Positions 1-64,000 of a stretch of 64,000 nt of DNA are shown piece after piece. The DNA is taken from NCBI GenBank assembly GCA_947259365.1, contig CAMYMC010000019.1, forward strand, positions 62,001 through 126,000. The letters are read 5' to 3'. This DNA is from an uncultured Acidimicrobiaceae bacterium (GTDB lineage Bacteria; Actinomycetota; Acidimicrobiia; Spongiisociales; UBA5794). The notes below the pieces were generated by a model, which saw only the letters and a program-made list of their open reading frames with translations, made no database searches and was not told where the DNA came from. The position numbers and the translations under genes were made by a program. The first letter of the stretch is position 1. Every line of letters begins with the position of its first letter.

Positions 1-541
1 ACCGGCCGAGGGCGACGTTGCCGTCCTCGTCCGCCTCGGCGGCGGCGAGCAGCGTGACGTCGGGGCGGAGGCCGGCGATGGCCCATCCCTCGTCACCGGT
101 GAACGGGTTCCTCACCCGGCGGAACAGCTCCGGGCTCACCCGGGGGATGTCGGTGAGGTCGACCCCGGGTGGACACGCCAGGAACGGGATCCCGCCGGCG
201 CCGGCGTAGAGCGCGTGGGTGAGCGAGCCCTCGTCGATCTCGACGACCCGTAGCTCGCCGCTCTCTACGGCCTTGCGGAACCTCGGGGCGAGTCCGAGGT
301 CCTCGAACCCGACGTACGGGCTCATGATCTCGTCGACGAGGCCGGCGGCGACCGGCAGCTCCGCCTGGAGGGACGCCGAGGGGCTCGTCACGAGCGTGCC
401 GGTCCGTACGCCCGACCGCACCATCGCGGTGACGAGGGCCATCGGCGCGGCCGTCATGTGCATGCCGCCCACGGCGATCGTCGCGCCCGACGGCACGAAC
501 TCGGCCACCGCCTCCTCGGCCTCGAGGAAGCGTCCAGGCAC
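1..541 (-). CDS. CoA-transferase family I, alpha subunit (3' end cut by window edge)
   Basis: About 180 N-terminal residues of a family I CoA-transferase alpha subunit are visible; the rest runs off the left edge. The start is read as GTG at 541, preceded by GAGGGG, and gives the usual opening of the family: a short helix, then SGATIAVGGMH (P-loop-like GG) and an MALVTAMVRSG helix. Related proteins transfer CoA between acids or, as in IpdA of steroid degradation, hydrolyse a ring. It is the last visible gene of the benzoyl-CoA reductase operon, so a role in handling a CoA ester from ring cleavage is likely. An ATG at 648 overlaps the bcrD stop but leads to only 33 codons in another frame, so I did not use it. 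The substrate cannot be named. Confidence 0.75.
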   Translation of the reverse strand, partial: MPGRFLEAEEAVAEFVPSGATIAVGGMHMTAAPMALVTAMVRSGVRTGTLVTSPSASLQAELPVAAGLVDEIMSPYVGFEDLGLAPRFRKAVESGELRVVEIDEGSLTHALYAGAGGIPFLACPPGVDLTDIPRVSPELFRRVRNPFTGDEGWAIAGLRPDVTLLAAAEADEDGNVALGR

Positions 542-644
542 CCCGCTCAGAGCCCCTCGCGGCACCGGCCGCACGTCGGCGGCGGCCGCGTCGCTCGAAC
601 GGCAGCGGTGTCGGGCACGTCCTCGATCGTCCGTGCGACCGTCG

Positions 645-1457
645 TCATTGCGCCGATGCGCTCACCTTCATCTTCTCCAGCCGTTGCTGGGCCAACAGCG
701 CCGCACCGTAGGCGCCGGCGTAGGCGCCGAGTCCGTCCGGCGGGACGAGGAACGGCGACCCCAGGATCTCCTCGAGCTGCTGGGACAGCAGCTTCACTGT
801 CGCCAGACCGCCGGTGAGGGCGAAGGGCGGCTCCGCCTTCACCCGTTTCACGAGCTGCGCGGCCCGGTCGGTGAGGGCGATGACGGCCCCGGCGCAGACG
901 TCCTCGATGCTGCGGTCGGCGGCGAGATGGTTGATGATCTCCGACTCGGCGAAGACCGTGCAGACGCTCGACACCGTTACCGGGTCGGTCGCCGCTTCCG
1001 ACAGCGGGGCGATGTCGGTGACGTCGTATCCGAGGTATTTCACCGTCTTCTGGAGGAACGCCCCGGCCCCGGCGGCGCACTTGTCGTTGAGGCGGAACCC
1101 GAGCACCCGCCCGTTCTCGTCCATGCGCAGCGCCTTCACCGTCTGCCCGCCGGCGTCGAGGACGGTGCGGACCTCGGGGAGCCAGCGATGGGTGGCGACG
1201 GCGTGGCAGGTGAGCTCGGTGATCGACAGGTCGCTGATCTCCGCCGCGTAGCGGCCGAATCCGGTCGACGCGATGTACTCGAGCTCGTCGCGGTCGACGC
1301 CTGAGCCATCGAGCGCGGCGACGAGGCCCTTCTCGGCCGCCTTGGCGAAGTGGAACCCGGTCGGGCCCATCGACTTGCCCTTGATGTCGCCGTCGCCGTC
1401 GACAATGACGACCTTCGTGTAGCTCGACCCGAGATCGATGCCTGCGGTGAACGTCAT
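645..1457 (-). CDS. bcrD: ATP-dependent benzoyl-CoA reductase, ATPase subunit BcrD/BzdQ type
   Basis: 270 aa of the BadF/BadG/BcrA/BcrD ATPase family (acetate kinase/Hsp70-like fold). It opens with the phosphate-binding GIDLGSSYTK. The two family cysteines that bind the [4Fe-4S] cluster shared between the two ATPase subunits are present in NDKCAAG and in SVCTVFAESEI. The protein would hydrolyse ATP to push low-potential electrons from ferredoxin into the BcrB/BcrC ring-reducing half. Its ATG overlaps the bcrA stop (ATGA), so translation is probably coupled. The length fits the short ATPase subunits of this enzyme class. The 2-hydroxyacyl-CoA dehydratase activator is the main alternative family, but those systems have one ATPase gene, not two. 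Confidence 0.85.
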   Translation of the reverse strand: MTFTAGIDLGSSYTKVVIVDGDGDIKGKSMGPTGFHFAKAAEKGLVAALDGSGVDRDELEYIASTGFGRYAAEISDLSITELTCHAVATHRWLPEVRTVLDAGGQTVKALRMDENGRVLGFRLNDKCAAGAGAFLQKTVKYLGYDVTDIAPLSEAATDPVTVSSVCTVFAESEIINHLAADRSIEDVCAGAVIALTDRAAQLVKRVKAEPPFALTGGLATVKLLSQQLEEILGSPFLVPPDGLGAYAGAYGAALLAQQRLEKMKVSASAQ

Positions 1458-2263
1458 GCCGGTGCCCCCCTTTCTGCGAACGCCCCGGTCCGGACCTGAT
1501 CGAGCGCGTAGAGCGCGGCGCCGATCGCTCCGCAGTAGTGCGATTCCTCACTCGTGTTGACCTGTACGCCGGCCATCTCCGAGATGAGCTCGACCATCGC
1601 CGAGTTCCTCGTCACCCCTCCGGTGAAGGTCACCTCCGGCTCGATGCCGGCTCGCCGCAGCAGCGACATCGAGCGCGACGCGATAGCGACGTGCACGCCC
1701 ATGACGACGTCCTCGATCCGTCGCCCCTTGGCGAGCCATCCCAGGATCTCCGACTCGGCGAAGACCGTGCACGTCGTCGTCATCTTCACCGGGTTCTTCG
1801 CGGTCTGGGCGAGCGGGCCCAGCTCACCGAGCGGCATCTCGAGGGCGTCGGAGGCGGCGCCGAGGAACCGTCCCGTTCCCGCCGCGCACTTGTCGTTCAT
1901 GTTGAAGTCGATGACCTGGCCGTCGGTGCCGACCTTGATCGCCTTCGTGTCCTGACCACCGATGTCGAGGACGCTCCTCGTGTTCGGGAACAGATGGACT
2001 GCGCCTCGGCCGTGGCAGGAGATCTCGGTGACCTGCGCGTCCCCGAACTGGATGCGGAATCGTCCGTACCCGGTGCCCACGACGAACGCGACGTTGGTTT
2101 CCGAATACGGGGTCTCGGCGAGCGCCAGGTTGAACGCGGTCTGCCCGGCCTCGTCGAGCTTGGCCCCGGTGGGGCACAACCCGTGGCCGAGCATCTCGTG
2201 CCTGTCGGACATGATGACGGCCTTGGTCTGTGTCGACCCTACGTCTACGCCTGCTACCAGCAT
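1454..2263 (-). CDS. bcrA: ATP-dependent benzoyl-CoA reductase, second ATPase subunit BcrA/BzdP type
   Basis: 269 aa, homologous to its downstream neighbour. The phosphate-1 motif is GVDVGSTQTK near the N-terminus; VGTGYGRF follows, then NDKCAAGTGRF and TTTCTVFAESEI with the two cluster-binding cysteines. Two paralogous ATPase genes side by side are the hallmark of class I benzoyl-CoA reductase, whose ATPase half is a heterodimer. As I recall, the Thauera BcrA is much longer (about 48 kDa) while Azoarcus BzdP is short, so this copy looks BzdP-like. It starts 4 nt after the bcrB stop and overlaps bcrD by 4 nt. Confidence 0.85.
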   Translation of the reverse strand: MLVAGVDVGSTQTKAVIMSDRHEMLGHGLCPTGAKLDEAGQTAFNLALAETPYSETNVAFVVGTGYGRFRIQFGDAQVTEISCHGRGAVHLFPNTRSVLDIGGQDTKAIKVGTDGQVIDFNMNDKCAAGTGRFLGAASDALEMPLGELGPLAQTAKNPVKMTTTCTVFAESEILGWLAKGRRIEDVVMGVHVAIASRSMSLLRRAGIEPEVTFTGGVTRNSAMVELISEMAGVQVNTSEESHYCGAIGAALYALDQVRTGAFAERGAPA

Positions 2264-2267
2264 GTGA

Positions 2268-3572
2268 TCACGCTCCTACCTGCACGCGCCTGCTCTGCAG
2301 GGCCTCGAAGAATGCATCGACCCGGTTCTTCAGCTGCGCCTCGGCCCACAGCCGTGAGTCGACGAGATCCGACTGGATGAACAGCCCGGGGATGTCCTCG
2401 TTGCGCATGAGCCACTCCCGGGCGTCGGGAAGGCCCGCAGAGGTCGTCCTGCACGACTTCACTCCGTGGTAGGCGATCCCGTCGATGGCGTAGTCCCGCA
2501 CCACGTTCGCCTGCCACTCGTGGGAGAAGAAGATCCCGCTCATCGACGGCTGGGCGGTGATGAGGATCTGTTCGGCGAGGCTCTCCACCGGTCTCGAGAG
2601 GTCGTAGTGGACGCCGCGGTCGATCCCGCCGCCGGCGTAGGACATGTACTCGCTGGCGACGAACACCCCGTTCCACTGCTCGAAGAGGCCGACGAAGTCC
2701 CGGAAGTTCGTGTAACACGCGGTGCCGACGAGGAGCAGCCGGAACTGCTCCGGTGACACCGCCCCGACGCCTTTGTCGATCCGCTCGTCGAGCTCGGCGA
2801 GCGCCGTCTCCATGAAGCGCACCCCGTCCTCGCGTCCCCGCAGGATGTTGGCGATCCCCATGTAGTTGATGCCCTCAGTGAGCGCATTGAATGGTGCCGG
2901 CCGGTGCTTGTTCGTGGCGAGGATGGCCCGGTACAGCTCCGACATCCGGTTGACGTTGTCGAGGATCTCGCGAAGCTTGTCGATGTCGAACGTCTTGCCG
3001 GTCACCTCCTCGCACAGGGCGATGAGCTCTCGGAGCTGGCCCTCGACGAACTTCACGTCGTTCTTGAACGTCTCGCTGCCCATGTCGTAGGCGAACCCGG
3101 TCCCCCGCCAGCCGGGCAGGTCGAGGACGAACACCGGGCACTCGTACTGGCGTTCCCAGATCTCCGACCACTTGATGTACGTGTTGCACATGTTGGTGGC
3201 GACGACCATGCCGGGCTTCGGGTAGCGGCCCAGGGGGTGCTGGCGGCCGGTGAGATGCAGCCCGACGTCGACCTTGACGTAGCCGCAGATGTCCGGGGAG
3301 TAGCCGGCGTCCTCTGCGGCGAGCAGGTAGTCCATCGCCTTGCCCTTGACCGCGGTCTGCAGTGAGGCGATCTCGGGGAAGCTCATCGGGATGTCGAACG
3401 TGTTGAGAATCTCGGCGAGCGAGCCCATGACGAAGACGTTGGCGACGAGCGAATCCTCCTCGGCCGCCGCGTCCAGCTCCGTCCACCACCGGTCCATGAG
3501 CCGGCGGCTCTCGCCCCGGGTGTCCCCCGCCCGCTCCAGGGGCGGTCGTATGGCAACTCTGTGCTCTTTCAC
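2268..3572 (-). CDS. bcrB: Benzoyl-CoA reductase, large catalytic subunit BcrB/BzdO type
   Basis: 434 aa of the HgdB/BcrB/BcrC family that binds benzoyl-CoA and [4Fe-4S] clusters. Visible landmarks include MSFPEIASLQTAVKGKAMDY, YSPDICGYVK (Cys about 96), VVATNMCNTY (Cys about 129) and a late GVKSCRTTSAG. The length matches BcrB rather than the shorter 2-hydroxyglutaryl-CoA dehydratase subunits. The GTG start at 3572 has an excellent ribosome site (AGGAGG), and the gene follows bcrC after 9 nt. With BcrC it forms the ring-reducing half of the cytoplasmic complex that converts benzoyl-CoA to a cyclohexadienoyl-CoA. Confidence 0.87.
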   Translation of the reverse strand: MKEHRVAIRPPLERAGDTRGESRRLMDRWWTELDAAAEEDSLVANVFVMGSLAEILNTFDIPMSFPEIASLQTAVKGKAMDYLLAAEDAGYSPDICGYVKVDVGLHLTGRQHPLGRYPKPGMVVATNMCNTYIKWSEIWERQYECPVFVLDLPGWRGTGFAYDMGSETFKNDVKFVEGQLRELIALCEEVTGKTFDIDKLREILDNVNRMSELYRAILATNKHRPAPFNALTEGINYMGIANILRGREDGVRFMETALAELDERIDKGVGAVSPEQFRLLLVGTACYTNFRDFVGLFEQWNGVFVASEYMSYAGGGIDRGVHYDLSRPVESLAEQILITAQPSMSGIFFSHEWQANVVRDYAIDGIAYHGVKSCRTTSAGLPDAREWLMRNEDIPGLFIQSDLVDSRLWAEAQLKNRVDAFFEALQSRRVQVGA

Positions 3573-3581
3573 TGCCGCCTC

Positions 3582-4742
3582 CTATACGAACTCGAACAAG
3601 AGCGACTCGGCGAAGGTTTCGATCTCCATCCGGACCTGCTCGAAGTTGGCCGTCTTCTCCTCGAACTCCATGACGAGGTGGGGGATCCCCGCCTCGGTGA
3701 GGGCGTTGTCGTAGGCAACCTGCTCCTCGAGGCCCGGCTCGCACATCTTGGCGGCGCCGACGATGGCGGCCTGGGCCCCGGAGTTTCGGATGCGCTCGAG
3801 GAGCATGTGCTCCTTTGGCTTGCGGGGGTCGCGCTGTACCGGGCTGTAACTCGATGCCTCGAGATACGCCACGGCGAGGTTCTCCATGGGGTTGCCGTCG
3901 GACGGAACGTCCTCGAGGATCCAGCGGAGCCCGATGAGGAAGTCGTCGTCGACGATGTAGGCGACGTCCTGGAGGACGGAGAGCATCTCGATGGGCGGCT
4001 GCTCGCAGAATCCGCCCTCGAAGACGAGGCGGATCTTGTCCTGCGGCTTGTTCGTGCGCTCCCTGATCTGGGGCAGCGCCTCGCGCAGGAGCTCGTTGTG
4101 GCGCTCTCGGGGCATGACACCGGCGGCCCTGGTGAGGACGTAGCCCTCGACGAGGCTCAGCAGCCACGGCGTGTTCCTTCGGATCTCGTACAGCTCGCGC
4201 AAGAGCCTGCGGTTCTCGTTGAAGAGCTCGATGCTCGCTCGCAGCGCTTCGTCGGTGATACCCCGCCCGGTGATCTCTTCGATGAGCCCGGCGATGCGCC
4301 GGTACTCGTTGAGCAGGTACGTCGCGGCGTGGGGCGAGGCGGCGTTGTGGGGGTAATAGAGGATCTGGCAGCTGACGTCGGGGAACTTCCTCGTCCAGAT
4401 CCCGTTGACGTGGCGGGCGGCGTCACAGATCGGGTGGGTGACGTACATGGAGAGGAAGTCGAGCTTGCCGGAGAGGGCCTGCTCGAGCGCGCTCCGCAGG
4501 ATCGAGCACACGAACGCGGCGATGTGGGCGTCGGCCTCGCGGATCTGGACGCTGCTGTCGGCCCCCATGGTCTTGATGGGGAGCATCCCGGCGGCGTGGG
4601 CGATCTCTTCGGGGAAGTAGACCTGGAAGTGACCGAGGACCTTGCCGTCGGGGTTCGCCTCGAGCCATTCGTGAACGGCCGGGTAGTCGGGGTCCTCCAC
4701 CGCGTTCCGACACTCCTCGATGATGTCGCCGAGCTCGGTCAT
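3582..4742 (-). CDS. bcrC: Benzoyl-CoA reductase, catalytic subunit BcrC/BzdN type
   Basis: 386 aa of the HgdB/BcrC family, the usual size for BcrC/BadD/BzdN. Cysteines that can ligate a [4Fe-4S] cluster lie at about 79 (FVCSIL), 106 (HPICDAAR) and in GGFCEQPP. It is the first gene of the minus-strand operon bcrC-bcrB-bcrA-bcrD, the same order as known class I benzoyl-CoA reductase operons. The ATG at 4742 lies just downstream of a compound promoter with a 7-2-7 inverted repeat and a TetR-like palindrome. Substrate specificity (benzoyl-CoA versus hydroxy- or methyl-benzoyl-CoA) cannot be read from sequence; the neighbouring 4-hydroxybenzoyl-CoA reductase argues for benzoyl-CoA. Confidence 0.87.
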   Translation of the reverse strand: MTELGDIIEECRNAVEDPDYPAVHEWLEANPDGKVLGHFQVYFPEEIAHAAGMLPIKTMGADSSVQIREADAHIAAFVCSILRSALEQALSGKLDFLSMYVTHPICDAARHVNGIWTRKFPDVSCQILYYPHNAASPHAATYLLNEYRRIAGLIEEITGRGITDEALRASIELFNENRRLLRELYEIRRNTPWLLSLVEGYVLTRAAGVMPRERHNELLREALPQIRERTNKPQDKIRLVFEGGFCEQPPIEMLSVLQDVAYIVDDDFLIGLRWILEDVPSDGNPMENLAVAYLEASSYSPVQRDPRKPKEHMLLERIRNSGAQAAIVGAAKMCEPGLEEQVAYDNALTEAGIPHLVMEFEEKTANFEQVRMEIETFAESLLFEFV

Positions 4743-4764
4743 ACGCCCTCCACCCTCGAGATCC

Positions 4765-4782
4765 TGACTAAACGGTCAGTCA
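4765..4782 (-). promoter_or_regulatory. TetR-like palindrome at the bcr promoter
   Basis: TGACT-N8-AGTCA lies directly downstream of the putative -10 (GAGAAT, 4784-4789) and 22 nt before the bcrC ATG, where a bound repressor would block transcription. Its sequence is related to, but not the same as, the ACCG...CGGT palindromes at three other promoters of the island. Confidence 0.5.
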
Positions 4783-4783
4783 A

Positions 4784-4812
4784 ATTCTCACATGCAGATT
4801 CTCCTCCGACAA
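4784..4812 (-). promoter_or_regulatory. Putative bcr operon promoter (-35 TTGTCG, -10 GAGAAT)
   Basis: Read on the minus strand, TTGTCG (4812-4807) and GAGAAT (4789-4784) are separated by 17 nt. The same spacing and a TTG-type -35 recur at three other operons of this island, each at 22 nt from the upstream inverted repeat. The match to a housekeeping promoter is modest, as expected for an activated promoter. Confidence 0.5.
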
Positions 4813-4834
4813 TCCGCTGTTCGCGTCACATTCG

Positions 4835-4850
4835 TGATGCAGATGCATCA
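4835..4850. promoter_or_regulatory. 7-2-7 inverted repeat, activator-type site of the bcr operon
   Basis: TGATGCA-GA-TGCATCA is a perfect 7-bp inverted repeat with a 2-bp centre. Heptamer pairs separated by 2 bp are the known site geometry of NarL/FixJ-type LuxR regulators. It ends 22 nt upstream of the -35 element of bcrC. The same element occurs at 14879-14894, 16950-16965, 22479-22494 and 34343-34358. Confidence 0.65.
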
Positions 4851-4892
4851 TGTAGGGAGGAGGGAATGAGGGGGGCGGCTCGCCCTTGGTGC

Positions 4893-5309
4893 CTACGCAG
4901 TACGGGCGGTGCGGTCGAGCACCCGGATGATCCGGTCGGACCGGACGAGCTCGCGGAATCGCCGAGCGAGCCGGACGTGGTCGGCGACGCTGCCCGCGAT
5001 CTCGAGCGTGATTCCGTGGAGGCCTTCCCAGGGCACGCACCCGTGAGTGAGCGGGCACGCATCCACGGGGTGGGTCCCGAAGCAGACGAAGACGGGCTCG
5101 CCGAGCGTGCTGAACGTGGCGGCGTCGGCCGTGCCGTCCCAGTGGGTCACGTCGACGATGAGGGTTCCCCCCGCGTACTCGTCGAGGAGGACGTCGGCCG
5201 GTCGCATCGCCGCCATCCGCTCGGCGTCGTCTGCAGGCGCGAGCGTGAACCTCACGCACGCGCAGGCCTGGCTGTGCGCTTCGACGTCGACGCGGTCACT
5301 CAACGGCAC
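4893..5309 (-). CDS. Hypothetical protein, 138 aa
   Basis: I do not recognise this protein. The GTG start at 5309 follows GGGGGAGG at rather short spacing. The composition is that of a soluble globular protein: not Arg- or Pro-biased like the other frames here, with several cysteines and histidines (ACACVRF near 17-22, then FGTHPVDACPLTHGC in the second half) that could bind metal. It lies between the bcr promoter region and a LAL regulator, on the same strand as both, with no sign of co-transcription with bcr because the bcr promoter lies downstream of its stop. Confidence 0.5.
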   Translation of the reverse strand: MPLSDRVDVEAHSQACACVRFTLAPADDAERMAAMRPADVLLDEYAGGTLIVDVTHWDGTADAATFSTLGEPVFVCFGTHPVDACPLTHGCVPWEGLHGITLEIAGSVADHVRLARRFRELVRSDRIIRVLDRTARTA

Positions 5310-5486
5310 GACCTCCCCCGGGCCCGGGCACCGGCCGGGTCCTCATCGTGTCAGCGTACGGAGCGGCCGACGAGCGACAAGTCGCCTTTTCGGCTCTCCG
5401 CCATCGTCTCTTCGGATGAGCCCCAGGTGAGGCTGCGGACCACCCGACTCGCAGGGATACGTCCTCAGGCCCGAGGAGATCGCCGT

Positions 5487-8081
5487 CTATGTGGGTCTCG
5501 CGCCGGGCCGGTCTTCGAGAACTCCCAGCTCTCGGGCACTCTGAACGGCCCGATTCCGGTCCGAGGCCTTCAGCTTTGTGATCACCGCCGAGACGTGGTG
5601 CTCGGCGGTTCTGGGAGACACGAACAACTCCTCGGCGATCCGGATGTTGGAGAGCCCCTTCGCCATCAGATCGAGGACCTCAGCCTGTCTGGGGGTCAGG
5701 CCTGCCGGGTGTCGGCGGGTCTGCGGCCTCGGGCCTCTCGGGACACCCTGGGCGCCGGCTTGGCGGAGCGCGGAACGAAGGCGTGAAGCCATGGGAATCG
5801 CTCCGAGCTCGTCGAAGATCCGCAGCGCTTCGAGCTTGGCGTCGTTGTCTCCGTCGGCGAGTGCGATGGCTCGCATGTAGGGGTCACCGAGCTCCATCCA
5901 CATCCGAGCTGCTTCACTCCATTGGCCCTCGATCTGGAGGCGATGCGGGTCCGCCGAGAGCTCGAGCGGGCCGGACAGGATCCCGAGCTTCCAGAGCCAG
6001 AACCCGAGCTCGCTCGCGCTCCAGGGCCATGTCTCGGCCATGACGTCGATCGCTGCGACTGCGGCAGCACCGTCCTCAACAGAGCGACCTGCGAGCCAGT
6101 ACGCCTCGGCGACGATCCTCCAGGTCTCGGCTTGCACATCGGGACCCAGCCTCGAGGCCGCTTCGATTCCCTTCTCGAGGGTTGCTTCCCACGGGCCGCC
6201 GCGTCTGGCGAGAATCTGGGCGAGGACCATGAGCGGCTCTTCGATGAAGGGGTGCTGGTTGGCGATCAGGATCTCGAGAGCGGCCTCGGTGTCCTCCTCG
6301 GCCTCAGTCCATCGGCCCCGATCGACACGGAGCCAGGCGCGAGCGGTCAGAGCTGCGGCCTCCGCGTTGGTGCTCCCGAGGCCGCGTGCCAGGAGCATCG
6401 ACTCCTCGATCTTGCGTTCCGCAGTTCGGTAGTCGCGATACATGTGAGCGACGAGCCCGGCGAACAGGACAGCGTCGAACGCCGTCTCGCGACTCCCGCC
6501 CTCCTCTCCAGCCGTGATGCTCTCCTCCAGCAGGGCGAGCGTGCCCGGGAAGTCGGTGCGCATGAGCGCGGACGCCTTGACCCTCAGTGCGTGAGACGTT
6601 GCCAGGAGATCCGGTTCTAGAGCAGCCAGGGCGATGGCGCGATCGGCGAGCTCATCCGCCCTCGCGAAATCTCGGTCGAAGCTCACCATGACGGCGTAGA
6701 CGCTGTAGGCAAAGGCCAGCCCTGGCTGTCCGGAAGGCTCGCTGAGGAGGTCAACCGCTTCAACGATGGCCGCCTCGGCTAGATCCTTGTGTCCGAGTCG
6801 CCTCTCGCAGAGGGCGACTTTCGCAAGCACGCTTGCGACCCCAGCCGGGTTGTGGACCGATCGGTACAGATCGATCGCTTCCCTCCCCAGTTTGGGGATG
6901 GAAGCGAGGGTTCCCGAGTGCGACTCTTCGGAGATCCTGGCTTCGAGGAGCTCCGCCCGCAGAGACGGCTCCAGCTGGTCGAGCAGCGGCTCCAAGAGAA
7001 GGTGATGAGCCATCGCCTCTCGATGGTTCCCCGCCTCGGCGGCTGCCAAGGCAGCTTCGGGTCCGAACCGGACGATGGCGTCGGTGTCGCCCGCGGCGTG
7101 GGCGTGGTGCACGATGCGGGGAGCTGCTCCCTCCCCGGCAGCAAGAGCGTCGACGACCACTTGGTTGTTGTGCCGTCGTTCCTCGTCGCTGAGGGAGGTC
7201 TCCACCGCGAGGCGGGCCAGTTCGTGACGGAACCTCACTCCATCGTCTGAGATTTCCAGGACCCGACGCTGCTCACACTCGGCCAACGGTTCGGCCATGT
7301 CGTTCACGGCCTCCGCCAGCAGCCAGCGCTCCGTCTTCGATGGGACGACGGATACCAAACCCGCCAGCTTTCGGGCCTCGGGGGTCAACCGGGCGAGCCG
7401 AGCGAGGTACACGTTCTGGATGGAGGCGGGAACGGGTCTGGTCGGGTCGGCAAGCAGCTCGGTGACCAGCAGAGGGTTGCCGCCGGCCAAGGCGAGGGAC
7501 GGGTCATCCGCCAGGCCTCGCTCGGCAGCCAGGTGCGACACCGCCTCCAGTGACAATGGCCCGAGCCGGATTCTCACGATCGAGCCGCTCGGCAGGTCGC
7601 CGAGCACCGCCCGCAGCCCCCCCTCGGTCGGGACCTCCTCATCCCGATACGTCAACAACAACACCCCATGGGCCTCCGGTATGCGGCGCCCGGCATAACG
7701 GATCGCGTCCAACGTCGCGTCATCGGCCCAATGGGTATCTTCGATCACAACCACCGTCGGTCGCAGCTGCCGAGCGAACAGATCGACCAGCGCCCGGAAC
7801 ACCCCGATCCGTTCACCCCGTTGCAGAGCTTCGAGCAACGCCCCGTCTCCAGCGGTCATGTCCCAGAGTGGCGCCAACGGAGCCGGTGTGAACAAGTCGT
7901 CGCAGCCACCCCACAACACCCGCGCGTCACCTTCGACCTCTGAGGTGAATCGACGCACCAACGCAGTCTTCCCGATTCCGGCCTCGCCCCGAACCAGGAC
8001 CACCGAACCCGCGCCGTCACGGGCGCGCTCCAAAGCATCTCGAAGCTGCTGTAGCTCGGCGTCACGCTCGAGGAGCTCCAT
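5487..8081 (-). CDS. LuxR-family ATP-binding transcriptional regulator (LAL/MalT-like)
   Basis: 864 aa. The N-terminal AAA-type ATPase has a Walker A GEAGIGKTAL near residue 30 and a Walker B VVVIEDTHWAD. A long TPR-like helical middle follows, and the C-terminal LuxR helix-turn-helix begins LTPRQAEVLDLM and continues through SPRTAEHHVSAVITKL. Large LAL proteins sense an inducer through the middle region and activate transcription when ATP is bound. The start ATG at 8081 has no clear ribosome site. It lies downstream of hcrB on the same strand, separated by 107 nt that contain a hairpin. It could control the adjacent aromatic operons, but nothing in the sequence shows its target. Confidence 0.85.
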   Translation of the reverse strand: MELLERDAELQQLRDALERARDGAGSVVLVRGEAGIGKTALVRRFTSEVEGDARVLWGGCDDLFTPAPLAPLWDMTAGDGALLEALQRGERIGVFRALVDLFARQLRPTVVVIEDTHWADDATLDAIRYAGRRIPEAHGVLLLTYRDEEVPTEGGLRAVLGDLPSGSIVRIRLGPLSLEAVSHLAAERGLADDPSLALAGGNPLLVTELLADPTRPVPASIQNVYLARLARLTPEARKLAGLVSVVPSKTERWLLAEAVNDMAEPLAECEQRRVLEISDDGVRFRHELARLAVETSLSDEERRHNNQVVVDALAAGEGAAPRIVHHAHAAGDTDAIVRFGPEAALAAAEAGNHREAMAHHLLLEPLLDQLEPSLRAELLEARISEESHSGTLASIPKLGREAIDLYRSVHNPAGVASVLAKVALCERRLGHKDLAEAAIVEAVDLLSEPSGQPGLAFAYSVYAVMVSFDRDFARADELADRAIALAALEPDLLATSHALRVKASALMRTDFPGTLALLEESITAGEEGGSRETAFDAVLFAGLVAHMYRDYRTAERKIEESMLLARGLGSTNAEAAALTARAWLRVDRGRWTEAEEDTEAALEILIANQHPFIEEPLMVLAQILARRGGPWEATLEKGIEAASRLGPDVQAETWRIVAEAYWLAGRSVEDGAAAVAAIDVMAETWPWSASELGFWLWKLGILSGPLELSADPHRLQIEGQWSEAARMWMELGDPYMRAIALADGDNDAKLEALRIFDELGAIPMASRLRSALRQAGAQGVPRGPRPQTRRHPAGLTPRQAEVLDLMAKGLSNIRIAEELFVSPRTAEHHVSAVITKLKASDRNRAVQSARELGVLEDRPGARPT

Positions 8082-8127
8082 CAATGCAAAGTTACCCGTC
8101 GAGTCGCACCCGTTCCTCGGCCGATCG

Positions 8128-8157
8128 CGGGCAACCCGCGTGCGGGCACGTTGCCCG
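8128..8157. terminator. Hairpin between hcrB and the LAL regulator
   Basis: CGGGCAAC (8128-8135) pairs perfectly with GTTGCCCG (8150-8157); the 14-nt loop can form an inner CCGC/GCGG stem. It lies 32 nt past the hcrB stop and could end the hcr operon transcript. No U-tract follows, so intrinsic termination is uncertain. Confidence 0.4.
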
Positions 8158-8188
8158 TCGGCGATCTCGAACGCAGCCCGTCTTCGCC

Positions 8189-9154
8189 TCAGGCGAGGCT
8201 GCGGAGCGCCCTGCCGACCTCGACGGGGACCATCCGCTTGCGGTAGCGGGAGTTGAGGTCGGTGTTGTCCTGGGGGCGGGCGGCCTTGCCGGCGAGGCGG
8301 GCGGTCTCCTCTATGACCTCGTCGCTGAGCCGCTTGCCGGCGAGGAACTCCTCGGCCTCCGATGCCCGCACCGGCGCGGACGCGATGGCGCCGAGCACGA
8401 TCCGGGCCGATGTGCACTCGCCGCCCCCGTCGACGTCGACGGCCACCGCGACCCCGAGGATGGGGAAGTCGATCGTTCCCCGTCTCCGCACCTTGCGGTA
8501 CGTCGCCCTCATTCCATTGCCACCGGGGACGACGATCTCGGTGAGGATCTCGTCGGGCGCCCGGGTGAGCCATTCGATCCCGTCGTCGCGATAGAGCGCC
8601 TCGGCGGGGATCACCCGCTCCCCGCCCACGCTGGCGAGCCGGATCTCGGCCTCGAGCGCGATGGCGACCGGGGCGATGTCGGTGGACGACACCGCCCAGC
8701 AGTGGGAGCTGCGCGGCGCCACCCAGCAGATCTCACCGCGGTCCTTGAGACAGAAGTCCACCGCCCGACGCCACTCCTCGTTCTGATTGATGTAGTCACA
8801 CCGTGTGTCGACACAGAGGTTTCCTCCGATCGTGCCGACGTTGCGGATCTGGGGAGAGGAGACGAACCCGGCAGCGTCTCGAATGGCGCCGGGGAGCACT
8901 TCCGCCGCGGCGACCTCACCGAGCGTCGTCGTCGCTCCGATCGTCGTGCCTGATCCGTTGGCACGGATCCCCCGCAAGCCATCGACACGGCGCAACGACA
9001 CGAGCGTCTTCGGGGAGGACTGGCGGCGTTTGAGGTTGGGGTAGAGGTCGGTGCCGCCGGCCACGGTGGTGGCGGCGGGTCCCTGGTCGGCGAGCATCTT
9101 GGTCGCCTCGGCGAGCGTTGCCGGCTCGAGAAACGTGAACGGGGGCAGGCGCAT
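8189..9154 (-). CDS. hcrB: 4-hydroxybenzoyl-CoA reductase, FAD/[4Fe-4S] subunit
   Basis: 321 aa, FAD-binding (CoxM-like) subunit of a molybdenum hydroxylase; the FAD motif VAGGTDLYPN is near residue 31 and TIGGNLC near 108. The decisive feature is an insertion (about residues 114-155) with cysteines at 119, 135, 143 and 152. This loop carries an extra [4Fe-4S] cluster in the 4-hydroxybenzoyl-CoA reductase beta subunit. The spacing 16-8-9 is the one I recall for the Thauera enzyme (Cys 122/138/146/155). Ordinary xanthine or CO dehydrogenases lack it. The cluster lets electrons flow from ferredoxin to the Mo site, removing the phenolic hydroxyl. The ATG shares TGATG with the hcrA stop. Confidence 0.9.
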   Translation of the reverse strand: MRLPPFTFLEPATLAEATKMLADQGPAATTVAGGTDLYPNLKRRQSSPKTLVSLRRVDGLRGIRANGSGTTIGATTTLGEVAAAEVLPGAIRDAAGFVSSPQIRNVGTIGGNLCVDTRCDYINQNEEWRRAVDFCLKDRGEICWVAPRSSHCWAVSSTDIAPVAIALEAEIRLASVGGERVIPAEALYRDDGIEWLTRAPDEILTEIVVPGGNGMRATYRKVRRRGTIDFPILGVAVAVDVDGGGECTSARIVLGAIASAPVRASEAEEFLAGKRLSDEVIEETARLAGKAARPQDNTDLNSRYRKRMVPVEVGRALRSLA

Positions 9155-11544
9155 CAAGGTGCGGCCACCTCCTGCCACTGCTGCGGCAGCTCGACCCGGA
9201 GCGGCTCCCGGAACGGGACGTCCGGCAGACCCGCCGGCCCCACCCGGCCGTCACCGCCGCGCTCGAGGTCGCGGACGGCCTGGAGCACCTTCCACGGCGT
9301 GATCGGGAGCTCGTCGACCCGGATACCGAGGGCGTCGTGGATGGCATTGGCGATCGCGGGCAGCACCGGGAGCAGCGGCCCCTGGCCGGCCTCCTTGGCG
9401 CCGAAGGGCCCCTCGGGGTCTACCGTCTCGATGAGGATCGACTCGACGGGCGGCATCTCGAGGATCGACGGGATCTTGTAGTCGAGGAGTGAGGGCCCGA
9501 TGTGCATGCCGCCGCGGAATGCCTGCTCCTCGGAGAACACCTCGCCGAGTGCCATGTGGACGCTGCCCTCGATCTGACCCTCGACGAGGAGCGGGTTGAT
9601 CGACCTTCCGACGTCGTGGGCCATCCACACCTTCTCGACGGCGACGACGCCGGTCTCGGGGTCACACGCCACCGCGGCGACACATGCCGAGTAGCTGTAT
9701 GCCGGTGACGGCCCGACGCCGGACCCCTTGTAGGGCCCGGCGAGGTCGGGCGGCGTGTACGCGCCTGATGCCGTCAGCGGCCCGAACGCGGCGGCGGCCA
9801 GGCGAACCGCCTCGCTCCACGGCACCGATCGCTCCGGGTCGCCGTCCACGCCGACCCGCCGCTCGGCGGCGACGAGCGAGTCGGCGGGGACCTCGAGGTG
9901 GGCGGCGACGGCGTCGAAGACCATGGCCCGCAACTTCGTTGCCGCCTCGAGGGCTGCGTTGCCGGCCATGAACGTCACCCGGCTCGAGTAGCTACCGAGG
10001 TCGATCGGTGTGAGGTCGGTGTCTGCGGTGACGAGGCTGAGGTCGGCGGCCTCGAGTCCGAGCACCTCGGCGACGATGGCGGCGAGCACCGACGTCGAGC
10101 CCTGGCCGACGTCGGCCGCCATCGAGTACACCGTGACTCCGCCTCCCCGGTCCACTTTGAGCTGGACCTCGGACTGGGGCATGTCGTTCCAGTAGATCGG
10201 CAGCCCGGCGCCGGACATGTACGCGCCGATCGCGAACCCGAGGCCGCGGCCTCTGGGGAGCTTTCCGCGCTGTTCCGCGAAGCCGGACGCCCTCGTGACC
10301 TCCTCGATGCATTCGCGCAGACCGCTGCTCGTGATCCTGAGGTGGTTGACCGTCTCCGAGAAGGGCTCGACGGCGTTGCGAAGCCTCAGCTCCACCGGGT
10401 CGATCCCGAGGTCGTCGGCCGCCTTGTCGAGGTGCACCTCGAGGGCGAACCTCGGCTGCGGCGTCCCGTGGCCTCGCTTCGGTCCACACGGGGGCTTGTT
10501 CGTGAAGACCCGCACGCCCTCGAACCGGTACGCCGGGATGCGATACGTCGTCGTCTGCAGCGCACCGGTGTACAGGGTGGTGGCGGCGCCGTAGCTCCCG
10601 TAGGCGCCGCCGTCGAGGAGAGAACGGAAGTGCATCGCGGTGATGCGCCCGTCGGCGGTGAAGCCGGTCCTGACCCACATGAGCACCGGGTGGCGGCCAC
10701 GGTGGGCGTAGAAGACCTCCTCGCGGGTGAGCGTGATCTTGACGGGCCGGCCCGTGACCATCGCCAGCTTCGAGGCGGTGATCTCGTGGGAGAACGGGTC
10801 GGTCTTGCCGCCGAAACCGCCGCCCACGGCAGGGGCGATGACCCGGATGTGGCCGGCGGGCATCTCGAGCACCTTCTCGAGGGTGCGGTGGACGTAGTGG
10901 GGGACCTGGGTCGAGGTCCACAGGGTCAGCCTGCCGTCCGAGCCCATCTCGGCGACGGCGGCGTGCTGTTCCATGGCGGCGTGGTTGTTGCCGCTGTAGA
11001 AGAGGACGTCCTCGCGCACGTGATCGGCCACGGAGAACCCTTCGGCGACGTCGCCGAACTCGAAGGCGTTGGAGCGGTGGATGTTGGCCCCGGTCCCCTC
11101 GCCGTGGATGCGCGGTCCATCTTCGGCCAGCGCCGCCTCGTACGTCGTCACCTCCGGGAGCGGCTCGTAGACGACCTCGACGAGGGCGAGCGCCCGCTCC
11201 GCGGTCTCCTCGTCGACGGCGGCGACGGCGACGACCGGCTCTCCCACGTAGCGAACTCTCTCGACGGCGAGAGCGTGCTCGTCCTGGCTGACCGGGAAGA
11301 TGCCGTAGGCGACGGGCAGGTCGGCACCGGTGAGCACGGCGTGGACGCCGTCGAGGGCTTCGGCCTGGGAGGTGTCGATGCCGCGGATGAGGGCGTGGGC
11401 GTGGATGCTGTGGAGCTGCTTGCCGATGAGCATGCCGGGCAGGTACATGTCGTCGGCGTACACGGCGCGGCCGGTGGCGCTGCCGAGGGCGTCGACCTTT
11501 CGCCACGGTCGGCCGACGACGCCGCGGGGAGCCGTCGCGGTCAC
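9154..11544 (-). CDS. hcrA: 4-hydroxybenzoyl-CoA reductase, molybdopterin subunit
   Basis: 796 aa, large subunit of the xanthine dehydrogenase/CoxL family, which binds the Mo-cytosine-dinucleotide or related cofactor. An N-terminal a/b hammerhead domain (GRAVYADDMYLPG onward) is followed by the Mo-binding domains with VGGGFGGKTDP and, near the C-terminus, GPFGAKEAGQGP, whose Glu is the family's catalytic base. The start is taken as GTG at 11544, which overlaps the hcrC stop in GTGA. With HcrB and HcrC it dehydroxylates 4-hydroxybenzoyl-CoA to benzoyl-CoA in the cytoplasm, feeding the bcr-encoded reductase. Confidence 0.88.
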   Translation of the reverse strand: MTATAPRGVVGRPWRKVDALGSATGRAVYADDMYLPGMLIGKQLHSIHAHALIRGIDTSQAEALDGVHAVLTGADLPVAYGIFPVSQDEHALAVERVRYVGEPVVAVAAVDEETAERALALVEVVYEPLPEVTTYEAALAEDGPRIHGEGTGANIHRSNAFEFGDVAEGFSVADHVREDVLFYSGNNHAAMEQHAAVAEMGSDGRLTLWTSTQVPHYVHRTLEKVLEMPAGHIRVIAPAVGGGFGGKTDPFSHEITASKLAMVTGRPVKITLTREEVFYAHRGRHPVLMWVRTGFTADGRITAMHFRSLLDGGAYGSYGAATTLYTGALQTTTYRIPAYRFEGVRVFTNKPPCGPKRGHGTPQPRFALEVHLDKAADDLGIDPVELRLRNAVEPFSETVNHLRITSSGLRECIEEVTRASGFAEQRGKLPRGRGLGFAIGAYMSGAGLPIYWNDMPQSEVQLKVDRGGGVTVYSMAADVGQGSTSVLAAIVAEVLGLEAADLSLVTADTDLTPIDLGSYSSRVTFMAGNAALEAATKLRAMVFDAVAAHLEVPADSLVAAERRVGVDGDPERSVPWSEAVRLAAAAFGPLTASGAYTPPDLAGPYKGSGVGPSPAYSYSACVAAVACDPETGVVAVEKVWMAHDVGRSINPLLVEGQIEGSVHMALGEVFSEEQAFRGGMHIGPSLLDYKIPSILEMPPVESILIETVDPEGPFGAKEAGQGPLLPVLPAIANAIHDALGIRVDELPITPWKVLQAVRDLERGGDGRVGPAGLPDVPFREPLRVELPQQWQEVAAP

Positions 11545-12044
11545 GAGGCGCCTCCGGTGCCGGGTCCCGATGCTGCGCCGGCGCGTTCTGCGGCGAGATG
11601 GACCGCCTCGATGATCTTGATGTAGCCGGTGCAGCGGCAGAGGTTGCCGGCGAGGGCCTCCTTGATCTGCTGGGTGGTCGGGACGGGATCGGTCTCCAGC
11701 AGGCTGGAGGCGGACATGAGGACTCCGGGGGTGCAATAGCCGCACTGGGCGGCGCCGAGATCGGCGAAGGCGACCTGCAGCGGGTGCGGCTCGGGGCCCT
11801 TCGCCAGGCCCTCGATCGTCGTCACCCGGCGACCCTCGGCCTCGCGGGCAACGGTGAGACACGACAGCCACGGCGCCCCGTCGACGAGGACGGTACAGGC
11901 TCCGCACTCGCCGAGCTCGCAGCCATGTTTGGTGCCCGTCAGGCCGAGGTCCTCGCGCAGGACCTCGAGGAGGGTCGCGTGGTCGCGAGCAGCGATGTGG
12001 TGCGTCGTGCCGTTGACCTCGAGGGTGAGGAGCCTCGCCGTCAT
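11541..12044 (-). CDS. hcrC: 4-hydroxybenzoyl-CoA reductase, [2Fe-2S] subunit
   Basis: 167 aa, CoxS-like subunit with two [2Fe-2S] clusters. The plant-ferredoxin-type cluster is held by Cys 42, 47, 50 and 62 (GCELGECGACTV and SCLTV). The C-terminal helical cluster is held by Cys 101, 104, 136 and 138 (CGYCTPG and CRCTGY). The ATG at 12044 overlaps the stop of the PrpF-type gene in ATGA; a longer reading upstream has biased composition and was not used. Gene order hcrC-hcrA-hcrB, tightly overlapped, indicates one translational unit. Confidence 0.9.
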   Translation of the reverse strand: MTARLLTLEVNGTTHHIAARDHATLLEVLREDLGLTGTKHGCELGECGACTVLVDGAPWLSCLTVAREAEGRRVTTIEGLAKGPEPHPLQVAFADLGAAQCGYCTPGVLMSASSLLETDPVPTTQQIKEALAGNLCRCTGYIKIIEAVHLAAERAGAASGPGTGGAS

Positions 12045-13201
12045 CCGTGCGCCGGCGGGTCCACCCATGCCGTGCGCCGCACGAAGGCCGTGCCCTGGGC
12101 CAGGCGGCGGGCCGTCCGGCCGTACGCTGCTCGGTTCACCGTCCATCCCTCCCCCGAGGGCGAGACGTCCACCCACACCGGCATCGTTCCGCTCGGATGC
12201 CCGATGGTGAGCTCGCCTTCTCGTCGCCACGCCGACTTTGCGTGAACGATGGTACCCGGGATGGATGCGGCGACTCCCGTGCACACCGAGACGGTGCCCG
12301 GATAGGCCTTGTGGGGCACGGGCGGCCTGCCGCCGATGACCCGGGCGACGAGATCGATGTCGCCGGCGTCCACGACCTCACCCGTTGCGTAGCTCGGGTA
12401 GGGAGCCGGCGCCGACACGACGACGGGAACGGGGACGAGCCCATCGGTCGCCATGCCGAGGAGCTTCGCCGCGCCTTCCTTGACCGCAGCGATCGCGTCG
12501 TGGTGCCCTGCGGTGATCTCGTCGGGCCCTTCGGTGCCCGCCATCCCCACCGCGGCGGCGTCGAAGAAGACGCTGAGCATGGCGAGATCGACGATCGTCA
12601 CCTCGACGCTGCCGATATCGAGGTCGAGGACGTCGACGACGTTACCGGTGGGGAGAAGCTCACCAGTGCTGCCTCCTGCGGTGTGGCGATAGTCGAGGCC
12701 GATCGGCGCACCGGTGCCGGGCACACCGTCGATGGCGAGCGCTCCGTCGATCGCGGCGGCTCCGTCGACGACCGGCACGTCGGCGACGAGCATCCGGCCC
12801 GTGTTCGTGTTGTGGATCCGCACCGTCGCCCGGTCGCCGTCTGCAGCGACGATGGCCTCGTCGACGGCGTAGGCGCCGACGGCGGCCGAGATGTTGCCGC
12901 AGTTGATGTCGTAATCCACGACCGGCTCGGTCACGCTGACCTGGGCGAACGTGTAGTCGAGGTCGGCGTCCGGCCGGCTCGGCGGGTCGATGATCGCCAG
13001 CTTCGACGTCAGCAGGTCGGCCCCGCCGAGCCCGTCGACCTGGCGGGGGTCGGGGCTGCCGAAGAGCCCGAGGATCACGCGGTCGCGCCCGGCGCGGTCG
13101 CGGGGCAGGTGGTCGCCGCGCAGGAAGACCGCCTTCGAGGTGCCTCCCCTCATGAGGACGAAGGGGAGCGCCGCCTGCTCCGGAGCGCCGTCTCCGCTCA
13201 C
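12041..13201 (-). CDS. PrpF-type isomerase (2-methylaconitate/4-oxalomesaconate family)
   Basis: 386 aa of the PrpF family, with the diaminopimelate-epimerase fold. Family landmarks are FVLMRGGTSKA near residue 15 and the substrate-binding YDINCGNISAAVGAYAV near 100. Known members move double bonds in small unsaturated di- or tricarboxylates (2-methyl-trans-aconitate, 4-oxalomesaconate). The GTG start at 13201 overlaps the thiolase stop in GTGA; an in-frame ATG at 13225 is an alternative. Its place between a thiolase and hydroxybenzoyl-CoA reductase genes is unusual. It may work with the aconitase-like proteins of the 22-34 kb operon on a tricarboxylate. The substrate is unknown. Confidence 0.8.
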   Translation of the reverse strand: MSGDGAPEQAALPFVLMRGGTSKAVFLRGDHLPRDRAGRDRVILGLFGSPDPRQVDGLGGADLLTSKLAIIDPPSRPDADLDYTFAQVSVTEPVVDYDINCGNISAAVGAYAVDEAIVAADGDRATVRIHNTNTGRMLVADVPVVDGAAAIDGALAIDGVPGTGAPIGLDYRHTAGGSTGELLPTGNVVDVLDLDIGSVEVTIVDLAMLSVFFDAAAVGMAGTEGPDEITAGHHDAIAAVKEGAAKLLGMATDGLVPVPVVVSAPAPYPSYATGEVVDAGDIDLVARVIGGRPPVPHKAYPGTVSVCTGVAASIPGTIVHAKSAWRREGELTIGHPSGTMPVWVDVSPSGEGWTVNRAAYGRTARRLAQGTAFVRRTAWVDPPAHG

Positions 13202-14340
13202 CGCACGAGGATCTGGACCGTGCATGCGGCCCCTTCGATCCCGACGGCCTTGCCGCCGCGACAATGGGCGAGACCGACCTTGGCGTCTGGGATCTGCCGG
13301 TCGCCTCCTTCGCCGCGAAGCTGGCGCACGATCTCGACGACCTGAGCGACGCCCGTGGCTCCGAGTGGATGACCCTTGCCGAGCAGCCCTCCGCTCGGGT
13401 TCACCGGCAGCCGGCCGCCGAGGTCCGCCTCACCGGCCTCGACCGCGGCGGGGTATTTGCCCTGGGGGAACAACCCGAGCCCCTCGACCCGCAGCACCTC
13501 GGCGATGCTGAAGCAGTCGTGGACCTCGGCCATGTTGACGTCCCCGGGGCCGATGCCGGCCCTCTCGTAGGCGTCGGTGGCCGTCATGTGGGTGAGCGGC
13601 TCGAAGGTCATCGACGTCGGCTCCGTCTCGACGACTCCGGTGCGCAGCGCCGAGGCGGCGAGTCGGATCGCCCTGCCGTTGCCGAGCTGCTTGGCCGCCT
13701 CGCCGCTGGCGAGGACGACGGCCGCGGCGCCGTCGGTGACGGGGGAGCAATCGAGGAGGTTGAGCGGGTCGGCGATGGGCCGCGACTCGAGCACGTCCTC
13801 GACGGTCACCGGCTTGCGAAACTGAGCGAGCGGATTGAGCGACGCGTTGTGCTTGTTCTTCACCGGGATGAGAGCGAGCTGCTCGCGGGTCATTCCGGTC
13901 TCTTCCATGTAGCGCCGGGCTCGCATCGCGTAGACCCCGGGCATCGTCGCCCCGACCGCGGCCTCCGGATCGTCCGGGTCGGGGGTGAGAGCGCCGCGGA
14001 ACCGGCTCGTCAGGTGCTCGGTGCCGACGGCGACGACGACATCGTGCTCACCGGCGCGGATCGCAAGCGACGCCTCGCGGACCGCCGTCGCCCCGCTGCT
14101 GCAGGCGTTCTCGACGTTGGAGAGGGGGAGGCCGGCCAGCCCGAGCTGAGCGAGGATCCGCTGCCCGGTGACCATGCCCTGGAAGACGTGGCCGCAGTAC
14201 GCGGCCTCGATGCGGCGGGCGTCGATGCCGGCGTCGTCGATCGCCTCGCGGACGGCGTCGGCCCCGAGGTCGTCCGATCTACGGTCGGGGTGCTTCCCGA
14301 ACTGCGTCATGCCGGCGCCCAGTACGTACACGTCAGTCAT
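13198..14340 (-). CDS. SCP2-type thiolase
   Basis: 380 aa, non-decarboxylating thiolase of the SCP-x/thiolase-like lipid-transfer group. The active-site Cys is at residue 80 (NACSSGATA). The C-terminal GGLLGKGHPLGATGVAQ and CRGGKAVGIEG supply the His and the second region. Its direct partner is the DUF35 Zn-ribbon protein encoded upstream (8-nt overlap). Thiolase plus DUF35 pairs form one complex in, for example, benzylsuccinate and steroid side-chain degradation. It probably cleaves or condenses a CoA thioester in aromatic catabolism; the exact substrate is not readable. Confidence 0.85.
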   Translation of the reverse strand: MTDVYVLGAGMTQFGKHPDRRSDDLGADAVREAIDDAGIDARRIEAAYCGHVFQGMVTGQRILAQLGLAGLPLSNVENACSSGATAVREASLAIRAGEHDVVVAVGTEHLTSRFRGALTPDPDDPEAAVGATMPGVYAMRARRYMEETGMTREQLALIPVKNKHNASLNPLAQFRKPVTVEDVLESRPIADPLNLLDCSPVTDGAAAVVLASGEAAKQLGNGRAIRLAASALRTGVVETEPTSMTFEPLTHMTATDAYERAGIGPGDVNMAEVHDCFSIAEVLRVEGLGLFPQGKYPAAVEAGEADLGGRLPVNPSGGLLGKGHPLGATGVAQVVEIVRQLRGEGGDRQIPDAKVGLAHCRGGKAVGIEGAACTVQILVR

Positions 14341-14773
14341 GGGACTCCTCGGTTGTCGCGGGCCGGAACCGGTATCCGGTCAACTCGTTGCCGTCCTCGT
14401 CCTCGCCGAAGGGCTCGATGGAGAGTACCAACGGCATACCGATGCGGACGTCGTCGGGATCGCATCCGGCGATCTGGCTCATGAGCCGTACCCCTTCGGG
14501 GAGGTCGACGTAGCCGAGTACGTAGGGGACCTCGAAGACGGGGATCGACTGGCGGACGACGGTGTAGGTGTAGAGCGTGCCCTCGGCCGAGAGCGGCACC
14601 GTCTCCATCTCGGGGCTGAGACAGCGGGCGCAGGCCTGGCGGCGGGGGAAATAGTGGGCGCCGCACGATCCGCAGCGGCTTCCGATGAGATGCCCGGTCC
14701 CGGGTCCGGTCACCTCGAGCTCCCCGGGCCGGAAGGAGACGGGCGCCTCCTTCGCGTCGATTCCACTCGTCAT
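14333..14773 (-). CDS. DUF35 Zn-ribbon/OB-fold protein, thiolase partner
   Basis: 146 aa. The N-terminal rubredoxin-like zinc ribbon has Cys 34, 37, 48 and 51 (SRCGSCG and CARC), followed by an OB-fold domain. Such proteins bind acyl-CoA and complete the active site of SCP2-type thiolases. I chose the ATG at 14773 because it has a GGAG ribosome site 6 nt upstream; an in-frame start at 14827 would lie inside the promoter elements. It is the first gene of the operon DUF35-thiolase-prpF-hcrCAB. Confidence 0.8.
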   Translation of the reverse strand: MTSGIDAKEAPVSFRPGELEVTGPGTGHLIGSRCGSCGAHYFPRRQACARCLSPEMETVPLSAEGTLYTYTVVRQSIPVFEVPYVLGYVDLPEGVRLMSQIAGCDPDDVRIGMPLVLSIEPFGEDEDGNELTGYRFRPATTEESHD

Positions 14774-14796
14774 GCGCGCTCCTATTCCCGGACCCA

Positions 14797-14814
14797 ACCG
14801 TCCGGCCGTTCGGT
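14797..14814. promoter_or_regulatory. TetR-type palindrome at the hcr operon promoter
   Basis: On the minus strand the 18 bases ACCGAACGGCCGGACGGT are identical to the site at 22553-22570 and differ at two positions from 17024-17041. The palindrome ACCG-NN-CGGCCG-NN-CGGT lies between the putative -10 and the ATG at 14773, a repressor position. The TetR protein at 29015-29638 is the likely binder. Confidence 0.65.
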
Positions 14815-14827
14815 CGACTCCCTGCAA

Positions 14828-14856
14828 GTGTCGCTCCGGGCGCTCCGCAACGTCAA
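14828..14856 (-). promoter_or_regulatory. Putative hcr operon promoter (-35 TTGACG)
   Basis: On the minus strand TTGACG (14856-14851) is followed after 17 nt by CGACAC (14833-14828). The -35 is a good match; the -10 is weak. The inverted repeat at 14879-14894 ends exactly 22 nt upstream of it. Confidence 0.45.
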
Positions 14857-14865
14857 TGAGCCGGC

Positions 14866-14885
14866 TGCACCATTTCGCCGGTGCA
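14866..14885. promoter_or_regulatory. Inverted repeat TGCACC-N8-GGTGCA near the hcr promoter
   Basis: A perfect 6-bp inverted repeat that overlaps the 7-2-7 element. Read on the minus strand it aligns with 16959-16978 and 22488-22507, where the two heptamers TGCACCA and TGATGCA are also 6 nt apart. It suggests a second half-site pair between the distal element and the -35. Confidence 0.5.
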
Positions 14886-14894
14886 TCTGAATCA
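14879..14894. promoter_or_regulatory. 7-2-7 element upstream of the hcr operon (degenerate copy)
   Basis: Minus strand reads TGATTCA-GA-TGCACCG, differing at three positions from the perfect copy at bcrC, and lies exactly 22 nt before the -35 TTGACG. It may also serve the divergent ligase gene at 15032. Confidence 0.5.
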
Positions 14895-14979
14895 CCGCGG
14901 GTCCGAGCTGGGAGAACGCACCGGCCCGTTGCCCGATCCGGGTGCGGGGGACGGCCTCATGGACTAGAAAGACCGGGAC

Positions 14980-15000
14980 GGGACCGACCGGCTCGGTCCC
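14980..15000. promoter_or_regulatory. Palindrome GGGACCGA-N5-TCGGTCCC before the ligase gene
   Basis: An 8-bp perfect inverted repeat with a 5-nt centre, 31 nt upstream of the ATG at 15032. The inner ACCGA...TCGGT resembles the other ACCG/CGGT operators of the island, so it may be the repressor site for the plus-strand gene. It could also form a hairpin in the leader RNA. Confidence 0.4.
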
Positions 15001-15031
15001 GTGCCCGCACGGGGAGGGATGACCGACGGCC

Positions 15032-16339
15032 ATGGCGTTCACATACTTCGACCGGGAGCTGGAAACCCTCGAGCCGGAGCGGCTGCGCCGGCTCCAGGCG
15101 GACAAGCTCGGAGCGATGTTGGGCGAGCTCCACGGCACGAACGCGTTCTACACCGCCAAGCTCGACGGTGCCGGCGTCGGCGTCGAGGACGTGAGATCGC
15201 TCGACGAGCTCGCCTACCTGCCGTTCACGACGAAGGCCGAGCTCCTCGGCGCCCAGGAGGAGGCCGGAGGGTGGAGCACGAACGCAACGTACCCCGAGGC
15301 CGCGTACACCCGGTTCCACCAGACCTCGGGGACGACGGGCGTGCCGCTTCGCGTGTTCGACACCGCCGATTCGTGGGAGTGGTGGAGCCGGTGCTGGGCC
15401 TTCGTCCTCGCCGGCGCCGCGGTCGGTTCGGGCGACCGGCTCATCCTTCCGTTCTCCTTCGGCCCATTCATCGGGTTCTGGGCCGCGGTCGGGGCCGCGG
15501 AGAAGCTCGGCGTGCTCATGATCCCGGGCGGGGGCCGCGGATCGCTGGAGCGGCTCCACCTCATGCGCGCGCTCGGCGTGACGGCGATGTGCTGTACGCC
15601 GACGTATGCCCTGCGGCTCGCCGAAGTCGCCAGGGAGGAGGGGTTCGACCTGACCGACATCCCGATGCGGGTGACGATCCACGCCGGGGAGCCGGGCGCC
15701 AACGTCCCGTCGACGAAGGCGAAGATCGAGGCCGCCTGGGGTGCGAGGTGCTACGACCACGTCGGCGCCTCCGAAGTCGGGGCCCACAGCTTCGAGTGCG
15801 AGGCCCAGCCGGGGGGGACCCACTTCAACGACAGCGAGTTCATCGCCGAGGTAGTCGATCCGGAGAGTGGCGACCCGGTGCCCCCCGGCGAGCAGGGCGA
15901 GCTCGTCATCACGACCCTCGGCCGCTGGTGCTTCCCGGTGATCCGGTACCGCACCGGTGACGTCGTGAAGGTGTCGACGTCGCGGTGTGCCTGCGGCCGC
16001 ACGTTCACCCTCTTCGACGGAGGCGTCATCGGGCGTGCCGACGACCTCGTCGTCGTCCGCGGGGTGAACGTGTTCCCGGCCGCCGTCGAGAACCTCATCC
16101 GCAAGCATGCCGGCATCGACGAGTTCCGCGTCACCGTCGACCGCCGCACCGAGATGGCGGAGCTCGTCGTCGAACTCGAGTGCATGGAGGGTGTCGATGA
16201 ACCCGTGATCTGCCGGGCGATCGAGCTCGAGTTCCAGAGCGTGCTCGGGCTGCGGCCCGAGGTCGCGGTGGTGGCGCGGGGCGCGCTGCCGCGATTCGAT
16301 CACAAAGCGAGGCGATTCGTCACCGTCGCGGATTCGTGA
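15032..16339 (+). CDS. Aryl-CoA ligase, phenylacetate-CoA ligase (PaaK) family
   Basis: 435 aa, AMP-forming adenylate-forming enzyme. The phosphate loop is QTSGTTGVPLRV near residue 97, and the hinge region RYRTGD is near 309. A cysteine pair follows (SRCACGRTF), as in many PaaK-like proteins, with a PaaK-type C-terminal domain. It activates an aromatic acid to its CoA thioester with ATP. In this context the fitting substrate is 4-hydroxybenzoate (product of the UbiD-type carboxylase) or benzoate; this is inference from neighbours. It is transcribed divergently from the hcr operon across a shared regulatory region. Confidence 0.8.
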   Translation: MAFTYFDRELETLEPERLRRLQADKLGAMLGELHGTNAFYTAKLDGAGVGVEDVRSLDELAYLPFTTKAELLGAQEEAGGWSTNATYPEAAYTRFHQTSGTTGVPLRVFDTADSWEWWSRCWAFVLAGAAVGSGDRLILPFSFGPFIGFWAAVGAAEKLGVLMIPGGGRGSLERLHLMRALGVTAMCCTPTYALRLAEVAREEGFDLTDIPMRVTIHAGEPGANVPSTKAKIEAAWGARCYDHVGASEVGAHSFECEAQPGGTHFNDSEFIAEVVDPESGDPVPPGEQGELVITTLGRWCFPVIRYRTGDVVKVSTSRCACGRTFTLFDGGVIGRADDLVVVRGVNVFPAAVENLIRKHAGIDEFRVTVDRRTEMAELVVELECMEGVDEPVICRAIELEFQSVLGLRPEVAVVARGALPRFDHKARRFVTVADS

Positions 16340-16354
16340 GAGGCGGCGGCGACA

Positions 16355-16382
16355 CCGGGCCGGGATCTCAACCGGGGCCCGG
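16355..16382. terminator. Possible bidirectional terminator between convergent genes
   Basis: CCGGGCC (16355-16361) and GGCCCGG (16376-16382) can pair around a 14-nt loop. It lies between the ligase stop and the stop of the convergent flavoprotein gene, overlapping the latter's last codons. No U-tract is present. Confidence 0.35.
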
Positions 16383-16835
16383 GTCGATCTCGTCGCGATG
16401 GCCGAGCCCCAGCGAGTTGTCGATGAAGAAGACGCGGTCGGTCTCGACGACGTACCAGTCGACCTTGCCGAGGGCGCGGGCGATCTCCAGTGACGCCCCG
16501 GCCGCCCCGCCGATGACAGGGAACTTCTCCCGGTAGCGGGCGATCGCATCCCGGCGGGCCCGACCGTCGATGCGGGAGGCCACGCCTTCGAACTGGACGC
16601 CGCGAATGTCGCGCCAGTCGTCGTAGTCCTCCTGGATGGTGCCGGCGACCGCCGGCCGTGCGGCGATGTTGCGGCTGTGGCGCGTGGTGGGCGCCGAGAG
16701 GAACCAGAAGGTGAAGCCCTCGCTCACGTAGAACAGCGCAGCCGCCCACAGCCCCTCGGGCCCGTCGGTGGCGAGCGTCATCACGTTGTGAGCGGCGACG
16801 TAGACGAGCGCTTCGTCGCGCGCCGAGCGGGTCAA
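16368..16835 (-). CDS. Pyridoxamine 5'-phosphate oxidase-like (FMN split-barrel) protein
   Basis: About 155 aa. The split-barrel pattern is visible: an N-terminal helix, NVMTLATDGPEGLWAA, FWFLSAPTTRHSRNIAARP, then GVQFEGVASRI. Members bind FMN, F420 or heme, and most have unknown roles. The start is uncertain: a TTG at 16835 begins where family members usually begin, while an in-frame ATG at 16979 lies within the regulatory elements of the divergent gene and gives an Arg/Ser-rich leader, so I prefer 16835. It is convergent with the ligase gene. No specific substrate can be given. Confidence 0.6.
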   Translation of the reverse strand: MTRSARDEALVYVAAHNVMTLATDGPEGLWAAALFYVSEGFTFWFLSAPTTRHSRNIAARPAVAGTIQEDYDDWRDIRGVQFEGVASRIDGRARRDAIARYREKFPVIGGAAGASLEIARALGKVDWYVVETDRVFFIDNSLGLGHRDEIDPGPG

Positions 16836-16949
16836 CGCAGCCGTCCCGTTCTCGCGGCTGGTGTCACGGCCGCCTTCCTCGGATGCTCGCCCGTACCGTA
16901 TCCCCCGTGACGGGCGCGCGCACGACGCGCCCCGGCTCCACACCGAGGG

Positions 16950-16978
16950 TGAGTCGTTTGCACCACGGAAATGATGCA
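16950..16978. promoter_or_regulatory. 7-2-7 element plus extra half-site upstream of the ubiD operon
   Basis: TGAGTCG-TT-TGCACCA (16950-16965; the left half is degenerate) lies 22 nt before the -35 at 16988. Six nt further on is a second heptamer TGATGCA (16972-16978), the same layout as at 22479-22507. Confidence 0.55.
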
Positions 16979-16987
16979 CCGGCAGGA

Positions 16988-17016
16988 TTGTGGGGTCGGC
17001 GCCCGGGCGCGAGGGT
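16988..17016 (+). promoter_or_regulatory. Putative promoter of the phenol operon (-35 TTGTGG, -10 GAGGGT)
   Basis: TTGTGG (16988-16993), a 17-nt spacer and GAGGGT (17011-17016). Weak by itself, but it occupies the same place relative to the upstream and downstream operators as in the other three promoters. Confidence 0.4.
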
Positions 17017-17023
17017 TGCCCGA

Positions 17024-17041
17024 ACCGAATGACCGGACGGT
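17024..17041. promoter_or_regulatory. TetR-type palindrome at the ubiD operon
   Basis: ACCGAATGACCGGACGGT differs at two positions from the identical pair at 14797-14814 and 22553-22570. It covers the expected start of transcription (about 17023) and begins 46 nt after the heptamer at 16978, the same distance as in the 22.5-kb promoter. Confidence 0.6.
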
Positions 17042-17126
17042 CGGCGGCCCGTAGCCCCGGGCGCGGCTGCGTGCGCGTCCCGGGTCATCGGCGACAGGTA
17101 CCGCCGGCAAAGGAGGGAGACGGCGC

Positions 17127-18554
17127 ATGCCGTACGCCGATCTGCGCGAGTTCATCGACCGCCTCGAGGCCGAGAGCCAGCTGAGGTACGTCGACAAGGA
17201 GGTCGACTGGAACCTCGAGCTGAGCCACGTGGCCAAGCTCAACGAGGAGCAGCAGGGTGGCGGCTCCGCACTCGTGTTCAGCAACATCAAGGAGCACCCG
17301 GGCCGGCGGGTGTTCACGAGTGCTCTCACCGCCCGGGAGCGGCTCGCTCTCGCCCTCGAGATGCCGCTCACGACGAGCCTCATGAACCTGTCCCAGGAGT
17401 GGGTCGACCGGATCCACAACAACCGGGTGTCCCCGGAGGTCGTCTCCAGCGGGGCCTGCCAGGAGAACGTCGTGGCTGGCGACGACGTCGACCTCGGGAC
17501 GGTTCCGGCGCCGTGGTTCTACCCCGGTGACGGGGGCCGGTACCTCGGCACCGGTGGGTTCCTCATCTCGAAGAGTCTGAGGACGGGCCGTCACAACCTC
17601 GGAACGTACCGGGCGATGGTCGGGGACAAAGACCGGCTGTGCATCTACATGATCAAGGCGAAAGACGGCGAGATCGACTTCCGCGACTACATCGAGGCCG
17701 GGATCCCGATGCCCGTCGCCTACATCTCGGGCACCGACCCGACATTGTTCATGTGTGCGAGCACGCTGTTCGGTCTCGATGAGTCCGAGTACGACGTCGC
17801 CGGCGCGCTGCGCGGCAAGCCGGTCGACGTCGTGAAGGCGACGACGTCCGACCTCCTCGTGCCTGCCACCGCCGAGTACGTCATCGAGGGCGAGATCGTC
17901 CCCGGAGAGACGATGCCGGAGGGCCCGTTCGGCGAGTACACCGGTCACTACTCCGGCAAGGGGGACGAGGAGCAGTACTTCATCCGCGTGAAGGCGATCA
18001 CGCATCGCAACGACCCGATTCTGTGGGCGACCACGGTGGGCCGGCCGACGACCGACACCCACATGATCATGGGTGTGAACCGGACGGCATCGCTGTGGAA
18101 CGACCTCAAGCAGATGCAGATCCCGGGCATCAAGTCGGTGTACGGGCCGCCGGCGTCGGCCGGGCGGATGCTCGTCATCATCTCGATGACGCCGATGTAC
18201 CACGGACACTCGACCCAGGTCGGGCTGGCAGCGTTCGCCTCGGTCACGGGGAACTACGGCCTCAAGACGGTCATCCTCGTCGACGACGACATCGACCCGG
18301 AGAACATGGACCAGGTCATGTATGCGCTGAGCTTCAAGTACCAGCCGGAGTTCGGCACCCAGATCCTGCGACGGGGACGGTCGACACCGCTCGATCCTTC
18401 GCTGCCGAGGTCCGACCGCTTCATGACGTCGCGCATCATCATCGACTGCACGACGCCGTACGAGTGGGGGGACACAGACCGGCCGCACCGGATCTATCTC
18501 GACGACGACATGGCGGCGCACGTCAAGGCGAACTGGGACGGCTACTTCGAATAA
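17127..18554 (+). CDS. UbiD-family carboxylase, phenylphosphate carboxylase-like (PpcA/PpcB)
   Basis: 475 aa of the UbiD decarboxylase family, full length. The conserved MPEGPFGEYTGHYSG is near residues 261-275; VVGRPTTDTHMIMG follows. UbiD enzymes reversibly (de)carboxylate aromatic acids with prenylated FMN. In anaerobic phenol degradation two UbiD-like subunits of phenylphosphate carboxylase turn phenylphosphate and CO2 into 4-hydroxybenzoate. The genes right behind it (a HAD phosphatase and two phenylphosphate-synthase subunits) fit that role closely. Only one UbiD-like gene and no small gamma subunit are seen here. The ribosome site AAGGAGGG precedes the ATG. A plain hydroxyarylic-acid decarboxylase is the alternative. 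Confidence 0.82.
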   Translation: MPYADLREFIDRLEAESQLRYVDKEVDWNLELSHVAKLNEEQQGGGSALVFSNIKEHPGRRVFTSALTARERLALALEMPLTTSLMNLSQEWVDRIHNNRVSPEVVSSGACQENVVAGDDVDLGTVPAPWFYPGDGGRYLGTGGFLISKSLRTGRHNLGTYRAMVGDKDRLCIYMIKAKDGEIDFRDYIEAGIPMPVAYISGTDPTLFMCASTLFGLDESEYDVAGALRGKPVDVVKATTSDLLVPATAEYVIEGEIVPGETMPEGPFGEYTGHYSGKGDEEQYFIRVKAITHRNDPILWATTVGRPTTDTHMIMGVNRTASLWNDLKQMQIPGIKSVYGPPASAGRMLVIISMTPMYHGHSTQVGLAAFASVTGNYGLKTVILVDDDIDPENMDQVMYALSFKYQPEFGTQILRRGRSTPLDPSLPRSDRFMTSRIIIDCTTPYEWGDTDRPHRIYLDDDMAAHVKANWDGYFE

Positions 18555-18590
18555 CCCGCCACGGCGGGGACGTCCCGGAGAGAGGGAGCG

Positions 18591-19418
18591 ATGAGGAACG
18601 GGATCGAGGGCGTTGTCTTCGACATCGACGGGACGGTCGTGCGGGGCAAACGCGTTCTGCCCGGTGTCGTCGACACCCTCGCCGAGTTGCGGAGCCGCCG
18701 GATCCGGTTCGCCTTCATGACGAACGACAACTCCAACACCGTCGCCACGTGGACGGGCCGGCTCGCCGCCATGGGGATCGAGGTGACCTCGGACGAGGTC
18801 GTGACGTCGGCGATCATCGCCGCCGACGTCACCGCCGACCTCTACCCGGAGGCGTCGATCATGGCGGTGGGCGCTCCGGGGCTCATCGAGGCGCTCCGGT
18901 CGCGCGGGCTGAGACTGGTTGCCGAGGGCGAGGCTCCCGAGGTCGTCGTCATGGGCAAGGACCCGGAGTTCGACCAGGCACGACTCCGGGTCGTCTGCGA
19001 CGCGATCTGGTCGGGTGCCGAGTTCGTCGCCACGAACTACGACCCGCGGATCCCGACGACGGACGGCTTCGTCCCCGCCACCGGGCCCATGGTCAAAGCG
19101 GTCGCCTACGCGACCGGGAGGGAGCCGCTCGTCACCGGCAAGCCGTCGCACTGGTCCGGCATCGTCGCCGCCAGGACGGTCGGCGTGGCTCCGGACGCGG
19201 CTGCGATGGTCGGAGACCAACTCGCCACCGACATCGCCATGGGCAACAAGGCCGGGATGCTGACCGTCCTCGTCCTCACGGGCGACGCAACCCGGGACGA
19301 CGCGGACGCAGCCGTGGGGGAACTGAAGCCGGACGTCGTCCTCGAGGATGTCGGCCGGCTCGTGCCGTGGATGGACGGCGCGCGTGAACACGAGGTGACC
19401 GGAGGCCCGATGGCCTGA
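18591..19418 (+). CDS. HAD-IIA (NagD-like) phosphatase, candidate phenylphosphate carboxylase delta subunit
   Basis: 275 aa haloacid-dehalogenase phosphatase. Motif I is VFDIDGTV (nucleophile Asp 11, Asp 13), motif II is AFMTNDNSN, Lys is in LVTGKPS, and motif IV is MVGDQLATDIAMG, with a NagD-type cap domain between. HAD proteins of this kind hydrolyse phosphomonoesters. As I recall, the delta subunit (PpcD) of Thauera phenylphosphate carboxylase is a HAD phosphatase, and the position between the UbiD-type and PEP-synthase-like genes supports that equivalence. A housekeeping sugar-phosphate phosphatase cannot be excluded. Confidence 0.78.
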   Translation: MRNGIEGVVFDIDGTVVRGKRVLPGVVDTLAELRSRRIRFAFMTNDNSNTVATWTGRLAAMGIEVTSDEVVTSAIIAADVTADLYPEASIMAVGAPGLIEALRSRGLRLVAEGEAPEVVVMGKDPEFDQARLRVVCDAIWSGAEFVATNYDPRIPTTDGFVPATGPMVKAVAYATGREPLVTGKPSHWSGIVAARTVGVAPDAAAMVGDQLATDIAMGNKAGMLTVLVLTGDATRDDADAAVGELKPDVVLEDVGRLVPWMDGAREHEVTGGPMA

Positions 19419-19447
19419 TCCGGGGAGAGGACGAGCGAGGGGAACGC

Positions 19448-20593
19448 GTGGCGAACGACGACAGGTACGTCATCGCCCTCCAGGTGTGTGACGAGGGACG
19501 CATCGACACCGTCGGCGGTAAGAGCGCCGGCCTCGGCCGCATGATGCGGGCGGGAGTGCCGGTGCCGGCGGGCTTCGCCATCAGCTCCGAGGCATACACG
19601 TCGATGCTGTCCTCCGGCGACGTCGCCGCCGAGGTCTCGACGCTCGCCGCGAGCGTCGACCCGATCGACGTGGAAGGGCTCGAGGCCACGAGCCGGAAGA
19701 TCAGGGAGATCATCGAGCGGGCCCCGATCCCTGCGGAGGTGGAGACGTCCGTTCGACACGCCTACGCCGAGCTCTGCATGGCTGCGGCGGCATCCGATTC
19801 CCACCTCCCGGTCGCCGTTCGCTCCAGCGCCACCGCGGAGGACCTGCCCGAGGCGAGCTTCGCAGGCCAGCAGGACACGTTCCTCTGGGTGGTGGGAGCC
19901 GACGACCTCCTCGATCACGTGAGGCGGTGCTGGTCGAGCCTGTACACCGGCCGGGCGATGGCGTACCGCCTGGAGAACGGCTTCGGTCACGACAGGGTGC
20001 GGATGAGCGTCTGTGTCCAGAAGATGGTCGACGCCCGCGCCGCCGGTGTCATGTTCACCCTCAACCCCATCAACGGGGACCGATCCAAGGTGGCGATCGA
20101 TGCGAGCTGGGGGCTCGGTGAGGCGGTGGCCTCGGGCGAGGTGACCCCCGACAACTACCTCGTCGACAAGGTCACCCTCGACGTCGTTCGGCGCACGATC
20201 TCGTCGAAGGCCATCGAGTACAGGCCGGTCCCTGCCGAACGGCGCGTCGAGCGCGTCGCCGTCGGGCCCGAGCGCCGCGAGGCGCCGTGCATTTCCGACG
20301 AGGAGCTCATCGTGCTGGCGGTCCATGCCAAGGCGATCGAAGCCGAAGCGGGGGCGCCCCAGGACCTCGAGTGGGCGATCGAGGCCGGCGGCGACCCGCC
20401 GGCCAACGTCGTGCTGCTCCAGACCCGCCCCGAGACGGTGTGGAGCGGGCGCGACCGGGCGACCGTGACCGAAGGCGGGCGCTCGGCGATGGACAACATC
20501 GTCGCGAATCTCATCACGGGCGTGCGCATCCGCGCCGCGCCACCGCGACCAGACACACCCGAATCGGCAAGCAGCCCGGCCCAAGGAGAGTGA
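19448..20593 (+). CDS. ppsB: Phenylphosphate synthase subunit (PEP-synthase N-terminal ATP-grasp-like domain)
   Basis: 381 aa, corresponding only to the N-terminal nucleotide-binding part of PEP synthase. TVGGKSAGLGRM is near the start, AVRSSATAEDLPEASFAGQQDTFL follows in the first half, and GVMFTLNPINGD plus a QTRPET end complete the domain. The phosphohistidine and PEP-binding domains of ordinary PEP synthase are missing, so it cannot be PpsA of gluconeogenesis. The split matches phenylphosphate synthase, in which a 40-kDa subunit of this type works with a 70-kDa subunit to convert phenol and ATP to phenylphosphate, AMP and Pi. It stops one base before the start of its partner. Confidence 0.85.
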   Translation: MANDDRYVIALQVCDEGRIDTVGGKSAGLGRMMRAGVPVPAGFAISSEAYTSMLSSGDVAAEVSTLAASVDPIDVEGLEATSRKIREIIERAPIPAEVETSVRHAYAELCMAAAASDSHLPVAVRSSATAEDLPEASFAGQQDTFLWVVGADDLLDHVRRCWSSLYTGRAMAYRLENGFGHDRVRMSVCVQKMVDARAAGVMFTLNPINGDRSKVAIDASWGLGEAVASGEVTPDNYLVDKVTLDVVRRTISSKAIEYRPVPAERRVERVAVGPERREAPCISDEELIVLAVHAKAIEAEAGAPQDLEWAIEAGGDPPANVVLLQTRPETVWSGRDRATVTEGGRSAMDNIVANLITGVRIRAAPPRPDTPESASSPAQGE

Positions 20594-20594
20594 C

Positions 20595-22418
20595 ATGGCA
20601 GAGACCCGTTTCCCGAGCCCGTTCGAGGTCCCGACCCCGGAGGGCTGCGAGGGGTGGGAGGAGCTCTACCCCTACTACTACCTCTTCAGCGAGGAGCGTC
20701 GCGAGTTCGAGGACTCGAAGTTCTGGTTCTTCGACGGTATGCACCACCCGGAGGTGCTGTATCCCTTCGACACGATCACGAGCGAGAGCTGGTGGGTGGC
20801 GCTCGGCGAGATGAACTCGCGGGTGTACATCGTCCCGCCGGCGCTCGGCATCGACCAGAGGGTGCTCAACGGCCGCCTCTACATCAGCGCCAACGCGATC
20901 ATGGACGAGGAGGTCGTCGGCGCCCGCGTCGCCCATTTCATGGATCGGGCCGGGTACTACTACGAGCACTGGGACGAGCTGTTCGAGAAGTGGAAGACGA
21001 AGGCGACCGAGACGGTCGAGGAGCTCAAGGCGATCGAGGTCCCTGCGCTCCCGGAGATGGAGGCGCTCGACACCGTGCGCAGCGGCCGCGGCATCACCTC
21101 GGCCTACGACCTCTTGACGGCCTACAACCGGGTCATCGAGAACATGCACAAGATCTGGCACTTGCACTTCGAGTTCCTCAACCTGGGGTACGCCGCGTAC
21201 CTGACGTACTTCGGCCTGTGCAAGCAGCTGTTCCCCGACATCGCGGACCAGACGGTGGCGCAGATGGTCGCCGGCATCGACGTGCTCTTGTTCCGACCGG
21301 ACGAGGAGCTGAAGAAGCTCGCCCGCAAGGCGGTCGAGCTCGACGTCGCCCACGTGTTCGAGTCGCGTGATGATCCAGAAAAGGTCATCACGGCACTCGA
21401 GGGCACCGATGCCGGTAGGCGCTGGATCGCCGAGCTGGAGAAGGCGCGGGATCCGTGGTTCTACTTCTCGACCGGCTCCGGCTTCTATCACCACCACAAG
21501 ACGTGGATCAACGACCTCACCTTCCCCTTCGAGGGGATCGCGGACTACATCTCCCGCATTCAGGCGGGTGAGGAGATCTCGAGGCCGATGGAGCAGGTGC
21601 AAGCGGAGCGGGATCGACTGGCTGCCGAGTATTCAGCGCTGCTCGAGGGCGACGACCTCAAGAGCTTTCAGGAGCATCTCGGCCTGGCCCGGACGGTGTT
21701 CCCGTTCATCGAGGACCACAACTTCTACGTGGAGCACTGGCACCACGCGGTGTTCTGGAACAAGATGCGCGAGTTCGGCCAGATCTTCGTCGACGCCGGG
21801 TTCTTCGACGAGGTAGACGACATGTTCTACCTCCACCGGTATGAGGTCCAGTCCGCGCTCTACGACCTCATCGCCTCGTGGGGTGTCGGCACCCCGGCGC
21901 GTGGCCCCGGCTACTGGCCGAAGGAGGTCGCGAGGCGCAAGGAACTCTTCGATCGTCTCTCCCAGTGGTCTCCGGTGCCTGCGCTCGGCGAGCCGCCCGA
22001 AGTCGTGACCGAGCCGTTCACGATCATGCTGTGGGGCATCACGACGGACAGCATCCAGAACTGGCTGGGGCTGGGCGCCGATGACGGTGAGACCGACGTC
22101 GCCCTCAAGGGCTTCGCTGCCTCTCCCGGCACGGTGGAAGGACGAGCGCGCGTCATCACGAACGCCGATCAGCTCGGCGAGATCCTCGACGGCGAGATCC
22201 TCGTGTGCCCGATCACGAACCCGAGCTGGGGCCCGGTCTTCTCCAAGATCGGGGCCGCCGTCACCGACATCGGCGGGATGATGTCCCACGCTTCGATCGT
22301 GTGCCGTGAGTACGGCGTCCCGGCGGTGGTCGGCACCGGGTTCGGGACGAAGTCGATCACGACCGGCCAGATGCTCCGGGTCGACGGGTCGGCGGGAACG
22401 GTCGCCGTGCTCGACTGA
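20595..22418 (+). CDS. ppsA: Phenylphosphate synthase, phosphohistidine subunit (PpsA type)
   Basis: 607 aa (about 70 kDa). A large Trp/Tyr/His-rich N-terminal region precedes a C-terminal PEP-utilizing mobile domain with GGMMSHASIVCREYG, whose His (about residue 565) is the phosphate carrier. The size and domain layout are those I recall for the Thauera phenylphosphate synthase alpha subunit; the companion gene upstream is the ATP-binding subunit. The pair would transfer the beta-phosphate of ATP through the His to phenol. The start ATG has AAGGAG 5-6 nt before it. The third regulatory subunit (PpsC, CBS domains) is not seen in the window. Confidence 0.85.
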   Translation: MAETRFPSPFEVPTPEGCEGWEELYPYYYLFSEERREFEDSKFWFFDGMHHPEVLYPFDTITSESWWVALGEMNSRVYIVPPALGIDQRVLNGRLYISANAIMDEEVVGARVAHFMDRAGYYYEHWDELFEKWKTKATETVEELKAIEVPALPEMEALDTVRSGRGITSAYDLLTAYNRVIENMHKIWHLHFEFLNLGYAAYLTYFGLCKQLFPDIADQTVAQMVAGIDVLLFRPDEELKKLARKAVELDVAHVFESRDDPEKVITALEGTDAGRRWIAELEKARDPWFYFSTGSGFYHHHKTWINDLTFPFEGIADYISRIQAGEEISRPMEQVQAERDRLAAEYSALLEGDDLKSFQEHLGLARTVFPFIEDHNFYVEHWHHAVFWNKMREFGQIFVDAGFFDEVDDMFYLHRYEVQSALYDLIASWGVGTPARGPGYWPKEVARRKELFDRLSQWSPVPALGEPPEVVTEPFTIMLWGITTDSIQNWLGLGADDGETDVALKGFAASPGTVEGRARVITNADQLGEILDGEILVCPITNPSWGPVFSKIGAAVTDIGGMMSHASIVCREYGVPAVVGTGFGTKSITTGQMLRVDGSAGTVAVLD

Positions 22419-22478
22419 TCGATTGGCGACTGCCAGGGCGGCGTCGTACGTGCGGCGCCGCCCCTTCGCGTGACCGAG

Positions 22479-22507
22479 TGATGCATCTGCACCAGGAAAA
22501 TGATGCA
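22479..22507. promoter_or_regulatory. 7-2-7 element plus extra half-site upstream of the 22.6-kb operon
   Basis: TGATGCA-TC-TGCACCA (22479-22494) then, 6 nt on, TGATGCA (22501-22507). The first palindrome ends 22 nt before the -35 at 22517. This is the clearest three-half-site version in the window. Confidence 0.65.
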
Positions 22508-22516
22508 CGAGCCGGA

Positions 22517-22545
22517 TTGCCGCACCGGCGCAGCGGCGCGACGCT
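22517..22545 (+). promoter_or_regulatory. Putative promoter (-35 TTGCCG, -10 GACGCT)
   Basis: TTGCCG (22517-22522), a 17-nt spacer and GACGCT (22540-22545). The placement between the two operators is the same as in the other aromatic promoters. Confidence 0.42.
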
Positions 22546-22552
22546 TGTCCCA

Positions 22553-22570
22553 ACCGAACGGCCGGACGGT
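22553..22570. promoter_or_regulatory. TetR-type palindrome over the transcription start
   Basis: ACCGAACGGCCGGACGGT, identical (on the opposite strand) to 14797-14814. It begins 7 nt after the putative -10, a direct repressor position, and forbids the in-frame TTG at 22570 as a sensible start codon. Confidence 0.68.
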
Positions 22571-22593
22571 TGGCAGCGCTGGAGGTGAGTGGC

Positions 22594-23853
22594 GTGGACA
22601 CGCACGTGACGGATGACGATCGGGGGGCCGAGCTCCTCCACGACTGGAATCTCGTTGGGGAGACGGAGCGGCCGCCGTTCCCCGTCGAGCTCGACGACGA
22701 GACCCTGCGCGACGGGCTGCAGAGCCCGTCGGTTCGCAACCCGAGCCTCGACGAGAAGATCGAGATCCTCCACGGCATCGCGTCGCTCGGGATCCAGGCG
22801 GCCGACCTCGGGTACCCGGGTGCGAGCAAGCAGGTGCTCGACGACGTCGTCGGCCTCGCCGAGGAGATCGACCGCGCCGGGCTCGCCATCTCCCCCAACT
22901 GCGCGGGCCGCACGATCGACCACGACATCCTCCCCATCGCCGAGGCACAGCAGCGCTCGGGCGTCGCCATCGAGGCGGCGATCTTCCTCGGTTCGAGCCC
23001 GATCCGGCAGTTCGTCGAGGGATGGGACATCGACTTCCTCGTGAAGACGACTGCGGAATCGGTGGCGCTCGCCCGCAAGGAGGGGCTCGAGGTGATGTAC
23101 GTCACCGAGGACACGACGCGGGCGCACCCGGACGACCTCCGCCGGGTGTACACGACCGCCATCGAGGGTGGTGCCCGTCGTATTTGCCTCTCCGACACCG
23201 TCGGCCACGCCACCCCGTGGGGGGTCCGCGGCCTCGTGACCTTCGCCCGCGAGCTCGTCGACGAGACCGGCGAGGACGTCAAGATCGACTACCACGGCCA
23301 CCGCGACCGGGGTCTCGACATCATCAACTCGCTCACGGCGCTCGCCGCCGGGGCCAACCGGGTCCACGGCTGTGGGCTCGGCATCGGCGAGCGCATCGGC
23401 AACACGTCGATGGAAGGGCTTCTCGTGAACCTCAAGCTCCTCGGGTGGTTCGACGCCGACCTCAGCGGGCTCCCGGCGTACTGCGATGCGGTGTCGCGGG
23501 CGACGGACACGCCCGTCCCGCACAACTGCCCGGCGGTCGGAAAGGACGCGTTCGAGACGAGCACCGGCGTGCATGCGGCCGCCGTGCTCAAGGCGCTGCG
23601 CAAGGGCGATACGTGGCTCGCCAACCGCGTCTACAGCGGCGTCCCGGCCGACGAGCTGGGCCGCGAACAGGTCATCTCGGTTGGCCCGATGAGCGGGCAG
23701 GCGAATGCCGTCGCCTGGCTGAGCCGGCGCGGGATCGACTACGACCAGTCCACGGTCGACATGATCATGGCGGCCGCCAAGGCCTCGACGAGGGTTCTCA
23801 CGGACGAGGAGATCTACGAGCTCCTCAAGACACCGGCGCTGTCCGATTCCTGA
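22594..23853 (+). CDS. LeuA/homocitrate/Re-citrate synthase-family acyltransferase
   Basis: 419 aa, HMGL-like TIM barrel of the 2-isopropylmalate/homocitrate/citramalate synthase group. The catalytic DETLRDGLQSP lies near residue 35 and a YHGHRDRGLD metal-binding motif is near 225. The C-terminal LeuA regulatory domain is absent. The start is GTG at 22594 with GGAGGTG 6 nt upstream. These enzymes condense acetyl-CoA with a 2-oxoacid. The operon also carries LeuCD-type aconitases and 2-oxoacid:ferredoxin oxidoreductases, so it could be a Re-type citrate synthase driving acetyl-CoA into 2-oxoglutarate and reduced ferredoxin. Citramalate or homocitrate synthase are alternatives. Confidence 0.7.
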   Translation: MDTHVTDDDRGAELLHDWNLVGETERPPFPVELDDETLRDGLQSPSVRNPSLDEKIEILHGIASLGIQAADLGYPGASKQVLDDVVGLAEEIDRAGLAISPNCAGRTIDHDILPIAEAQQRSGVAIEAAIFLGSSPIRQFVEGWDIDFLVKTTAESVALARKEGLEVMYVTEDTTRAHPDDLRRVYTTAIEGGARRICLSDTVGHATPWGVRGLVTFARELVDETGEDVKIDYHGHRDRGLDIINSLTALAAGANRVHGCGLGIGERIGNTSMEGLLVNLKLLGWFDADLSGLPAYCDAVSRATDTPVPHNCPAVGKDAFETSTGVHAAAVLKALRKGDTWLANRVYSGVPADELGREQVISVGPMSGQANAVAWLSRRGIDYDQSTVDMIMAAAKASTRVLTDEEIYELLKTPALSDS

Positions 23854-23866
23854 TCCAGGAGGCTCC

Positions 23867-25657
23867 ATGACCGTCGACACCCGAGTTCTGCTCTCGGGCA
23901 ACGAAGCGATCGCCCAGGCCGCCGTCGAGGCGGGCGTGCAGGTCGCCGCGGGGTATCCCGGCACCCCGAGCACGGAGATCCTCGAGACACTGGCTCGCCA
24001 CGGCGAGATCGACGTGCGCTGGTCGCCGAACGAGAAGGTGGCACTCGACGTCGCCCTCGGCGCGTCCCTCGGTGGCGTCCGCACCCTGGCGACGATGAAG
24101 CACGTGGGCCTCAACGTCGCGGCCGACACGTTCATGACCGCGGCGTACACCGGCGTCGGCGCCGGGCTCGTCCTCATCAGCGCGGACGACCCGGGTATGC
24201 ACAGCTCCCAGAACGAGCAGGACAATCGCTTCTACGCCCGGCTCGCCGGAGTGCCGCTCCTCGAGCCGTCGGACAGCCTCGAGGCCAAGGAGTTCACGAA
24301 GCTCGCGTTCGAGATCTCCGAGGAGTTCGACACCCCGGTGCTCGTGCGCACGACGACGCGCATCTCGCACAACCGCGGCGTCGTCACCACCGAGGCGCGT
24401 CGCGTGCGGGAGACGCTCGGGTTCAGCCGCGATCCGTCGAAGTACGTGATGATCCCTGCGTACGCCCGGAGGCGCCGTCCCGTCCTCCTCGAGCGGCTCG
24501 AGGAGCTCACGACGTACGTCGAGGAGAGCCCGCTCACCGCCGACATCGCCGGCGATTCCACAGTCGGTGTCGTTACGTCCGGGATCGCCTATCGGTACGT
24601 GCGCGAGGTCATCCCCGGGGCGCGGGTGCTCAAGCTGGGTATCACCCATCCGCTGCCGATGGACCGGATCAAGTCCTTCGCCGCCGAGGTCGACCGTCTC
24701 TTCGTCGTCGAGGAGCTCGATCCGTTTCTCGAGGACGCGCTGCGCGCCGCAGGGATCGACGTCGAGGGCAAGGCGTTCTTCCCCAGGGCCGGGGAGCTGA
24801 GCCCGGACGCGGTGCGGAAGGGATTCGCCGCAGCCGGAGTGCTCGAGGCCCCGGCTCCGGTGCCGGAGCCGCCGGCGACGGTGGTCCGCCCACCGCTGCT
24901 GTGCCCGGGCTGTCCCCACACCGCCCCATTCCTCGTCCTCAAGCGCATCGGTGCCGTCGTCGCCGGCGACATCGGCTGCTACACCCTCGCCGCGCTGGAG
25001 CCCCTCGCCGCGATGGACACGTGTGTGGCGATGGGCAGCAGCATCGGGATGGCGGTCGGCCTTGCCGCCTCCGGGGGGACGGAGAAGCCGGTCGTGGCGA
25101 CGATCGGGGACTCGACCTTCCTCCACGGCGGCATCCCCGGTCTCATCGAAGCGGTCTACAACGAGGCGGATGTGACGGTGCTCATCCTCGACAACGGCAC
25201 CGTCGCCATGACCGGTGGCCAGGAGCATCCCGGCACCGGCGTCACCCTCCAGGGCGAAGACACCCGCCCGGTCGACCTCGTTGCGCTCTGCCGTTCGGTG
25301 GGCGTCGACGACGTCCGGGTCGTCGATCCCCACGACCTGGCCGCCACCTACCGGGAGATCGAGGGCGCCATCGCCCACAAAGGGCCGTCGGTCGTCATCA
25401 CCAACCGGCCCTGTGTCGTGGCCCCGACGAAGGTCAAGGATCACCCCTTCACCGTCGTCGCCGAGGCGTGCACGGCCTGTCAGCTCTGCATGACCGCGGG
25501 CTGCCCGTCCATCGTCTGGACGGACGAGACCTTCGAGGGCAGGCGCAAAGTGGCGATCGACACCACGACGTGCACCGGCTGCACGCTGTGCGCCCAGCTC
25601 TGCCCGCCGCGAGCGATCGTGCTCGACCCGGAGTGGGAGGCGCCGGGCCGTGGCTGA
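23867..25657 (+). CDS. iorA: Indolepyruvate:ferredoxin oxidoreductase alpha subunit
   Basis: 596 aa. The N-terminal pyrimidine-binding domain has GYPGTPSTEILE and MKHVGLNVAAD. The TPP-binding domain has LLCPGCPH, GDIGCYTL and GDSTFLHGG...DNGTVAMTGGQ. A C-terminal ferredoxin-like segment has CTACQLCMTAGCP and CTGCTLCAQLCP. This is the full IorA layout. The enzyme decarboxylates aryl-2-oxoacids to aryl-CoA and reduces ferredoxin. In this operon it could process arylpyruvates from aromatic amino acids, or have another 2-oxoacid substrate, and in either case supply reduced ferredoxin for benzoyl-CoA reductase. Confidence 0.88.
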   Translation: MTVDTRVLLSGNEAIAQAAVEAGVQVAAGYPGTPSTEILETLARHGEIDVRWSPNEKVALDVALGASLGGVRTLATMKHVGLNVAADTFMTAAYTGVGAGLVLISADDPGMHSSQNEQDNRFYARLAGVPLLEPSDSLEAKEFTKLAFEISEEFDTPVLVRTTTRISHNRGVVTTEARRVRETLGFSRDPSKYVMIPAYARRRRPVLLERLEELTTYVEESPLTADIAGDSTVGVVTSGIAYRYVREVIPGARVLKLGITHPLPMDRIKSFAAEVDRLFVVEELDPFLEDALRAAGIDVEGKAFFPRAGELSPDAVRKGFAAAGVLEAPAPVPEPPATVVRPPLLCPGCPHTAPFLVLKRIGAVVAGDIGCYTLAALEPLAAMDTCVAMGSSIGMAVGLAASGGTEKPVVATIGDSTFLHGGIPGLIEAVYNEADVTVLILDNGTVAMTGGQEHPGTGVTLQGEDTRPVDLVALCRSVGVDDVRVVDPHDLAATYREIEGAIAHKGPSVVITNRPCVVAPTKVKDHPFTVVAEACTACQLCMTAGCPSIVWTDETFEGRRKVAIDTTTCTGCTLCAQLCPPRAIVLDPEWEAPGRG

Positions 25658-26516
25658 GCCCGTCCGCAGCCTCCTCCTCGCCGGCGTCGGCGGCCAGGGT
25701 GTCGTCCTCGCCAGCATGATCGTGGCCGAGACGCTGCTGCGCGCCGGGTACGACGTGAAACAAAGCGAGGTTCACGGCATGGCGCAGCGGGGCGGCTCCG
25801 TCTTCAGCCACATCCGCTTCGGGCCGGCGGTGGAGAGTCCCCTCGTGCCGGAGGGCACGGCCGAGGTCCTCGCCGCGTTCGAGTGGGCGGAGGCGTTGCG
25901 CTGGCTCCAGTACGTGCGTCCCGGCGGGGCGGTCGTCGCCGACGTTCGCCGGGTCGTCCCGCCCGGGGCTTGCAGCGATCGGCGAGCATGGCTCTCGAGC
26001 TATCCGGTCATCGACGCCACCGTGCTGCGGGAGCGGGAGGTCAAGGCGCACCTCATCGACGCCACGGCCCTCGCCGCCGACCTCGGCAACGTCAGGGCGG
26101 CGAACAGCGTCGTGCTCGGGGCCCTGGCGGCGTATCTCGACGTCGGCCGCGACTATTGGGAGTCGACCATCGCAGACCTCGTCCCCCGCGGCACCGCGGA
26201 GGTCAACCTCGCCGCGTTCCGTTCCGGGGCCGAGGCGCCTGCGGCCCTCATCGATCTACCCGCGCCCGAGACCGGGACCGGGTTCGTCCCGGCGCGTATC
26301 GAGGTCAACGAGTCGTGGTGCAAGGTCTGCGACATCTGTTCCCGCGTCTGTCCCGAGTATTGCCTGGATCTCGACGGCGACACTCGCCTCGTCGTCGTGG
26401 CTCCGGACGCGTGCACCGGGTGCCGGCTCTGCGAGATGCTCTGCCCCGATTTCGCCATCACCATCCACCACGAGGGCCAGGTGCCCGCGCTCGCCACGAC
26501 GGGAGCCGGCCCGTGA
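25650..26516 (+). CDS. iorB: Ior beta/gamma-domain protein fused to a 2[4Fe-4S] ferredoxin
   Basis: 288 aa. Residues 1 to about 205 are the catalytic gamma domain of 2-oxoacid oxidoreductases (LAGVGGQGVVLAS, HGMAQRGGSVFSH). About residues 215-275 add a two-cluster ferredoxin (CKVCDICSRVCPEYC and CTGCRLCEMLCPD), which ordinary IorB lacks. The GTG start overlaps iorA by 8 nt and the stop overlaps korA by GTGA. The KOR genes that follow have no delta (ferredoxin) gene, so this fused domain could serve both enzymes. The fusion is seen directly; shared use is inference. Confidence 0.85.
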   Translation: MAEPVRSLLLAGVGGQGVVLASMIVAETLLRAGYDVKQSEVHGMAQRGGSVFSHIRFGPAVESPLVPEGTAEVLAAFEWAEALRWLQYVRPGGAVVADVRRVVPPGACSDRRAWLSSYPVIDATVLREREVKAHLIDATALAADLGNVRAANSVVLGALAAYLDVGRDYWESTIADLVPRGTAEVNLAAFRSGAEAPAALIDLPAPETGTGFVPARIEVNESWCKVCDICSRVCPEYCLDLDGDTRLVVVAPDACTGCRLCEMLCPDFAITIHHEGQVPALATTGAGP

Positions 26517-27661
26517 CCGAGGCAAGGCTCATCCAGGGGAACCAGGCCTGTGCCGAGGGAGCGCTCGCCGCCGGCTGCCGGTTCTTCGCCGGATACCCGA
26601 TCACCCCGTCGTCGGAGATCGCCGAGCACTTGGCCCGATCCCTCCCCGGTGCCGGGGGAACGTTCGTCCAGATGGAGGACGAGATCGCCTCGCTCGGCGC
26701 CGTGATCGGCGCTTCGGTCGGCGGCATGAAGGCGATGACCGCCACCAGCGGGCCCGGCTTCTCCCTCATGCAGGAGCACATCGGCTACGCGGCGATGGCT
26801 GAGGTGCCGTGCGTCGTCGTCGACGTCATGCGGGGCGGGCCCAGCACGGGGCTTCCCACCTCACCGTCTCAGGGCGACGTCATGCAGGCGCGCTGGGGTA
26901 CTCACGGCGGCCACCCCGCCATCGTGCTCGCCCCGGCGTCGGTCGCGGAGGTGTTCGAGCTCACCGTGCGGGCGTTCAACCTCGCCGAGCGGTTCCACAC
27001 ACCCGTCACCGTCGTCTTCGACGAGGTGATCGGGCACACGAGGGAGAGCGTCGTGCTCCCCGATCATGTCGACATCGTCGACCGGCGGCGCCCCGACGGC
27101 CCTGTGGAGGGATTCCTGCCGAAGGCCGCGGCCGCCGACGACATCACACCGCTGCCGGCGTTCGGCGACGGCTACCGGTACCACCTCACCGGACTCGTCT
27201 ACGACGAGCGGGGCTTCCCGACCACCGATCCGACCCAGACGGGGGCCCTCCTGGAGCGGTTGCACCGCAAAGTCGACGCCTACTCGCCCGAGATCGAGGA
27301 CGCCGAGACCTTCATGACCGAGGACGCGGACGTCATCGTCTTCGCGTACGGCATCGTCGCCAGGGCCGCGCGGGAGGCGGTCCGCCTGGCCCGTGAGGAG
27401 GGGGTGCGCGCCGGCCTGTTCCGTCCCGTCACGTTGTGGCCGTTCCCGGCGAAGGCGCTCGAAGCTGCGGTGGGGGCTGCCCGCACGGTGATCGCGGCGG
27501 AGATGAACCACGGGCAGATGATCCACGAGGTCGAGCGCGTCGCAGCCTCCACGGCGGAGATCGTGCCCCACCTCCGTGTCGACGGTGAGCCGATCTCGCC
27601 GGCCGAGCTGCTCGCGAAGCTCAGGGAGCGGGCCGCGGCCCAGACGGGAGGGCGAGGATGA
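26513..27661 (+). CDS. korA: 2-oxoacid:ferredoxin oxidoreductase alpha subunit (KorA type)
   Basis: 382 aa, pyrimidine-binding and transketolase-C-like domains. GYPITPSSEIAEHL is near residue 25, TATSGPGFSLMQE near 78, and MRGGPSTGLPT near 105. GTG start at 26513 overlaps the preceding stop, and the stop overlaps korB in ATGA. The KorA type oxidises 2-oxoglutarate or a similar oxoacid to the CoA ester and reduces ferredoxin. In denitrifying benzoate degraders a 2-oxoglutarate:ferredoxin oxidoreductase is the known electron donor system for benzoyl-CoA reductase, which fits this place. Confidence 0.88.
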   Translation: MTEARLIQGNQACAEGALAAGCRFFAGYPITPSSEIAEHLARSLPGAGGTFVQMEDEIASLGAVIGASVGGMKAMTATSGPGFSLMQEHIGYAAMAEVPCVVVDVMRGGPSTGLPTSPSQGDVMQARWGTHGGHPAIVLAPASVAEVFELTVRAFNLAERFHTPVTVVFDEVIGHTRESVVLPDHVDIVDRRRPDGPVEGFLPKAAAADDITPLPAFGDGYRYHLTGLVYDERGFPTTDPTQTGALLERLHRKVDAYSPEIEDAETFMTEDADVIVFAYGIVARAAREAVRLAREEGVRAGLFRPVTLWPFPAKALEAAVGAARTVIAAEMNHGQMIHEVERVAASTAEIVPHLRVDGEPISPAELLAKLRERAAAQTGGRG

Positions 27662-28476
27662 CCGACGTCCGCGACTACCTGCGGGAATGGGCGATGCCCC
27701 ACGTGCTGTGTCCCGGGTGCGCCCACGGCACCATTCTCCGTGCGTTTCTCGAGGCGGTGAAGCGCCTCGAGCTGGATCCGGACAAGCTCGCGATGGTGGC
27801 CGGCATCGGCTGCAGCAGCCGTCTCATCGGGTACGTGGATTTCTGCACCCTCCACGCCACTCATGGCCGCGCCCCTGCGTTCGCCACCGGACTCAAGCTG
27901 GCGCGACCGGATATGACGGTGGCCGTCGTCACCGGGGACGGTGACGGGCTCGCCATCGGGGGCAACCACCTCATCCATGCCGCCCGGCGCAACGTGGACC
28001 TCACCGTCCTCCTCCTCAACAACTCGATCTACGGCATGACCGGCGGCCAGGCGGCGCCGACGAGCCCGGCCGGGTCCGTCGCCTCGACCGCCCCCGCCGG
28101 CACCGCAGAGGCCCCGTTCGATGCCTGCAAGCTCCTCGAGGGAGCTGGGGCGTCGTTCGTCGCCCGGGTCATGGCCGTCGACCCGATCATGTCGACGAAC
28201 GTCATGGTTGAGGCCCTGTCGCATCGCGGCTTCTCGTTCGTCGAGGTCATCAGCGACTGCCCCGAGTACTTTGGCCGCTACAACGCTCTCGGCAGCGGAG
28301 CCGAGATGCTCGCCTGGATGGCCCGCAAGGAGGCCGGCGTCGCCGCCGCCCTCGCCAACAAGCGGTATGTGAACCACGTGCCGACGGCGAGCGACACGTC
28401 GGGTCTTGCCACCGGAGTCTTCCACCGTGAGGAACGTCCCGTGTTCACGGGCTTGAGCACGCAGGCGGCCCGGTGA
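27658..28476 (+). CDS. korB: 2-oxoacid:ferredoxin oxidoreductase beta (TPP) subunit
   Basis: 272 aa TPP-binding subunit. VLCPGCAHGTI is near residue 17, GIGCSSRL near 50, and the TPP motif GDGDGLAIGGNH near 95 continues into LNNSIYGMTGGQ. It forms the active site with KorA. The length is normal for KorB. It is embedded in a run of 4-nt overlaps (korA-korB-korC). Confidence 0.9.
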   Translation: MTDVRDYLREWAMPHVLCPGCAHGTILRAFLEAVKRLELDPDKLAMVAGIGCSSRLIGYVDFCTLHATHGRAPAFATGLKLARPDMTVAVVTGDGDGLAIGGNHLIHAARRNVDLTVLLLNNSIYGMTGGQAAPTSPAGSVASTAPAGTAEAPFDACKLLEGAGASFVARVMAVDPIMSTNVMVEALSHRGFSFVEVISDCPEYFGRYNALGSGAEMLAWMARKEAGVAAALANKRYVNHVPTASDTSGLATGVFHREERPVFTGLSTQAAR

Positions 28477-29018
28477 GCGGCGGCGACCGGACCGAGATCC
28501 GCCTCGCCGGCGCCGGCGGCCAGGGGGTCGTCACCGCAGGCCGGATTCTCGCCGAGGCCGCGATCCTCTCAGGGAGGACCTCGACGCACTCCCAGGTCTT
28601 CGGCCCGCAGTCCCGGGGCGGGGCGAGCCGCTCCGACGTCGTGATCGCCGACGCCGAGATCGGATTCCCCCTCGCGCTCGACCTCGACGTCCTCGTCGTC
28701 CTCAGCGAGGCCGCCTACACCCGGTACGTACCGGAGCTGGGCGACGCGGCGACGCTCGTCGTCGACGAGAGGGCGGTTCCCGGGACGGGAGACGGTCGGC
28801 CGCAGACGCACCGCTTCCCCATCGTCGAGACCGCGCACCGCATCGTCGGCAGCCCGGTCGCCACCGGCGTCGTCGCCCTCGGTGTCCTCGAGGCGCTCAC
28901 CGGCCTCGTCGACGCGGCGGCGCTCGAGAAGGCGGTGGGTTCGAGGGTCCCGGCGCATCGCCGTGAGGCGAACATCCAGGCACTCGCCGCCGGCAGGGAC
29001 CTGGGGCAGGCGGCGTGA
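28473..29018 (+). CDS. korC: 2-oxoacid:ferredoxin oxidoreductase gamma subunit (KorC)
   Basis: 181 aa, the CoA-binding gamma domain: GAGGQGVVTAGRIL near residue 13 and SQVFGPQSRGGASRSDVV near 41. GTG start in a GTGA overlap with korB; its stop overlaps the tetR start the same way. It completes a KorABC complex lacking a separate ferredoxin subunit. Confidence 0.88.
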   Translation: MSGGDRTEIRLAGAGGQGVVTAGRILAEAAILSGRTSTHSQVFGPQSRGGASRSDVVIADAEIGFPLALDLDVLVVLSEAAYTRYVPELGDAATLVVDERAVPGTGDGRPQTHRFPIVETAHRIVGSPVATGVVALGVLEALTGLVDAAALEKAVGSRVPAHRREANIQALAAGRDLGQAA

Positions 29019-29638
29019 CGGTCGTTGCCGGGTCGCTGAGCACGCGGGAGCGCATCCTGCGCGAGTCGGCAGCGCTCTTCCGCCGCCACGGGTACAACGG
29101 CACGAGCATGCAGGACGTCGCCGCCGCCGTCGGCATCACGAAATCGAGCCTCTACCACCACTTCCCCAAGAAGCAGGCCCTGCTCCTCGAGATCCTCGAG
29201 CTGACCGTCGACCGGGTCACCCCGGCGGTCCGCGCCATCGCAGAAGCGTCGTTGCCGGCCGCCGAGCGGCTGCGCCGGGCCGTCGCCATCCACATCGTCG
29301 AGGCGGTGCGCGACCAGGACAACGTCGCCTGCTTCATCGAGGAGGGCCGGTACCTCGATCCCGCGTACCGCGACGACTTCGTGGCCAAGCGCGACCGCTA
29401 CGAGGGCTACTTCCGCCGTATCCTCGGAAACGGGATCGAGGCGGGGGAGTTCCGCCGCCACGACGTGAGGCGGGCGGCGCTGGCGATCCTCGGCATGGCG
29501 AACTCAGTCGTGCGCTGGTACCGCGCCGATGGGCCCGACTCGCCGGACACGATCGCGACCGAGTTCGCCGAACTGGCCGTGCGGTCGGTGGCGGCGGACG
29601 GAGAAGGTCCCGGCGCCGGCGGGGCGCACGAGCGGTGA
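29015..29638 (+). CDS. TetR/AcrR-family regulator inside the Kor operon
   Basis: 207 aa. The N-terminal helix-turn-helix TSMQDVAAAVGITKSSLYHHF lies near residues 30-50, followed by a helical ligand domain typical of TetR proteins that bind acyl-CoA or aromatic ligands. It is translationally coupled on both sides (GTGA overlaps). It is the only TetR gene in the aromatic island, so it is the best candidate for the repressor that binds the ACCGAACGGCCGGACGGT palindromes at 14.8, 17.0 and 22.6 kb, including its own operon promoter. Confidence 0.85.
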   Translation: MTVVAGSLSTRERILRESAALFRRHGYNGTSMQDVAAAVGITKSSLYHHFPKKQALLLEILELTVDRVTPAVRAIAEASLPAAERLRRAVAIHIVEAVRDQDNVACFIEEGRYLDPAYRDDFVAKRDRYEGYFRRILGNGIEAGEFRRHDVRRAALAILGMANSVVRWYRADGPDSPDTIATEFAELAVRSVAADGEGPGAGGAHER

Positions 29639-30843
29639 GTGCGGCCCTGGACGGCGTCCGGGTTCTGGACCTGTCTCAGGGAGCCGCGGGCCCCACCTGC
29701 GCCATGCATCTCGGCGACCTCGGCGCCGACGTCGTCAAGATCGAGCCGCCCGGTGGTGAATGGGGGCGCCGACTCGGTCCGCCCTTCGTCGCTGGCGTCG
29801 CGGCCGCGTTCTTGGGAATGAACCGGAACAAGCGCAGCGTCGTTGTCGACCTCAAGAACCCCGGAGGCGCCGAGGTCGTTCTCCGTCTCGCCGACAGCTG
29901 CGACGTCGTGCTCGAGAGCTTCCGTCCCGGCGTCGCCGATCGGCTCGGCGTCGGGTACGCCGCAATCGAGGCGAGGAACCCCCGGGCCGTCTACGCCGCG
30001 ATCAGCGCCTTCGGCCAGCAAGGACCGTGGCGGTACCGGCCGGGCGTCGACGGAGTGGCCCAGGCGATGAGCGGCATCATGAGCGTCACCGGCACGGCAG
30101 ACGGCCCCCCGGTGAAGGTCGGGGTTCCCGCCGCGGACATGGCGGGAGGCGTGTTCGCGTCCCAGGCGATCATCGCCGCGTTGTATGCCAGGGAGCGCAC
30201 CGGTTGCGGTGAGCGGGTCGATGTGTCCCTGCTCGACTCGTTGCTCGCCTTCCAGGTCGTCCCGCTGTCGATGTACCTCGCCGCCGGCACGCCCCCGCAG
30301 CGGCTGGGCAGCGCGGCCCCGTACGCCGCCCCCAACGAGGCCTTCGAGACGGCGGACGGCTACGTGATGGTGGCGGCGTACACCGCGAAGCGATGGCCGG
30401 CACTCTGCGAAGCGCTCGGCCGTCCCGAGCTGGCCGGGGATGCGAGATTCGACACGAACGAGAAGCGGGTCCGCGCCCGCCCCGAGCTCGTCGCCGAGCT
30501 GGAGCCCTTGTTCCGCACCCGGACGACGGCCGAATGGATCGAGATCCTCGATGCCGCCGACGTGCTCTGCGGCCCGCTGCTGACGTACCCGCAGCTCGTC
30601 GCCGAAGAGCACGTCCTCGAGAGCGGATCGCTCGTCGAGACCCGGCATCCGGCGGTCGGTGCCGTGCGGACGGTGGGTCTCCCCGGCCGGTTCTCAGGGA
30701 GGCCGGCAGGACCCGGGGCACCGCCCCCACCCCTCATCGGGGAGCACACGGCCGAGGTTCTCGGCGAGTTCGGCTTCACCGCCGACGAGATCGCCGGACT
30801 GATCGAAGCGGGTGTGGTCCGGGGCGCAGACGCAGCGGATTGA
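29635..30843 (+). CDS. CaiB/BaiF family III CoA-transferase
   Basis: 402 aa. N-terminal [30 protein letters not shown] and the [22 protein letters not shown] region, whose Asp is the usual catalytic residue, mark the formyl-CoA transferase family. These enzymes move CoA between carboxylic acids, commonly in anaerobic aromatic degradation (for example succinyl-CoA:aryl-acid transfer). GTG start at 29635 overlaps tetR. Donor and acceptor are unknown; it could activate an aromatic or alicyclic acid without ATP cost. Confidence 0.85.
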
Positions 30844-30860
30844 GACGAAAGGAGACGCCC

Positions 30861-31673
30861 ATGGGCGATGACACGAAGGAGGCGGTGGTCGAGGACCCGG
30901 TGCTGTACACCCGCGAGGATGCAGTCGCCACGATCACCCTGAACCGTCCCGATGCCCTCAACGCGATGACCGTCGAGATGCTCGACCGGATGGGTGCCAT
31001 CCTCGACGAGGCAGACGCCGATCCCGGGATCCGGGTGCTGGTGTTGACGGGCGCCGGGGAGAAGGCGTTCTGCGTGGGCGCCGACCTCAAGGCACGGGCC
31101 GCCGAGTACGAGGCGGGGCTCATCCACGACCCGCTCGGCATCCTCGTTCGCAGCGTCTTCGGCAGGCTGGAGCGGCTGGGCGTCCCGGTCATCGCCGCCA
31201 TCCGCGGCTACGCGCTGGGCGGCGGGCTCGAGATGGCCCTCGCCTGTGATCTGCGCGTCGTCGCCGCAGGCGCCCGGCTCGGATTCCCGGAGGCAAAGGT
31301 CGGCTCGATGCCGGGGGCGGGCGGCACCCAGCGAGTGACCAGGCTCGTCGGCCCCGGGTGGGCCAAGGAGCTGATGTTCACCGCTGATCACATTCCTGCC
31401 GATGCGGCGCTACGCATGGGGCTCGTCAACCGGGTGGTGCCGGACGACGCGCTCATGGAAGAGACGATGGAGCTCGCGGGGCGGATCGCAACGCGGGCGC
31501 CGCTCTCCCTGGACCGGATCAAGGCCGCCGTCAACATGGCGACCGAGGCCGACCTCGAGAGCGGGCTCGAGTACGAGTCGACGTGCCACGCCGTCCTTCG
31601 CGCCAGCGAGGACCGCAAGGAAGGAATCCAGGCATTCGTCGAGAAGCGCAAGCCGCAGTTCGCGGGCCGTTGA
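30861..31673 (+). CDS. Enoyl-CoA hydratase/isomerase family protein
   Basis: 270 aa crotonase-fold protein with both catalytic glutamates of a hydratase in place ([11 protein letters not shown] and [17 protein letters not shown]) and the oxyanion loop AFCVGADL. It should be an active hydratase. In this context it could hydrate the cyclohexadienoyl-CoA produced by benzoyl-CoA reductase, or act later in beta-oxidation; the sequence alone does not decide. AAAGGAG precedes the ATG at 30861. Confidence 0.82.
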
Positions 31674-31695
31674 GAGCTCACCGAGGAGGTTGATC

Positions 31696-32442
31696 GTGCA
31701 AGTCAAGGACCGGGTGGCGATCGTCACCGGCTCCGGCCAGGGCATCGGGGAGGGCATTGCCCGCGTCCTCGGTGGCGCCGGGGCGAAGATCGTCGTCAAC
31801 GATCTCGTGCCCGAACGCGTCGAACGGGTCGCCGCGGAGATGGACGCCGAGGGGGTCGCCGCGATCGGTGTCGGCGCGGACGTCTCCACCGCCGAGGGAG
31901 CGGAGCTGCTCGTCCAGAGCGCGGTCGACGCGTTCGACCGGGTCGACATCCTGGTGAACAACGTCGGCATGGCCCGGGACAAGTGGCTCGCCAAGATGAG
32001 CGAGGAGGACTGGGACGACGTGCTGCGGGTGAACCTGAAGTCCCAGTTCCTCTGCAGTCGGGCGGTGGCACCGCTGATGATGGACCAGGAGTACGGCCGG
32101 ATCATCAATGTGTCGTCGCGGGCGTGGCTCGGGGGGCCGGGGCAGGCGAACTACGCCGCCTCGAAGGGGGGCGTCATCAGCCTGACGAAGACGCTCGCCC
32201 TCGAGATGGCGAGGTTCTCGATCACCGCCAACTGCGTCGCTCCCGCCCTCGTCGACACGCCGCTGTTCCGCGGCCTGAAGGAGGAGGTCCAGGAGCGGCT
32301 CGTCAAGACCATCCCGGCCAAGCGCATCGGAACGCCTCAGGACATCGGGAACGCGGTACTGTTCTTCGCATCCGACGAGGCCTCCTACGTGACCGGCCAG
32401 GTGCTGTACGTCTGCGGTGGGAGGAGCCTGGGAGCCGGATGA
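31696..32442 (+). CDS. Short-chain dehydrogenase/reductase, FabG-like
   Basis: 248 aa classical SDR: cofactor motif TGSGQGIGEG near residue 11, NNVG near 86, catalytic Ser in NVSSRAW and YAASKGG. It reads as an NAD(P)-dependent oxidoreductase of a hydroxyacyl-CoA or cyclic alcohol. GTG start at 31696 with GAGGAGGT upstream. The neighbouring hydratase suggests a beta-oxidation-like step on ring-reduced acyl-CoA. Confidence 0.82.
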   Translation: MQVKDRVAIVTGSGQGIGEGIARVLGGAGAKIVVNDLVPERVERVAAEMDAEGVAAIGVGADVSTAEGAELLVQSAVDAFDRVDILVNNVGMARDKWLAKMSEEDWDDVLRVNLKSQFLCSRAVAPLMMDQEYGRIINVSSRAWLGGPGQANYAASKGGVISLTKTLALEMARFSITANCVAPALVDTPLFRGLKEEVQERLVKTIPAKRIGTPQDIGNAVLFFASDEASYVTGQVLYVCGGRSLGAG

Positions 32443-32458
32443 AGGAGGTGACGGCCCG

Positions 32459-33733
32459 ATGGCGAGGTTGACGCTCGCCGAGAAGATCCTGGGGAGAGCC
32501 GCCGGCGTCGCCGAGGTCGCCGCCGGCGAGTTCGTCGTCGCCGACATCGACCTCGCGATGATCCACGACATCTTCGCGGCTCGCGTGTTCGACCTCGTGC
32601 TCGATTCGGGTGCGCCCGGGCTCGCCGATCCGGAGGCTGTCGTCGTCGTCATCGATCACCTCGTGCCGGCGCCGACGCCGGAAGCCGCCGATCTGCACCG
32701 CCGGATACGGGAACACGTCGCCGCGCTCGACGTCGGCACCTTCTACGACGCCGGGGAGGGGATCTGCCATCAGCTCCTTCCCGAGCGCGGCCACGTGAGG
32801 CCGGGAATGCTCGTCGTCGGCACCGATTCCCACATGACGACCCACGGAGCACTGGCGGCGGCTGCGACCGGCATCGGCACGTCCGACATGGTCTACGCCC
32901 TCGCCACCGGCAGGCTCTGGTTCCAAGTGCCCGAGACGATCCGCTTCGAGCTGAGCGGGACCCTGTCACCCGGTGTCGTCTGGAAGGACGTCATCCTCGC
33001 GCTCGCCGGTCGGTTCGGGTCCGACGTCGCCCAGTACCGCGCCATCGAGTTCGCCGGTCCGGCGGTCAAGGAGACCGACATGGCGTCCCGGCTCACGGTG
33101 TCCAACATGGCCGTCGAGATCGGTGCCAAGTTCGGCCTCTTCGACGCCGACGAGGTGACCGAGGCGTACCTGCGCGAGCGCGGCATCGAGGCGACCGGCC
33201 CCCTGGCGGCCGATCCGGACGCGAGCTACGAAGCGGTCCACGACGTGTTCCTCTCCGATCTCGATCCCCAGGTGGCGCTGCCCAACGAGGTCGACCGGGT
33301 GGCGCCGGTCGGCGACGTCGCCGGCCAGCCCATCGAGCAGGCCTTCATCGGGTCGTGCACGAACGGCCGGCTCGAGGATCTCGAGGCGGCGGCGGCGATC
33401 CTCGAGGGGAAACGGGTGGCGCCTGGGGTGCGGCTTCTCGTCGCCCCGGCATCGCGACGCGTCCTCCAGGAGGCCTCGGCGCGGGGCATCCTCGACACGC
33501 TCATTGCTGCGGGGGCGTCGGTGCTCCCGAGCGGTTGCGGGCCGTGCTTCGGGGGCCACGGCGGCCTCCTCGGAGCCGGCGAGCGCGCCATCGGGACCCA
33601 CAACAGGAACTTTGTCGGCCGGATGGGTAGCGCCCAGGCAGAGATCTACCTCGCCTCGCCCGCCACCGTCGCCGCGTCGGCGATCGCCGGCCGCATCGCG
33701 GATCCGCGATCGATGGAGGGCGCCGGTGGCTGA
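32459..33733 (+). CDS. Aconitase-family dehydratase large subunit (LeuC/homoaconitase type)
   Basis: 424 aa, the [4Fe-4S] dehydratase large subunit. VVGTDSHMTTHGA is near residue 118. The cluster cysteines are in IGSCTNGR and the CGPCFGGHGG pair, as in LeuC and archaeal-type homoaconitases. Substrates of the family include isopropylmalate, methylmalate, homocitrate and citrate. The same operon holds a LeuA-like synthase, so a matched synthase-dehydratase pair is likely. It has a strong ribosome site (AAGGAGGTGA). Confidence 0.82.
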   Translation: MARLTLAEKILGRAAGVAEVAAGEFVVADIDLAMIHDIFAARVFDLVLDSGAPGLADPEAVVVVIDHLVPAPTPEAADLHRRIREHVAALDVGTFYDAGEGICHQLLPERGHVRPGMLVVGTDSHMTTHGALAAAATGIGTSDMVYALATGRLWFQVPETIRFELSGTLSPGVVWKDVILALAGRFGSDVAQYRAIEFAGPAVKETDMASRLTVSNMAVEIGAKFGLFDADEVTEAYLRERGIEATGPLAADPDASYEAVHDVFLSDLDPQVALPNEVDRVAPVGDVAGQPIEQAFIGSCTNGRLEDLEAAAAILEGKRVAPGVRLLVAPASRRVLQEASARGILDTLIAAGASVLPSGCGPCFGGHGGLLGAGERAIGTHNRNFVGRMGSAQAEIYLASPATVAASAIAGRIADPRSMEGAGG

Positions 33734-34247
33734 GACGATCGTCCGCGGCCGGGTGTGGCACTTCGGCCACGACATCAGCACCGACCTGCTGTCGCCCGGC
33801 GGCTTCGCCATCGGGAGTGTCGACGAGCGCAAGATGCACACCCTCGAGTCGGTGAACCCGGGCTTCGCCGGAGACGTCCGGCCGGGCGACGTCGTGGTGA
33901 CGGGGCGGAACTTCGGCTGCGGGTCGAGCCGGGAGACGGCGCCGGAGAACCTCAAGGCGCTCGGTGTCGGCTGCATCGTGGCCGAGTCGCTGTCGCGCCT
34001 GTTCCTCCGCAACGCGGTCGCGATCGGGCTGCCGGCGCTCGTGTGTCCCGGCGTCCACGAGGCGTTCGCCGATGGGGACGACATCGAGGTCGACCTCGCC
34101 AGCGGCCGCGTCGTCAATCACCGCACCGGAGCCATGCTCGAGGCCTCGGCGCTCCCCGAAGAGATGCGCGAGATCCTCGACGCCGGCGGCATCCTCGCCG
34201 TGTTGCGCCGCCAGTTCGGTGGGGAGGGAGACCCGTCGTCCGGCTGA
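33726..34247 (+). CDS. Aconitase-family dehydratase small (swivel) subunit (LeuD type)
   Basis: 173 aa swivel domain. The signature GRNFGCGSSRETAPENLKALG sits near residues 60-80, and ISTDLLSPGGF near the start is substrate-binding. GTG start overlaps the large-subunit gene by 8 nt. The loop ISTDLLSP, where specificity of LeuD-like proteins lies, is not the usual LeuD NxDTDQIIPA, so leucine biosynthesis is not implied. Confidence 0.82.
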   Translation: MAETIVRGRVWHFGHDISTDLLSPGGFAIGSVDERKMHTLESVNPGFAGDVRPGDVVVTGRNFGCGSSRETAPENLKALGVGCIVAESLSRLFLRNAVAIGLPALVCPGVHEAFADGDDIEVDLASGRVVNHRTGAMLEASALPEEMREILDAGGILAVLRRQFGGEGDPSSG

Positions 34248-34308
34248 GGGTGCGATGCAGCATGCTCATTCGGCGGCACCGGAACGTGACGGAAGCCGTC
34301 GGTTCCCG

Positions 34309-34337
34309 TTGACCCGGGCCGGGTTCACCCGTACAGT
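34309..34337 (+). promoter_or_regulatory. Promoter of the PAS-LuxR gene (-35 TTGACC, -10 TACAGT)
   Basis: TTGACC (34309-34314), a 17-nt spacer and TACAGT (34332-34337) make the best sigma-70-like promoter of the island. Transcription would start near 34344, within the 7-2-7 operator. Confidence 0.6.
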
Positions 34338-34342
34338 CGGAG

Positions 34343-34358
34343 TGATGCATTTGCATCA
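34343..34358. promoter_or_regulatory. Perfect 7-2-7 inverted repeat over the start of the luxR-type gene
   Basis: TGATGCA-TT-TGCATCA lies 6 nt past the -10 and 22 nt before the ATG at 34381. At the catabolic promoters the same motif is far upstream (activator position); here it covers the transcription start (repressor position). This is the pattern of a regulator that limits its own expression. Confidence 0.65.
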
Positions 34359-34380
34359 TCAGCGACGAGAAGGCGAAGCC

Positions 34381-35034
34381 ATGGGCGCCACCGACCGCGT
34401 TACCGGGCCGGAGCTGCTCGACGTGCTCGGCCGCACCTCGGACGCCATGGTCGCGATCGACTCGGACCTGCGCATCGTCGGCTGGAACGAGGCGGCGACG
34501 ACGCTGCTCGGCCGCGACGAGGATGAGGCGTTGGGGCGCTCCTGCTGGGAAGTCCTCGACTGGGACGACCGCTGCGGCAACGAAGTCTGTGCCGAGAACT
34601 GCCTCGCCGCCGTGCCGGGGGATCCCGACGAGATCGTCGCCACCCGTCAGGTCATGGGTCGCTCCAGCACCGGCCGGCGGCTCTGGCTCAACGTCTCGAC
34701 GATCGTGCCTCCTCCGGAGATGCGCGGCGAGCTCCGGCTCGTGCACCTCCTCCGCGAGGTCGACCTGCCCCCCGAACTGGAGCGGCTCGTCGCGGAACGG
34801 ATCGAAGGCCGCAAGCCGGTCCCGGAGGGCGCGGCGAAGCTGCTCGAGACCCTTACCCCTCGTGAGCGCGAGGTCCTCGACCTGCTGACCGAGGGCCTCG
34901 ACGGGGCCGCGATCGCCAAGCGGCTCGTCCTCTCACCGGCGACCGTGCGCAACCACATCCAGCACATCCTCTCCAAGCTCGACGCCCGCAGCCGGGTCGA
35001 GGCGGTGGCGCTGGCCCTGCGCACGAGGCGTTGA
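34381..35034 (+). CDS. PAS-domain LuxR/NarL-type regulator, probable master regulator of the island
   Basis: 217 aa. A PAS domain occupies about residues 10-125 and a LuxR helix-turn-helix about 150-217 (LTPREREVLDLLTEG, LSPATVRNHIQHILSKL). There is no receiver domain, so the signal is sensed by the PAS domain itself. Four cysteines at 55, 65, 70 and 74 (SCWEV and RCGNEVCAENC) could hold a metal or Fe-S cluster, which would suit redox or oxygen sensing for an anaerobic pathway; that is inference. NarL-type HTH dimers bind 7-2-7 inverted repeats, and a perfect one lies at its own promoter and at the bcr promoter. Confidence 0.8.
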   Translation: MGATDRVTGPELLDVLGRTSDAMVAIDSDLRIVGWNEAATTLLGRDEDEALGRSCWEVLDWDDRCGNEVCAENCLAAVPGDPDEIVATRQVMGRSSTGRRLWLNVSTIVPPPEMRGELRLVHLLREVDLPPELERLVAERIEGRKPVPEGAAKLLETLTPREREVLDLLTEGLDGAAIAKRLVLSPATVRNHIQHILSKLDARSRVEAVALALRTRR

Positions 35035-35202
35035 GCCGGCCGAGCTCGAGCGTCCAGTGTCGACAAAGTCGCGAAAAGCCACCGTACACGTGTGGACACT
35101 GCTCGATTGGGACGAGTAGCGTTTGGCGACTGGAACCCAAACGGCGGGCCAATCTGGGGTCCGCCCTCTGAGGCCCCTGTCCGTCAACGAAAGAGAACCC
35201 CA

Positions 35203-36927
35203 ATGCGAAGACCATACAAGTGGCTGGTGCCGCTGTTCGCCCTGGCCCTCGTGGCAGCCGCCTGCGGCGACGACGACGACACCACGCCCACAGCCACGAC
35301 GGCGGCACCGGCAACGACGGCCGCACCGGCGCAGACGACGGCGGCTCCCACCACCGCCGCGCCGGTCACGACTGAGGCGCCTGCAGGCGTCACGCTCATC
35401 ATCGGCACCACGGACTCGATCTCCGGCCTTGACGGGGCAGACGCATATGCCGTGCACGACTGGGAGCTGCTCAAGAACATCGGCGAGGGTCTCCTCAGGT
35501 GGGAGCCCGGATCGGGTGACAAGCTCGTCACCGGCGCTGCGGCCGGCTTCGGCGAGTTCAGCGCCGACGGCCTGAGCTACACGATCGCGCTCAAGCCGGG
35601 CTTGGTGTTTGGGGATGGGACCCCGCTCACTGCCCAGAGCTACGCCGACCAGATCAACGACCGCCTCCTGGTCCTCGAAGGCCCAGGCGGGGTCGGCCCG
35701 GCCCTAGGCCAGCCGTACGTCGAGAGCGTCGAGGCACTCGACGACGTGACGATCAAGTTCAACCTGACGGAGACATGGGGCTTCTTCGAGCAGCTGCTCG
35801 CAGGCGCGCCATACATCCCCACCAACCCGACGCAGTTCACCGCTGCCGAGCTGAACAACTTCCCCGATGCACCGATCTACGGCAACGGGCCGTGGTACAT
35901 CGAGAGCTACGTGGTCGACGAGCAGACGGTGCTGAAGCCGAATCCCACGTATCAAGGCGATTCCCCAGCTCAGGTCGAGCAGGTGATCGTGCGATACTTC
36001 GGCTCGCCACAGTCGATGGCCGAAGCGGTCCAAACAGGTGAGATCGATGTGGCCTGGCGCATCCTCGGGCCCGACTTGATCAGCCAGTTGACCGGCGTGA
36101 GCGGGCTCAATGTGGAGCGCATCAACGCTGGACCGATCCGGTACTTCATCGTGAACCACTCGCTGCCGCCAACGGACGACCCCAACGTGCGCAAGGCGAT
36201 CGCCTACGCGATCGACCGCGATGAGATCAGCGACCGGGTCTTCCAGGGTGCGGTGGATCCGCTGTTCTCGCCCATTCCTCCCGGGTTCCTCGGGGCCAAT
36301 GACGTCTACGACGACGTTTACGCAGCACCCGACGTTGGTGCGGCGACGGCCGCCTTGGCCGCCTCCGGCTACACGCCCGACGCTCCACTGGACCTCACCC
36401 TGGCCTACCCGCCCGAGCACTACGGAGGCACGGTGGCCGACACGATGCAGGTCATGAAGGAGCAGCTCGAGGCAACCGGGGCGGTGAACGTCGACCTGGT
36501 GGCTCAGGAGTGGAGCACCTATATCGGCGCGGTCATCGGCGGCGCCGACTATCCCGTGTCGTTCCTCGGCTGGTTCTACGACTATCCGGACCCCGACAAC
36601 TACCTCAACCCCTTCATTGTCAACGGAGGGCTGGGGACGATGGTGACGGACCCGGACACCGGTGAGGGCATCGATGCCACCTCACAGGAGCTCGTTGACA
36701 AGCTCATACAGGCTGCCTCCACCTCCGATCCGAGTACCCGCGAGGCACTGTACGGGGAGATCCAGGCGCTGCATGCCGAGCTCGTGGTCACGCTTCCGCT
36801 CTGGGTTGAAGCCGAGCACGTCGTCTACCGGGACGGAGTGTCCGGCGACGACGCCTTTGGTTCGCTTGTGACGCTGAACATCGGGCCAACGATCGAGTTC
36901 AACTACAACACGCTCAGCGCGTCCTGA
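35203..36927 (+). CDS. ABC transporter substrate-binding lipoprotein, peptide family 5
   Basis: 574 aa. A lipoprotein signal ends at LVAAAC (lipid-modified Cys 21), followed by an Asp run and a Thr/Ala/Pro-rich linker of about 30 residues typical of actinobacterial lipoproteins. Family 5 extracellular solute-binding fold follows (DppA/OppA type). It would capture a peptide or similar ligand outside the membrane for the permease genes downstream. Ligand unknown; proximity to the aromatic island does not prove an aromatic substrate. The ATG at 35203 was chosen because it begins the signal peptide. Confidence 0.88.
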   Translation: MRRPYKWLVPLFALALVAAACGDDDDTTPTATTAAPATTAAPAQTTAAPTTAAPVTTEAPAGVTLIIGTTDSISGLDGADAYAVHDWELLKNIGEGLLRWEPGSGDKLVTGAAAGFGEFSADGLSYTIALKPGLVFGDGTPLTAQSYADQINDRLLVLEGPGGVGPALGQPYVESVEALDDVTIKFNLTETWGFFEQLLAGAPYIPTNPTQFTAAELNNFPDAPIYGNGPWYIESYVVDEQTVLKPNPTYQGDSPAQVEQVIVRYFGSPQSMAEAVQTGEIDVAWRILGPDLISQLTGVSGLNVERINAGPIRYFIVNHSLPPTDDPNVRKAIAYAIDRDEISDRVFQGAVDPLFSPIPPGFLGANDVYDDVYAAPDVGAATAALAASGYTPDAPLDLTLAYPPEHYGGTVADTMQVMKEQLEATGAVNVDLVAQEWSTYIGAVIGGADYPVSFLGWFYDYPDPDNYLNPFIVNGGLGTMVTDPDTGEGIDATSQELVDKLIQAASTSDPSTREALYGEIQALHAELVVTLPLWVEAEHVVYRDGVSGDDAFGSLVTLNIGPTIEFNYNTLSAS

Positions 36928-36942
36928 CGCCCAGGCGTCAGG
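36923..36942 (+). repeat. Small hairpin at the end of the binding-protein gene
   Basis: CCTGACGC (36923-36930) pairs with GCGTCAGG (36935-36942) around a 4-nt loop and contains the stop codon. It stands 8 nt before the larger hairpin at 36951-36985. Confidence 0.5.
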
Positions 36943-36950
36943 CCAAAGCC

Positions 36951-36985
36951 GGAGAAGGGAGCGGGCCCAGCCCGCTCCCTTCTCC
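36951..36985 (+). terminator. Strong 15-bp hairpin between binding-protein and permease genes
   Basis: GGAGAAGGGAGCGGG pairs perfectly with CCCGCTCCCTTCTCC around a CCCAG loop. There is no U-tract. It probably acts as a partial terminator or a 3'-end stabiliser that keeps the binding protein more abundant than the membrane subunits, a common arrangement in ABC importers. Confidence 0.7.
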
Positions 36986-37012
36986 ATTGGACCCCGGTGT
37001 TACCCTGGCTCG

Positions 37013-38110
37013 ATGCACCCCCTGGCCTTGATCTTTCTGATCATCGGCGTGCCGGCGGCGCTCGCATTGGCCTACATCTTCATCCGAGGATCGCACTCGC
37101 TGCGCCGTTATGTGCTCACCCGAATCGTCCTGACCATCCCGATGGTGCTGATCCTGGCGTCCCTCGTGTTCCTGGTGCTGCGTGTGATTCCCGGCGATCC
37201 GGTCACGTCGGCGCTCGGCCCCAAAGGCAGCCCTGAGGTCAAGGAGCGACTGCGCACCAACCTCGGTCTCAACGAACCGCTGTTCATCCAGTACGGCAGC
37301 TTCCTCGGCGATGTGCTGACCCTCGACCTCGGCAACGCGATGACACTTGCGCAGCGCCCAGTCGTGGACGAGCTGGGGGAGCGACTCCCCGCCACGTTGG
37401 AGCTCATCATCCCGGCGAGCGCCCTGGCCCTGGGGATCGGTCTGATCTTCGGCACGTGGGCTGCGGTGCGCCGAAAGAAGACCTCCGACTATGGATTCCG
37501 CCTCTACAGCGTGGCTATCTACGCCATGCCTGTGTTCTGGCTCGGGCTGCTCTTCCAGCTCCTGTTCGGCGTGTGGCTCGGGTGGACACCGACCGGCGGG
37601 CGAATCGAGGCGACATTGGGCGCCACCGTCGACCGGACCACGAACATGCTGCTGGTCGACAGCGTGCTCCACGGCAACTGGGAAGCCTTTCGGAGCGTGC
37701 TCCACCACATGATCCTTCCCACGCTGACGCTCGGGCTCATCCTGTCCGGCGTGTTCCTCCGGCTGACTCGCATCAACGTCATCGAGACCCTCCAGGAGGA
37801 CTACGTGGCGGCGGCGCGAGCTCGTGGTATCCGCGAGCGTGTGATCACCTATTCGCACGCATTGAAGAACGCGATGATCCCCGTGATCACGCTGATCGGG
37901 CTCCAGGTGGCGATCCTCCTCGGCGGCGCGATCCTCACCGAGACCGTGTTCTCGTGGCCGGGCATGGGGAGGTACCTCGTCGACCGGATCACGGCCAGGG
38001 ACTTCACTGCGGTCCAAGGCTCCATTGTGATGTTCGCCCTCTTCGTGGCCCTCATCAGTCTGGCCGTCGACATCATCTACTCCCTCCTCGACCCGAGGGT
38101 CAAGTACTGA
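37013..38110 (+). CDS. ABC transporter permease, DppB type
   Basis: 365 aa membrane protein of the DppB/OppB family. It starts with an extra N-terminal membrane segment (LALIFLIIGVPAALALAYIF) before the usual RYVLTRIVLTIPMVL helix. The EAA-type loop DYVAAARARGIRERVITYSHALKNAMIP is near residue 255, and the protein ends in LLDPRVKY. The first helix is not typical of DppB and could mean the true start is later (for example near the RYVLTR helix). It couples through its EAA loop to the two ATPases encoded downstream. Confidence 0.86.
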   Translation: MHPLALIFLIIGVPAALALAYIFIRGSHSLRRYVLTRIVLTIPMVLILASLVFLVLRVIPGDPVTSALGPKGSPEVKERLRTNLGLNEPLFIQYGSFLGDVLTLDLGNAMTLAQRPVVDELGERLPATLELIIPASALALGIGLIFGTWAAVRRKKTSDYGFRLYSVAIYAMPVFWLGLLFQLLFGVWLGWTPTGGRIEATLGATVDRTTNMLLVDSVLHGNWEAFRSVLHHMILPTLTLGLILSGVFLRLTRINVIETLQEDYVAAARARGIRERVITYSHALKNAMIPVITLIGLQVAILLGGAILTETVFSWPGMGRYLVDRITARDFTAVQGSIVMFALFVALISLAVDIIYSLLDPRVKY

Positions 38111-39384
38111 TGGCCGTCGATCTCGATCCCCGCGGGCCACCCCAACCCGAGCCCGACGGGTGGGAGCTCGACTTGGAGCGGGTGGGGCTCGTGCGCCGCG
38201 TCCTCCTCGCACGGCGGTACTACCGAGCGGACTGGTGGTTCGTGACCATCGCCTCGGTGATGGTGTTCGGGTTCATGGTGCTGGCGCTGGCCCCGGGCGT
38301 CTTCGCCCCGAATGAGCCCACCGAGCAAGTCGGCCCCCCACTTCTCGCCCCGGGCGCCGTTCCGGATGAGGAGATCCTGTTGTTCCGCGTCGACTCCGGC
38401 TACACCGGATTGATCGATTTCGCCGGACTGGGCCGCGTAGGTACCGGCGTCGTGCGGGGAGCCGCGTCGAGTCAAGCCGTGCGCGACGAGGCCGACCGGC
38501 TGACTGGGGAGCTCGCTGCCGGCGGGAGCGAGGAGAGGGTCCGACTCGACATCGAGCGATATGACGCCCTCGCCGAGGCACTCGACGCGCTGACCGGTGG
38601 AGAGGTAGAGGCGGTCGCTGCCTCCTCGGTAGCGTTCGCGGGCGTTCAGGGCGACTACCCGGACATCGAGGTGAGCGGCCCCATCGTTCCCTCTCACGGC
38701 TCAGGCCGGTCGTTCCTGATGGGCACCAACAACATCGGCCAAGACGTCTTCAGCCGGGTCATCTGGGGCACCCGGATCTCGCTGATCATCGGCTTCTCAG
38801 CGTCGATCGCATCGTTGGTGATCGGCGTGCCCCTTGGTCTTCTGGCCGGCTTCATCGGCGGTTGGCTCGACCGGACGCTCACCGTCATCATGGACAGCCT
38901 GTACGCGTTTCCGGGCTTGCTCCTGGCCATCGCGATCACCGCTGTGTTAGGTCCGAGCATCTTCAACATCATCGTGGCCATTGCCGTGCTCTACATCCCG
39001 ACGTACTACCGGATCGTGCGGGGCCAGACCTTGAGCACCAAAGAGTCGCTCTTTGTCGACGCGGCACGCAGCATCGGAGCCAAGGTGGGCGTCATTCTGA
39101 GGCGGTATGTCTTCCCAAATGTGATCCCGTCGGTGGCCATCATCTTCTCCGTGAACGTTGCCGACGCCATCCTCACCGGCGCCGGGCTCTCCTTCTTGGG
39201 ACTTGGGCTCCCACCGACGACGCCGGATTGGGGAATCGACATCGCCCGCGGAATCGACTCGATGCAGAACGCATGGTGGATCATCACGTTCCCCGGGGTG
39301 GCAGTGATGTTGGTGGTCCTGGCGTTCACCCTGCTCGGTGAGGGACTCACAGAGATCTTCAATCCGAAGCTCCGCGAGCGATGA
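38110..39384 (+). CDS. ABC transporter permease, DppC type with large extracytoplasmic insertion
   Basis: 424 aa, about 120 longer than usual DppC. TM1 (WWFVTIASVMVFGFMVLAL, about residues 40-60) is followed by about 140 polar, acidic residues (about 65-200) before the normal GTNNIGQDVFSRVIWGTRISL and five-helix permease core. The EAA loop is SLFVDAARSIGAKVGVILRRYVFPN. The insertion would lie outside the membrane and might form an accessory domain facing the binding protein. The ATG overlaps the dppB stop in TGATG; a longer upstream reading only shadows dppB. Confidence 0.86.
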   Translation: MAVDLDPRGPPQPEPDGWELDLERVGLVRRVLLARRYYRADWWFVTIASVMVFGFMVLALAPGVFAPNEPTEQVGPPLLAPGAVPDEEILLFRVDSGYTGLIDFAGLGRVGTGVVRGAASSQAVRDEADRLTGELAAGGSEERVRLDIERYDALAEALDALTGGEVEAVAASSVAFAGVQGDYPDIEVSGPIVPSHGSGRSFLMGTNNIGQDVFSRVIWGTRISLIIGFSASIASLVIGVPLGLLAGFIGGWLDRTLTVIMDSLYAFPGLLLAIAITAVLGPSIFNIIVAIAVLYIPTYYRIVRGQTLSTKESLFVDAARSIGAKVGVILRRYVFPNVIPSVAIIFSVNVADAILTGAGLSFLGLGLPPTTPDWGIDIARGIDSMQNAWWIITFPGVAVMLVVLAFTLLGEGLTEIFNPKLRER

Positions 39385-40382
39385 CGAACACCGTTCTCTA
39401 CTCAGTCCGTGACCTCTCGGTGGAGTACGCAACCCGCGGAGGGTTGGTGCACGCTGTGGATCGCGTCTCGCTCGACATCCACAAGGGTGAGATCCTGGGT
39501 CTGGTCGGCGAATCAGGCTGCGGCAAGTCGACGCTGGGGAAGGCGCTGATGCGGATGATCGAGCCCCCCGGGCGGATCACGGGGGGGAAGCTTCTCTTCG
39601 ACGGTCGAGACCTCATGGAGCTGGCCGGCCCCGAGATGCGCCAGGTGCGTGGCGGCCGCATCGGCATGGTCTTCCAAGATCCGATGACATCGCTCAACCC
39701 GATTCAGAAGATCGTGGACCACCTGACGGAGACGATCCAGGCTCACGAGCCCAACGTGAGCACCGCACAGGCTCGCGAGCGATCGGAGGAGTTGGTGACC
39801 CGGCTCGGAATCCGGGACGAGCGGATCGACGACTACCCTCACCAATTCTCTGGGGGCATGCGTCAACGGATCATGATCGCTCTGGCGTTGGCGCTGCGCG
39901 CCGACTTGGTGATTGCCGACGAGCCGACGACGGCGCTTGATGTCATCGTTGAGGCACAGTTCCTCGATCTGATCCGTGAACTCCGCGCCGAGTTCGACCT
40001 CACGATCGTGCTGATCACGCACAACATCGGCGTTGTCGCCGAGATCGCCGACCGGGTCGCAGTCATGTACGCGGGCCGCCTCGTCGAGTTGGGCTCTGTA
40101 TACCGCGTGTTTGATGAGACCGCGCACCCCTATAGCCGGGGCCTTCTGCGCTCCGTGCCCAACATCGACCTCGATGAGGGTGAGCTGTACAAGATGGAAG
40201 GGGCCCCACCGAACCTCCTGGCTCCGCCTCCCGGGTGCAAGTTCCATCCGAGGTGTCCGGAGGTGATGGAGATCTGTCCGGGCGTGGAGCCGGAGCTCCT
40301 TCCCTTGGAGTCCGGCCACAACGTGTCTTGCTGGCTCTACCAGACCCAGCCCGACCGCCAGGAAGAAGGAATTCGTGGCTGA
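39381..40382 (+). CDS. ABC transporter ATPase, DppD type
   Basis: 333 aa. Walker [10 protein letters not shown] is near residue 44, the signature FSGGMRQR near 156, Walker [13 protein letters not shown] near 175, and His of the switch is in LITHNIG. The C-terminal oligopeptide-transporter extension has [16 protein letters not shown], with cysteines that can bind a [4Fe-4S] cluster in this family. It works as a heterodimer with the next ATPase. ATG overlaps dppC by 4 nt. Confidence 0.9.
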
Positions 40383-41433
40383 GGCGGATGAGCGGGACGT
40401 CCTCGTTGGAGTTCGGAACCTCAAGAAGTGGTTTCCCGTCCAGAAAGGATTCATCGCGAGCCTCCTTGCTCGAGGCCACATCGACTACGTGAGGGCCGTG
40501 GACGGGGTCGATTTCGACATCCGCCGAGGCGAGGTGCTCGGCCTGGCCGGTGAGAGCGGCTCCGGGAAGTCGACCGTGGGCCGGCTCGTCCTCGCTCTGC
40601 TCGAGCCGACCGAGGGCACGGTGGAGCTCGACGGCGTGGACCTGGCGTCGCTGAGCCCCGAGGAGTTGCGCAAGACACGGCGCAGAATGCAGGTGGTGTT
40701 CCAGGACCCGCTGGCATCGCTCAATCCGCGCATGACCGTGGGTCAGGCGATTCAGCACCCCGCGCAGATCCACATGCCGGAGTTGACTCCCGAGCAGCAG
40801 AGGCATCTCGTGCTCACCATGCTCGACGCCGTGGGGATGAACCCAGCGCAGTTCTTCTACGACAAGTACCCGCATCAGATCAGTGGCGGTCAGCGACAGC
40901 GGGTCGTCATCGCCCGCGCCTTGATCACCCAGCCGGAGCTCATCGTTGCCGACGAGCCCATAGCCATGGCGGACGTATCGGTGCAGGCCCTACTCCTCGA
41001 CCTGATGATCCGCCTGAAGGAGGAGTTCGACCTCACCTACCTCTTCATCACTCACGATCTTGCGACGACCAAGTACATCTGCGATCGGATTGCCATCATG
41101 TACCTGGGTCGGATCGTCGAGATCGGTGCCCTCGACGAAGTGTTCCACAACCCGCAGCATCCCTACACGCGGGCGCTTCTGTCGGCGGTCCCCGTGCCGG
41201 ATCCGAAACACAGGCGCACCGAGCCGCTTCCGGCGGGGGAGATTCCGAACCCGGTCGACCCGCCGGCCGGGTGCCACTTCCACCCCCGCTGCCCGATCGC
41301 GCGAGAGGGCCTCTGTGAGAGGCTCGTCCCCGAGCTGCGCCGGGTCGAAGGCGCTGACGACCATTTCGCATCGTGTCATCTACGCACCGGTGATCACACG
41401 CTCTTCGATCCCGACCGGCTGCGGGCGGGTTGA
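40375..41433 (+). CDS. ABC transporter ATPase, DppF type
   Basis: 352 aa. Walker A GESGSGKST is near residue 61, the signature ISGGQRQR near 169, and Walker B LIVADEPIAMADVS near 190. The D-loop reads MAD instead of the usual ALD; related DppF proteins show similar changes, so activity is not excluded. The C-terminal oligopeptide extension has CHFHPRCPIAREGLC. GTG start overlaps dppD by 8 nt. Last gene of the importer operon. Confidence 0.9.
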   Translation: MAEADERDVLVGVRNLKKWFPVQKGFIASLLARGHIDYVRAVDGVDFDIRRGEVLGLAGESGSGKSTVGRLVLALLEPTEGTVELDGVDLASLSPEELRKTRRRMQVVFQDPLASLNPRMTVGQAIQHPAQIHMPELTPEQQRHLVLTMLDAVGMNPAQFFYDKYPHQISGGQRQRVVIARALITQPELIVADEPIAMADVSVQALLLDLMIRLKEEFDLTYLFITHDLATTKYICDRIAIMYLGRIVEIGALDEVFHNPQHPYTRALLSAVPVPDPKHRRTEPLPAGEIPNPVDPPAGCHFHPRCPIAREGLCERLVPELRRVEGADDHFASCHLRTGDHTLFDPDRLRAG

Positions 41434-41502
41434 TGGTCGCGACCGGCGCCGGGCCGCCGGGTAGCCGCGAGCTTCTCCCTGGACCGGATCGCATGTGAGA
41501 GG

Positions 41503-41523
41503 CCCGGCCTTCGGCTGGCCGGG
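41503..41523 (+). terminator. Hairpin after the ABC importer operon
   Basis: CCCGGCC (41503-41509) pairs with GGCCGGG (41517-41523) around a 7-nt loop, 70 nt after the dppF stop. The short U-tract of a classical terminator is missing. Confidence 0.45.
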
Positions 41524-41637
41524 ACCGCTCTCGGCGAAGCAGCCGTCCCGCCTTCCAGCGCCGACCGGTCGGATGCGAGGTGCGGACACCTTGCGCCTTG
41601 CGGCGTAGGCTGAGCGGAGAAGGGAGGAGCAGCACCG

Positions 41638-41910
41638 ATGGGTGCGGCGCTGCCGATCGTCGTCATCATCGCGGTCATCGCGGCCGTCATCGTGCTGGCG
41701 ACGCGCCTCGTCTCACCCGCGGAGCGGCTGCTCGCCGACGTCGAGCGTCTCGAGTCCCAGATCCGGACCCGGCTCGAGCGGGGGTGGACGGTGGAGCGGA
41801 TGCTCGAACGGTTCCCAGATGTCTCGAGGGAGCAGGTCCTGTACGTCCTCGGGACGATGTCGGTGCCTCCGGAGGAGGCGTCGGGCCCGGGAGTCGACCG
41901 GGCGTCGTGA
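41638..41910 (+). CDS. Small single-pass membrane protein, 90 aa
   Basis: One N-terminal membrane helix (residues 4-23: LPIVVIIAVIAAVIVLATRL), then a charged coiled-coil-like stretch rich in Glu/Arg and a short helix-turn segment (ERFPDVSREQVLYVLG). I do not recognise the family. ATG at 41638 follows GGGAGGAGC. It stands alone between the importer operon and a small minus-strand gene. Confidence 0.6.
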   Translation: MGAALPIVVIIAVIAAVIVLATRLVSPAERLLADVERLESQIRTRLERGWTVERMLERFPDVSREQVLYVLGTMSVPPEEASGPGVDRAS

Positions 41911-42033
41911 CCGGGCCGTCATCGGCCCGCGAGCACCGGTCTGTCGCGGCCACCCTGCGACCGGCCGCCAGGAGCTCCCGCGGCCGGACCGATGGGCGCC
42001 GTGATCCGGCTCGCCGGCCCGTTGGGACCGGGC

Positions 42034-42234
42034 TCAGCTCTCCTTGCTCGCCTCGTCGTCGGTCTCGGCGTCGGGAGGCGGCGCCGGCTCCTCCTGCTCG
42101 GTGCGAGACCGCAGCTGCCGGCGCCGGCTCGTCCTCTGCTCGAAGAACCGCGACGCGTGGTCCCGGCGCTTGCGTTGCCGGTGCGCCGTCGAGCGGTCGT
42201 GGTTCTTGCGTCGGAACCCGGAATCGTGGCTCAC
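42034..42234 (-). CDS. Small basic protein, 66 aa
   Basis: A short protein with a very basic N-terminal half (Arg/Lys/His-rich up to about residue 45) and an acidic, proline-containing tail (EQEEPAPPPDAETDDEASKES). The GTG start at 42234 has a near-perfect ribosome site (AGGAGGT, 5-6 nt away), which supports expression. Such composition suggests nucleic-acid or ribosome contact, but no family is recognised. The long plus-strand frame over this stretch is a shadow. Confidence 0.5.
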   Translation of the reverse strand: MSHDSGFRRKNHDRSTAHRQRKRRDHASRFFEQRTSRRRQLRSRTEQEEPAPPPDAETDDEASKES

Positions 42235-42342
42235 ACCACCTCCTCGCGGACTGGGCGATCTCCATCATGCCCGACCGAGTCCCGGCCGCCCAGGGGCGAT
42301 GGCCCCTACGCGGCGCCAACCCGGGCTACCGTCTGGGCCGCG

Positions 42343-43677
42343 ATGACCCGGAAGGCCGAACCAGCAACCAGCGTCCTCATCCTCGGCGCCGCCGGACGCG
42401 ACTTTCACGACTTCAACGTGCTGTACCGCGACGACCCTTCGACTCGCGTCGTTGCGTTCTCGGCCACTCAGATCCCCAACATCTCCGACCGGCGCTACCC
42501 ACCCGAGCTTGCCGGGCCCCTCTACCCGGAGGGGATCCCGATCGTGCCCGAGGACGAGCTCGAGCAGATCGTCGTCGAACACGGCGTCGACGTCGTCGTC
42601 TTCGCCTACTCCGACGTCCGGCACGACCACGTCATGCACCTCGCCGCCCGGGCCAACGCCGTCGGCGCCTCATTCCACCTTCACGGCGGTGCGACGATGC
42701 TCGAGTCGAGCCGGCCGGTCATCGCGGTGACGGCGGTGCGGACCGGGGCGGGCAAGAGCCAGACGTCGCGCAAGATCCGCGGTCTCGCCGCCGCTGCCGG
42801 CAAGCGGGTCGCTGCGGTTCGCCACCCCATGGCGTACGGGAACCTCCTCCACCAGCGGCTCCAGCGATTCGCCACCTTCGCCGACCTCGACGACGCCGAC
42901 GTGACCATCGAGGAGCGGGAGGAGTACGAGCCGTACCTTCGTGAGGGCGCCGTCGTCTTCGCCGGGGCGGACTACGAGGCGATCCTGCGGGCGGCGGAGG
43001 CCGAAGCCGACCTCATCGTCTGGGACGGGGGCAACAACGACACGCCCTTCTTCCGGCCGACGCTCGACATCTGCGTCGTCGATCCTCACCGGGCGGGCCA
43101 CGAGCTGTCCTACTGGCCGGGCGAGGCGAACCTGCGCCGGGCCGGCGTCGTCATCATCAACAAGATCGACTCGGCGTCGACGCCGCAGCTCGAGACGATC
43201 CGGGCCAACGTCGCCGCGGTGAACCCGGATGCGACCGTCATCGAAGCGGCGTCGGTCGTCACCGTCGACGACCCCGCTCCCATCGCCGACAGCAGGGTGC
43301 TCGTCATCGAGGACGGGCCGACGACGACTCACGGCGAGATGTCTTTCGGGGCCGGGATGGTCGCTGCTCATCGCCACGGCGCCGCCGAGATCCTCGATCC
43401 CCGGCCCTATGCGATGGGAACCCTCGTCGACGTCTTCGAGCAGTACCCCCATCTCGAGCGGGTTCTCCCGGCGATGGGTTACGGCGCCCAGCAGCGCCGC
43501 GACCTCAAGGACACGATTCAGCGTGCTGCGGCAGACCTCGACGTCGTCGTCATCGGGACGCCGATCGACCTCGCCGGCGTCCTGGAACTCGACGTTCCGT
43601 CCGTCCGGGTCGGCTACGACCTCGAGGAGCGGGTCGGGCCCAGGCTCGAGGACCTCATGGCCCCGTACCTCTCCTGA
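42343..43677 (+). CDS. Cyclic 2,3-diphosphoglycerate synthetase-like P-loop protein
   Basis: 444 aa. The N-terminal Rossmann-like region (VLILGAAGRDFHDFNVLYRDDP) reaches about residue 125. A P-loop TGAGKSQTSRKI is near 138, and a GTPase-like NKIDS motif is near 272. This is the layout of the cPGS family, known in archaea for making the thermolyte cyclic 2,3-diphosphoglycerate; bacterial members are common and mostly uncharacterised. ATG at 42343. A GTPase/metal-chaperone role is the alternative. Confidence 0.75.
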   Translation: MTRKAEPATSVLILGAAGRDFHDFNVLYRDDPSTRVVAFSATQIPNISDRRYPPELAGPLYPEGIPIVPEDELEQIVVEHGVDVVVFAYSDVRHDHVMHLAARANAVGASFHLHGGATMLESSRPVIAVTAVRTGAGKSQTSRKIRGLAAAAGKRVAAVRHPMAYGNLLHQRLQRFATFADLDDADVTIEEREEYEPYLREGAVVFAGADYEAILRAAEAEADLIVWDGGNNDTPFFRPTLDICVVDPHRAGHELSYWPGEANLRRAGVVIINKIDSASTPQLETIRANVAAVNPDATVIEAASVVTVDDPAPIADSRVLVIEDGPTTTHGEMSFGAGMVAAHRHGAAEILDPRPYAMGTLVDVFEQYPHLERVLPAMGYGAQQRRDLKDTIQRAAADLDVVVIGTPIDLAGVLELDVPSVRVGYDLEERVGPRLEDLMAPYLS

Positions 43678-43696
43678 GCGCTGCGGTCCTGGCCGT

Positions 43697-44698
43697 TCAG
43701 TGGCCGGCGTGGGGAAAACCGGCGAGGCGCAGCGTGTCGACGACCGGAGACATCCGCTCCCGGAAGTTCCGCCCCACCGGGAGCCCGACGGCGTCGACGA
43801 CCCTGTTGAAGATCTCGAACCCGCCGGCGACGGCGGCGGCCTTGACCCCCGCCTGGTCCCCGAGCACCGCCGCCGTCGCCTCGACATGGGAGGCGTCGGT
43901 CGCGGCACCGGTCGCGGCATGGCCCAGGGCGACGAGCTCGCGTCCGGCCTCGATCCTCGGGTCGCGCCCTTGCGATCTGATCGCCGCGATGTCGATCTCC
44001 CGGCCTGTCTTCCTGGCGCTCCAACTGAGCATCCCGACGTGGGCGAGCGTTCAGTAGAAGCACTCGTTGGCGAACGAGACGGTGGAGGCGACGAGCTCGA
44101 TCTGGGTCCGGTGCAGGCCCCACAGCGTGATGTCGGGGTCCTCCATCTGAGCCGGCGACATGTAGAGGAGGTCGGAGACGTCGACCATCGCCCGGCGCGC
44201 CTCGGGGACTGCGGAGAGGACGTTCGGCGGCGAGGCGATGCCCTCGATCCCGATCCATGCCCTCCCCTTGCGCACCGGCCCGCTCGCCGGCTGCTGCGAC
44301 GGTTCGCCGGCCGCCGGCTCCGGGAACGGCTCGAGCTCGCCACCGAGGAGCCGGGTGACGGTGTCGACGGCGACGACCCTGGCGACGATGCCGGCCAGTT
44401 CGACGTAGCGAGGCTCCCCGATGCCGGACACCACCTCGTCGACCCACTCCCGGGTCGTCACGGCGGGCGTCGCCGCGAGGAGCGCCGCCGCCTCGTTCGC
44501 CGGCTCCGGCAAGGACGGGCTGCGGTACGGATCGCCGAGCCGGTTGCGGCGGGCCACCGTGGCGATGGCGACGCGTTCGGCTGCGGTCCACCACGTGCCG
44601 ATCGAGGCGATCTGCCGCCAGGTCCGAGCGAAGGTCTCCCCGAGCGCGTCGGGGACGTCGACGGGACTCTCGGCGAACGCGAACACGGCGGGGAGCAT
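43697..44698 (-). CDS. AhpD-like/carboxymuconolactone decarboxylase-family protein, probable selenoprotein (in-frame TGA at codon 216)
   Basis: Two open stretches of one frame are separated by a single TGA (44053-44051). Read through, the protein has 333 aa and the motif around the TGA is NECFY-[TGA]-TLAHVGML. In AhpD-like enzymes this place is CxxCxxxH, so the TGA stands exactly at the second redox cysteine. Family-like sequence continues for 117 residues after it. A hairpin with a G at the second loop position follows at a distance fitting a bacterial SECIS. This indicates selenocysteine (Cys-x-x-Sec), as known for some AhpD-like proteins. It probably reduces peroxides or disulfides. A nonsense mutation or sequencing error is the alternative. 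Confidence 0.75.
44018..44030 (-). other. SECIS-like hairpin after the TGA of the AhpD-like gene
   Basis: On the minus strand GCTC-AGTTG-GAGC begins 20 nt after the TGA. The loop has G at its second position, the feature I recall as shared by bacterial SECIS elements, and the loop-to-UGA distance lies in the accepted range. The stem is only 4 bp, so alone it is weak evidence. Confidence 0.4.
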
Positions 44699-44738
44699 AG
44701 GTGGAGATCGTCGGGACAGAACCCGCCCCGAAGGGAGC

Positions 44739-45329
44739 TCAGCGGTCCGCGCCGAGCGCCCGGACGACGAGGCGGGCGAGCGTCCGTGCCGTCTCCGGGC
44801 CGGGCTCGATCCCGTCCCGACGCATGATCCAGCCCCGCAGCGGCATGAACGCAGCGAGAAAGGCGACGAGGTGCCCGACGAGCAGCGGATCGTCGCAAGA
44901 GAGCTCCCCGCGCTCGATGCCCAGCGTGATGAGCTCGGCGACCCGCCGGGCGTTGTCCCGCTCGCCGGCGGCGAGGGCCTCGCGGTGGGCCTCGTCGAGG
45001 GCCACCGTTTCGCGATACATCACCTGAACCTCCTGGGCCCGGGTGCGGTACGCGTCGAGGACGCGAGCGATCTCGGTTTCGACGTCGCCGGTGGTGGTCT
45101 CGCCGCTCGGCGTCACGATCTCGTCGACGGTGGCCGTCATCTGCCGGTACACGAGCGAGAGCACGTCGTCTTTCGTCGTGATGTACTCGTAGAGGCCTCC
45201 CATGCTGAGGCCGGCGGCCTCGGCGATCTCCCTGATGGAGGTCGCGTGGAATCCCTTGTCGAGCAGGAGCGGGAGTGCTGCCGAGGCGATCTGTGCCTGG
45301 CGGGCTGCCCGCAGCTCGTCGGACGGCAT
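44739..45329 (-). CDS. TetR-family regulator of the atu-like cluster
   Basis: 196 aa. Helix-turn-helix TSIREIAEAAGLSMGGLYEYI is near residues 30-50, followed by a TetR C-terminal domain. It follows the acyl-CoA dehydrogenase gene by 7 nt and is co-transcribed with it. In the Pseudomonas acyclic-terpene cluster a TetR protein (AtuR) binds inverted repeats and represses the operon. Here two matching 20-bp palindromes (46513-46532, 54745-54764) stand at the cluster's promoters and are its likely targets. Confidence 0.82.
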   Translation of the reverse strand: MPSDELRAARQAQIASAALPLLLDKGFHATSIREIAEAAGLSMGGLYEYITTKDDVLSLVYRQMTATVDEIVTPSGETTTGDVETEIARVLDAYRTRAQEVQVMYRETVALDEAHREALAAGERDNARRVAELITLGIERGELSCDDPLLVGHLVAFLAAFMPLRGWIMRRDGIEPGPETARTLARLVVRALGADR

Positions 45330-45336
45330 CCGGCGC

Positions 45337-46482
45337 CTACATCCAGTAGCCGTCGGCTCGGGCGAGTACCTGGAGCATCGTCTCGTCCGACCCTCCGCCG
45401 ATCGACATGAGTCGGTTGTCCCTCAGGAACCGGGCCGTCCACGTCTCTTCCATGTACCCGATGCCGCCGTGGAACTGCAGGCACCAGTCGGCGACCTCGC
45501 GCAGGAGCCGCCCGGCCTTGATCTTGGCAATCGCGGCGAAACGGGTGGTGTCCTCGCCGCGGCTGTACGCCTCGGCGGTTGCGTAGTTGTAGTGCTTGAG
45601 GAGGTCGACCTCGACGGCGAGCTCGGCGAGGCGGTACTGGAGGTACTGGTTGTGGAGGAGCGGCTTGCCGAACGCGACCCGCTCCTTGAGGTAGCCCTTC
45701 GTCTTGTCCAGCGCCATCTCGCACGACCCGACGGCCCCGTAGGCGGCCCACATCCGCTCGACGACGAACTGGGCCATCTGCTGGCGGAAGCCGTCGCCGG
45801 GGGTGCCGATGATGTTGGCCGCCGGGACCCTGACGTCGCTGAAGGTGAGGAGCCCGGTGTCGGAGGCCCGCATCCCGAGCTTGTCGAGCTTGCGGGACAC
45901 CTCGAACCCCGGAGCGTCGGCCGGCACGACGATCTGGCTCATCCCGTGGTGGCCGCCCTCGTCGGACGTGCGGGCGAGGACGCACATCCAGTCTGCTTGC
46001 AGCGCGTTCGTGATGTACATCTTCGAGCCGTTGATGACGAGCTCGTCCCCGTCGCTATCGGCACGGGTACGGATGGCGGCGACGTCGGATCCGGCGTCGG
46101 GTTCCGTCACCGCGATCGAGCACACCATCTCACCGCGCAGTGCCGGGGCGAGGTAACGCTGCTTCAGCTCCTCGGACCCGAACTCGTGGAGCGACGGCGT
46201 CGCCATGTCCGCCTGCACCCCGAGCGCCATTCCGATCGAGCCGCCGGCCGCCCGGCCGAACTCCTCGGCGAGGATGACGGTGAAGAGGTGATCCGCTCCC
46301 TGTCCGCCGTATTCGGGGTCGTACTCGAGCCCGATCATGCCGAGCTCGGCCATCTGGGAGAAGACGTCGTGGAGGGGCATCATCCCCTTCGCCTCCCACT
46401 CCTCGACGTGGGGGTCGATCTCCTGGACCACGAAGCTCCGGACGAGGCGGCGGAAATCGTGATGCTCGTCTGTGAAGGGCAT
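45337..46482 (-). CDS. Acyl-CoA dehydrogenase, citronellyl-CoA dehydrogenase-like
   Basis: 381 aa FAD-dependent acyl-CoA dehydrogenase. Visible are the substrate/FAD motif VTEPDAGSDVAAIRT near 123, ITNALQADWM, and the C-terminal QFHGGIGYMEETWTARFLRD region. The ATG at 46482 (AGAGGAG upstream) was chosen because the in-frame ATG at 46548 would place the operator inside the gene. With the AtuA and carboxylase genes nearby it probably introduces the 2,3-double bond of citronellyl-CoA or another branched acyl-CoA. Confidence 0.83.
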   Translation of the reverse strand: MPFTDEHHDFRRLVRSFVVQEIDPHVEEWEAKGMMPLHDVFSQMAELGMIGLEYDPEYGGQGADHLFTVILAEEFGRAAGGSIGMALGVQADMATPSLHEFGSEELKQRYLAPALRGEMVCSIAVTEPDAGSDVAAIRTRADSDGDELVINGSKMYITNALQADWMCVLARTSDEGGHHGMSQIVVPADAPGFEVSRKLDKLGMRASDTGLLTFSDVRVPAANIIGTPGDGFRQQMAQFVVERMWAAYGAVGSCEMALDKTKGYLKERVAFGKPLLHNQYLQYRLAELAVEVDLLKHYNYATAEAYSRGEDTTRFAAIAKIKAGRLLREVADWCLQFHGGIGYMEETWTARFLRDNRLMSIGGGSDETMLQVLARADGYWM

Positions 46483-46512
46483 GAGGAGCTCCTCTGACGC
46501 CCCAATAGTAGG

Positions 46513-46532
46513 CTGAACGAGCGCTCGCTCGG
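46513..46532. promoter_or_regulatory. TetR-type operator between divergent acyl-CoA dehydrogenase and hydratase genes
   Basis: CTGAACGAGC-GCTCGCTCGG, an 8-of-10 palindrome, lies midway between the starts at 46482 (minus) and 46547 (plus). Its core GAACGAGCGCTCGCTCGG is also found, on the other strand, upstream of the carboxylase operon. Confidence 0.65.
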
Positions 46533-46546
46533 TGAGGTGCCTCGCC

Positions 46547-47344
46547 ATGCCCCACTCCGTGCTCTACGACGTCGCCGGTCACGTCGCCACGGTGACGCTC
46601 AACCGCCCCGACGTGCTCAACGCCGGTAACCGCGAGCTTCTCGCCGGGATCCAGGAGGCGGTGGAGCTGGCGCTGGGGGACGACGACGTGCGCTCAGTCG
46701 TTCTGACCGGCGCCGGTCGCGGCTTCTGCGCAGGAGCCGATCTCGCCGCCGGGCCGTGGTGGCCGGAAGGCCTCACCGTCGGTGAAGGAGTCGGCTGGAT
46801 CCTCGAGCACTGGTGGAACCCGACGGCGATGATGATCCGGAACTCGGCGAAGCCGACGGTCGCCGCCGTCAACGGCGTCGCCGCCGGCGGAGGCGTCGGG
46901 CTCGCGCTCGCGTGCGACGTCGTGGTCGCCGCCGAGTCGGCGAGCTTCGTCCAGGTCTTCGGCCCGCAGCTGGCGGTGGTGCCGGACGTCGGCTCGACGT
47001 GGCATCTGCCCCGGCTGGTGGGCCTCGCCCGCGCCCGAGCGCTGGCCATGCTGGGCGACCCGCTCGACGCCGTCACGGCAGCCGAGTGGGGCCTGGTCTG
47101 GGAGTGTGTGCCGGACGCCGAGCTGTCCGGGCGCGCTCGCGCCCTGGCGAGCCGGCTCGGTGCCCTCGATCCGGCGGTCGCCGCAGCCATTCCCAGGGTT
47201 CTCGCCGAAGGGCTCGGAGCCTCTCTCGCCGATCAGCTCGCCCGTGAGGCGGAGGTCAACACCGAGCTCGGCAATGGTCCCGGGTTCGCCGAGGGCGTCA
47301 CCGCCTTTCTCGAACGCCGCCCGCCCCGTTTCCGGGACGGCTGA
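46547..47344 (+). CDS. Enoyl-CoA hydratase/isomerase family protein (PaaG-like active site)
   Basis: 265 aa crotonase fold. The oxyanion loop GFCAGADLAAG is intact, but the first catalytic Glu of hydratases is absent (AAGGGVGLALACD). The second region reads VVPDVGSTWHLPR, with an Asp as in PaaG-type isomerases. It is thus more likely an isomerase or a specialised hydratase such as AtuE (isohexenylglutaconyl-CoA hydratase) than a plain enoyl-CoA hydratase. It diverges from the acyl-CoA dehydrogenase gene over a shared operator. ATG at 46547 with GGTGAGG upstream. Confidence 0.8.
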   Translation: MPHSVLYDVAGHVATVTLNRPDVLNAGNRELLAGIQEAVELALGDDDVRSVVLTGAGRGFCAGADLAAGPWWPEGLTVGEGVGWILEHWWNPTAMMIRNSAKPTVAAVNGVAAGGGVGLALACDVVVAAESASFVQVFGPQLAVVPDVGSTWHLPRLVGLARARALAMLGDPLDAVTAAEWGLVWECVPDAELSGRARALASRLGALDPAVAAAIPRVLAEGLGASLADQLAREAEVNTELGNGPGFAEGVTAFLERRPPRFRDG

Positions 47345-47349
47345 AGCGA

Positions 47350-48018
47350 TCAGCCGGACGCGACCGGGTTGTGGAGTCCGGTGAGGTCGAGGCGGTATAC
47401 GACGCTGCCGTCAGCGCCCCGGCCCCGCTCGAACCCCATCCGGTCGAGATACTCGGTGTGCCGCTGCGACCCGGGCTCGCTCCACACCACGTCGCAGCGG
47501 GGGTCGGTGAAGACGCCCGACCGAGTCGAGTAGAGGAACCCGCCGATCTTGAAGTCGCGGTATTGGGGGATGACGTAGTCGAGCTCGACCTCGATGGACC
47601 CGTCGGGGTGCACCTTCCCGATGAAGAGCCCGGCGGGGACGAGGTTGCGGAGGATGAAGACCCGGATCTGGTCGTCGGCCGGGTCGTACTCGAACCCCGG
47701 CTGGAAGGTGTGGATGTCTTCGAGGTAGAAGTCGATGAAGTACGCCAGGTAGCGCGAATCCTTGAGGACGCTGAGGATCGTGAAGTACTCCCGCTTCTTG
47801 GAGAGGAGCTCCCGGAGGAAGAACAGGTGGACGAAGATGATGACGACGTTGACGACGGCGATCGGGTACGCCTCGATGAGGAGGCTGTAGACGAGGAACA
47901 CCGATGTCCCGGCGAGCCCGAAGAGCCGCAGCTTGAGGATCGACTTGCGCGTCAAGGAGACGACGATGAGCGCCGATCCCACGTAGCCGATGAGTTGCTC
48001 GATGACGGATGCGCTCAC
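47350..48018 (-). CDS. YgjV-like membrane protein with a soluble C-terminal domain
   Basis: 222 aa. Residues 1-75 hold about three membrane helices (YVGSALIVVSLTRKSILKLR, LFGLAGTSVFLVYSLLI, AVVNVVIIFVHLFFLREL), as in the YgjV inner-membrane family. About 145 soluble residues follow, with an acetyltransferase-like look (DYVIPQYRDFKIGGFLY, EYLDRMGFERG). The role is unknown. It converges on the hydratase gene with a 5-nt gap. Confidence 0.65.
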   Translation of the reverse strand: MSASVIEQLIGYVGSALIVVSLTRKSILKLRLFGLAGTSVFLVYSLLIEAYPIAVVNVVIIFVHLFFLRELLSKKREYFTILSVLKDSRYLAYFIDFYLEDIHTFQPGFEYDPADDQIRVFILRNLVPAGLFIGKVHPDGSIEVELDYVIPQYRDFKIGGFLYSTRSGVFTDPRCDVVWSEPGSQRHTEYLDRMGFERGRGADGSVVYRLDLTGLHNPVASG

Positions 48019-48115
48019 GGCCGGGCATCGTACCGGTGGCGCCCGCAGCTCGGGGTTGCGCGCCGCACCGGCGTTTCGATGGCCCGTGAGGCGGCAGGGC
48101 TACCGGTCGCCCGGC

Positions 48116-49288
48116 TCAGGAGCGAAGCGCGCCCAATGCAGCAACTGCGGCGTCGAGCTCCGCTTCGGTGTTGAAGTAGTGCGGCGAGAGCCGGAGGAGG
48201 TCGGGGAGGTCGCGGCGCTCCGCATCGAGACGTGTCGACTGCGGCGTCGTGACCGAGACGTTGATCCCCCGCTCGAACAGCCGGTCGCGGGAGTCGACGG
48301 CATCGAACCCGGGCACGGCGACCGTGACGATGCCGCAGCGACGACGGCCGATGTCGTAGGTGGTGAACCCGGCGGCGGCGAGCTTGTCGCGAAGGCTCGC
48401 GCCGAGGCCCGTGACCCGCTCCTCGATGGCGGGGAGGCCCCAGGCGAGCGCCTCGTCGACGGCGACACCGAGTCCGAGCACCGCCGCGTGGTTGAACTCC
48501 CAGTTCTCGTACCTGCGAGCGTCGGGGCGCGGCTCGTAGCGGTCGGTCGCCACCCACTCGGCGCCGTGCAGATCGAGCAGCGGTGGGGTCACGCGATCGA
48601 GCATCGTACGGCGCACGTAGAGGAAGCCCGTTCCCCTCGGTCCGCGCAGGTACTTGCGACCCGTGGCGGTGAGGAAGTCGCAGCCGAGCTGTTCGACGTC
48701 CAGCTCGAGCTGGCCCGCGGACTGGCACGCATCGAGGAGGAACGGCACCCCGGCAGCCCGGGCGACGCGGCCGACCTCCTCGGCGGGATTCACCAGCCCG
48801 CCGTTGGTGGGCACGTGGGTGATGCTGATCAACGTGGTGTGCTCGTCGATTGCCTCCCGCAGCGCTTCGACGTCGAGCTGGCCGTCGGCATCGCTCGGCA
48901 CGACGCGAACCCGGGCGCCGCGCCGCTGCGTCGCCATGAGGTAGGCGATGTAGTTGCTGGCGTACTCGGCCTCGGTGGTGAGGATGACGTCGCCTTCGCG
49001 CACCTCGATGGAGTGGAAGGCGAGATTCCACGCGGTCGTGGCGTTCTCGACGAGGGCGATTTCGCCCGATGATGCGCCGATGAGCCGAGCGATCGACCGA
49101 TACACATCGTCGAACGCGTTGGCGGCGGCGCGCGCCGCCTCGTAGCCGCCGATCCGGGTCTCCAGCCGGAGATGGTCGAGCTGGGCGTCGAGCACCGCCC
49201 GTGTCATCAGCGACGCCCCGGCGTTGTTGAGGTGGATCCGATCGGCACAGCCCGGGGTCTCCGCTCGCGCCCGTGATAGGTCGATCAC
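48116..49288 (-). CDS. Class V aminotransferase-fold PLP enzyme (cysteine desulfurase-like)
   Basis: 390 aa. N-terminal IHLNNAGASLM is near residue 18, the cofactor aspartate is in FLLDACQSAGQ, and the PLP lysine is in ATGRKYLRGPRGTGFLYV near 230. This is the pattern of isopenicillin-N-epimerase/cysteine-desulfurase-like members of the class V group. The GTG start at 49288 is preferred over an earlier start that adds a biased leader. The substrate is uncertain; because two likely selenoproteins are nearby, a selenocysteine lyase-like role is possible but unproven. Confidence 0.75.
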   Translation of the reverse strand: MIDLSRARAETPGCADRIHLNNAGASLMTRAVLDAQLDHLRLETRIGGYEAARAAANAFDDVYRSIARLIGASSGEIALVENATTAWNLAFHSIEVREGDVILTTEAEYASNYIAYLMATQRRGARVRVVPSDADGQLDVEALREAIDEHTTLISITHVPTNGGLVNPAEEVGRVARAAGVPFLLDACQSAGQLELDVEQLGCDFLTATGRKYLRGPRGTGFLYVRRTMLDRVTPPLLDLHGAEWVATDRYEPRPDARRYENWEFNHAAVLGLGVAVDEALAWGLPAIEERVTGLGASLRDKLAAAGFTTYDIGRRRCGIVTVAVPGFDAVDSRDRLFERGINVSVTTPQSTRLDAERRDLPDLLRLSPHYFNTEAELDAAVAALGALRS

Positions 49289-49402
49289 GGGCGGGAGCCT
49301 ACGCGCCGAAGGGCGCCGAGCCTGCCTCGGGACCCGCGACGGGAGCTGCTCGGCGTTCGGCTCGAGCCTCGAGGGCGTCAACAAGCTCGCGGGTCGGATG
49401 AC

Positions 49403-51163
49403 CTAGCCGTCGAGAAGCGACACGGGGACGTCCGCGTGCACGGCGCGCAGGTACTCGCCGAGTCCTTTCGCCTGGGGGTCGACGCGTAGCGATGACGAGA
49501 CGCCGTCGTCGAGGAGCCGGCCGATGACGAAGTTGAGCGCGCGGAGCCGGGGGAGTTCGTGGCGCTCCATCTCGAGGTCGTCGAGCTCCGGCATCAGCGA
49601 CCGCAGCCGGTCCACCGTCAGGAACGAAGCGAGCCACGGATAGGCGTCGTCCGTCCGGGTGAAGACGGCGAGGTTGGCGGTGCCTCCCTTGTCCCCGGAG
49701 CGGGCTCCGATCACCAGCCCGAGCGGAACCCGCCTCGTCTCCCCGCCGGCGGGGGCGGCCGGGACCGCGGGACGGGCGACGTCGGCGGCTCCGCCGGGGG
49801 GCGGATGCGTCGGTTCGACCTCGATGCGCCGGTCGCCGATGTGGACGACCTCCGTGATGTGCCCCCGGGGCACCGTGGTCGGCCAGTACACGGCGTACGG
49901 CTTCGCAGCCCGGGGCGGCCATGTGGCGAAGAGCCCCGGGATCGAGCCGAGGACGATGTGGACGAGCCCGTCCGCCCAGGCCCGGCCCACCTTCTCCTCG
50001 TCGGCGTCGCGTACCGCGATCTCCAAGTACGACACCGCCTCCGCGTTCGTCGCCGGGTCGTCCCTGCCGGCCCCGATGAGCGTCGTTCGCACCTCGTCGA
50101 GATCCTCGGGCTTGACCGGGGACACCCGCCACATCTGGCGCGCCACCAGGTCGGCCTTCGCCTCGGCGTCGAGGCCGGTGAGCCCGATCATCACCGAGTT
50201 GCGGAACCCGCCCGCGAAACCGGCGGCCACCTTGAGCTCGGCCGGTGGCGGCTCACCCTTCACGCCCGAGATCCGCACCCGGTCGGGTTCCACGTGGTCC
50301 AGCTCGATGGAGTCGAACCGCGACGTCACGTCCGGGTTGTGATAGCGGGGGCTCCCGATCTCGTAGAGGAGCTGGCTCGTCACCGTCCCGATCGAGACCT
50401 CGCCTCCGGTGCCGTCGTGCTTGCCGATGATCGACGAGCCGTCCTCGTAGACGTCCGCCCACGGGAACCCCGGGTACTCCATGCCGGGCACCTCGTGGAA
50501 GAACGAGTAGTTGCCCCCGGTCGCCTGGCAGCCGCACTCGATGACGTGACCAGCGACGACGGCTCCGGCGAGCGCGTCCCAGTCCTCCCGGTCCCAGCCG
50601 TGGCGCCAGATGGCGGGTCCGACGGTGAGGGCGGCATCGGTGACCCGTCCGGTGACGACGACGTCGGCGCCGGCGTCGAGGGCGGCGGCGATGCCCCAGC
50701 CCCCCAGGTAGGCGTTGGCGGTGACGATCCTGCTCGCCCGCTCGCCGAGCGGTTCCCCCGTGTCGAGGTTGACGAACTCGACGCCGGCTGCCTGGAGCTC
50801 GGGAACACGCGCGGCGATGTCGTCACCGGTGACGGCGGCGACGGAGGCCTCGAGTCCCTGGCCGGCGGCGAGCTTCTCGACGGCGGCGGCGCACCCGAGC
50901 GGGTCGAGGCCGCCGGCGTTGACGACGATCTTGACCCCACGCTCGAGACACGTTCCCAGCGTGTCCTCGAGTTGGGTGATGAAGGTGCGTCCGTAGCCGC
51001 CGTCGGGCCGGCGCGCCCGGGTCCGGGCCATGATGAGCATCGTCAGCTCGGCGAGCCAGTCGCCGGTGATGACGTCGACCGGGCCGTCGAGCATCTCGGC
51101 GAACGCGGCCGGGCGGTCCCCGTACGTGCCGGCGATGTTGCCGATGCGGATCCCCTCGGCCAT
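49403..51163 (-). CDS. atuA: AtuA-like protein (DUF1446), acyclic terpene utilization
   Basis: 586 aa. The DUF1446 core starts RIGNIAGTYGDRPAAFAEML and has GDWLAELTMLIMAR, NAGGLDPLGCA and VVVTGRVTDAALTVGPA. The C-terminal part (about residues 475-586) contains GARSGDKGGTANLAVF, the AtuA-associated C-terminal domain. In Pseudomonas AtuA is required for citronellol/geraniol use; its reaction is uncertain, and a role in the isohexenyl-hydroxyglutaryl-CoA stage has been proposed. ATG overlaps the carboxylase stop in TGATG. Confidence 0.85.
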   Translation of the reverse strand: MAEGIRIGNIAGTYGDRPAAFAEMLDGPVDVITGDWLAELTMLIMARTRARRPDGGYGRTFITQLEDTLGTCLERGVKIVVNAGGLDPLGCAAAVEKLAAGQGLEASVAAVTGDDIAARVPELQAAGVEFVNLDTGEPLGERASRIVTANAYLGGWGIAAALDAGADVVVTGRVTDAALTVGPAIWRHGWDREDWDALAGAVVAGHVIECGCQATGGNYSFFHEVPGMEYPGFPWADVYEDGSSIIGKHDGTGGEVSIGTVTSQLLYEIGSPRYHNPDVTSRFDSIELDHVEPDRVRISGVKGEPPPAELKVAAGFAGGFRNSVMIGLTGLDAEAKADLVARQMWRVSPVKPEDLDEVRTTLIGAGRDDPATNAEAVSYLEIAVRDADEEKVGRAWADGLVHIVLGSIPGLFATWPPRAAKPYAVYWPTTVPRGHITEVVHIGDRRIEVEPTHPPPGGAADVARPAVPAAPAGGETRRVPLGLVIGARSGDKGGTANLAVFTRTDDAYPWLASFLTVDRLRSLMPELDDLEMERHELPRLRALNFVIGRLLDDGVSSSLRVDPQAKGLGEYLRAVHADVPVSLLDG

Positions 51164-53121
51164 CAGTCGACCTCCTCCAGTTCGACGAGGAGATCGCCCG
51201 TGTCGACCTGGTCGCCGACTGCGACCCGCACCGACGTCACCCGGGCGCGAGCGGGGGCCGCGATGCGGTGCTCCATCTTCATGGCCTCGATGAGCACGAG
51301 CGGGTCCCCGGGCTCGACGACGTCGCCGGCAGAGACGAGCAACCCCACGACGGTCCCCGGGACGGGGGCGGCGGGTCCGCCGGCCGCCAGCGTCGGATCG
51401 TGGGCGGGGAACGGCGACAGCTCTCGCCATGCGCTCTGACCCATCGTCGAGTTCGCCCACGTCATGTCGGCGGCACAGGAGATCTCGACGCGGCGGGCAA
51501 CCCCGTCGAGCTCGACCATCACCCACGGGTCCTCGTGGGCGACGACGCGAGCTGCGATCCGATCCCCGAGGCCATCGGCGGTGAGCGACGAGCCGTCGAC
51601 CTGATACGACAGCTCGTGTGTCGTTGCGCGGCGCCCGAGCCGCAGCTGCTGGGGCTGGCTGGGCACGTTGCGCCATCCAGACGGTGCGGCGCCCCAGAGC
51701 CCGTCGGCGGCGCGATGCCGGGCCTGACGCGCCCACAGGACCGCGGCGAGGTGGGACCGCAACGTCGCCGGGTCGACGTCGGCATCGAGCACCTCGGGGT
51801 GGTCGTCGAAGAACGACGTCGTCGTGTCCCCGGCGAGGAAGACAGGGTGGCGGAGGGTGGCGGCGAGCGTGTTGCGGTTCGTCGCCGGGCCGTGGATCCG
51901 CAGCTCGTCGAGCTCGGCTGCGAGCAGCTCGGCCGCCGTTGCCCTGTCGGGTGCCTTCGCGATCACCTTGCCGAGCATGGGGTCGTAATGCGGCGTGACC
52001 TCGATCCCGGAGGCGACGGCGTCCTCGTAGCGAGCCGGGCCGGTGCCCCGCCGGTACGTGTGCAGCGTCCCCACCGCCGGCGTCCAGCCCAGGGCCGGGT
52101 CTTCCGCGTAGAGCCGCACCTCGATGGCGTGGCCGTCGATGGCGACGTCGTCCTGGTCGACGGCAATACCCCGGCCGCATGCCACGTCGAGTTGGAGCTC
52201 GACGATGTCGATGCCCGTGATCTCCTCCGTGACGGGGTGCTCGACCTGGAGGCGCGTGTTCATCTCGATGAAGAACTCGCCGTCTGGGTCGGCGACGAAC
52301 TCGACGGTGCCGGCGCCGGCGTAACCGATCTCGGCGGCGAGCCGGGCCGCGGCGTCGCACATCCGCTTCCTCCGGGCGTCGTCGAGCAGGGCCGACGGGG
52401 CCTCTTCGACGACCTTCTGGTTGCGGCGCTGGATCGAGCACTCCCGCTCGAAGAGATGGATGGCGCCCCCGCTGCCGTCGCCCACCACCTGGACTTCGAC
52501 GTGGCGGGCAGGCGACACGAGGCGCTCGAGATACACGGTGTCGTCTCCGAAGCTGCGCAGTGCCTCGCCACGAGCCGTCTCCACGGCGGCTTCGAGCCCG
52601 GCCGCGTCGTCGACCCTGCGCATGCCCTTGCCGCCTCCGCCGGCGGCCGCCTTCACGAGCAACGGGAAGCTGACGTCTGCGGCGATGTCGACACCGATGC
52701 GCCCGTCGCCGACCGCGACGGTCGGCAGCACCGGGAGCCCGGCGTCGGCGGCGATCCTCTTGGCGGCGATCTTGTCGCCCATGGCTGCGATGTGGTCGGG
52801 ATGCGGCCCCACCCATGTCAGCCCGGCGGCGATGACGGCGCGAGCGAAGTCCGGGTTCTCGGCGTGAAACCCAAAGCCGGGGTGGACGGCGTCGGCTCCG
52901 GTTCGCTCGGCTGCGCCGAGGAGGGCGTCGATCGAGAGGTAGGTCTCGGTCGATGTCACCCCGTCGAGCGGTACGGCGAGGTCGACGCCGTGGAGCGCGG
53001 GAGAGTCGGCATCGGGCTCGGAGTAGACGCCGACGGTGCGGATGCCGAGCCGGCGCGCGGTGCGGGCGATGCGGGCGACGACCTCGCCCCGGTTGGCGAT
53101 GAGCAATCGCGAGATCCGCAT
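51163..53121 (-). CDS. Acyl-CoA carboxylase, biotin carboxylase/BCCP subunit (geranyl- or methylcrotonyl-CoA type)
   Basis: 652 aa. Biotin carboxylase domain (RLLIANRGEVVARI at the N-terminus, glycine-rich AAAGGGGKGM near 160, EMNTRLQVEHPVTEE near 285), a linker, and a C-terminal biotinyl domain with EAMKMEH (biotin on Lys 615). The carboxyltransferase subunit is encoded just upstream, and AtuA downstream, so geranyl-CoA carboxylase (AtuF) is favoured over 3-methylcrotonyl-CoA carboxylase. The ATG at 53121 is 2 nt after the preceding TAG. Confidence 0.87.
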   Translation of the reverse strand: MRISRLLIANRGEVVARIARTARRLGIRTVGVYSEPDADSPALHGVDLAVPLDGVTSTETYLSIDALLGAAERTGADAVHPGFGFHAENPDFARAVIAAGLTWVGPHPDHIAAMGDKIAAKRIAADAGLPVLPTVAVGDGRIGVDIAADVSFPLLVKAAAGGGGKGMRRVDDAAGLEAAVETARGEALRSFGDDTVYLERLVSPARHVEVQVVGDGSGGAIHLFERECSIQRRNQKVVEEAPSALLDDARRKRMCDAAARLAAEIGYAGAGTVEFVADPDGEFFIEMNTRLQVEHPVTEEITGIDIVELQLDVACGRGIAVDQDDVAIDGHAIEVRLYAEDPALGWTPAVGTLHTYRRGTGPARYEDAVASGIEVTPHYDPMLGKVIAKAPDRATAAELLAAELDELRIHGPATNRNTLAATLRHPVFLAGDTTTSFFDDHPEVLDADVDPATLRSHLAAVLWARQARHRAADGLWGAAPSGWRNVPSQPQQLRLGRRATTHELSYQVDGSSLTADGLGDRIAARVVAHEDPWVMVELDGVARRVEISCAADMTWANSTMGQSAWRELSPFPAHDPTLAAGGPAAPVPGTVVGLLVSAGDVVEPGDPLVLIEAMKMEHRIAAPARARVTSVRVAVGDQVDTGDLLVELEEVD

Positions 53122-53123
53122 CA

Positions 53124-54725
53124 CTACATCCTGAAGACGCCGTAGCCGGCGGCCGTCTCCAGCGGCGCGTTCGCCGCTGCCGAGAGGGACATCCCGACCA
53201 CCGTCCGGGTGTCCCGGGGGTCGATGATGCCGTCGTCCCAGAGGTGGCCGGTTGCGAACAGCGCCTGGGACTGATGCTCGATCGTCGCCTCGAAGGCGGT
53301 GGTGCGAGCGGTGAGCTCTTCCTCGTCGACCTCGACGCCCTTCGATGCCGCCGAGCTGCGGGCGACGATCTCGAGGACTCCGGCGAGCTGCTTTGCTCCC
53401 ATCACCGCGATCCGGTGGGAGGGCCAGGTGAAGACGAACCGGGGGTCGTAGGCCTTGCCCGCCATGCCGTAGTTCCCGGCGCCGTAGGAGGCTCCGATCA
53501 TGATCGTGACGTGGGGGACCTTCGAGTTGGACACGGCGTTGATGAGCTTGGCGCCGTCCTTGATGATCCCGCCCTGTTCGTAGCGGGTGCCGACCATGAA
53601 CCCGGTGATGTTCTGGAGGAACAGGATCGGGGTCGCCTTCTGGTTGCAGAGCTGGATGAACTGGGATCCCTTGTGGGATTCCTCCGAGAACAGGATCCCG
53701 TTGTTGGCGAGGATCCCGATCGGGTAGCCCCACACCGAGGCCCAGCCGCAGACGAGCTGGGTGCCGTAGCCGGGTTTGAACTCGTGAAACCGGCTGCCGT
53801 CGACGATACGGGCGATGACCTCCCGCATGTCGAACGGGATCCGCAGGTCGTCGGGAATCACCCCCAGCAGCTCGTCGGGGTCGTGGACGGGCGGATCGGG
53901 GGGCCACGTCGGGGTCTGACCGAGTTTCGTCCAGTTGAGTCCCGCGACGATCTCCCGGCCCAGCCGGATGGCGTCGACGTCGTCGACGGCGAGGTAGTCC
54001 GACACCCCCGAGACGCGGCTGTGCATCTCCGCTCCGCCGAGCTCCTCGGGGTCGGCGTCCTCATCGATCGCCATCTTCACGAGCGGGGGGCCGCCGAGGA
54101 ACACCTGGGCCTGGCCCTTGACCATGACGACGTAGTCGCTCATGCCGGGCATGTACGCGCCGCCTGCGGTCGACGAGCCGAAGACGAGGCACAACACCGG
54201 GATCCCTGCAGCCGAGAGCTGGGTGAGGTTCTTGAAGAAGGTGCCGCCGCGGACGAAGACTTCGGCCTGGCGGGGGAGATCGGCGCCGCCGGACTCGGTG
54301 AGCTGGATGAGCGGGAGCCGGTTGATGCGCGAGATGTCCTGGGCGCGCAGGCCCTTTTCCAGTCCTATGCCGTTGAGCGTCCCTCCCTTGACGGTGAGGT
54401 CGGGGCCGTAGATCACGCATTCGACGCCCTCGACGATGCCGATGCCGGTGACGACCGACGCACCGAGTGCGACGTCGGTGCCCCACCCCGCGAGCGGGCT
54501 GAGCTCGAGGAAGGGCGTGTCGGGGTCGATGAGCAACTCGATCCGCTCCCGGATGAGCAGCTTGCCCCGGTCGCGGTGGCGCTGGATGTAGCGCTCGCCT
54601 CCGATCGTCGGCAGCTTGGCGTGCTCGGCCCGGACGCGCTCGAGCGACTCGATCATGGCCGCCCGCCCCTGCCGGTGCTCGTCGGAGCGGGTGTCGAGGC
54701 GCGTGGGGAGCACCTGAAGGCCCAT
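53124..54725 (-). CDS. Acyl-CoA carboxylase, carboxyltransferase subunit (geranyl- or methylcrotonyl-CoA type)
   Basis: 533 aa, AccD/MccB/AtuC-type carboxyltransferase. RHRDRGKLLIRERIELLID is near residue 50, the first oxyanion region is FGSSTAGGAYMPGMSDY, and the second is MIGASYGAGNYGMAGKAYDPRF. Full length for the methylcrotonyl/geranyl group. First gene of the minus-strand operon CT-BC-atuA, with the 20-bp TetR operator 20 nt upstream of its ATG. The small-residue pattern that separates geranyl- from methylcrotonyl-CoA enzymes cannot be judged safely by eye. Confidence 0.87.
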   Translation of the reverse strand: MGLQVLPTRLDTRSDEHRQGRAAMIESLERVRAEHAKLPTIGGERYIQRHRDRGKLLIRERIELLIDPDTPFLELSPLAGWGTDVALGASVVTGIGIVEGVECVIYGPDLTVKGGTLNGIGLEKGLRAQDISRINRLPLIQLTESGGADLPRQAEVFVRGGTFFKNLTQLSAAGIPVLCLVFGSSTAGGAYMPGMSDYVVMVKGQAQVFLGGPPLVKMAIDEDADPEELGGAEMHSRVSGVSDYLAVDDVDAIRLGREIVAGLNWTKLGQTPTWPPDPPVHDPDELLGVIPDDLRIPFDMREVIARIVDGSRFHEFKPGYGTQLVCGWASVWGYPIGILANNGILFSEESHKGSQFIQLCNQKATPILFLQNITGFMVGTRYEQGGIIKDGAKLINAVSNSKVPHVTIMIGASYGAGNYGMAGKAYDPRFVFTWPSHRIAVMGAKQLAGVLEIVARSSAASKGVEVDEEELTARTTAFEATIEHQSQALFATGHLWDDGIIDPRDTRTVVGMSLSAAANAPLETAAGYGVFRM

Positions 54726-54744
54726 GACCGCCGATCCTACTCGC

Positions 54745-54764
54745 CCGAGCGAGCGCTCGTTCGG
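54745..54764. promoter_or_regulatory. TetR-type operator upstream of the carboxylase operon
   Basis: CCGAGCGAGC-GCTCGTTCGG, a 9-of-10 palindrome, lies 20 nt before the ATG at 54725. It is nearly the reverse complement of the site at 46513-46532, linking the two transcription units into one regulon. Confidence 0.68.
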
Positions 54765-54801
54765 TCACTCTCGGCGGCGACTCGCCGGCGGCGGGCTCTG
54801 C

Positions 54802-55191
54802 TCAGCCGAGGAGCTTCTCCTCCAGGCGCTGATCGAACGCGAAATTCCATATCTCCGACACCTTGCCTTCGTGGAACGTGTATCCGAGCACGGTCCACAG
54901 CTCGTAGTCATCGCCGCCCTTCGTCGCAGTGGCCTTGTGGAGGCTGAAGCCCTGCTCGTCGTTGGCGAACACCGCCCGGAGCTCCGCCCGGAACGTCCCC
55001 TCGGTGGCGCCGAGGAGCTCACCGAACATCGCGATGATCCCGACGGCGCCTTCGTGGTCGCCGCTGATCGTTGTGGCGCCGCCGATGTGCCACACGATGT
55101 CGTCCGTCCACAGCGTCTGCAGCGTCGCGACGTCGCCGGCGGCGAACAGGTCGTAGGCGGTCCGAACGAGGTCTTCGTTGGGATGGCTCAA
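54802..55191 (-). CDS. SnoaL-like/NTF2-fold protein
   Basis: 129 aa. The pattern NEDLVRTAYDLFAAGDVATLQTLWTDDIVWHIGG, then GHEGAVGIIAMFGEL and a beta-sheet C-half, is typical of SnoaL-like polyketide-cyclase/ketosteroid-isomerase-fold proteins. The start is taken as TTG at 55191 because AGAGGAGAG stands at good spacing before it; a GTG at 55215 is possible. The family has many small-molecule ligands, so no reaction is assigned. Confidence 0.72.
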   Translation of the reverse strand: MSHPNEDLVRTAYDLFAAGDVATLQTLWTDDIVWHIGGATTISGDHEGAVGIIAMFGELLGATEGTFRAELRAVFANDEQGFSLHKATATKGGDDYELWTVLGYTFHEGKVSEIWNFAFDQRLEEKLLG

Positions 55192-55273
55192 CGGCTCTCC
55201 TCTCGTCGTGGTCACCGGACCCTACGCCGCGCCGGAGCAATGCGCTGGAGCTCTGCCGCTCCGGTTGCCGTCC

Positions 55274-55596
55274 ATGACGGACCCCGATCCCCGGGCGGGC
55301 CCGGGGGCGAGCCCGTGCGACAATGGCGAGTCGGCTGCGCTCCGGTTCCTCGTCGAGCTCGTCACCTGGATCGCCGCGCCCTGGGCGGGGGCAGAGCGGG
55401 GCGCCAGGTCGTGGCCGCTACACCCGGGCCGGCGCGGCTGACGCTCGAGCTTGGCCTGTGGGCGGTCGCGATCACCGTCGCCTTCGTTGCCTGGCCGCCG
55501 TGGGCTGCGCTCGGTGCCGTCGTGCTCGTTGCCGCCGCGCTCGTCGCCGGGAGGCTGCGGGCGCGGTGGCTGCTCCAGGGCGCGACGATCGGCTGA
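55274..55596 (+). pseudogene. DUF2568 (YrdB-like) membrane protein remnant, frameshifted
   Basis: One frame gives the N-terminal half of a DUF2568-like protein (ALRFLVELVTWIAAPWAG). After about 55400 a different frame gives its C-terminal half (PGPARLTLELGLWAVAITVAF and a last helix). The region that should join them seems shortened. This looks like an internal deletion with a frameshift. The alternative is that neither frame is coding. Confidence 0.4.
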
Positions 55597-55656
55597 TGCC
55601 GTCCGAGAGCATGCCTCACCACGTGGGTGCGGTCTCAGTAGAGGCGCTACGCCGCC

Positions 55657-56445
55657 TCAGCGCCTCCCGGCGTCGACGAGGAAGCTCTGCGCGGTGCACG
55701 CCGCGCCGTCGTCGGCGGCGAGGAACAGCACCATCTGGGCGAACTCGTCGGGGTAGATCCGCCGCTTCAGCGCCTGATCTGCGAGCGTCTGCGCCTCCCC
55801 CTCCGGGGTCCGCCACCTCTCCAGCTGACGCTCGGTGGCCACCCATCCCGGGAGCACGGTGTTCACCCGGATGTTGTGCGGTCCGAACGTGCGCGCCATC
55901 GTCCGGGTGATGCCCTCGACGCCCGACTTGGCGATGGCGTACCCGGGGAAGAAGTCCTCTTGCATCATGTAGCTGCTCGACCCGATGTTGATGATCGACC
56001 CCGATCCGCGTTCGATCATGCCGGGAGCGACCGCCTGGATGGCGAAGAAATAGTGCCTGAGGTTCGTGTTGAGCCGGTCGTCCCAGTACTCGGGGGTGAC
56101 GTCCCGCCAGTCGTGCCGATCGTCGTTGGCGGCGTTGTTGACGAGAACCTCGATCCCCCCGAGGTCGGCCTCGGCTCCGGCGATCACCTCGCGGAGCACG
56201 GCGATGTCGACGAGGTCGACCTCGTAGAACCGAGGGACGTGGACCGCGCCCGCAACGACACACGACTCGACCGTGGCGGTGCCCTTGACGACGTTGATGT
56301 CGGCGAAGCCGACCTTGCCGCCTTGGGCGGCGAACTGGTGGACGAGGGCCCGCCCGATGCCGTCGGCGCCACCGGTGATGAACACGCCGCGATCGGCGAG
56401 CGAAGGGTACCGGGCGTAGCGCGGCGCGTCCTCGTGTTCGGTCAT
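55657..56445 (-). CDS. Short-chain dehydrogenase/reductase
   Basis: 262 aa classical SDR. Cofactor motif TGGADGIGRAL is near residue 24, NNAAND near 97, Ser in NIGSSSYMMQ, and YAIAKSG near 170. NAD(P)-dependent oxidation or reduction of an alcohol/ketone. ATG at 56445 overlaps the upstream amidohydrolase stop (ATGA); GAGAGGAG precedes it. Third gene of the operon 2-hydroxyacid dehydrogenase-amidohydrolase-SDR. Its nearness to the atu-like genes is not proof of a terpene role. Confidence 0.82.
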   Translation of the reverse strand: MTEHEDAPRYARYPSLADRGVFITGGADGIGRALVHQFAAQGGKVGFADINVVKGTATVESCVVAGAVHVPRFYEVDLVDIAVLREVIAGAEADLGGIEVLVNNAANDDRHDWRDVTPEYWDDRLNTNLRHYFFAIQAVAPGMIERGSGSIINIGSSSYMMQEDFFPGYAIAKSGVEGITRTMARTFGPHNIRVNTVLPGWVATERQLERWRTPEGEAQTLADQALKRRIYPDEFAQMVLFLAADDGAACTAQSFLVDAGRR

Positions 56446-57305
56446 GGGAATCGCTCCTCTCCTGTCTCGACCCCGGGCAGAACCGGGGCGAAGCCGTAGA
56501 GCTCGGTGGGATTGTCGACGAGGATCCGCTTCCTCGTGGCCGGGTCGGGAACCCACCGCGCGAACAGTGCGGCGAGTGCGGCAGGAGACGGTGCCGTCCT
56601 GCCGGGATGTGGCCAGTTCGTCGCCCACAGCATCCGTTCCGGTGCACGGCGAACGAGCTCCGCGACGAGGGGTGCGACGTCGTCGTAGCCGGGCGGCCCC
56701 GCGACCGACGATTCGTAGGGTGCCGAGAGCTTCACCCAGCACGCCCCGGCGTCGAGGAGCCCGACGAGAGCGGCGAACGCGGGATGGTCGATGGCGACGG
56801 GTGGCATGTATCTCCCGACGTGGTCGACGACGAGGGGGGTGGGGAGCGAACCCAGCTCGCGAAGGCGCTGCGCCAGCTCGCGGCCATTGAGCTGGAGCTG
56901 GATGTGCCAGCCGTGGTCCGCAATGCGCCCGGCGACCGCGGGGAGCTCCTCCCACCCGAGCGCGCCGCCCGGCAACATGTGGAAACGGGCACCGCGTGCC
57001 CCGAGCGCAGTGAGGTGGTCCAGCTCGTGTCGCGTCACCGCAGCTCCGACCACCATGATCCCCCTCGCAGCGTCGCCGAACGCCTCCATGGCCTCGAGCT
57101 GGAACCGGTTGTCGGTGCCGTAGGTGGTGGGCTGGACGACCACGACCCGGTCGAGCCCCAGCTCACGCTGGACGGAGCGGTACTGCGACACGGACGCATC
57201 CGGGGGACGGAGGATGGAGCCCGGTGCCGCCGCGTGGCGCGCGTCGTAGAAGTGGATGTGCGTGTCGCACGCCCCCGCCGGAAACGGCGTCACCGTCTCG
57301 TTCAA
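56442..57305 (-). CDS. Amidohydrolase-family lactonase-like protein (LigI-like)
   Basis: 287 aa TIM-barrel of the amidohydrolase group. N-terminal metal motif DTHIHFYD is near residue 14, VVVQPTTYGTDN near 54, GARFHMLPGG near 106, HVG near 163, and ATNWPHPG near 228. This resembles 2-pyrone-4,6-dicarboxylate lactonase and related sugar-acid lactonases. The apparent start is TTG at 57305, right after the upstream TGA; GTG at 57293 is an alternative. With its dehydrogenase neighbours it may open a lactone intermediate. Confidence 0.78.
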   Translation of the reverse strand: MNETVTPFPAGACDTHIHFYDARHAAAPGSILRPPDASVSQYRSVQRELGLDRVVVVQPTTYGTDNRFQLEAMEAFGDAARGIMVVGAAVTRHELDHLTALGARGARFHMLPGGALGWEELPAVAGRIADHGWHIQLQLNGRELAQRLRELGSLPTPLVVDHVGRYMPPVAIDHPAFAALVGLLDAGACWVKLSAPYESSVAGPPGYDDVAPLVAELVRRAPERMLWATNWPHPGRTAPSPAALAALFARWVPDPATRKRILVDNPTELYGFAPVLPGVETGEERFP

Positions 57306-58313
57306 TCACCGCCGCCCTTCACCAGTCGCCCAGTACTCCCGGAGGCGAGTTGCCGCATCTGCGTTGACGGCCCGCGGCGGTATCTCGCCGGAGAGGATGG
57401 CCCGTATCTGCTCGACGCTGCTGCGGGCCTGAGCGTCGGCGTTCTCGGGCGTGAGCCCTCCGAGGTGTGGCGTGGCCACGACGCCGGGCCTGGCGGCGAG
57501 GTGTGGCGAGGGGCGCTGATCCGGAGCCATGCCCACGTCCATCGCCAGCCCGCCGAGATGCCCCGAATCGAGGGCGGCGGCGACGGCGTCCTCGTCGAGG
57601 AGATCGCCTCGTGACACATTGACGAGGAGCGCCCCCGGCCGCATCTGCGCCAGCTCGGCGGGGCCGATGAGCCGCTCCGTCTCCGCGGTCGCCGCGGCGA
57701 GGGGGAGGACGAAATCCGATCCGGCGAGGAGCGCCTCGAGGGACACCTGCTCGATGCCGGTGGCGGTCACGTCGACGTAAGGGTCGTGGGCGAGGACCCG
57801 CATCCCGATCGAGGCGAGCAGGCCGGCGAGGTACGACCCGATAGCGCCAACGCCGATGATCCCGACGGTTGCTCCCCGCAGCTGGCGACCGGGCCGTTGC
57901 CGGGGCTCGCTACCCGACCGGTAGTCGGTCGTCGAGGTGGTGACGTTGCGGGCGAGGTCGAGCATCAGCGCGAGGGCGAGCTCGGCCGTCGACGGGACGA
58001 AGCTCTTCTCCGCCGTGGCGACGAGGACCCCGGCGCGGCTCGCCGCGTCGACGTCCACGTCGCGAATGTCGACGGCACATCTCAAGAACGCGAGCAGCCG
58101 CGGTGTGGATTCGAACAGGGCGCGCGGCCCGGGCGTTGCCCGGTGCGACACGATGACGTCGCAATCGCCGGCGGCCTCGATGAGCTCGCCGGGGGTGAGG
58201 TCCCGCCCCACGGTGTTGCGAACCACTTCTGCAAGCGGCTCGAGCTCGGCGAGAGCCCGACCGTAGTAGACCTCGAGGTCCTCGGGGTTGTGGGTCAACA
58301 GAACGCGGAGCAC
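57306..58313 (-). CDS. D-2-hydroxyacid dehydrogenase (phosphoglycerate-dehydrogenase family)
   Basis: 335 aa. NAD-binding motif GIIGVGAIGSYLAGLL is near residue 150, VNVSRGDLLDEDAV with the family Arg near 230, and TPHLGGLTPEN with the catalytic His near 280. GTG start. It would reduce a 2-oxoacid or oxidise a D-2-hydroxyacid. It heads the three-gene operon with the amidohydrolase and SDR. Confidence 0.82.
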   Translation of the reverse strand: MLRVLLTHNPEDLEVYYGRALAELEPLAEVVRNTVGRDLTPGELIEAAGDCDVIVSHRATPGPRALFESTPRLLAFLRCAVDIRDVDVDAASRAGVLVATAEKSFVPSTAELALALMLDLARNVTTSTTDYRSGSEPRQRPGRQLRGATVGIIGVGAIGSYLAGLLASIGMRVLAHDPYVDVTATGIEQVSLEALLAGSDFVLPLAAATAETERLIGPAELAQMRPGALLVNVSRGDLLDEDAVAAALDSGHLGGLAMDVGMAPDQRPSPHLAARPGVVATPHLGGLTPENADAQARSSVEQIRAILSGEIPPRAVNADAATRLREYWATGEGRR

Positions 58314-58414
58314 TCGGCAAACCTAGACGGGACGGGGCACCGCCAGGCGTGGCCGGATGTCAACCCCGGCCGGGCGCGCTCGCAGGCGTTCTCGAGGAGC
58401 ATCACCGAACCGGC

Positions 58415-58885
58415 TCACTCGGCGAACTCGAGTTGGGTCGTGATCCCGATACACGGGCTGATGCTGCGTGCCACCGGGCAGTGGCCGGCGTGGCGCTCGT
58501 GCGCCCGCTCCGCCGCTTCGCGGGCGCCGGCGGCGACGCCCTTCAGGTGATAGGTGACGTGGATCGATCGGATGACGAGAACCCTGCGGTCCTTGACGAC
58601 CTCGGCGGTCACGGTCGAGGCCAGGTTCCCGTTGCTTGCGTCGATGCCGCGCGCCTCCAGCGCGCCTCCCAGGGTTCCGGTCAGTCACCCGGCAGCGGCA
58701 GCGATGACGTAGTCGATCGTCGTGGCGTCGGGTGGGTATTCGTTCTCGTCGACCCCGTAGTGGGCGGCGACCTCGCCGTGAACGCCGAAGGTCACCGGAT
58801 TCTCCACTGCGGGAAGCCACGCGTTGCGTACCGGCCCCTTGACCCGCTCGATCCGCATTGTCGGTGTGTACACGGGCTCGGTCAC
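58415..58885 (-). CDS. OsmC-family protein, probable selenoprotein (in-frame TGA at codon 67)
   Basis: Two parts of an OsmC protein lie in the same frame, split only by TGA at 58687-58685. Read through it is 156 aa, the normal OsmC length. The TGA falls in IAAAAG-[TGA]-LTGTLGGALEARGI, exactly where OsmC/Ohr proteins have the peroxidatic Cys; the resolving Cys is present in HAGHCPVARSIS. A 6-bp hairpin (58649-58665) follows the TGA. Selenocysteine at this position is known in some OsmC-like proteins. It would reduce organic hydroperoxides. A second TGA-for-redox-Cys gene in the same window makes a chance mutation unlikely. Confidence 0.8.
58649..58665 (-). other. SECIS-like hairpin after the TGA of the OsmC gene
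   Basis: On the minus strand GCGCGC-TGGAG-GCGCGC begins 19 nt after the TGA. The G at the second loop position and the distance match the counterpart at 44018-44030. The stem is GC-only and 6 bp. Confidence 0.5.
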
Positions 58886-59002
58886 GCGGCTTCCTTCCCT
58901 CGGGTGCCTCCCAATCTAGGGAGGGGGGCCGTGCTGGAACGAACTGCTGAGGCCGGCCGGCGTACCGGCCGATAATGTCCTTGCCGCCTTGATGGAGGAT
59001 CC

Positions 59003-59764
59003 ATGTTCGGCAGACAGACCAGCGACGAGGCCGCGCCACGCCGCGCCGGGCACGTGACCTTCCAGTGGGCAAGCGTCACCGACACCGTCGGCGGGGAGCG
59101 GGCCGATGCGGAGGGGACGGCGGGCTCGGGCTCGACGGGAGGATCGCTCATCCTCACCGTCGCAGACGGTTTCGGGACGGCCGGCACCGGTCACGAAGCA
59201 AGCCGGAGGGCGGTGGAGGCTGCGACGGCGGCGCCGATCGAGGACGGGGTCTCGGTCGTCGACCGGCTCCGAGCAGGCGACGAGGCGGTCGTCGAGTTCG
59301 CCCGCTCCCGCGACGACGCCCGCGAGTCCATCAGCACCCTGACGATCGCGGAGTTCACTCCGCACGCGACCCTCAACGTTGCACACGTCGGCGACAGCCG
59401 GCTCTACGTCTTCGCCGGCTCCGACCTCGTGCAGGTGACGACCGACCATGTTGCGCCTGCCGACGCGGCCGATGCGGGGGTACACCAGCGGGATGTCGTT
59501 GGCGATCGCAGCCGCCGGCTCACGTCGGCATGCGGGTTGCTCGGCCTCAGCGTCCAGCACATCGCCGATCTCGAGCTCGAGCCCGGCGATCGCGTGCTCA
59601 TGTGCACCGATGCCATCTCCCGTTTGGTGCCCGACGACGGGCTCAGCGGTCTGCTCACGGGCGGCAACGGCGCGGAGTCGACGGCTCGCGATGTCATCGC
59701 CTCGGCAGGCCGGGCGGGCGCGATCGGCATCGTCACAGTCGCCGTCGTCGACATCGGGAAGTAG
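59003..59764 (+). CDS. PP2C-like serine/threonine phosphatase
   Basis: 253 aa. The PP2C pattern is recognisable: LTVADGFGTAGTGHEAS (the usual VADGMGG is altered), STLTIAEF, LNVAHVGDSRLYVF, TTDH, and a late GDRVLMCTDAISRLV. Metal-binding aspartates in ADG, GDSR and CTD are present. The usual second DN near the C-terminus is not seen (TVAVVDIGK), so activity may be reduced. GGAGGA precedes the ATG. No kinase gene is adjacent. Confidence 0.72.
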   Translation: MFGRQTSDEAAPRRAGHVTFQWASVTDTVGGERADAEGTAGSGSTGGSLILTVADGFGTAGTGHEASRRAVEAATAAPIEDGVSVVDRLRAGDEAVVEFARSRDDARESISTLTIAEFTPHATLNVAHVGDSRLYVFAGSDLVQVTTDHVAPADAADAGVHQRDVVGDRSRRLTSACGLLGLSVQHIADLELEPGDRVLMCTDAISRLVPDDGLSGLLTGGNGAESTARDVIASAGRAGAIGIVTVAVVDIGK

Positions 59765-59788
59765 GTCGGGCGCGCCGGCGAGTCGGCG

Positions 59789-60718
59789 TCAGTCCACTCG
59801 GCGGTCGACCTGGAAGTTGGACCCGGTCTGCCGCTTGGCGAAGTGCTTCATCTCCGCGGCGATGGCCGAGGCGTGCCCGGGGCCCTCGAGGCTGCGATGA
59901 GCGTTCGTCGCGATCCCCATCGACAGTGTCGAGATCGGGAAGTGGCGCATGGTCCCCGTCCGGTCCTCGACGTCGATGCCGCCGACGATGGCGTCGTCGG
60001 GGTCGTAGAAGTCCAGGATCCCGTCGTCGTAGAGGGTCAGCGCCGTCTTGCAGAAGTCCTCGATGTCGGATGGGCCGAGGAGGACGACGAAGTCGTCACC
60101 TCCGACGTGACCGACGAAGCAGTCGGCGGCTCCGCTGTCGACCGCGGCGCGCAGTAGCGCACGCGAGCAGAACCTGATCACCTCGTCACCCCGTTTGAAG
60201 CCGTAGTGGTCGTTGAGCGCCTTGAAGTTGTCGATGTCGGCGTGGATGAGGGCGAACGGCTTTTCTGCCTGTAGCCGCACCTCCAGCTCCCGCTCGATGC
60301 TGCTGTTGCCGGGGAGTCCGGTGAGCGGGGAGACGTCGCGGGCGCTGCCGGTACGTGACACCGCTGCGTGGATCCGGGCCACGAGCGTCTCGATCTCGAA
60401 GGGCTTCGTCATGTAGTGGTCGGCGCCCCGCTGAAGGGCGAGCCGCTCGGTTGCCTCGAGCGGTCGGCCGGTGAGAAGGATGACCGGCGTGGTCGCAGTC
60501 TGGGAGGTGGCGCGGAGACGCTCGAGCACCTCCATCCCCGTGAGGCCCGGCATGACGACGTCGAGGACCACGACGTCGGGGGCCGCCTCGATGGCGAGCT
60601 GGAGCGCCTCGGGTCCATCGGACGCGGTGATGACCTCGAACCCCTCGCCAGTGAGCTCCAGGCGAAGCAGCGTCTGGAGGGTCCGGTCGTCGTCGACTAC
60701 GAGTACTTTTGCGGCCAC
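59789..60718 (-). CDS. Response regulator with GGDEF-like domain
   Basis: 309 aa. An N-terminal receiver has the phosphoacceptor Asp in VVVLDVVMPG (about residue 53) and Lys in YMTKPFE. A GGDEF domain follows from about residue 130, with the active-site loop reading VGGDDFVVL, so the fourth position is Asp instead of Glu. Most active diguanylate cyclases have GGDEF or GGEEF; activity is therefore uncertain. GTG start at 60718 with GAGGAGG 6 nt upstream. No partner histidine kinase is next to it. Confidence 0.8.
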   Translation of the reverse strand: MAAKVLVVDDDRTLQTLLRLELTGEGFEVITASDGPEALQLAIEAAPDVVVLDVVMPGLTGMEVLERLRATSQTATTPVILLTGRPLEATERLALQRGADHYMTKPFEIETLVARIHAAVSRTGSARDVSPLTGLPGNSSIERELEVRLQAEKPFALIHADIDNFKALNDHYGFKRGDEVIRFCSRALLRAAVDSGAADCFVGHVGGDDFVVLLGPSDIEDFCKTALTLYDDGILDFYDPDDAIVGGIDVEDRTGTMRHFPISTLSMGIATNAHRSLEGPGHASAIAAEMKHFAKRQTGSNFQVDRRVD

Positions 60719-60897
60719 GGCGCCTCCTCGAGGTCGGTTGCGCACACGCGTCGTGATTGCCGCCGGTGGCTGGGCCACCGTTGCTATGTCATCGGCAGGT
60801 CCCTCGCTCGGGATTAGCGGTGATCTTCCGCACCCGAAGCGGGCATCGCGGGCGCTTTTTTCCTGGACGCGCGGTGTTTTGCGTGGGACCATGCGCC

Positions 60898-61251
60898 ATG
60901 CGCTGGTTGAACGGCATTACTGCCGGGATCGCGGCGCTGGGGATCGGCTTGTGGCTGACGAGTGAGGGCAGTGCGGCTCTCGGGTCATTGCTCGTCGTCT
61001 TTGCTGGAGTCGCAACCCTGGCCGTCGTCAATACCGTCGCGCTCGCCGAATGGGTGATCGCGTCGCGCTCCCGCCCCAGGAGGCTGCTCTCCGGGGACTG
61101 TGGCTGCGTGGAGTGTGCCGCCTCGGGGAACGGGAAGCGCAAGGTCTGCGGGATGTGTAGGACGCCGCAGGCACACGTACAGTCGGTGTGGGTGTGCCTG
61201 TCGTGCGACCACCTGCCGGTGTTCGCCGGCGGTTCCTCGATCGCGTTCTGA
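60898..61251 (+). CDS. Membrane-anchored zinc-ribbon protein, 117 aa
   Basis: Two hydrophobic helices at about residues 7-25 and 28-50, then a cytoplasmic-looking tail with paired cysteines (GDCGCVEC, VCGMC and VCLSC), which can bind zinc. The family is not recognised. ATG at 60898; an ATG at 60891 is in another frame. Confidence 0.55.
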   Translation: MRWLNGITAGIAALGIGLWLTSEGSAALGSLLVVFAGVATLAVVNTVALAEWVIASRSRPRRLLSGDCGCVECAASGNGKRKVCGMCRTPQAHVQSVWVCLSCDHLPVFAGGSSIAF

Positions 61252-61376
61252 CGCGCGGCCCCGTTCCCATCCGGGTGCGACCTTTGAGCCGCGTCCTATC
61301 GCACTGACCCCCGGCTCAGGATGAGCCGTCGTCCTGCCGATACACCGTCGAGGAGCATCGGCAGGGGAGCGGCGAG

Positions 61377-61595
61377 ATGCTGTGCACGACCGACGGGTGC
61401 GACGCGGCGGCGACCGTCGACCTCGTGCATCGGCTCGACCGGCTCGTTCATCCGCATTGCCGCCGCTGCGCCGACGAGCTGTGCGCTGTCTGGCCCGACT
61501 ACTGGCTCACCGTCGATGCCGCCACGGACGCGGCGATCCTCGACGGGTTGCCCCCGCCGCGTGGCCCCGCCGGTGTCGGTCCCCACGCCGCCTGA
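61377..61595 (+). CDS. Small Cys/His protein, 72 aa
   Basis: Short protein with cysteines and histidines in zinc-finger-like spacing (MLCTTDGCD, VHPHCRRCADELC). The ATG at 61377 is close to GGGGAG. Conservation cannot be judged, so the gene is tentative. Confidence 0.4.
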   Translation: MLCTTDGCDAAATVDLVHRLDRLVHPHCRRCADELCAVWPDYWLTVDAATDAAILDGLPPPRGPAGVGPHAA

Positions 61596-61679
61596 GCGAA
61601 TGGAACCGGGCTCGGGAGCCCGGCTACCTCCGCCGCTGCGCTGGGCGGGACGACCTGATCCTTTGTGGGCGCGATGGAG

Positions 61680-61997
61680 CTAGCCGCCCCCAGCCGCCAT
61701 CATCGCCTGGATCGTTTCGAGGCCATTGGCAAGGGCGGCGTCGAGGTCGGCGAGCGGGTACACGTCGACGTACGACGTCTGGCTGAACGGGAACCCGGCC
61801 ATCATCGCGTCGAGCTCCTCGTGGCTGTCCACGTTGGCGATGCCACCCCCGCCGACCTGCCCGGCGAAGGACCATGCCTCTTCGAGCTTGCCCGAGGCGC
61901 GCTGTTCGGCGAGCCATCCCTGCATCATCTGGATCATGGCCATGCCCATGTCGGGCGGCACCGGATCACGTCCCCTGGTGACGACGAGAAAGCGCAT
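61680..61997 (-). CDS. Muconolactone isomerase-like small dimeric alpha/beta-barrel protein
   Basis: 105 aa. The pattern MRFLVVTRG at the start, WLAEQRASGKLEEAWSFAGQVGGGGIANVDSHEEL, and PFSQTSYVDVYPLADL matches the muconolactone delta-isomerase-like family. The true isomerase acts in catechol degradation; small stand-alone homologues in actinobacteria have unknown roles. AAAGGA precedes the ATG at 61997. Confidence 0.7.
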   Translation of the reverse strand: MRFLVVTRGRDPVPPDMGMAMIQMMQGWLAEQRASGKLEEAWSFAGQVGGGGIANVDSHEELDAMMAGFPFSQTSYVDVYPLADLDAALANGLETIQAMMAAGGG

Positions 61998-62112
61998 CGG
62001 CGTCCTTTCTGTGCGCGTTCGCTGCCGTCGGTGAACCTAACCGCCTACGCGGCTTCGTGCGTCGCCGACCGGCCTCTCATACCGGCGTTACCGCCCGGGT
62101 AGGGTCGTGCCC

Positions 62113-62640
62113 ATGGACCCGTCGGGCATCGCGGAGCAGGATGACGGTGGCTACACCGTCCGACCGCTCGGCGTCGACGACCGGGAGACGGCGGTCACCG
62201 TCATCAACTCTGCTGCTGAGTGGTACCGGGACTTCTTGCCGCCTGAGGAGGTCCCCGGACCGGAGATGACCCCGGCCGAGTGGGACGCCGAGGCCTCGAG
62301 GATGACGTGGTACGGGATCTTCGCCGGTACCCAGCTCCTCGGTGTCATGGGTCTCGAATACGTTCGCGAGGTCGCCCTGCTCAGGCACGCCTACGTAGCA
62401 CCAGACCACCAGCGGCGTGGGGTGGGGCGGTTGCTCCACTCCCACGTCGAGGGCCTTGTCGCGGGGGTCGAGCGGATCGTCGTCGGCACGTACGCTGCGA
62501 ACCACAAGGCCCGCCGTGCGCTGGAGACATCCGGGTATCGCCTGTCGGCGGACTCGGAGACGGTGCTACGCGCCTATTACGACATCGATGAGGACCGGCT
62601 CGTGTCGTCCGTCACGTACGAGAAGCGCGTCGGCGACTGA
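62113..62640 (+). CDS. GNAT-family N-acetyltransferase
   Basis: 175 aa. The acetyl-CoA loop VAPDHQRRGVGRLLHSHV is near residue 97, followed by YAANHKARRALETSGYR. This is a typical GNAT protein with unknown substrate. Start taken as ATG at 62113; GTG at 62107 is in frame and nearly equivalent. Confidence 0.82.
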   Translation: MDPSGIAEQDDGGYTVRPLGVDDRETAVTVINSAAEWYRDFLPPEEVPGPEMTPAEWDAEASRMTWYGIFAGTQLLGVMGLEYVREVALLRHAYVAPDHQRRGVGRLLHSHVEGLVAGVERIVVGTYAANHKARRALETSGYRLSADSETVLRAYYDIDEDRLVSSVTYEKRVGD

Positions 62641-62723
62641 GCGGAGGACCGCCCGCCTCTCTCGACGCGAGACGCCGGAGCGTCGCTGCGCCCCGGCGTC
62701 TCTCTCGTGTGTTGTAGGCCGGC

Positions 62724-62894
62724 TCAGAGCGTCGCCGCGATCTCGGAGAAGTTCTCCGAGACGCGCTCGCCGACGACCGTGATCGCCACGATGGCGACGA
62801 CGGCGATGAGCGCCACGAGCAGCGCGTATTCGACGAGGCTCGCGCCGTTTTCCTTCAGAAGGCGGCTCTGGACGGCGGTCCACATGCTCAGCAT
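62724..62894 (-). CDS. Flp/Fap-type pilin, 56 aa
   Basis: A short gene with all marks of a Flp pilin: a basic leader ending in Lys-Glu-Asn-Gly-Ala, SLVEYALLVALI with the conserved Glu-Tyr of class IVb pilins, then one hydrophobic helix (VVAIVAITVVG) and a short tail. The prepilin peptidase would cut near the Gly. GGAGGA stands 6 nt before the ATG at 62894. No tad/cpa assembly genes lie next to it. Confidence 0.85.
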   Translation of the reverse strand: MLSMWTAVQSRLLKENGASLVEYALLVALIAVVAIVAITVVGERVSENFSEIAATL

Positions 62895-62973
62895 GTTGTT
62901 CCTCCATCGTTGGGACGTCCAACCCCATTGGTTTCGGCAGGCGAAGCGCGTTCTTTGAGGCGCCGCGAAGACG

Positions 62974-63609
62974 TCAGTGCAGCAGGAGCGCGACCCCGAG
63001 GACGATGGGGACGAGGACCCCGAGCTGGGGGAACGCCTCCCTCAGCAACCCGACCATGACCACGGCCAGGGTGCCCAGGAGGACGGCGGTCCACCCCATC
63101 CACTCGGCCGGGAACCCTGTGTCGAGCATGGCGATACCCCAGGTGACGAACGCGATGTTGGCGACGATGACGAAGGTGAGCTCACTCCACCACGCCGTCG
63201 TCCATGCGACGTCTGCCCAGTCGGGGTTCGAGCCAGTGTCGCGTCGCAACTCGGCAGCGACCCGGATGGCGACCGACTGGGCCATGACGCCGACGAGCCA
63301 GGCGAAGGCGGCGAAGACGTATGCCGCCAGGCCGGCCCACGCCAGCGTTCCGGCGCCCTCCTCTCCAAGTTGGTACGCGAAGCCGGCGAGACCGGCGACG
63401 GCCAGCGTGAGCATTGGGATCCACGCAACACCGAGCCTCACCCAGTGAGCGGTCTCCGTGCCGATATGGTCGAGCTTCTCGTCGCGGGGGAGGCTCCAGA
63501 ATGCCGAGGTGTATCCGCCGCGGCGGTACGCCGGGTACTCGACGAGCATCAAGGGGGCGATGAGGACCAGCAGGATCCCGACGATGATCGTGTCCGATGA
63601 CTCCACCAT
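62974..63609 (-). CDS. Polytopic membrane protein, 211 aa
   Basis: About six hydrophobic helices: TIIVGILLVLIAPLMLVEY at the N-terminus, WIPMLTLAVAGLAGFAY, LAWAGLAAYVFAAFAWLVGV, FVIVANIAFVTWGIAML, WTAVLLGTLAVVMVGLL and LVPIVLGVALLL. No family is recognised. The ATG at 63609 has GGAGG 6 nt upstream; an earlier in-frame ATG adds a low-quality leader and was not used. Confidence 0.62.
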   Translation of the reverse strand: MVESSDTIIVGILLVLIAPLMLVEYPAYRRGGYTSAFWSLPRDEKLDHIGTETAHWVRLGVAWIPMLTLAVAGLAGFAYQLGEEGAGTLAWAGLAAYVFAAFAWLVGVMAQSVAIRVAAELRRDTGSNPDWADVAWTTAWWSELTFVIVANIAFVTWGIAMLDTGFPAEWMGWTAVLLGTLAVVMVGLLREAFPQLGVLVPIVLGVALLLH

Positions 63610-63867
63610 GGCGACCTCCGGTGCGAACAACGTCCGCCCGGAAGGGTAGGGAGGAGGGGTCGACCGGCGGTGGATCCTCAACGCCGGCTCAACCAAACCC
63701 TGGTCCGGTTCAGCGTGCACTCCGTTCTGGCGACGAAGGCTTCGAGCGCGCCGCGCTGCATCGTGAACGGCAGGACCGAGCCGCCGGGAGACCGCGACCT
63801 TCCGCGGTGAGGATCGGGGCGGGGGGCGAGCAACATGTTGCCGAATCGGCGTCGCCCGGTAGCGAGC

Positions 63868-64000
63868 TCACCTCGGAAGGTCGCGGTTCGCAGCGACGTC
63901 GGCGTCGCAGTCGGCAGCTGCGATGCGAGCGAGAACGGCCCGACCGGCGCCACGGATCCGGTAGCTGATGTTGTGGGTGAGGAGCCGCGGTGCAACCCGC
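63868..64000 (-). CDS. C-terminal fragment of an unidentified gene (5' part beyond the window)
   Basis: From the right edge one minus-strand frame runs open to a TGA at 63870-63868 and encodes about 43 residues (LLTHNISYRIRGAGRAVLARIAA, ending DVAANRDLPR). The composition looks more like real protein than the overlapping frame with many Ser/Thr/Pro. Too little is visible to name it. Confidence 0.35.
   Translation of the reverse strand, partial: RVAPRLLTHNISYRIRGAGRAVLARIAAADCDADVAANRDLPR

Follow-up and report, generated by a model that had tools for sequence, protein, structure and literature searches.

A putative phenol and 4-hydroxybenzoate cluster in an acidimicrobial genome and a possible substitute for its ring-opening step

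Can an actinobacterium break down phenol without oxygenases, and what would open the ring once it is reduced? The window (the whole 64,000-nucleotide stretch of DNA analysed) raises both questions, as an earlier note on it had described a near-complete enzyme set from phenol through benzoyl-CoA to ring reduction, at 645-22418, in an actinobacterial-looking genome. Pfam, NCBIfam and PDB sequence comparison placed all of the enzymes named inside that interval, bearing out the family assignments and the order of steps. The host's same-family relatives are Acidimicrobiia (Actinomycetota), not Thauera-like Proteobacteria, which agrees with the host proposed. The cluster exceeds both ends of the interval: to the right it runs to about 33.7 kb with HMGL, IorA, KorABC, ECH, SDR and aconitase-family genes, and to the left lie IpdA, which the window truncates, as well as IpdB, SDR and TetR genes. 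The genome of the window (G000) is 94.4% complete and also encodes an aa3 oxidase.

Phenol activation and ring reduction genes

We compared Bcr A, B, C and D, HcrA and phenylphosphate carboxylase beta with NCBIfam equivalog cut-offs. The Bcr subunits, HcrA and UbiD fell below them and are, as judged from sequence, divergent members. On the plus strand, PpsB (19448..20593), an ATP-grasp (PPDK_N) subunit by Pfam, is followed by PpsA (20595..22418), a phosphohistidine-domain subunit recognized by Pfam, NCBIfam and a GGMMSH motif that is retained in 6/6 sequences read. With PPDK_N encoded by one gene and PEP-utilizers by the next, the pair has the alpha/beta arrangement of a split PEP-synthase-like enzyme, here predicted to be phenylphosphate synthase-like. 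No Pps gamma subunit was seen among the ORFs scanned. Preceding PpsB on the same strand are a PpcB-like UbiD-type carboxylase (17127..18554), whose top NCBIfam family is PpcB (TIGR02724, 413.5 bits; cut-off 469) and not an unrelated decarboxylase, and a HAD-IIA phosphatase (18591..19418; TIGR01460, 133 bits, above cut-off). The carboxylase part of the cluster comprises this single UbiD and single HAD-IIA protein, and two UbiX copies scored above cut-off. A PNPOx-like protein (16368..16979, minus strand) recurs near UbiD or Pps in locus L050 and genome G007. The PpsB-PpsA-UbiD-HAD cassette is also found in G007 (PpsA 81%, UbiD 81%), there as part of a canonical version whose single cluster includes HcrAB, Had, Oah, Dch and Bcr; in G072, Pps occurs together with HAD and UbiD. 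Passages of PMC6114531 describe the Pps alpha/beta phenol pathway in Thauera aromatica, Geobacter metallireducens and Desulfatiglans anilini, a stimulating effect of the Thauera gamma subunit on the reaction, and a G. metallireducens cluster reported with a ppc beta homologue only.

The next steps would fall to a PaaK-type aryl-CoA ligase (15032..16339, plus strand; Pfam, NCBIfam), a candidate 4-hydroxybenzoate-CoA ligase whose gene adjoins Bcr at loci L028, L029, L046, L048 and L050, and to 4-hydroxybenzoyl-CoA reductase, encoded on the minus strand. HcrA, the molybdopterin subunit (9154..11520, start approximate; the mechanical ORF extends to 11907), reached 864 bits against TIGR03194 (cut-off 994.55), the next family scoring 528. 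HcrC, the [2Fe-2S] subunit (11541..12044), carries Fer2_2 and Fer2. HcrB, the FAD subunit (8189..9178; Pfam), aligned to 1rm6_B across the [4Fe-4S] insert, with cysteine matches judged by eye; we take these cysteines to be the cluster ligands. This HcrABC bears on what the Pps/UbiD part acts on. PpsA passes only NCBIfam models named 'hypothetical protein' (PRK08296 group) and matched none named phenylphosphate synthase, as might be expected if the substrate were, instead of phenol, a compound such as aniline, via a phenylphosphoamidate route, or an alkylphenol. The related kinase CreHI acts on 4-cresol. In addition, passages of PMC7500099 have the homologous synthase and carboxylase of Desulfatiglans anilini acting on aniline, the synthase taking phenol too. 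However, both this cluster and those of relatives encode a true HcrABC that has the cysteine-bearing insert, which fits hydroxyl removal, and we regard a non-phenol substrate as improbable.

Benzoyl-CoA reductase (BCR) is encoded on the minus strand by one operon with two HGD-D catalytic subunits (Pfam) and two different activase subunits. The BcrC-type subunit (3582..4742), assigned by Pfam, its MbdN match and a tree, scored 441 bits with MbdN, against 157 with HadC and 125 with BzdN, and the BcrB-type subunit (2268..3572) scored 380 with MbdO, 90 with BzdO and 85 with HadB. Of the activase subunits, the BcrA type (1454..2263; Pfam BcrAD_BadFG, 215 bits) gave 343 bits with MbdQ and 211 with a HadI-type activator, and the BcrD type (645..1457; BcrAD_BadFG, 168 bits) gave 204 with MbdP, its top PDB match, and 168 with a HadI-type activator. 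The subunits thus group with MbdONQP and not with 2-hydroxyacyl-CoA dehydratases, and we predict a four-subunit ATP-dependent (class I) BCR with ferredoxin/ATP-dependent activity. Since none of the four reached the NCBIfam cut-offs for Bcr/Bzd subtypes (BcrC, 296.8 of 421), they form a separate subtype, not Bcr/Bzd in the strict sense. In the BcrC tree the window's protein branches off separately next to the Mbd branch, outside the group of MbdN and 76 other rows. Gene order C-B-A-D is kept in relatives with enough flank. The earlier note had thought the enzyme set typical of Proteobacteria and a few other anaerobes: the actinobacterial host stands, but the BCR type is not predominantly proteobacterial, the best 80 of 332 relatives being largely Chloroflexota, Gemmatimonadota, Acidobacteriota, Planctomycetota and Actinomycetota by record title. 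The presence of BCR in Acidimicrobiia has been published before.

An AAA/LuxR-type (LAL) regulator (5487..8190, start approximate, minus strand; AAA_16, GerE) separates the Bcr and Hcr genes. Also on the minus strand are a PrpF/oxalomesaconate tautomerase-like isomerase (12041..13264, start approximate), which adjoins the thiolase here and in relatives, the thiolase itself (13198..14340; SCP-x/BbsB-like), a candidate for the cleavage that follows ring opening, and its ChsH2-type OB-fold partner (14333..14827). On the plus strand follow an HMGL/isopropylmalate-synthase-like enzyme (22570..23853), an IorA-type 2-oxoacid:ferredoxin oxidoreductase subunit (23867..25657; TIGR03336, 683 bits, above cut-off) and the 2-oxoacid:ferredoxin oxidoreductase KorA, KorB and KorC (26513..29018, KorA start approximate), a candidate source of reduced ferredoxin. 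A TetR regulator (29015..29638) adjoins Kor here and in relatives. Beyond it lie a lower-pathway enoyl-CoA hydratase (30861..31673), whose neighbourhood is kept in relatives, a FabG-like SDR of the lower pathway (31690..32442, start approximate) and an aconitase-family enzyme (32417..33733), all on the plus strand.

An IpdAB-like pair and SDR beside the reductase

At the left edge of the window, on the minus strand, lies a three-gene module (C19 coordinates refer to the whole contig): an IpdA-like alpha subunit (1..574 in the window, which truncates it; the full gene spans C19:61699-62574) and, outside the window, an IpdB-like gene (C19:60938-61705) and a BadH-like SDR (C19:60185-60928), with a minus-strand TetR gene following the SDR. 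The pair resembles a CoA-transferase, but the beta subunit has Gly in place of the catalytic Glu in 15/15 module genomes read, unlike a type I CoA-transferase (GctAB); by its residues the pair is predicted not to be a CoA-transferase. Of 12 distant paralogues whose beta subunit could be read, 10 keep a [YF]E-x-G motif, as judged by eye. Where IpdA has Glu105 (PDB 6coj is the E105A variant), 14/14 module genomes have Glu; this is not diagnostic alone, because 9/15 distant paralogues also have Glu there. IpdAB_RHA1 is described in a passage of PMC5380842 as having Gly at the transferase-Glu position and no transferase activity.

By overall similarity, AibA (112 bits) outscores IpdA (95) as a match to the alpha subunit, and GctB (95) outscores IpdB (79) as a match to the beta subunit. 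The predicted fold of the G005 alpha subunit, taken in place of the window's, likewise placed AibA first by E-value. In a tree the module formed its own clade of 14 (support 96/99), grouped with AibA and IpdA at a weak 82/75. For the SDR, BadH was the top family among 211 in NCBIfam (267 of 431 bits).

Distribution and readings of the ring-opening step

The pathway described by the earlier note as near-complete holds from phenol through ring reduction, but its textbook continuation is absent over cut-off in G000: the best Oah and Had matches reached 120 and 122 bits, and none to Dch exceeded 91. Across our comparison set of 46 genomes, Oah was over cut-off in 19 (524-577 bits; next best 215) and Had in 17, and an IpdA-like protein was present at 47-100% identity in 14 (next, at most 37%). 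Neither Oah nor Had ever occurred together with the module (Oah against module, Fisher p 1.6e-4, uncorrected for ancestry), and the Oah and module states are both found inside the window's own family. Thirteen genomes lack both Oah and the module, a count that speaks against substituted ring opening. Dch-like matches of 196-239 bits were found in 5 clade-B or Oah-bearing genomes, and none above 109 bits in the 11 module genomes examined; the Dch cut-off is non-discriminating, as 0/20 genomes reach it, Oah-bearing ones included.

IpdB adjoins IpdA in 14/14 module genomes and the SDR adjoins in 12, the other two meeting a contig end or N. The module adjoins BcrD, or an ECH beside BcrD, in 11/14; in two others the BCR lies about 17 and 22 kb away on the contig, and in one the module sits beside HcrCAB. 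Record titles place it in Acidimicrobiia, Thermoleophilia, Dormibacterota and further uncultured lineages. An A-type BCR alone does not bring the module, because among 17 such genomes 11 have the module, 2 have Oah (G060 and G061, the nearest BCRs) and 4 have neither.

Might standard Oah and Had genes be hidden in the 6% of the genome left unassembled, with the module unrelated to ring opening? The completeness of G000 allows for this, as does the origin of the nearest BCRs (L041, L042) in Oah-bearing genomes. Yet G005 (100% complete), G022 (97%) and G016 (95%) also lack both enzymes, as do all 14 module genomes over cut-off, making such a gap highly improbable.

The AibA match by sequence and fold E-value would suit an AibAB-type glutaconyl-CoA decarboxylase or another enzyme of a late step, in which case a different hydrolase, undetected or divergent, would open the ring. 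Benzoyl-CoA degradation does include glutaconyl-CoA decarboxylation among its late steps. Oah genomes need this step equally, however, yet 0/19 have the module; at the Glu105 position AibA carries Gly, unlike the module and IpdA with their Glu, and the position of the module at BCR genes in 11/14 genomes also argues against a decarboxylase, which we consider unlikely.

The BadH-like SDR fits, too, a Rhodopseudomonas-like route with further ring reduction. There the SDR would act as BadH, and opening of 2-oxocyclohexanecarbonyl-CoA would fall to a BadI-like crotonase or ECHc12, leaving the IpdAB-like pair an accessory role. BadI-like proteins (272-353 bits) occur in G000, G062, G063, G064 and G080, the gene in G062 adjoining an SDR 57% like the window's, and the MenB/BadI-like crotonase ECHc12 lies near many BCRs. 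It is present in 8/14 module genomes, between BcrD and IpdA in 5 and near BCR or the module in 3 of B type, and in those eight it could be the ring hydrolase. The BadI-like protein of G000 (336 bits; cut-off 468), however, is encoded away from the cluster, and the 20 kb read around its gene contained no match to any other panel protein. Moreover, G005, G016, G022, G065 and G067 have the module but no ECHc12 (best at most 36%), and no BadI-like match above 179-208 bits, a level shared by clade-B genomes that we read as MenB-like. We therefore think this route rather improbable.

Proposed pathway and known systems

We somewhat favour reading the locus as a chromosomal acidimicrobial cluster for oxygenase-free phenol/4-hydroxybenzoate breakdown with a substituted ring-opening step, a proposal built on which genes are present, their homology and linkage, their active-site residues, and the lack of any Oah or Had over cut-off; from these we infer all substrates and reactions. 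Phenol would be phosphorylated by PpsB/PpsA, and phenylphosphate carboxylated to 4-hydroxybenzoate by UbiD, using prenyl-FMN, together with the HAD phosphatase. The PaaK-type ligase would make 4-hydroxybenzoyl-CoA, HcrABC would remove the hydroxyl, and ATP-driven BcrCBAD, with ferredoxin reduced by Kor/Ior, would yield the dienoyl-CoA. This would be hydrated by some enoyl-CoA hydratase, none having been identified for the step, and the ring alcohol oxidised by the BadH-like SDR. Ring opening, otherwise the task of Oah, may then fall to the IpdAB-like pair through retro-Claisen hydrolysis, and the thiolase-OB and ECH/SDR pairs would finish the chain. That the SDR and IpdAB-like pair replace Had and Oah is suggested because the known IpdAB substrate shares the core of the Oah substrate. 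We give even chances to a third way of ring opening, in which this SDR and a CoA-transferase-fold hydrolase take over after ATP-dependent reduction.

Oah serves as a trusted marker for the anaerobic degradation of aromatics. If the proposal is right, Oah-based surveys would miss module genomes, the real enzyme being annotated as a CoA-transferase, and a single enzyme chemistry would link the catabolism of steroids with that of benzoyl-CoA under anoxia. The proposal also gives a family of so far unassigned function an activity that can be assayed directly. The cluster itself brings a whole putative phenol cassette to Acidimicrobiia. The literature searched yielded no description of a phenol cluster in Acidimicrobiia or of an IpdAB link to anaerobic ring opening.

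Among known systems, the Thauera-type phenol pathway has in common with the window Pps alpha/beta, a UbiD carboxylase, a CoA ligase, 4-hydroxybenzoyl-CoA reductase and benzoyl-CoA reduction. It differs in its alpha/beta/gamma/delta carboxylase, where the window has one UbiD and a HAD-IIA protein; the window's host is actinobacterial, with no Had or Oah over cut-off. MbdONQP (PDB 9g87, 9gai) matches the BCR subunits one to one but acts on 3-methylbenzoyl-CoA, whereas the substrate here is presumably benzoyl-CoA because HcrABC is present. In the benzoyl-CoA pathway, the steps proposed for the module are the work of Oah (BamA) and Had, which belong to other families, of crotonase and alcohol dehydrogenase types. 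AibAB decarboxylase (PDB 5mzw), a non-transferase of the same fold, is the nearest alpha-subunit match, but serves a different pathway. IpdAB, the steroid COCHEA-CoA ring hydrolase described in passages of PMC5380842 (PDB 6co6, 6co9), has the same alpha-subunit fold, and in both it and the module the transferase Glu is replaced by Gly and the Glu105 position kept; the two are about 30% identical, and the module is linked to Bcr and Hcr genes.

Upper-pathway enzymes and their host

Each enzyme of anaerobic phenol degradation that the earlier note had named was borne out by Pfam and NCBIfam scans of the window ORFs. We found that the subunits of the ATP-dependent benzoyl-CoA reductase (BCR, BcrCBAD) pair one to one with those of the solved 3-methylbenzoyl-CoA reductase MbdONQP (BcrC with MbdN at 441 bits, BcrB with MbdO at 380, BcrA with MbdQ at 343 and BcrD with MbdP at 204). 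Against the same subunits, in the order C, B, A and D, the components and activator of 2-hydroxyisocaproyl-CoA dehydratase scored 157, 85, 211 and 168 bits, and the Bzd catalytic subunits reached 125 bits with BcrC and 90 bits with BcrB. From the MbdONQP scores and the BcrC tree described below, we rejected the reading of these genes as 2-hydroxyacyl-CoA dehydratases. None of the four subunits reaches the cut-off of an NCBIfam model for the Bcr or Bzd subtype. The alignment of the 4-hydroxybenzoyl-CoA reductase (Hcr) subunit HcrB to Thauera 1rm6_B spans the [4Fe-4S] insert, including its cysteines, which we take to be the cluster ligands. In PpsA of the phenylphosphate synthase-like pair (Pps), the phosphohistidine domain has its GGMMSH motif intact, and the NCBIfam models that it passes carry only the name 'hypothetical protein'. 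Two UbiX genes are over cut-off in the window's own genome (G000), and prenyl-FMN can therefore be made. Neither RNA families nor tRNAs were found in the 64-kb window.

G000 is a 3.34 Mb MAG, 94.4% complete, of the Acidimicrobiia, a class within the Actinomycetota; the window covers positions 62001-126000 of its contig C19. The cluster resembles its own genome in composition, with a tetranucleotide correlation of 0.90 with each of the two other parts of C19 and 0.81-0.88 with four other G000 stretches, as against 0.68 with a Dormibacterota stretch and 0.34 with a Chloroflexi stretch. On these correlations, we rejected a proteobacterial contig or a foreign member of the bin. BcrC had a match in 19 of the 60 genomes searched (G000 and 59 relatives), the one in G050 being distant (27%). 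A plasmid search with BcrC returned nine records at 24-32% identity and was uninformative. A 2025 paper (PMC12008989) describes bcrBC from marine sediments in part of the acidimicrobial order UBA5794, and BCR has therefore been reported from this class before.

Following the pathway genes, window positions 22570-33733 hold an isopropylmalate/homocitrate-synthase-like gene (HMGL), IorA, KorABC, TetR, ECH, SDR and an aconitase-family gene, with a (+) strand ORF at 25650-26516 between IorA and KorA. IorA and KorABC belong to the cluster, and relatives have some of this set close to these genes; the order Kor-TetR-ECH-SDR is common to the window and the genomes G005, G065 and G067. The Thauera BCR is fed by a 2-oxoacid:ferredoxin oxidoreductase. 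The Ior/Kor, HMGL-like and aconitase-family genes may be a local source of reduced ferredoxin. An anaerobic lifestyle is a presumption, since the genome also encodes an aa3 oxidase over cut-off (711 bits) and DMSO-reductase-family proteins, none of the five scanned passing a cut-off. One very long protein of that family, of at least 1387 aa (L173, G000:C6:25406-27253), is nearest to the models for type II DMSO reductase and for ethylbenzene dehydrogenase, far under cut-off. To the right of the cluster is an oligopeptide-type ABC transporter (SBP_bac_5, two permeases and an ATPase; window 35092-41433).

Two branches of BCR and the canonical ring-opening genes

The genome_contigs collection held 332 BcrC relatives, the best 80 of which were used as loci. 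In a BcrC tree of 99 rows, one branch (support 100) separated 76 rows and MbdN (branch B) from the 20 A rows, the window among them (15 of the 20 form one group with support 99); the outgroup branches are very long, leaving the root position among the A rows unsettled. Loci were assigned to A or B by the better score of two queries and then checked on the tree, which was built by a quick method.

The window's own family holds both branches. In G007, a same-family relative of clade B, about 18 kb carries in sequence HcrA, HcrB, PpsB, PpsA, UbiD, HAD, Had, Oah, Dch and BcrDABC, where Oah is the standard ring-opening hydrolase and Had and Dch catalyze other steps of the canonical branch. PpsA and UbiD are each 81% identical to those of the window. 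A canonical phenol-to-ring-opening cluster therefore exists in the window's family, with a Pps-UbiD-HAD cassette close to the window's. The G007 BcrC match (L016, G007:C4:58354-59481) contains one in-frame TGA, either an assembly error or a broken gene. We also noted a second family of PpsB/PpsA-like pairs at L150 and L152-L156 (e.g. G005:C23:130900-132714), with PpsA 56-57% identical to the window's and the window-type UbiD not adjacent in the stretches read; these pairs are perhaps another aromatic kinase, CreHI-like.

Neither Oah (best 120 bits, cut-off 464) nor Had (best 122 bits, cut-off 339) was found in G000, and neither was found in G005, which is 100% complete. We then counted in 46 genomes selected for holding a BcrC relative, comprising 18 of the 19 matching genomes (all but G050) and, hand-picked before counting, 28 of the 80 named loci; two further loci are copies of genomes already included. 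Oah was over cut-off in 19 of the 46 (524-577 bits, the next score being 215; G036, with Had and an Oah fragment at a contig end, was counted as without Oah), and Had in 17. No genome among 20 reached the Dch cut-off, Oah-bearing ones included, so that scores alone are informative: 196-239 bits in G007, G008, G024, G060 and G082, 171 in G068, 118 in G066, and at most 109 in those 11 of the 20 that have the module described below, with 91 in G000. The window ECH at 30861-31673 was considered as the missing dienoyl-CoA hydratase and rejected; a role in the lower pathway is more likely, because L030 has a 71% copy about 5 kb away from its Had, Oah and Dch genes.

An IpdAB-like and SDR module beside BcrD

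Directly downstream of BcrD, across the window edge, are genes for an IpdA-like protein, an IpdB-like protein, an SDR and a TetR. Among the best 80 of the 332 BcrC relatives, an IpdAB-like pair lies near Bcr at 10 of 17 A loci (in four of the 17 the locus ends short of the module site, beyond BcrD) and at none of 63 B loci, and Oah at 45% or more lies near Bcr at none of the A loci and 9 of the B loci. An IpdA-like protein (47-100% identity) occurs in 14 of the 46 genomes, and Oah or Had is over cut-off in none of these 14; Oah and the module are both missing from 13 genomes. By branch, the 17 A-type genomes comprise 11 with the module, two with Oah (G060 and G061) and four with neither, and the 29 B-type genomes three, 17 and nine, respectively (Oah versus module, Fisher p 1.6e-4 over the 46 genomes, uncorrected for ancestry).

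IpdB adjoins IpdA in all 14 module genomes and the SDR follows suit in 12, the remaining two meeting a contig end or N. The module adjoins BCR genes in 11 of the 14. In B-type Actinomycetota, it is on the BCR contig at about 17 kb (G079) and about 22 kb (G086), the G086 stretch also carrying PrpF, thiolase, OB, ECH, Kor, Ior and HMGL genes, and in G085 it adjoins HcrCAB. A PrpF/oxalomesaconate-tautomerase-like gene (window 12041-13264) adjoins thiolase-OB in the window and several relatives, and another stands beside Had-Oah in G061 (L160). A search of CC-licensed PMC papers for BCR together with IpdAB found none.

Of the 14 module genomes, 8 also encode ECHc12, a MenB/BadI/Oah-type crotonase. 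It lies between BcrD and IpdA in five (G062, G063, G072, G078 and G080) and, at 56-59%, near the module or BCR in the B-type G079, G085 and G086. Two copies scanned were nearest to the MenB, BadI and Oah models, under their cut-offs, and the four A-type copies read have a C-terminal zinc ribbon. ECHc12 may be a hydratase or a separate ring hydrolase. It is absent from the six other module genomes, all Acidimicrobiia, where the best match is 46% in G000 (a BadI-like gene) and 34-36% in G005, G016, G022, G065 and G067. Among these six, G000 alone has a BadI-like gene (336 bits), and the 20 kb read about that gene gave no match to any further panel protein; in G062, a BadH-like SDR is beside the BadI-like gene. 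Among the best 80 of 332 loci, 25 of the 63 B loci have ECHc12 close to Bcr, and so do L043, L044, L047, L058, L082, L087 (L087:14291-15289) and L116. The hosts of all these loci include Chloroflexota, Gemmatimonadota, Dormibacterota and others, where MAG record titles may err (L043 'Acidobacteria', L047 'Bacillota').

Hydrolase or CoA-transferase

A plain CoA-transferase was considered for the left neighbour and dropped after active-site comparison. Type I CoA-transferases require a beta-subunit Glu (Glu54 of GctB). Rhodococcus IpdAB has Gly57 at that site and no transferase activity (PMC5380842). The site is Gly in 15 of 15 module genomes, L116 having been read in addition to the 14. A beta subunit could be read at 12 of 16 distant paralogue loci, and 10 of these 12 keep a [YF]E-x-G motif, scored by eye since the pairwise alignments are off by a base or two at the motif. 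In the alpha subunit, all 14 module proteins have Glu at the position of IpdA Glu105, where GctA has Gln and AibA has Gly. This residue is reportedly the base in IpdAB, according to the 2018 structure paper, and 6coj is the solved E105A variant. Glu also occupies this position in 9 of 15 distant paralogues by pairwise alignment (locus L208 left out, and five weaker matches being without a locus), so the Glu105 position and the beta Gly are telling only in combination.

In the alpha-subunit tree, the module proteins fall in a single clade (96/99) that groups weakly (82/75) with the non-transferases AibA and IpdA, apart from GctA. The predicted alpha fold, of the G005 protein (L050; pLDDT 82), is about equally close to AibA, IpdA and GctA (TM by query 0.81-0.84); a model of the IpdB-like protein had a mean pLDDT of 54 and was left unused. 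Together, the sequence comparisons suggest that the IpdAB-like pair is a candidate ring hydrolase in the place of Oah, cleaving either a cyclohexenone or a cyclohexanone ring, and not a CoA-transferase, an explanation that we consider somewhat probable when taken whole with the upper pathway. The SDR, which with the pair would substitute for Had and Oah, scores best with BadH among 211 NCBIfam families (267 of 431 bits); in Rhodopseudomonas, BadH oxidizes the corresponding ring alcohol.
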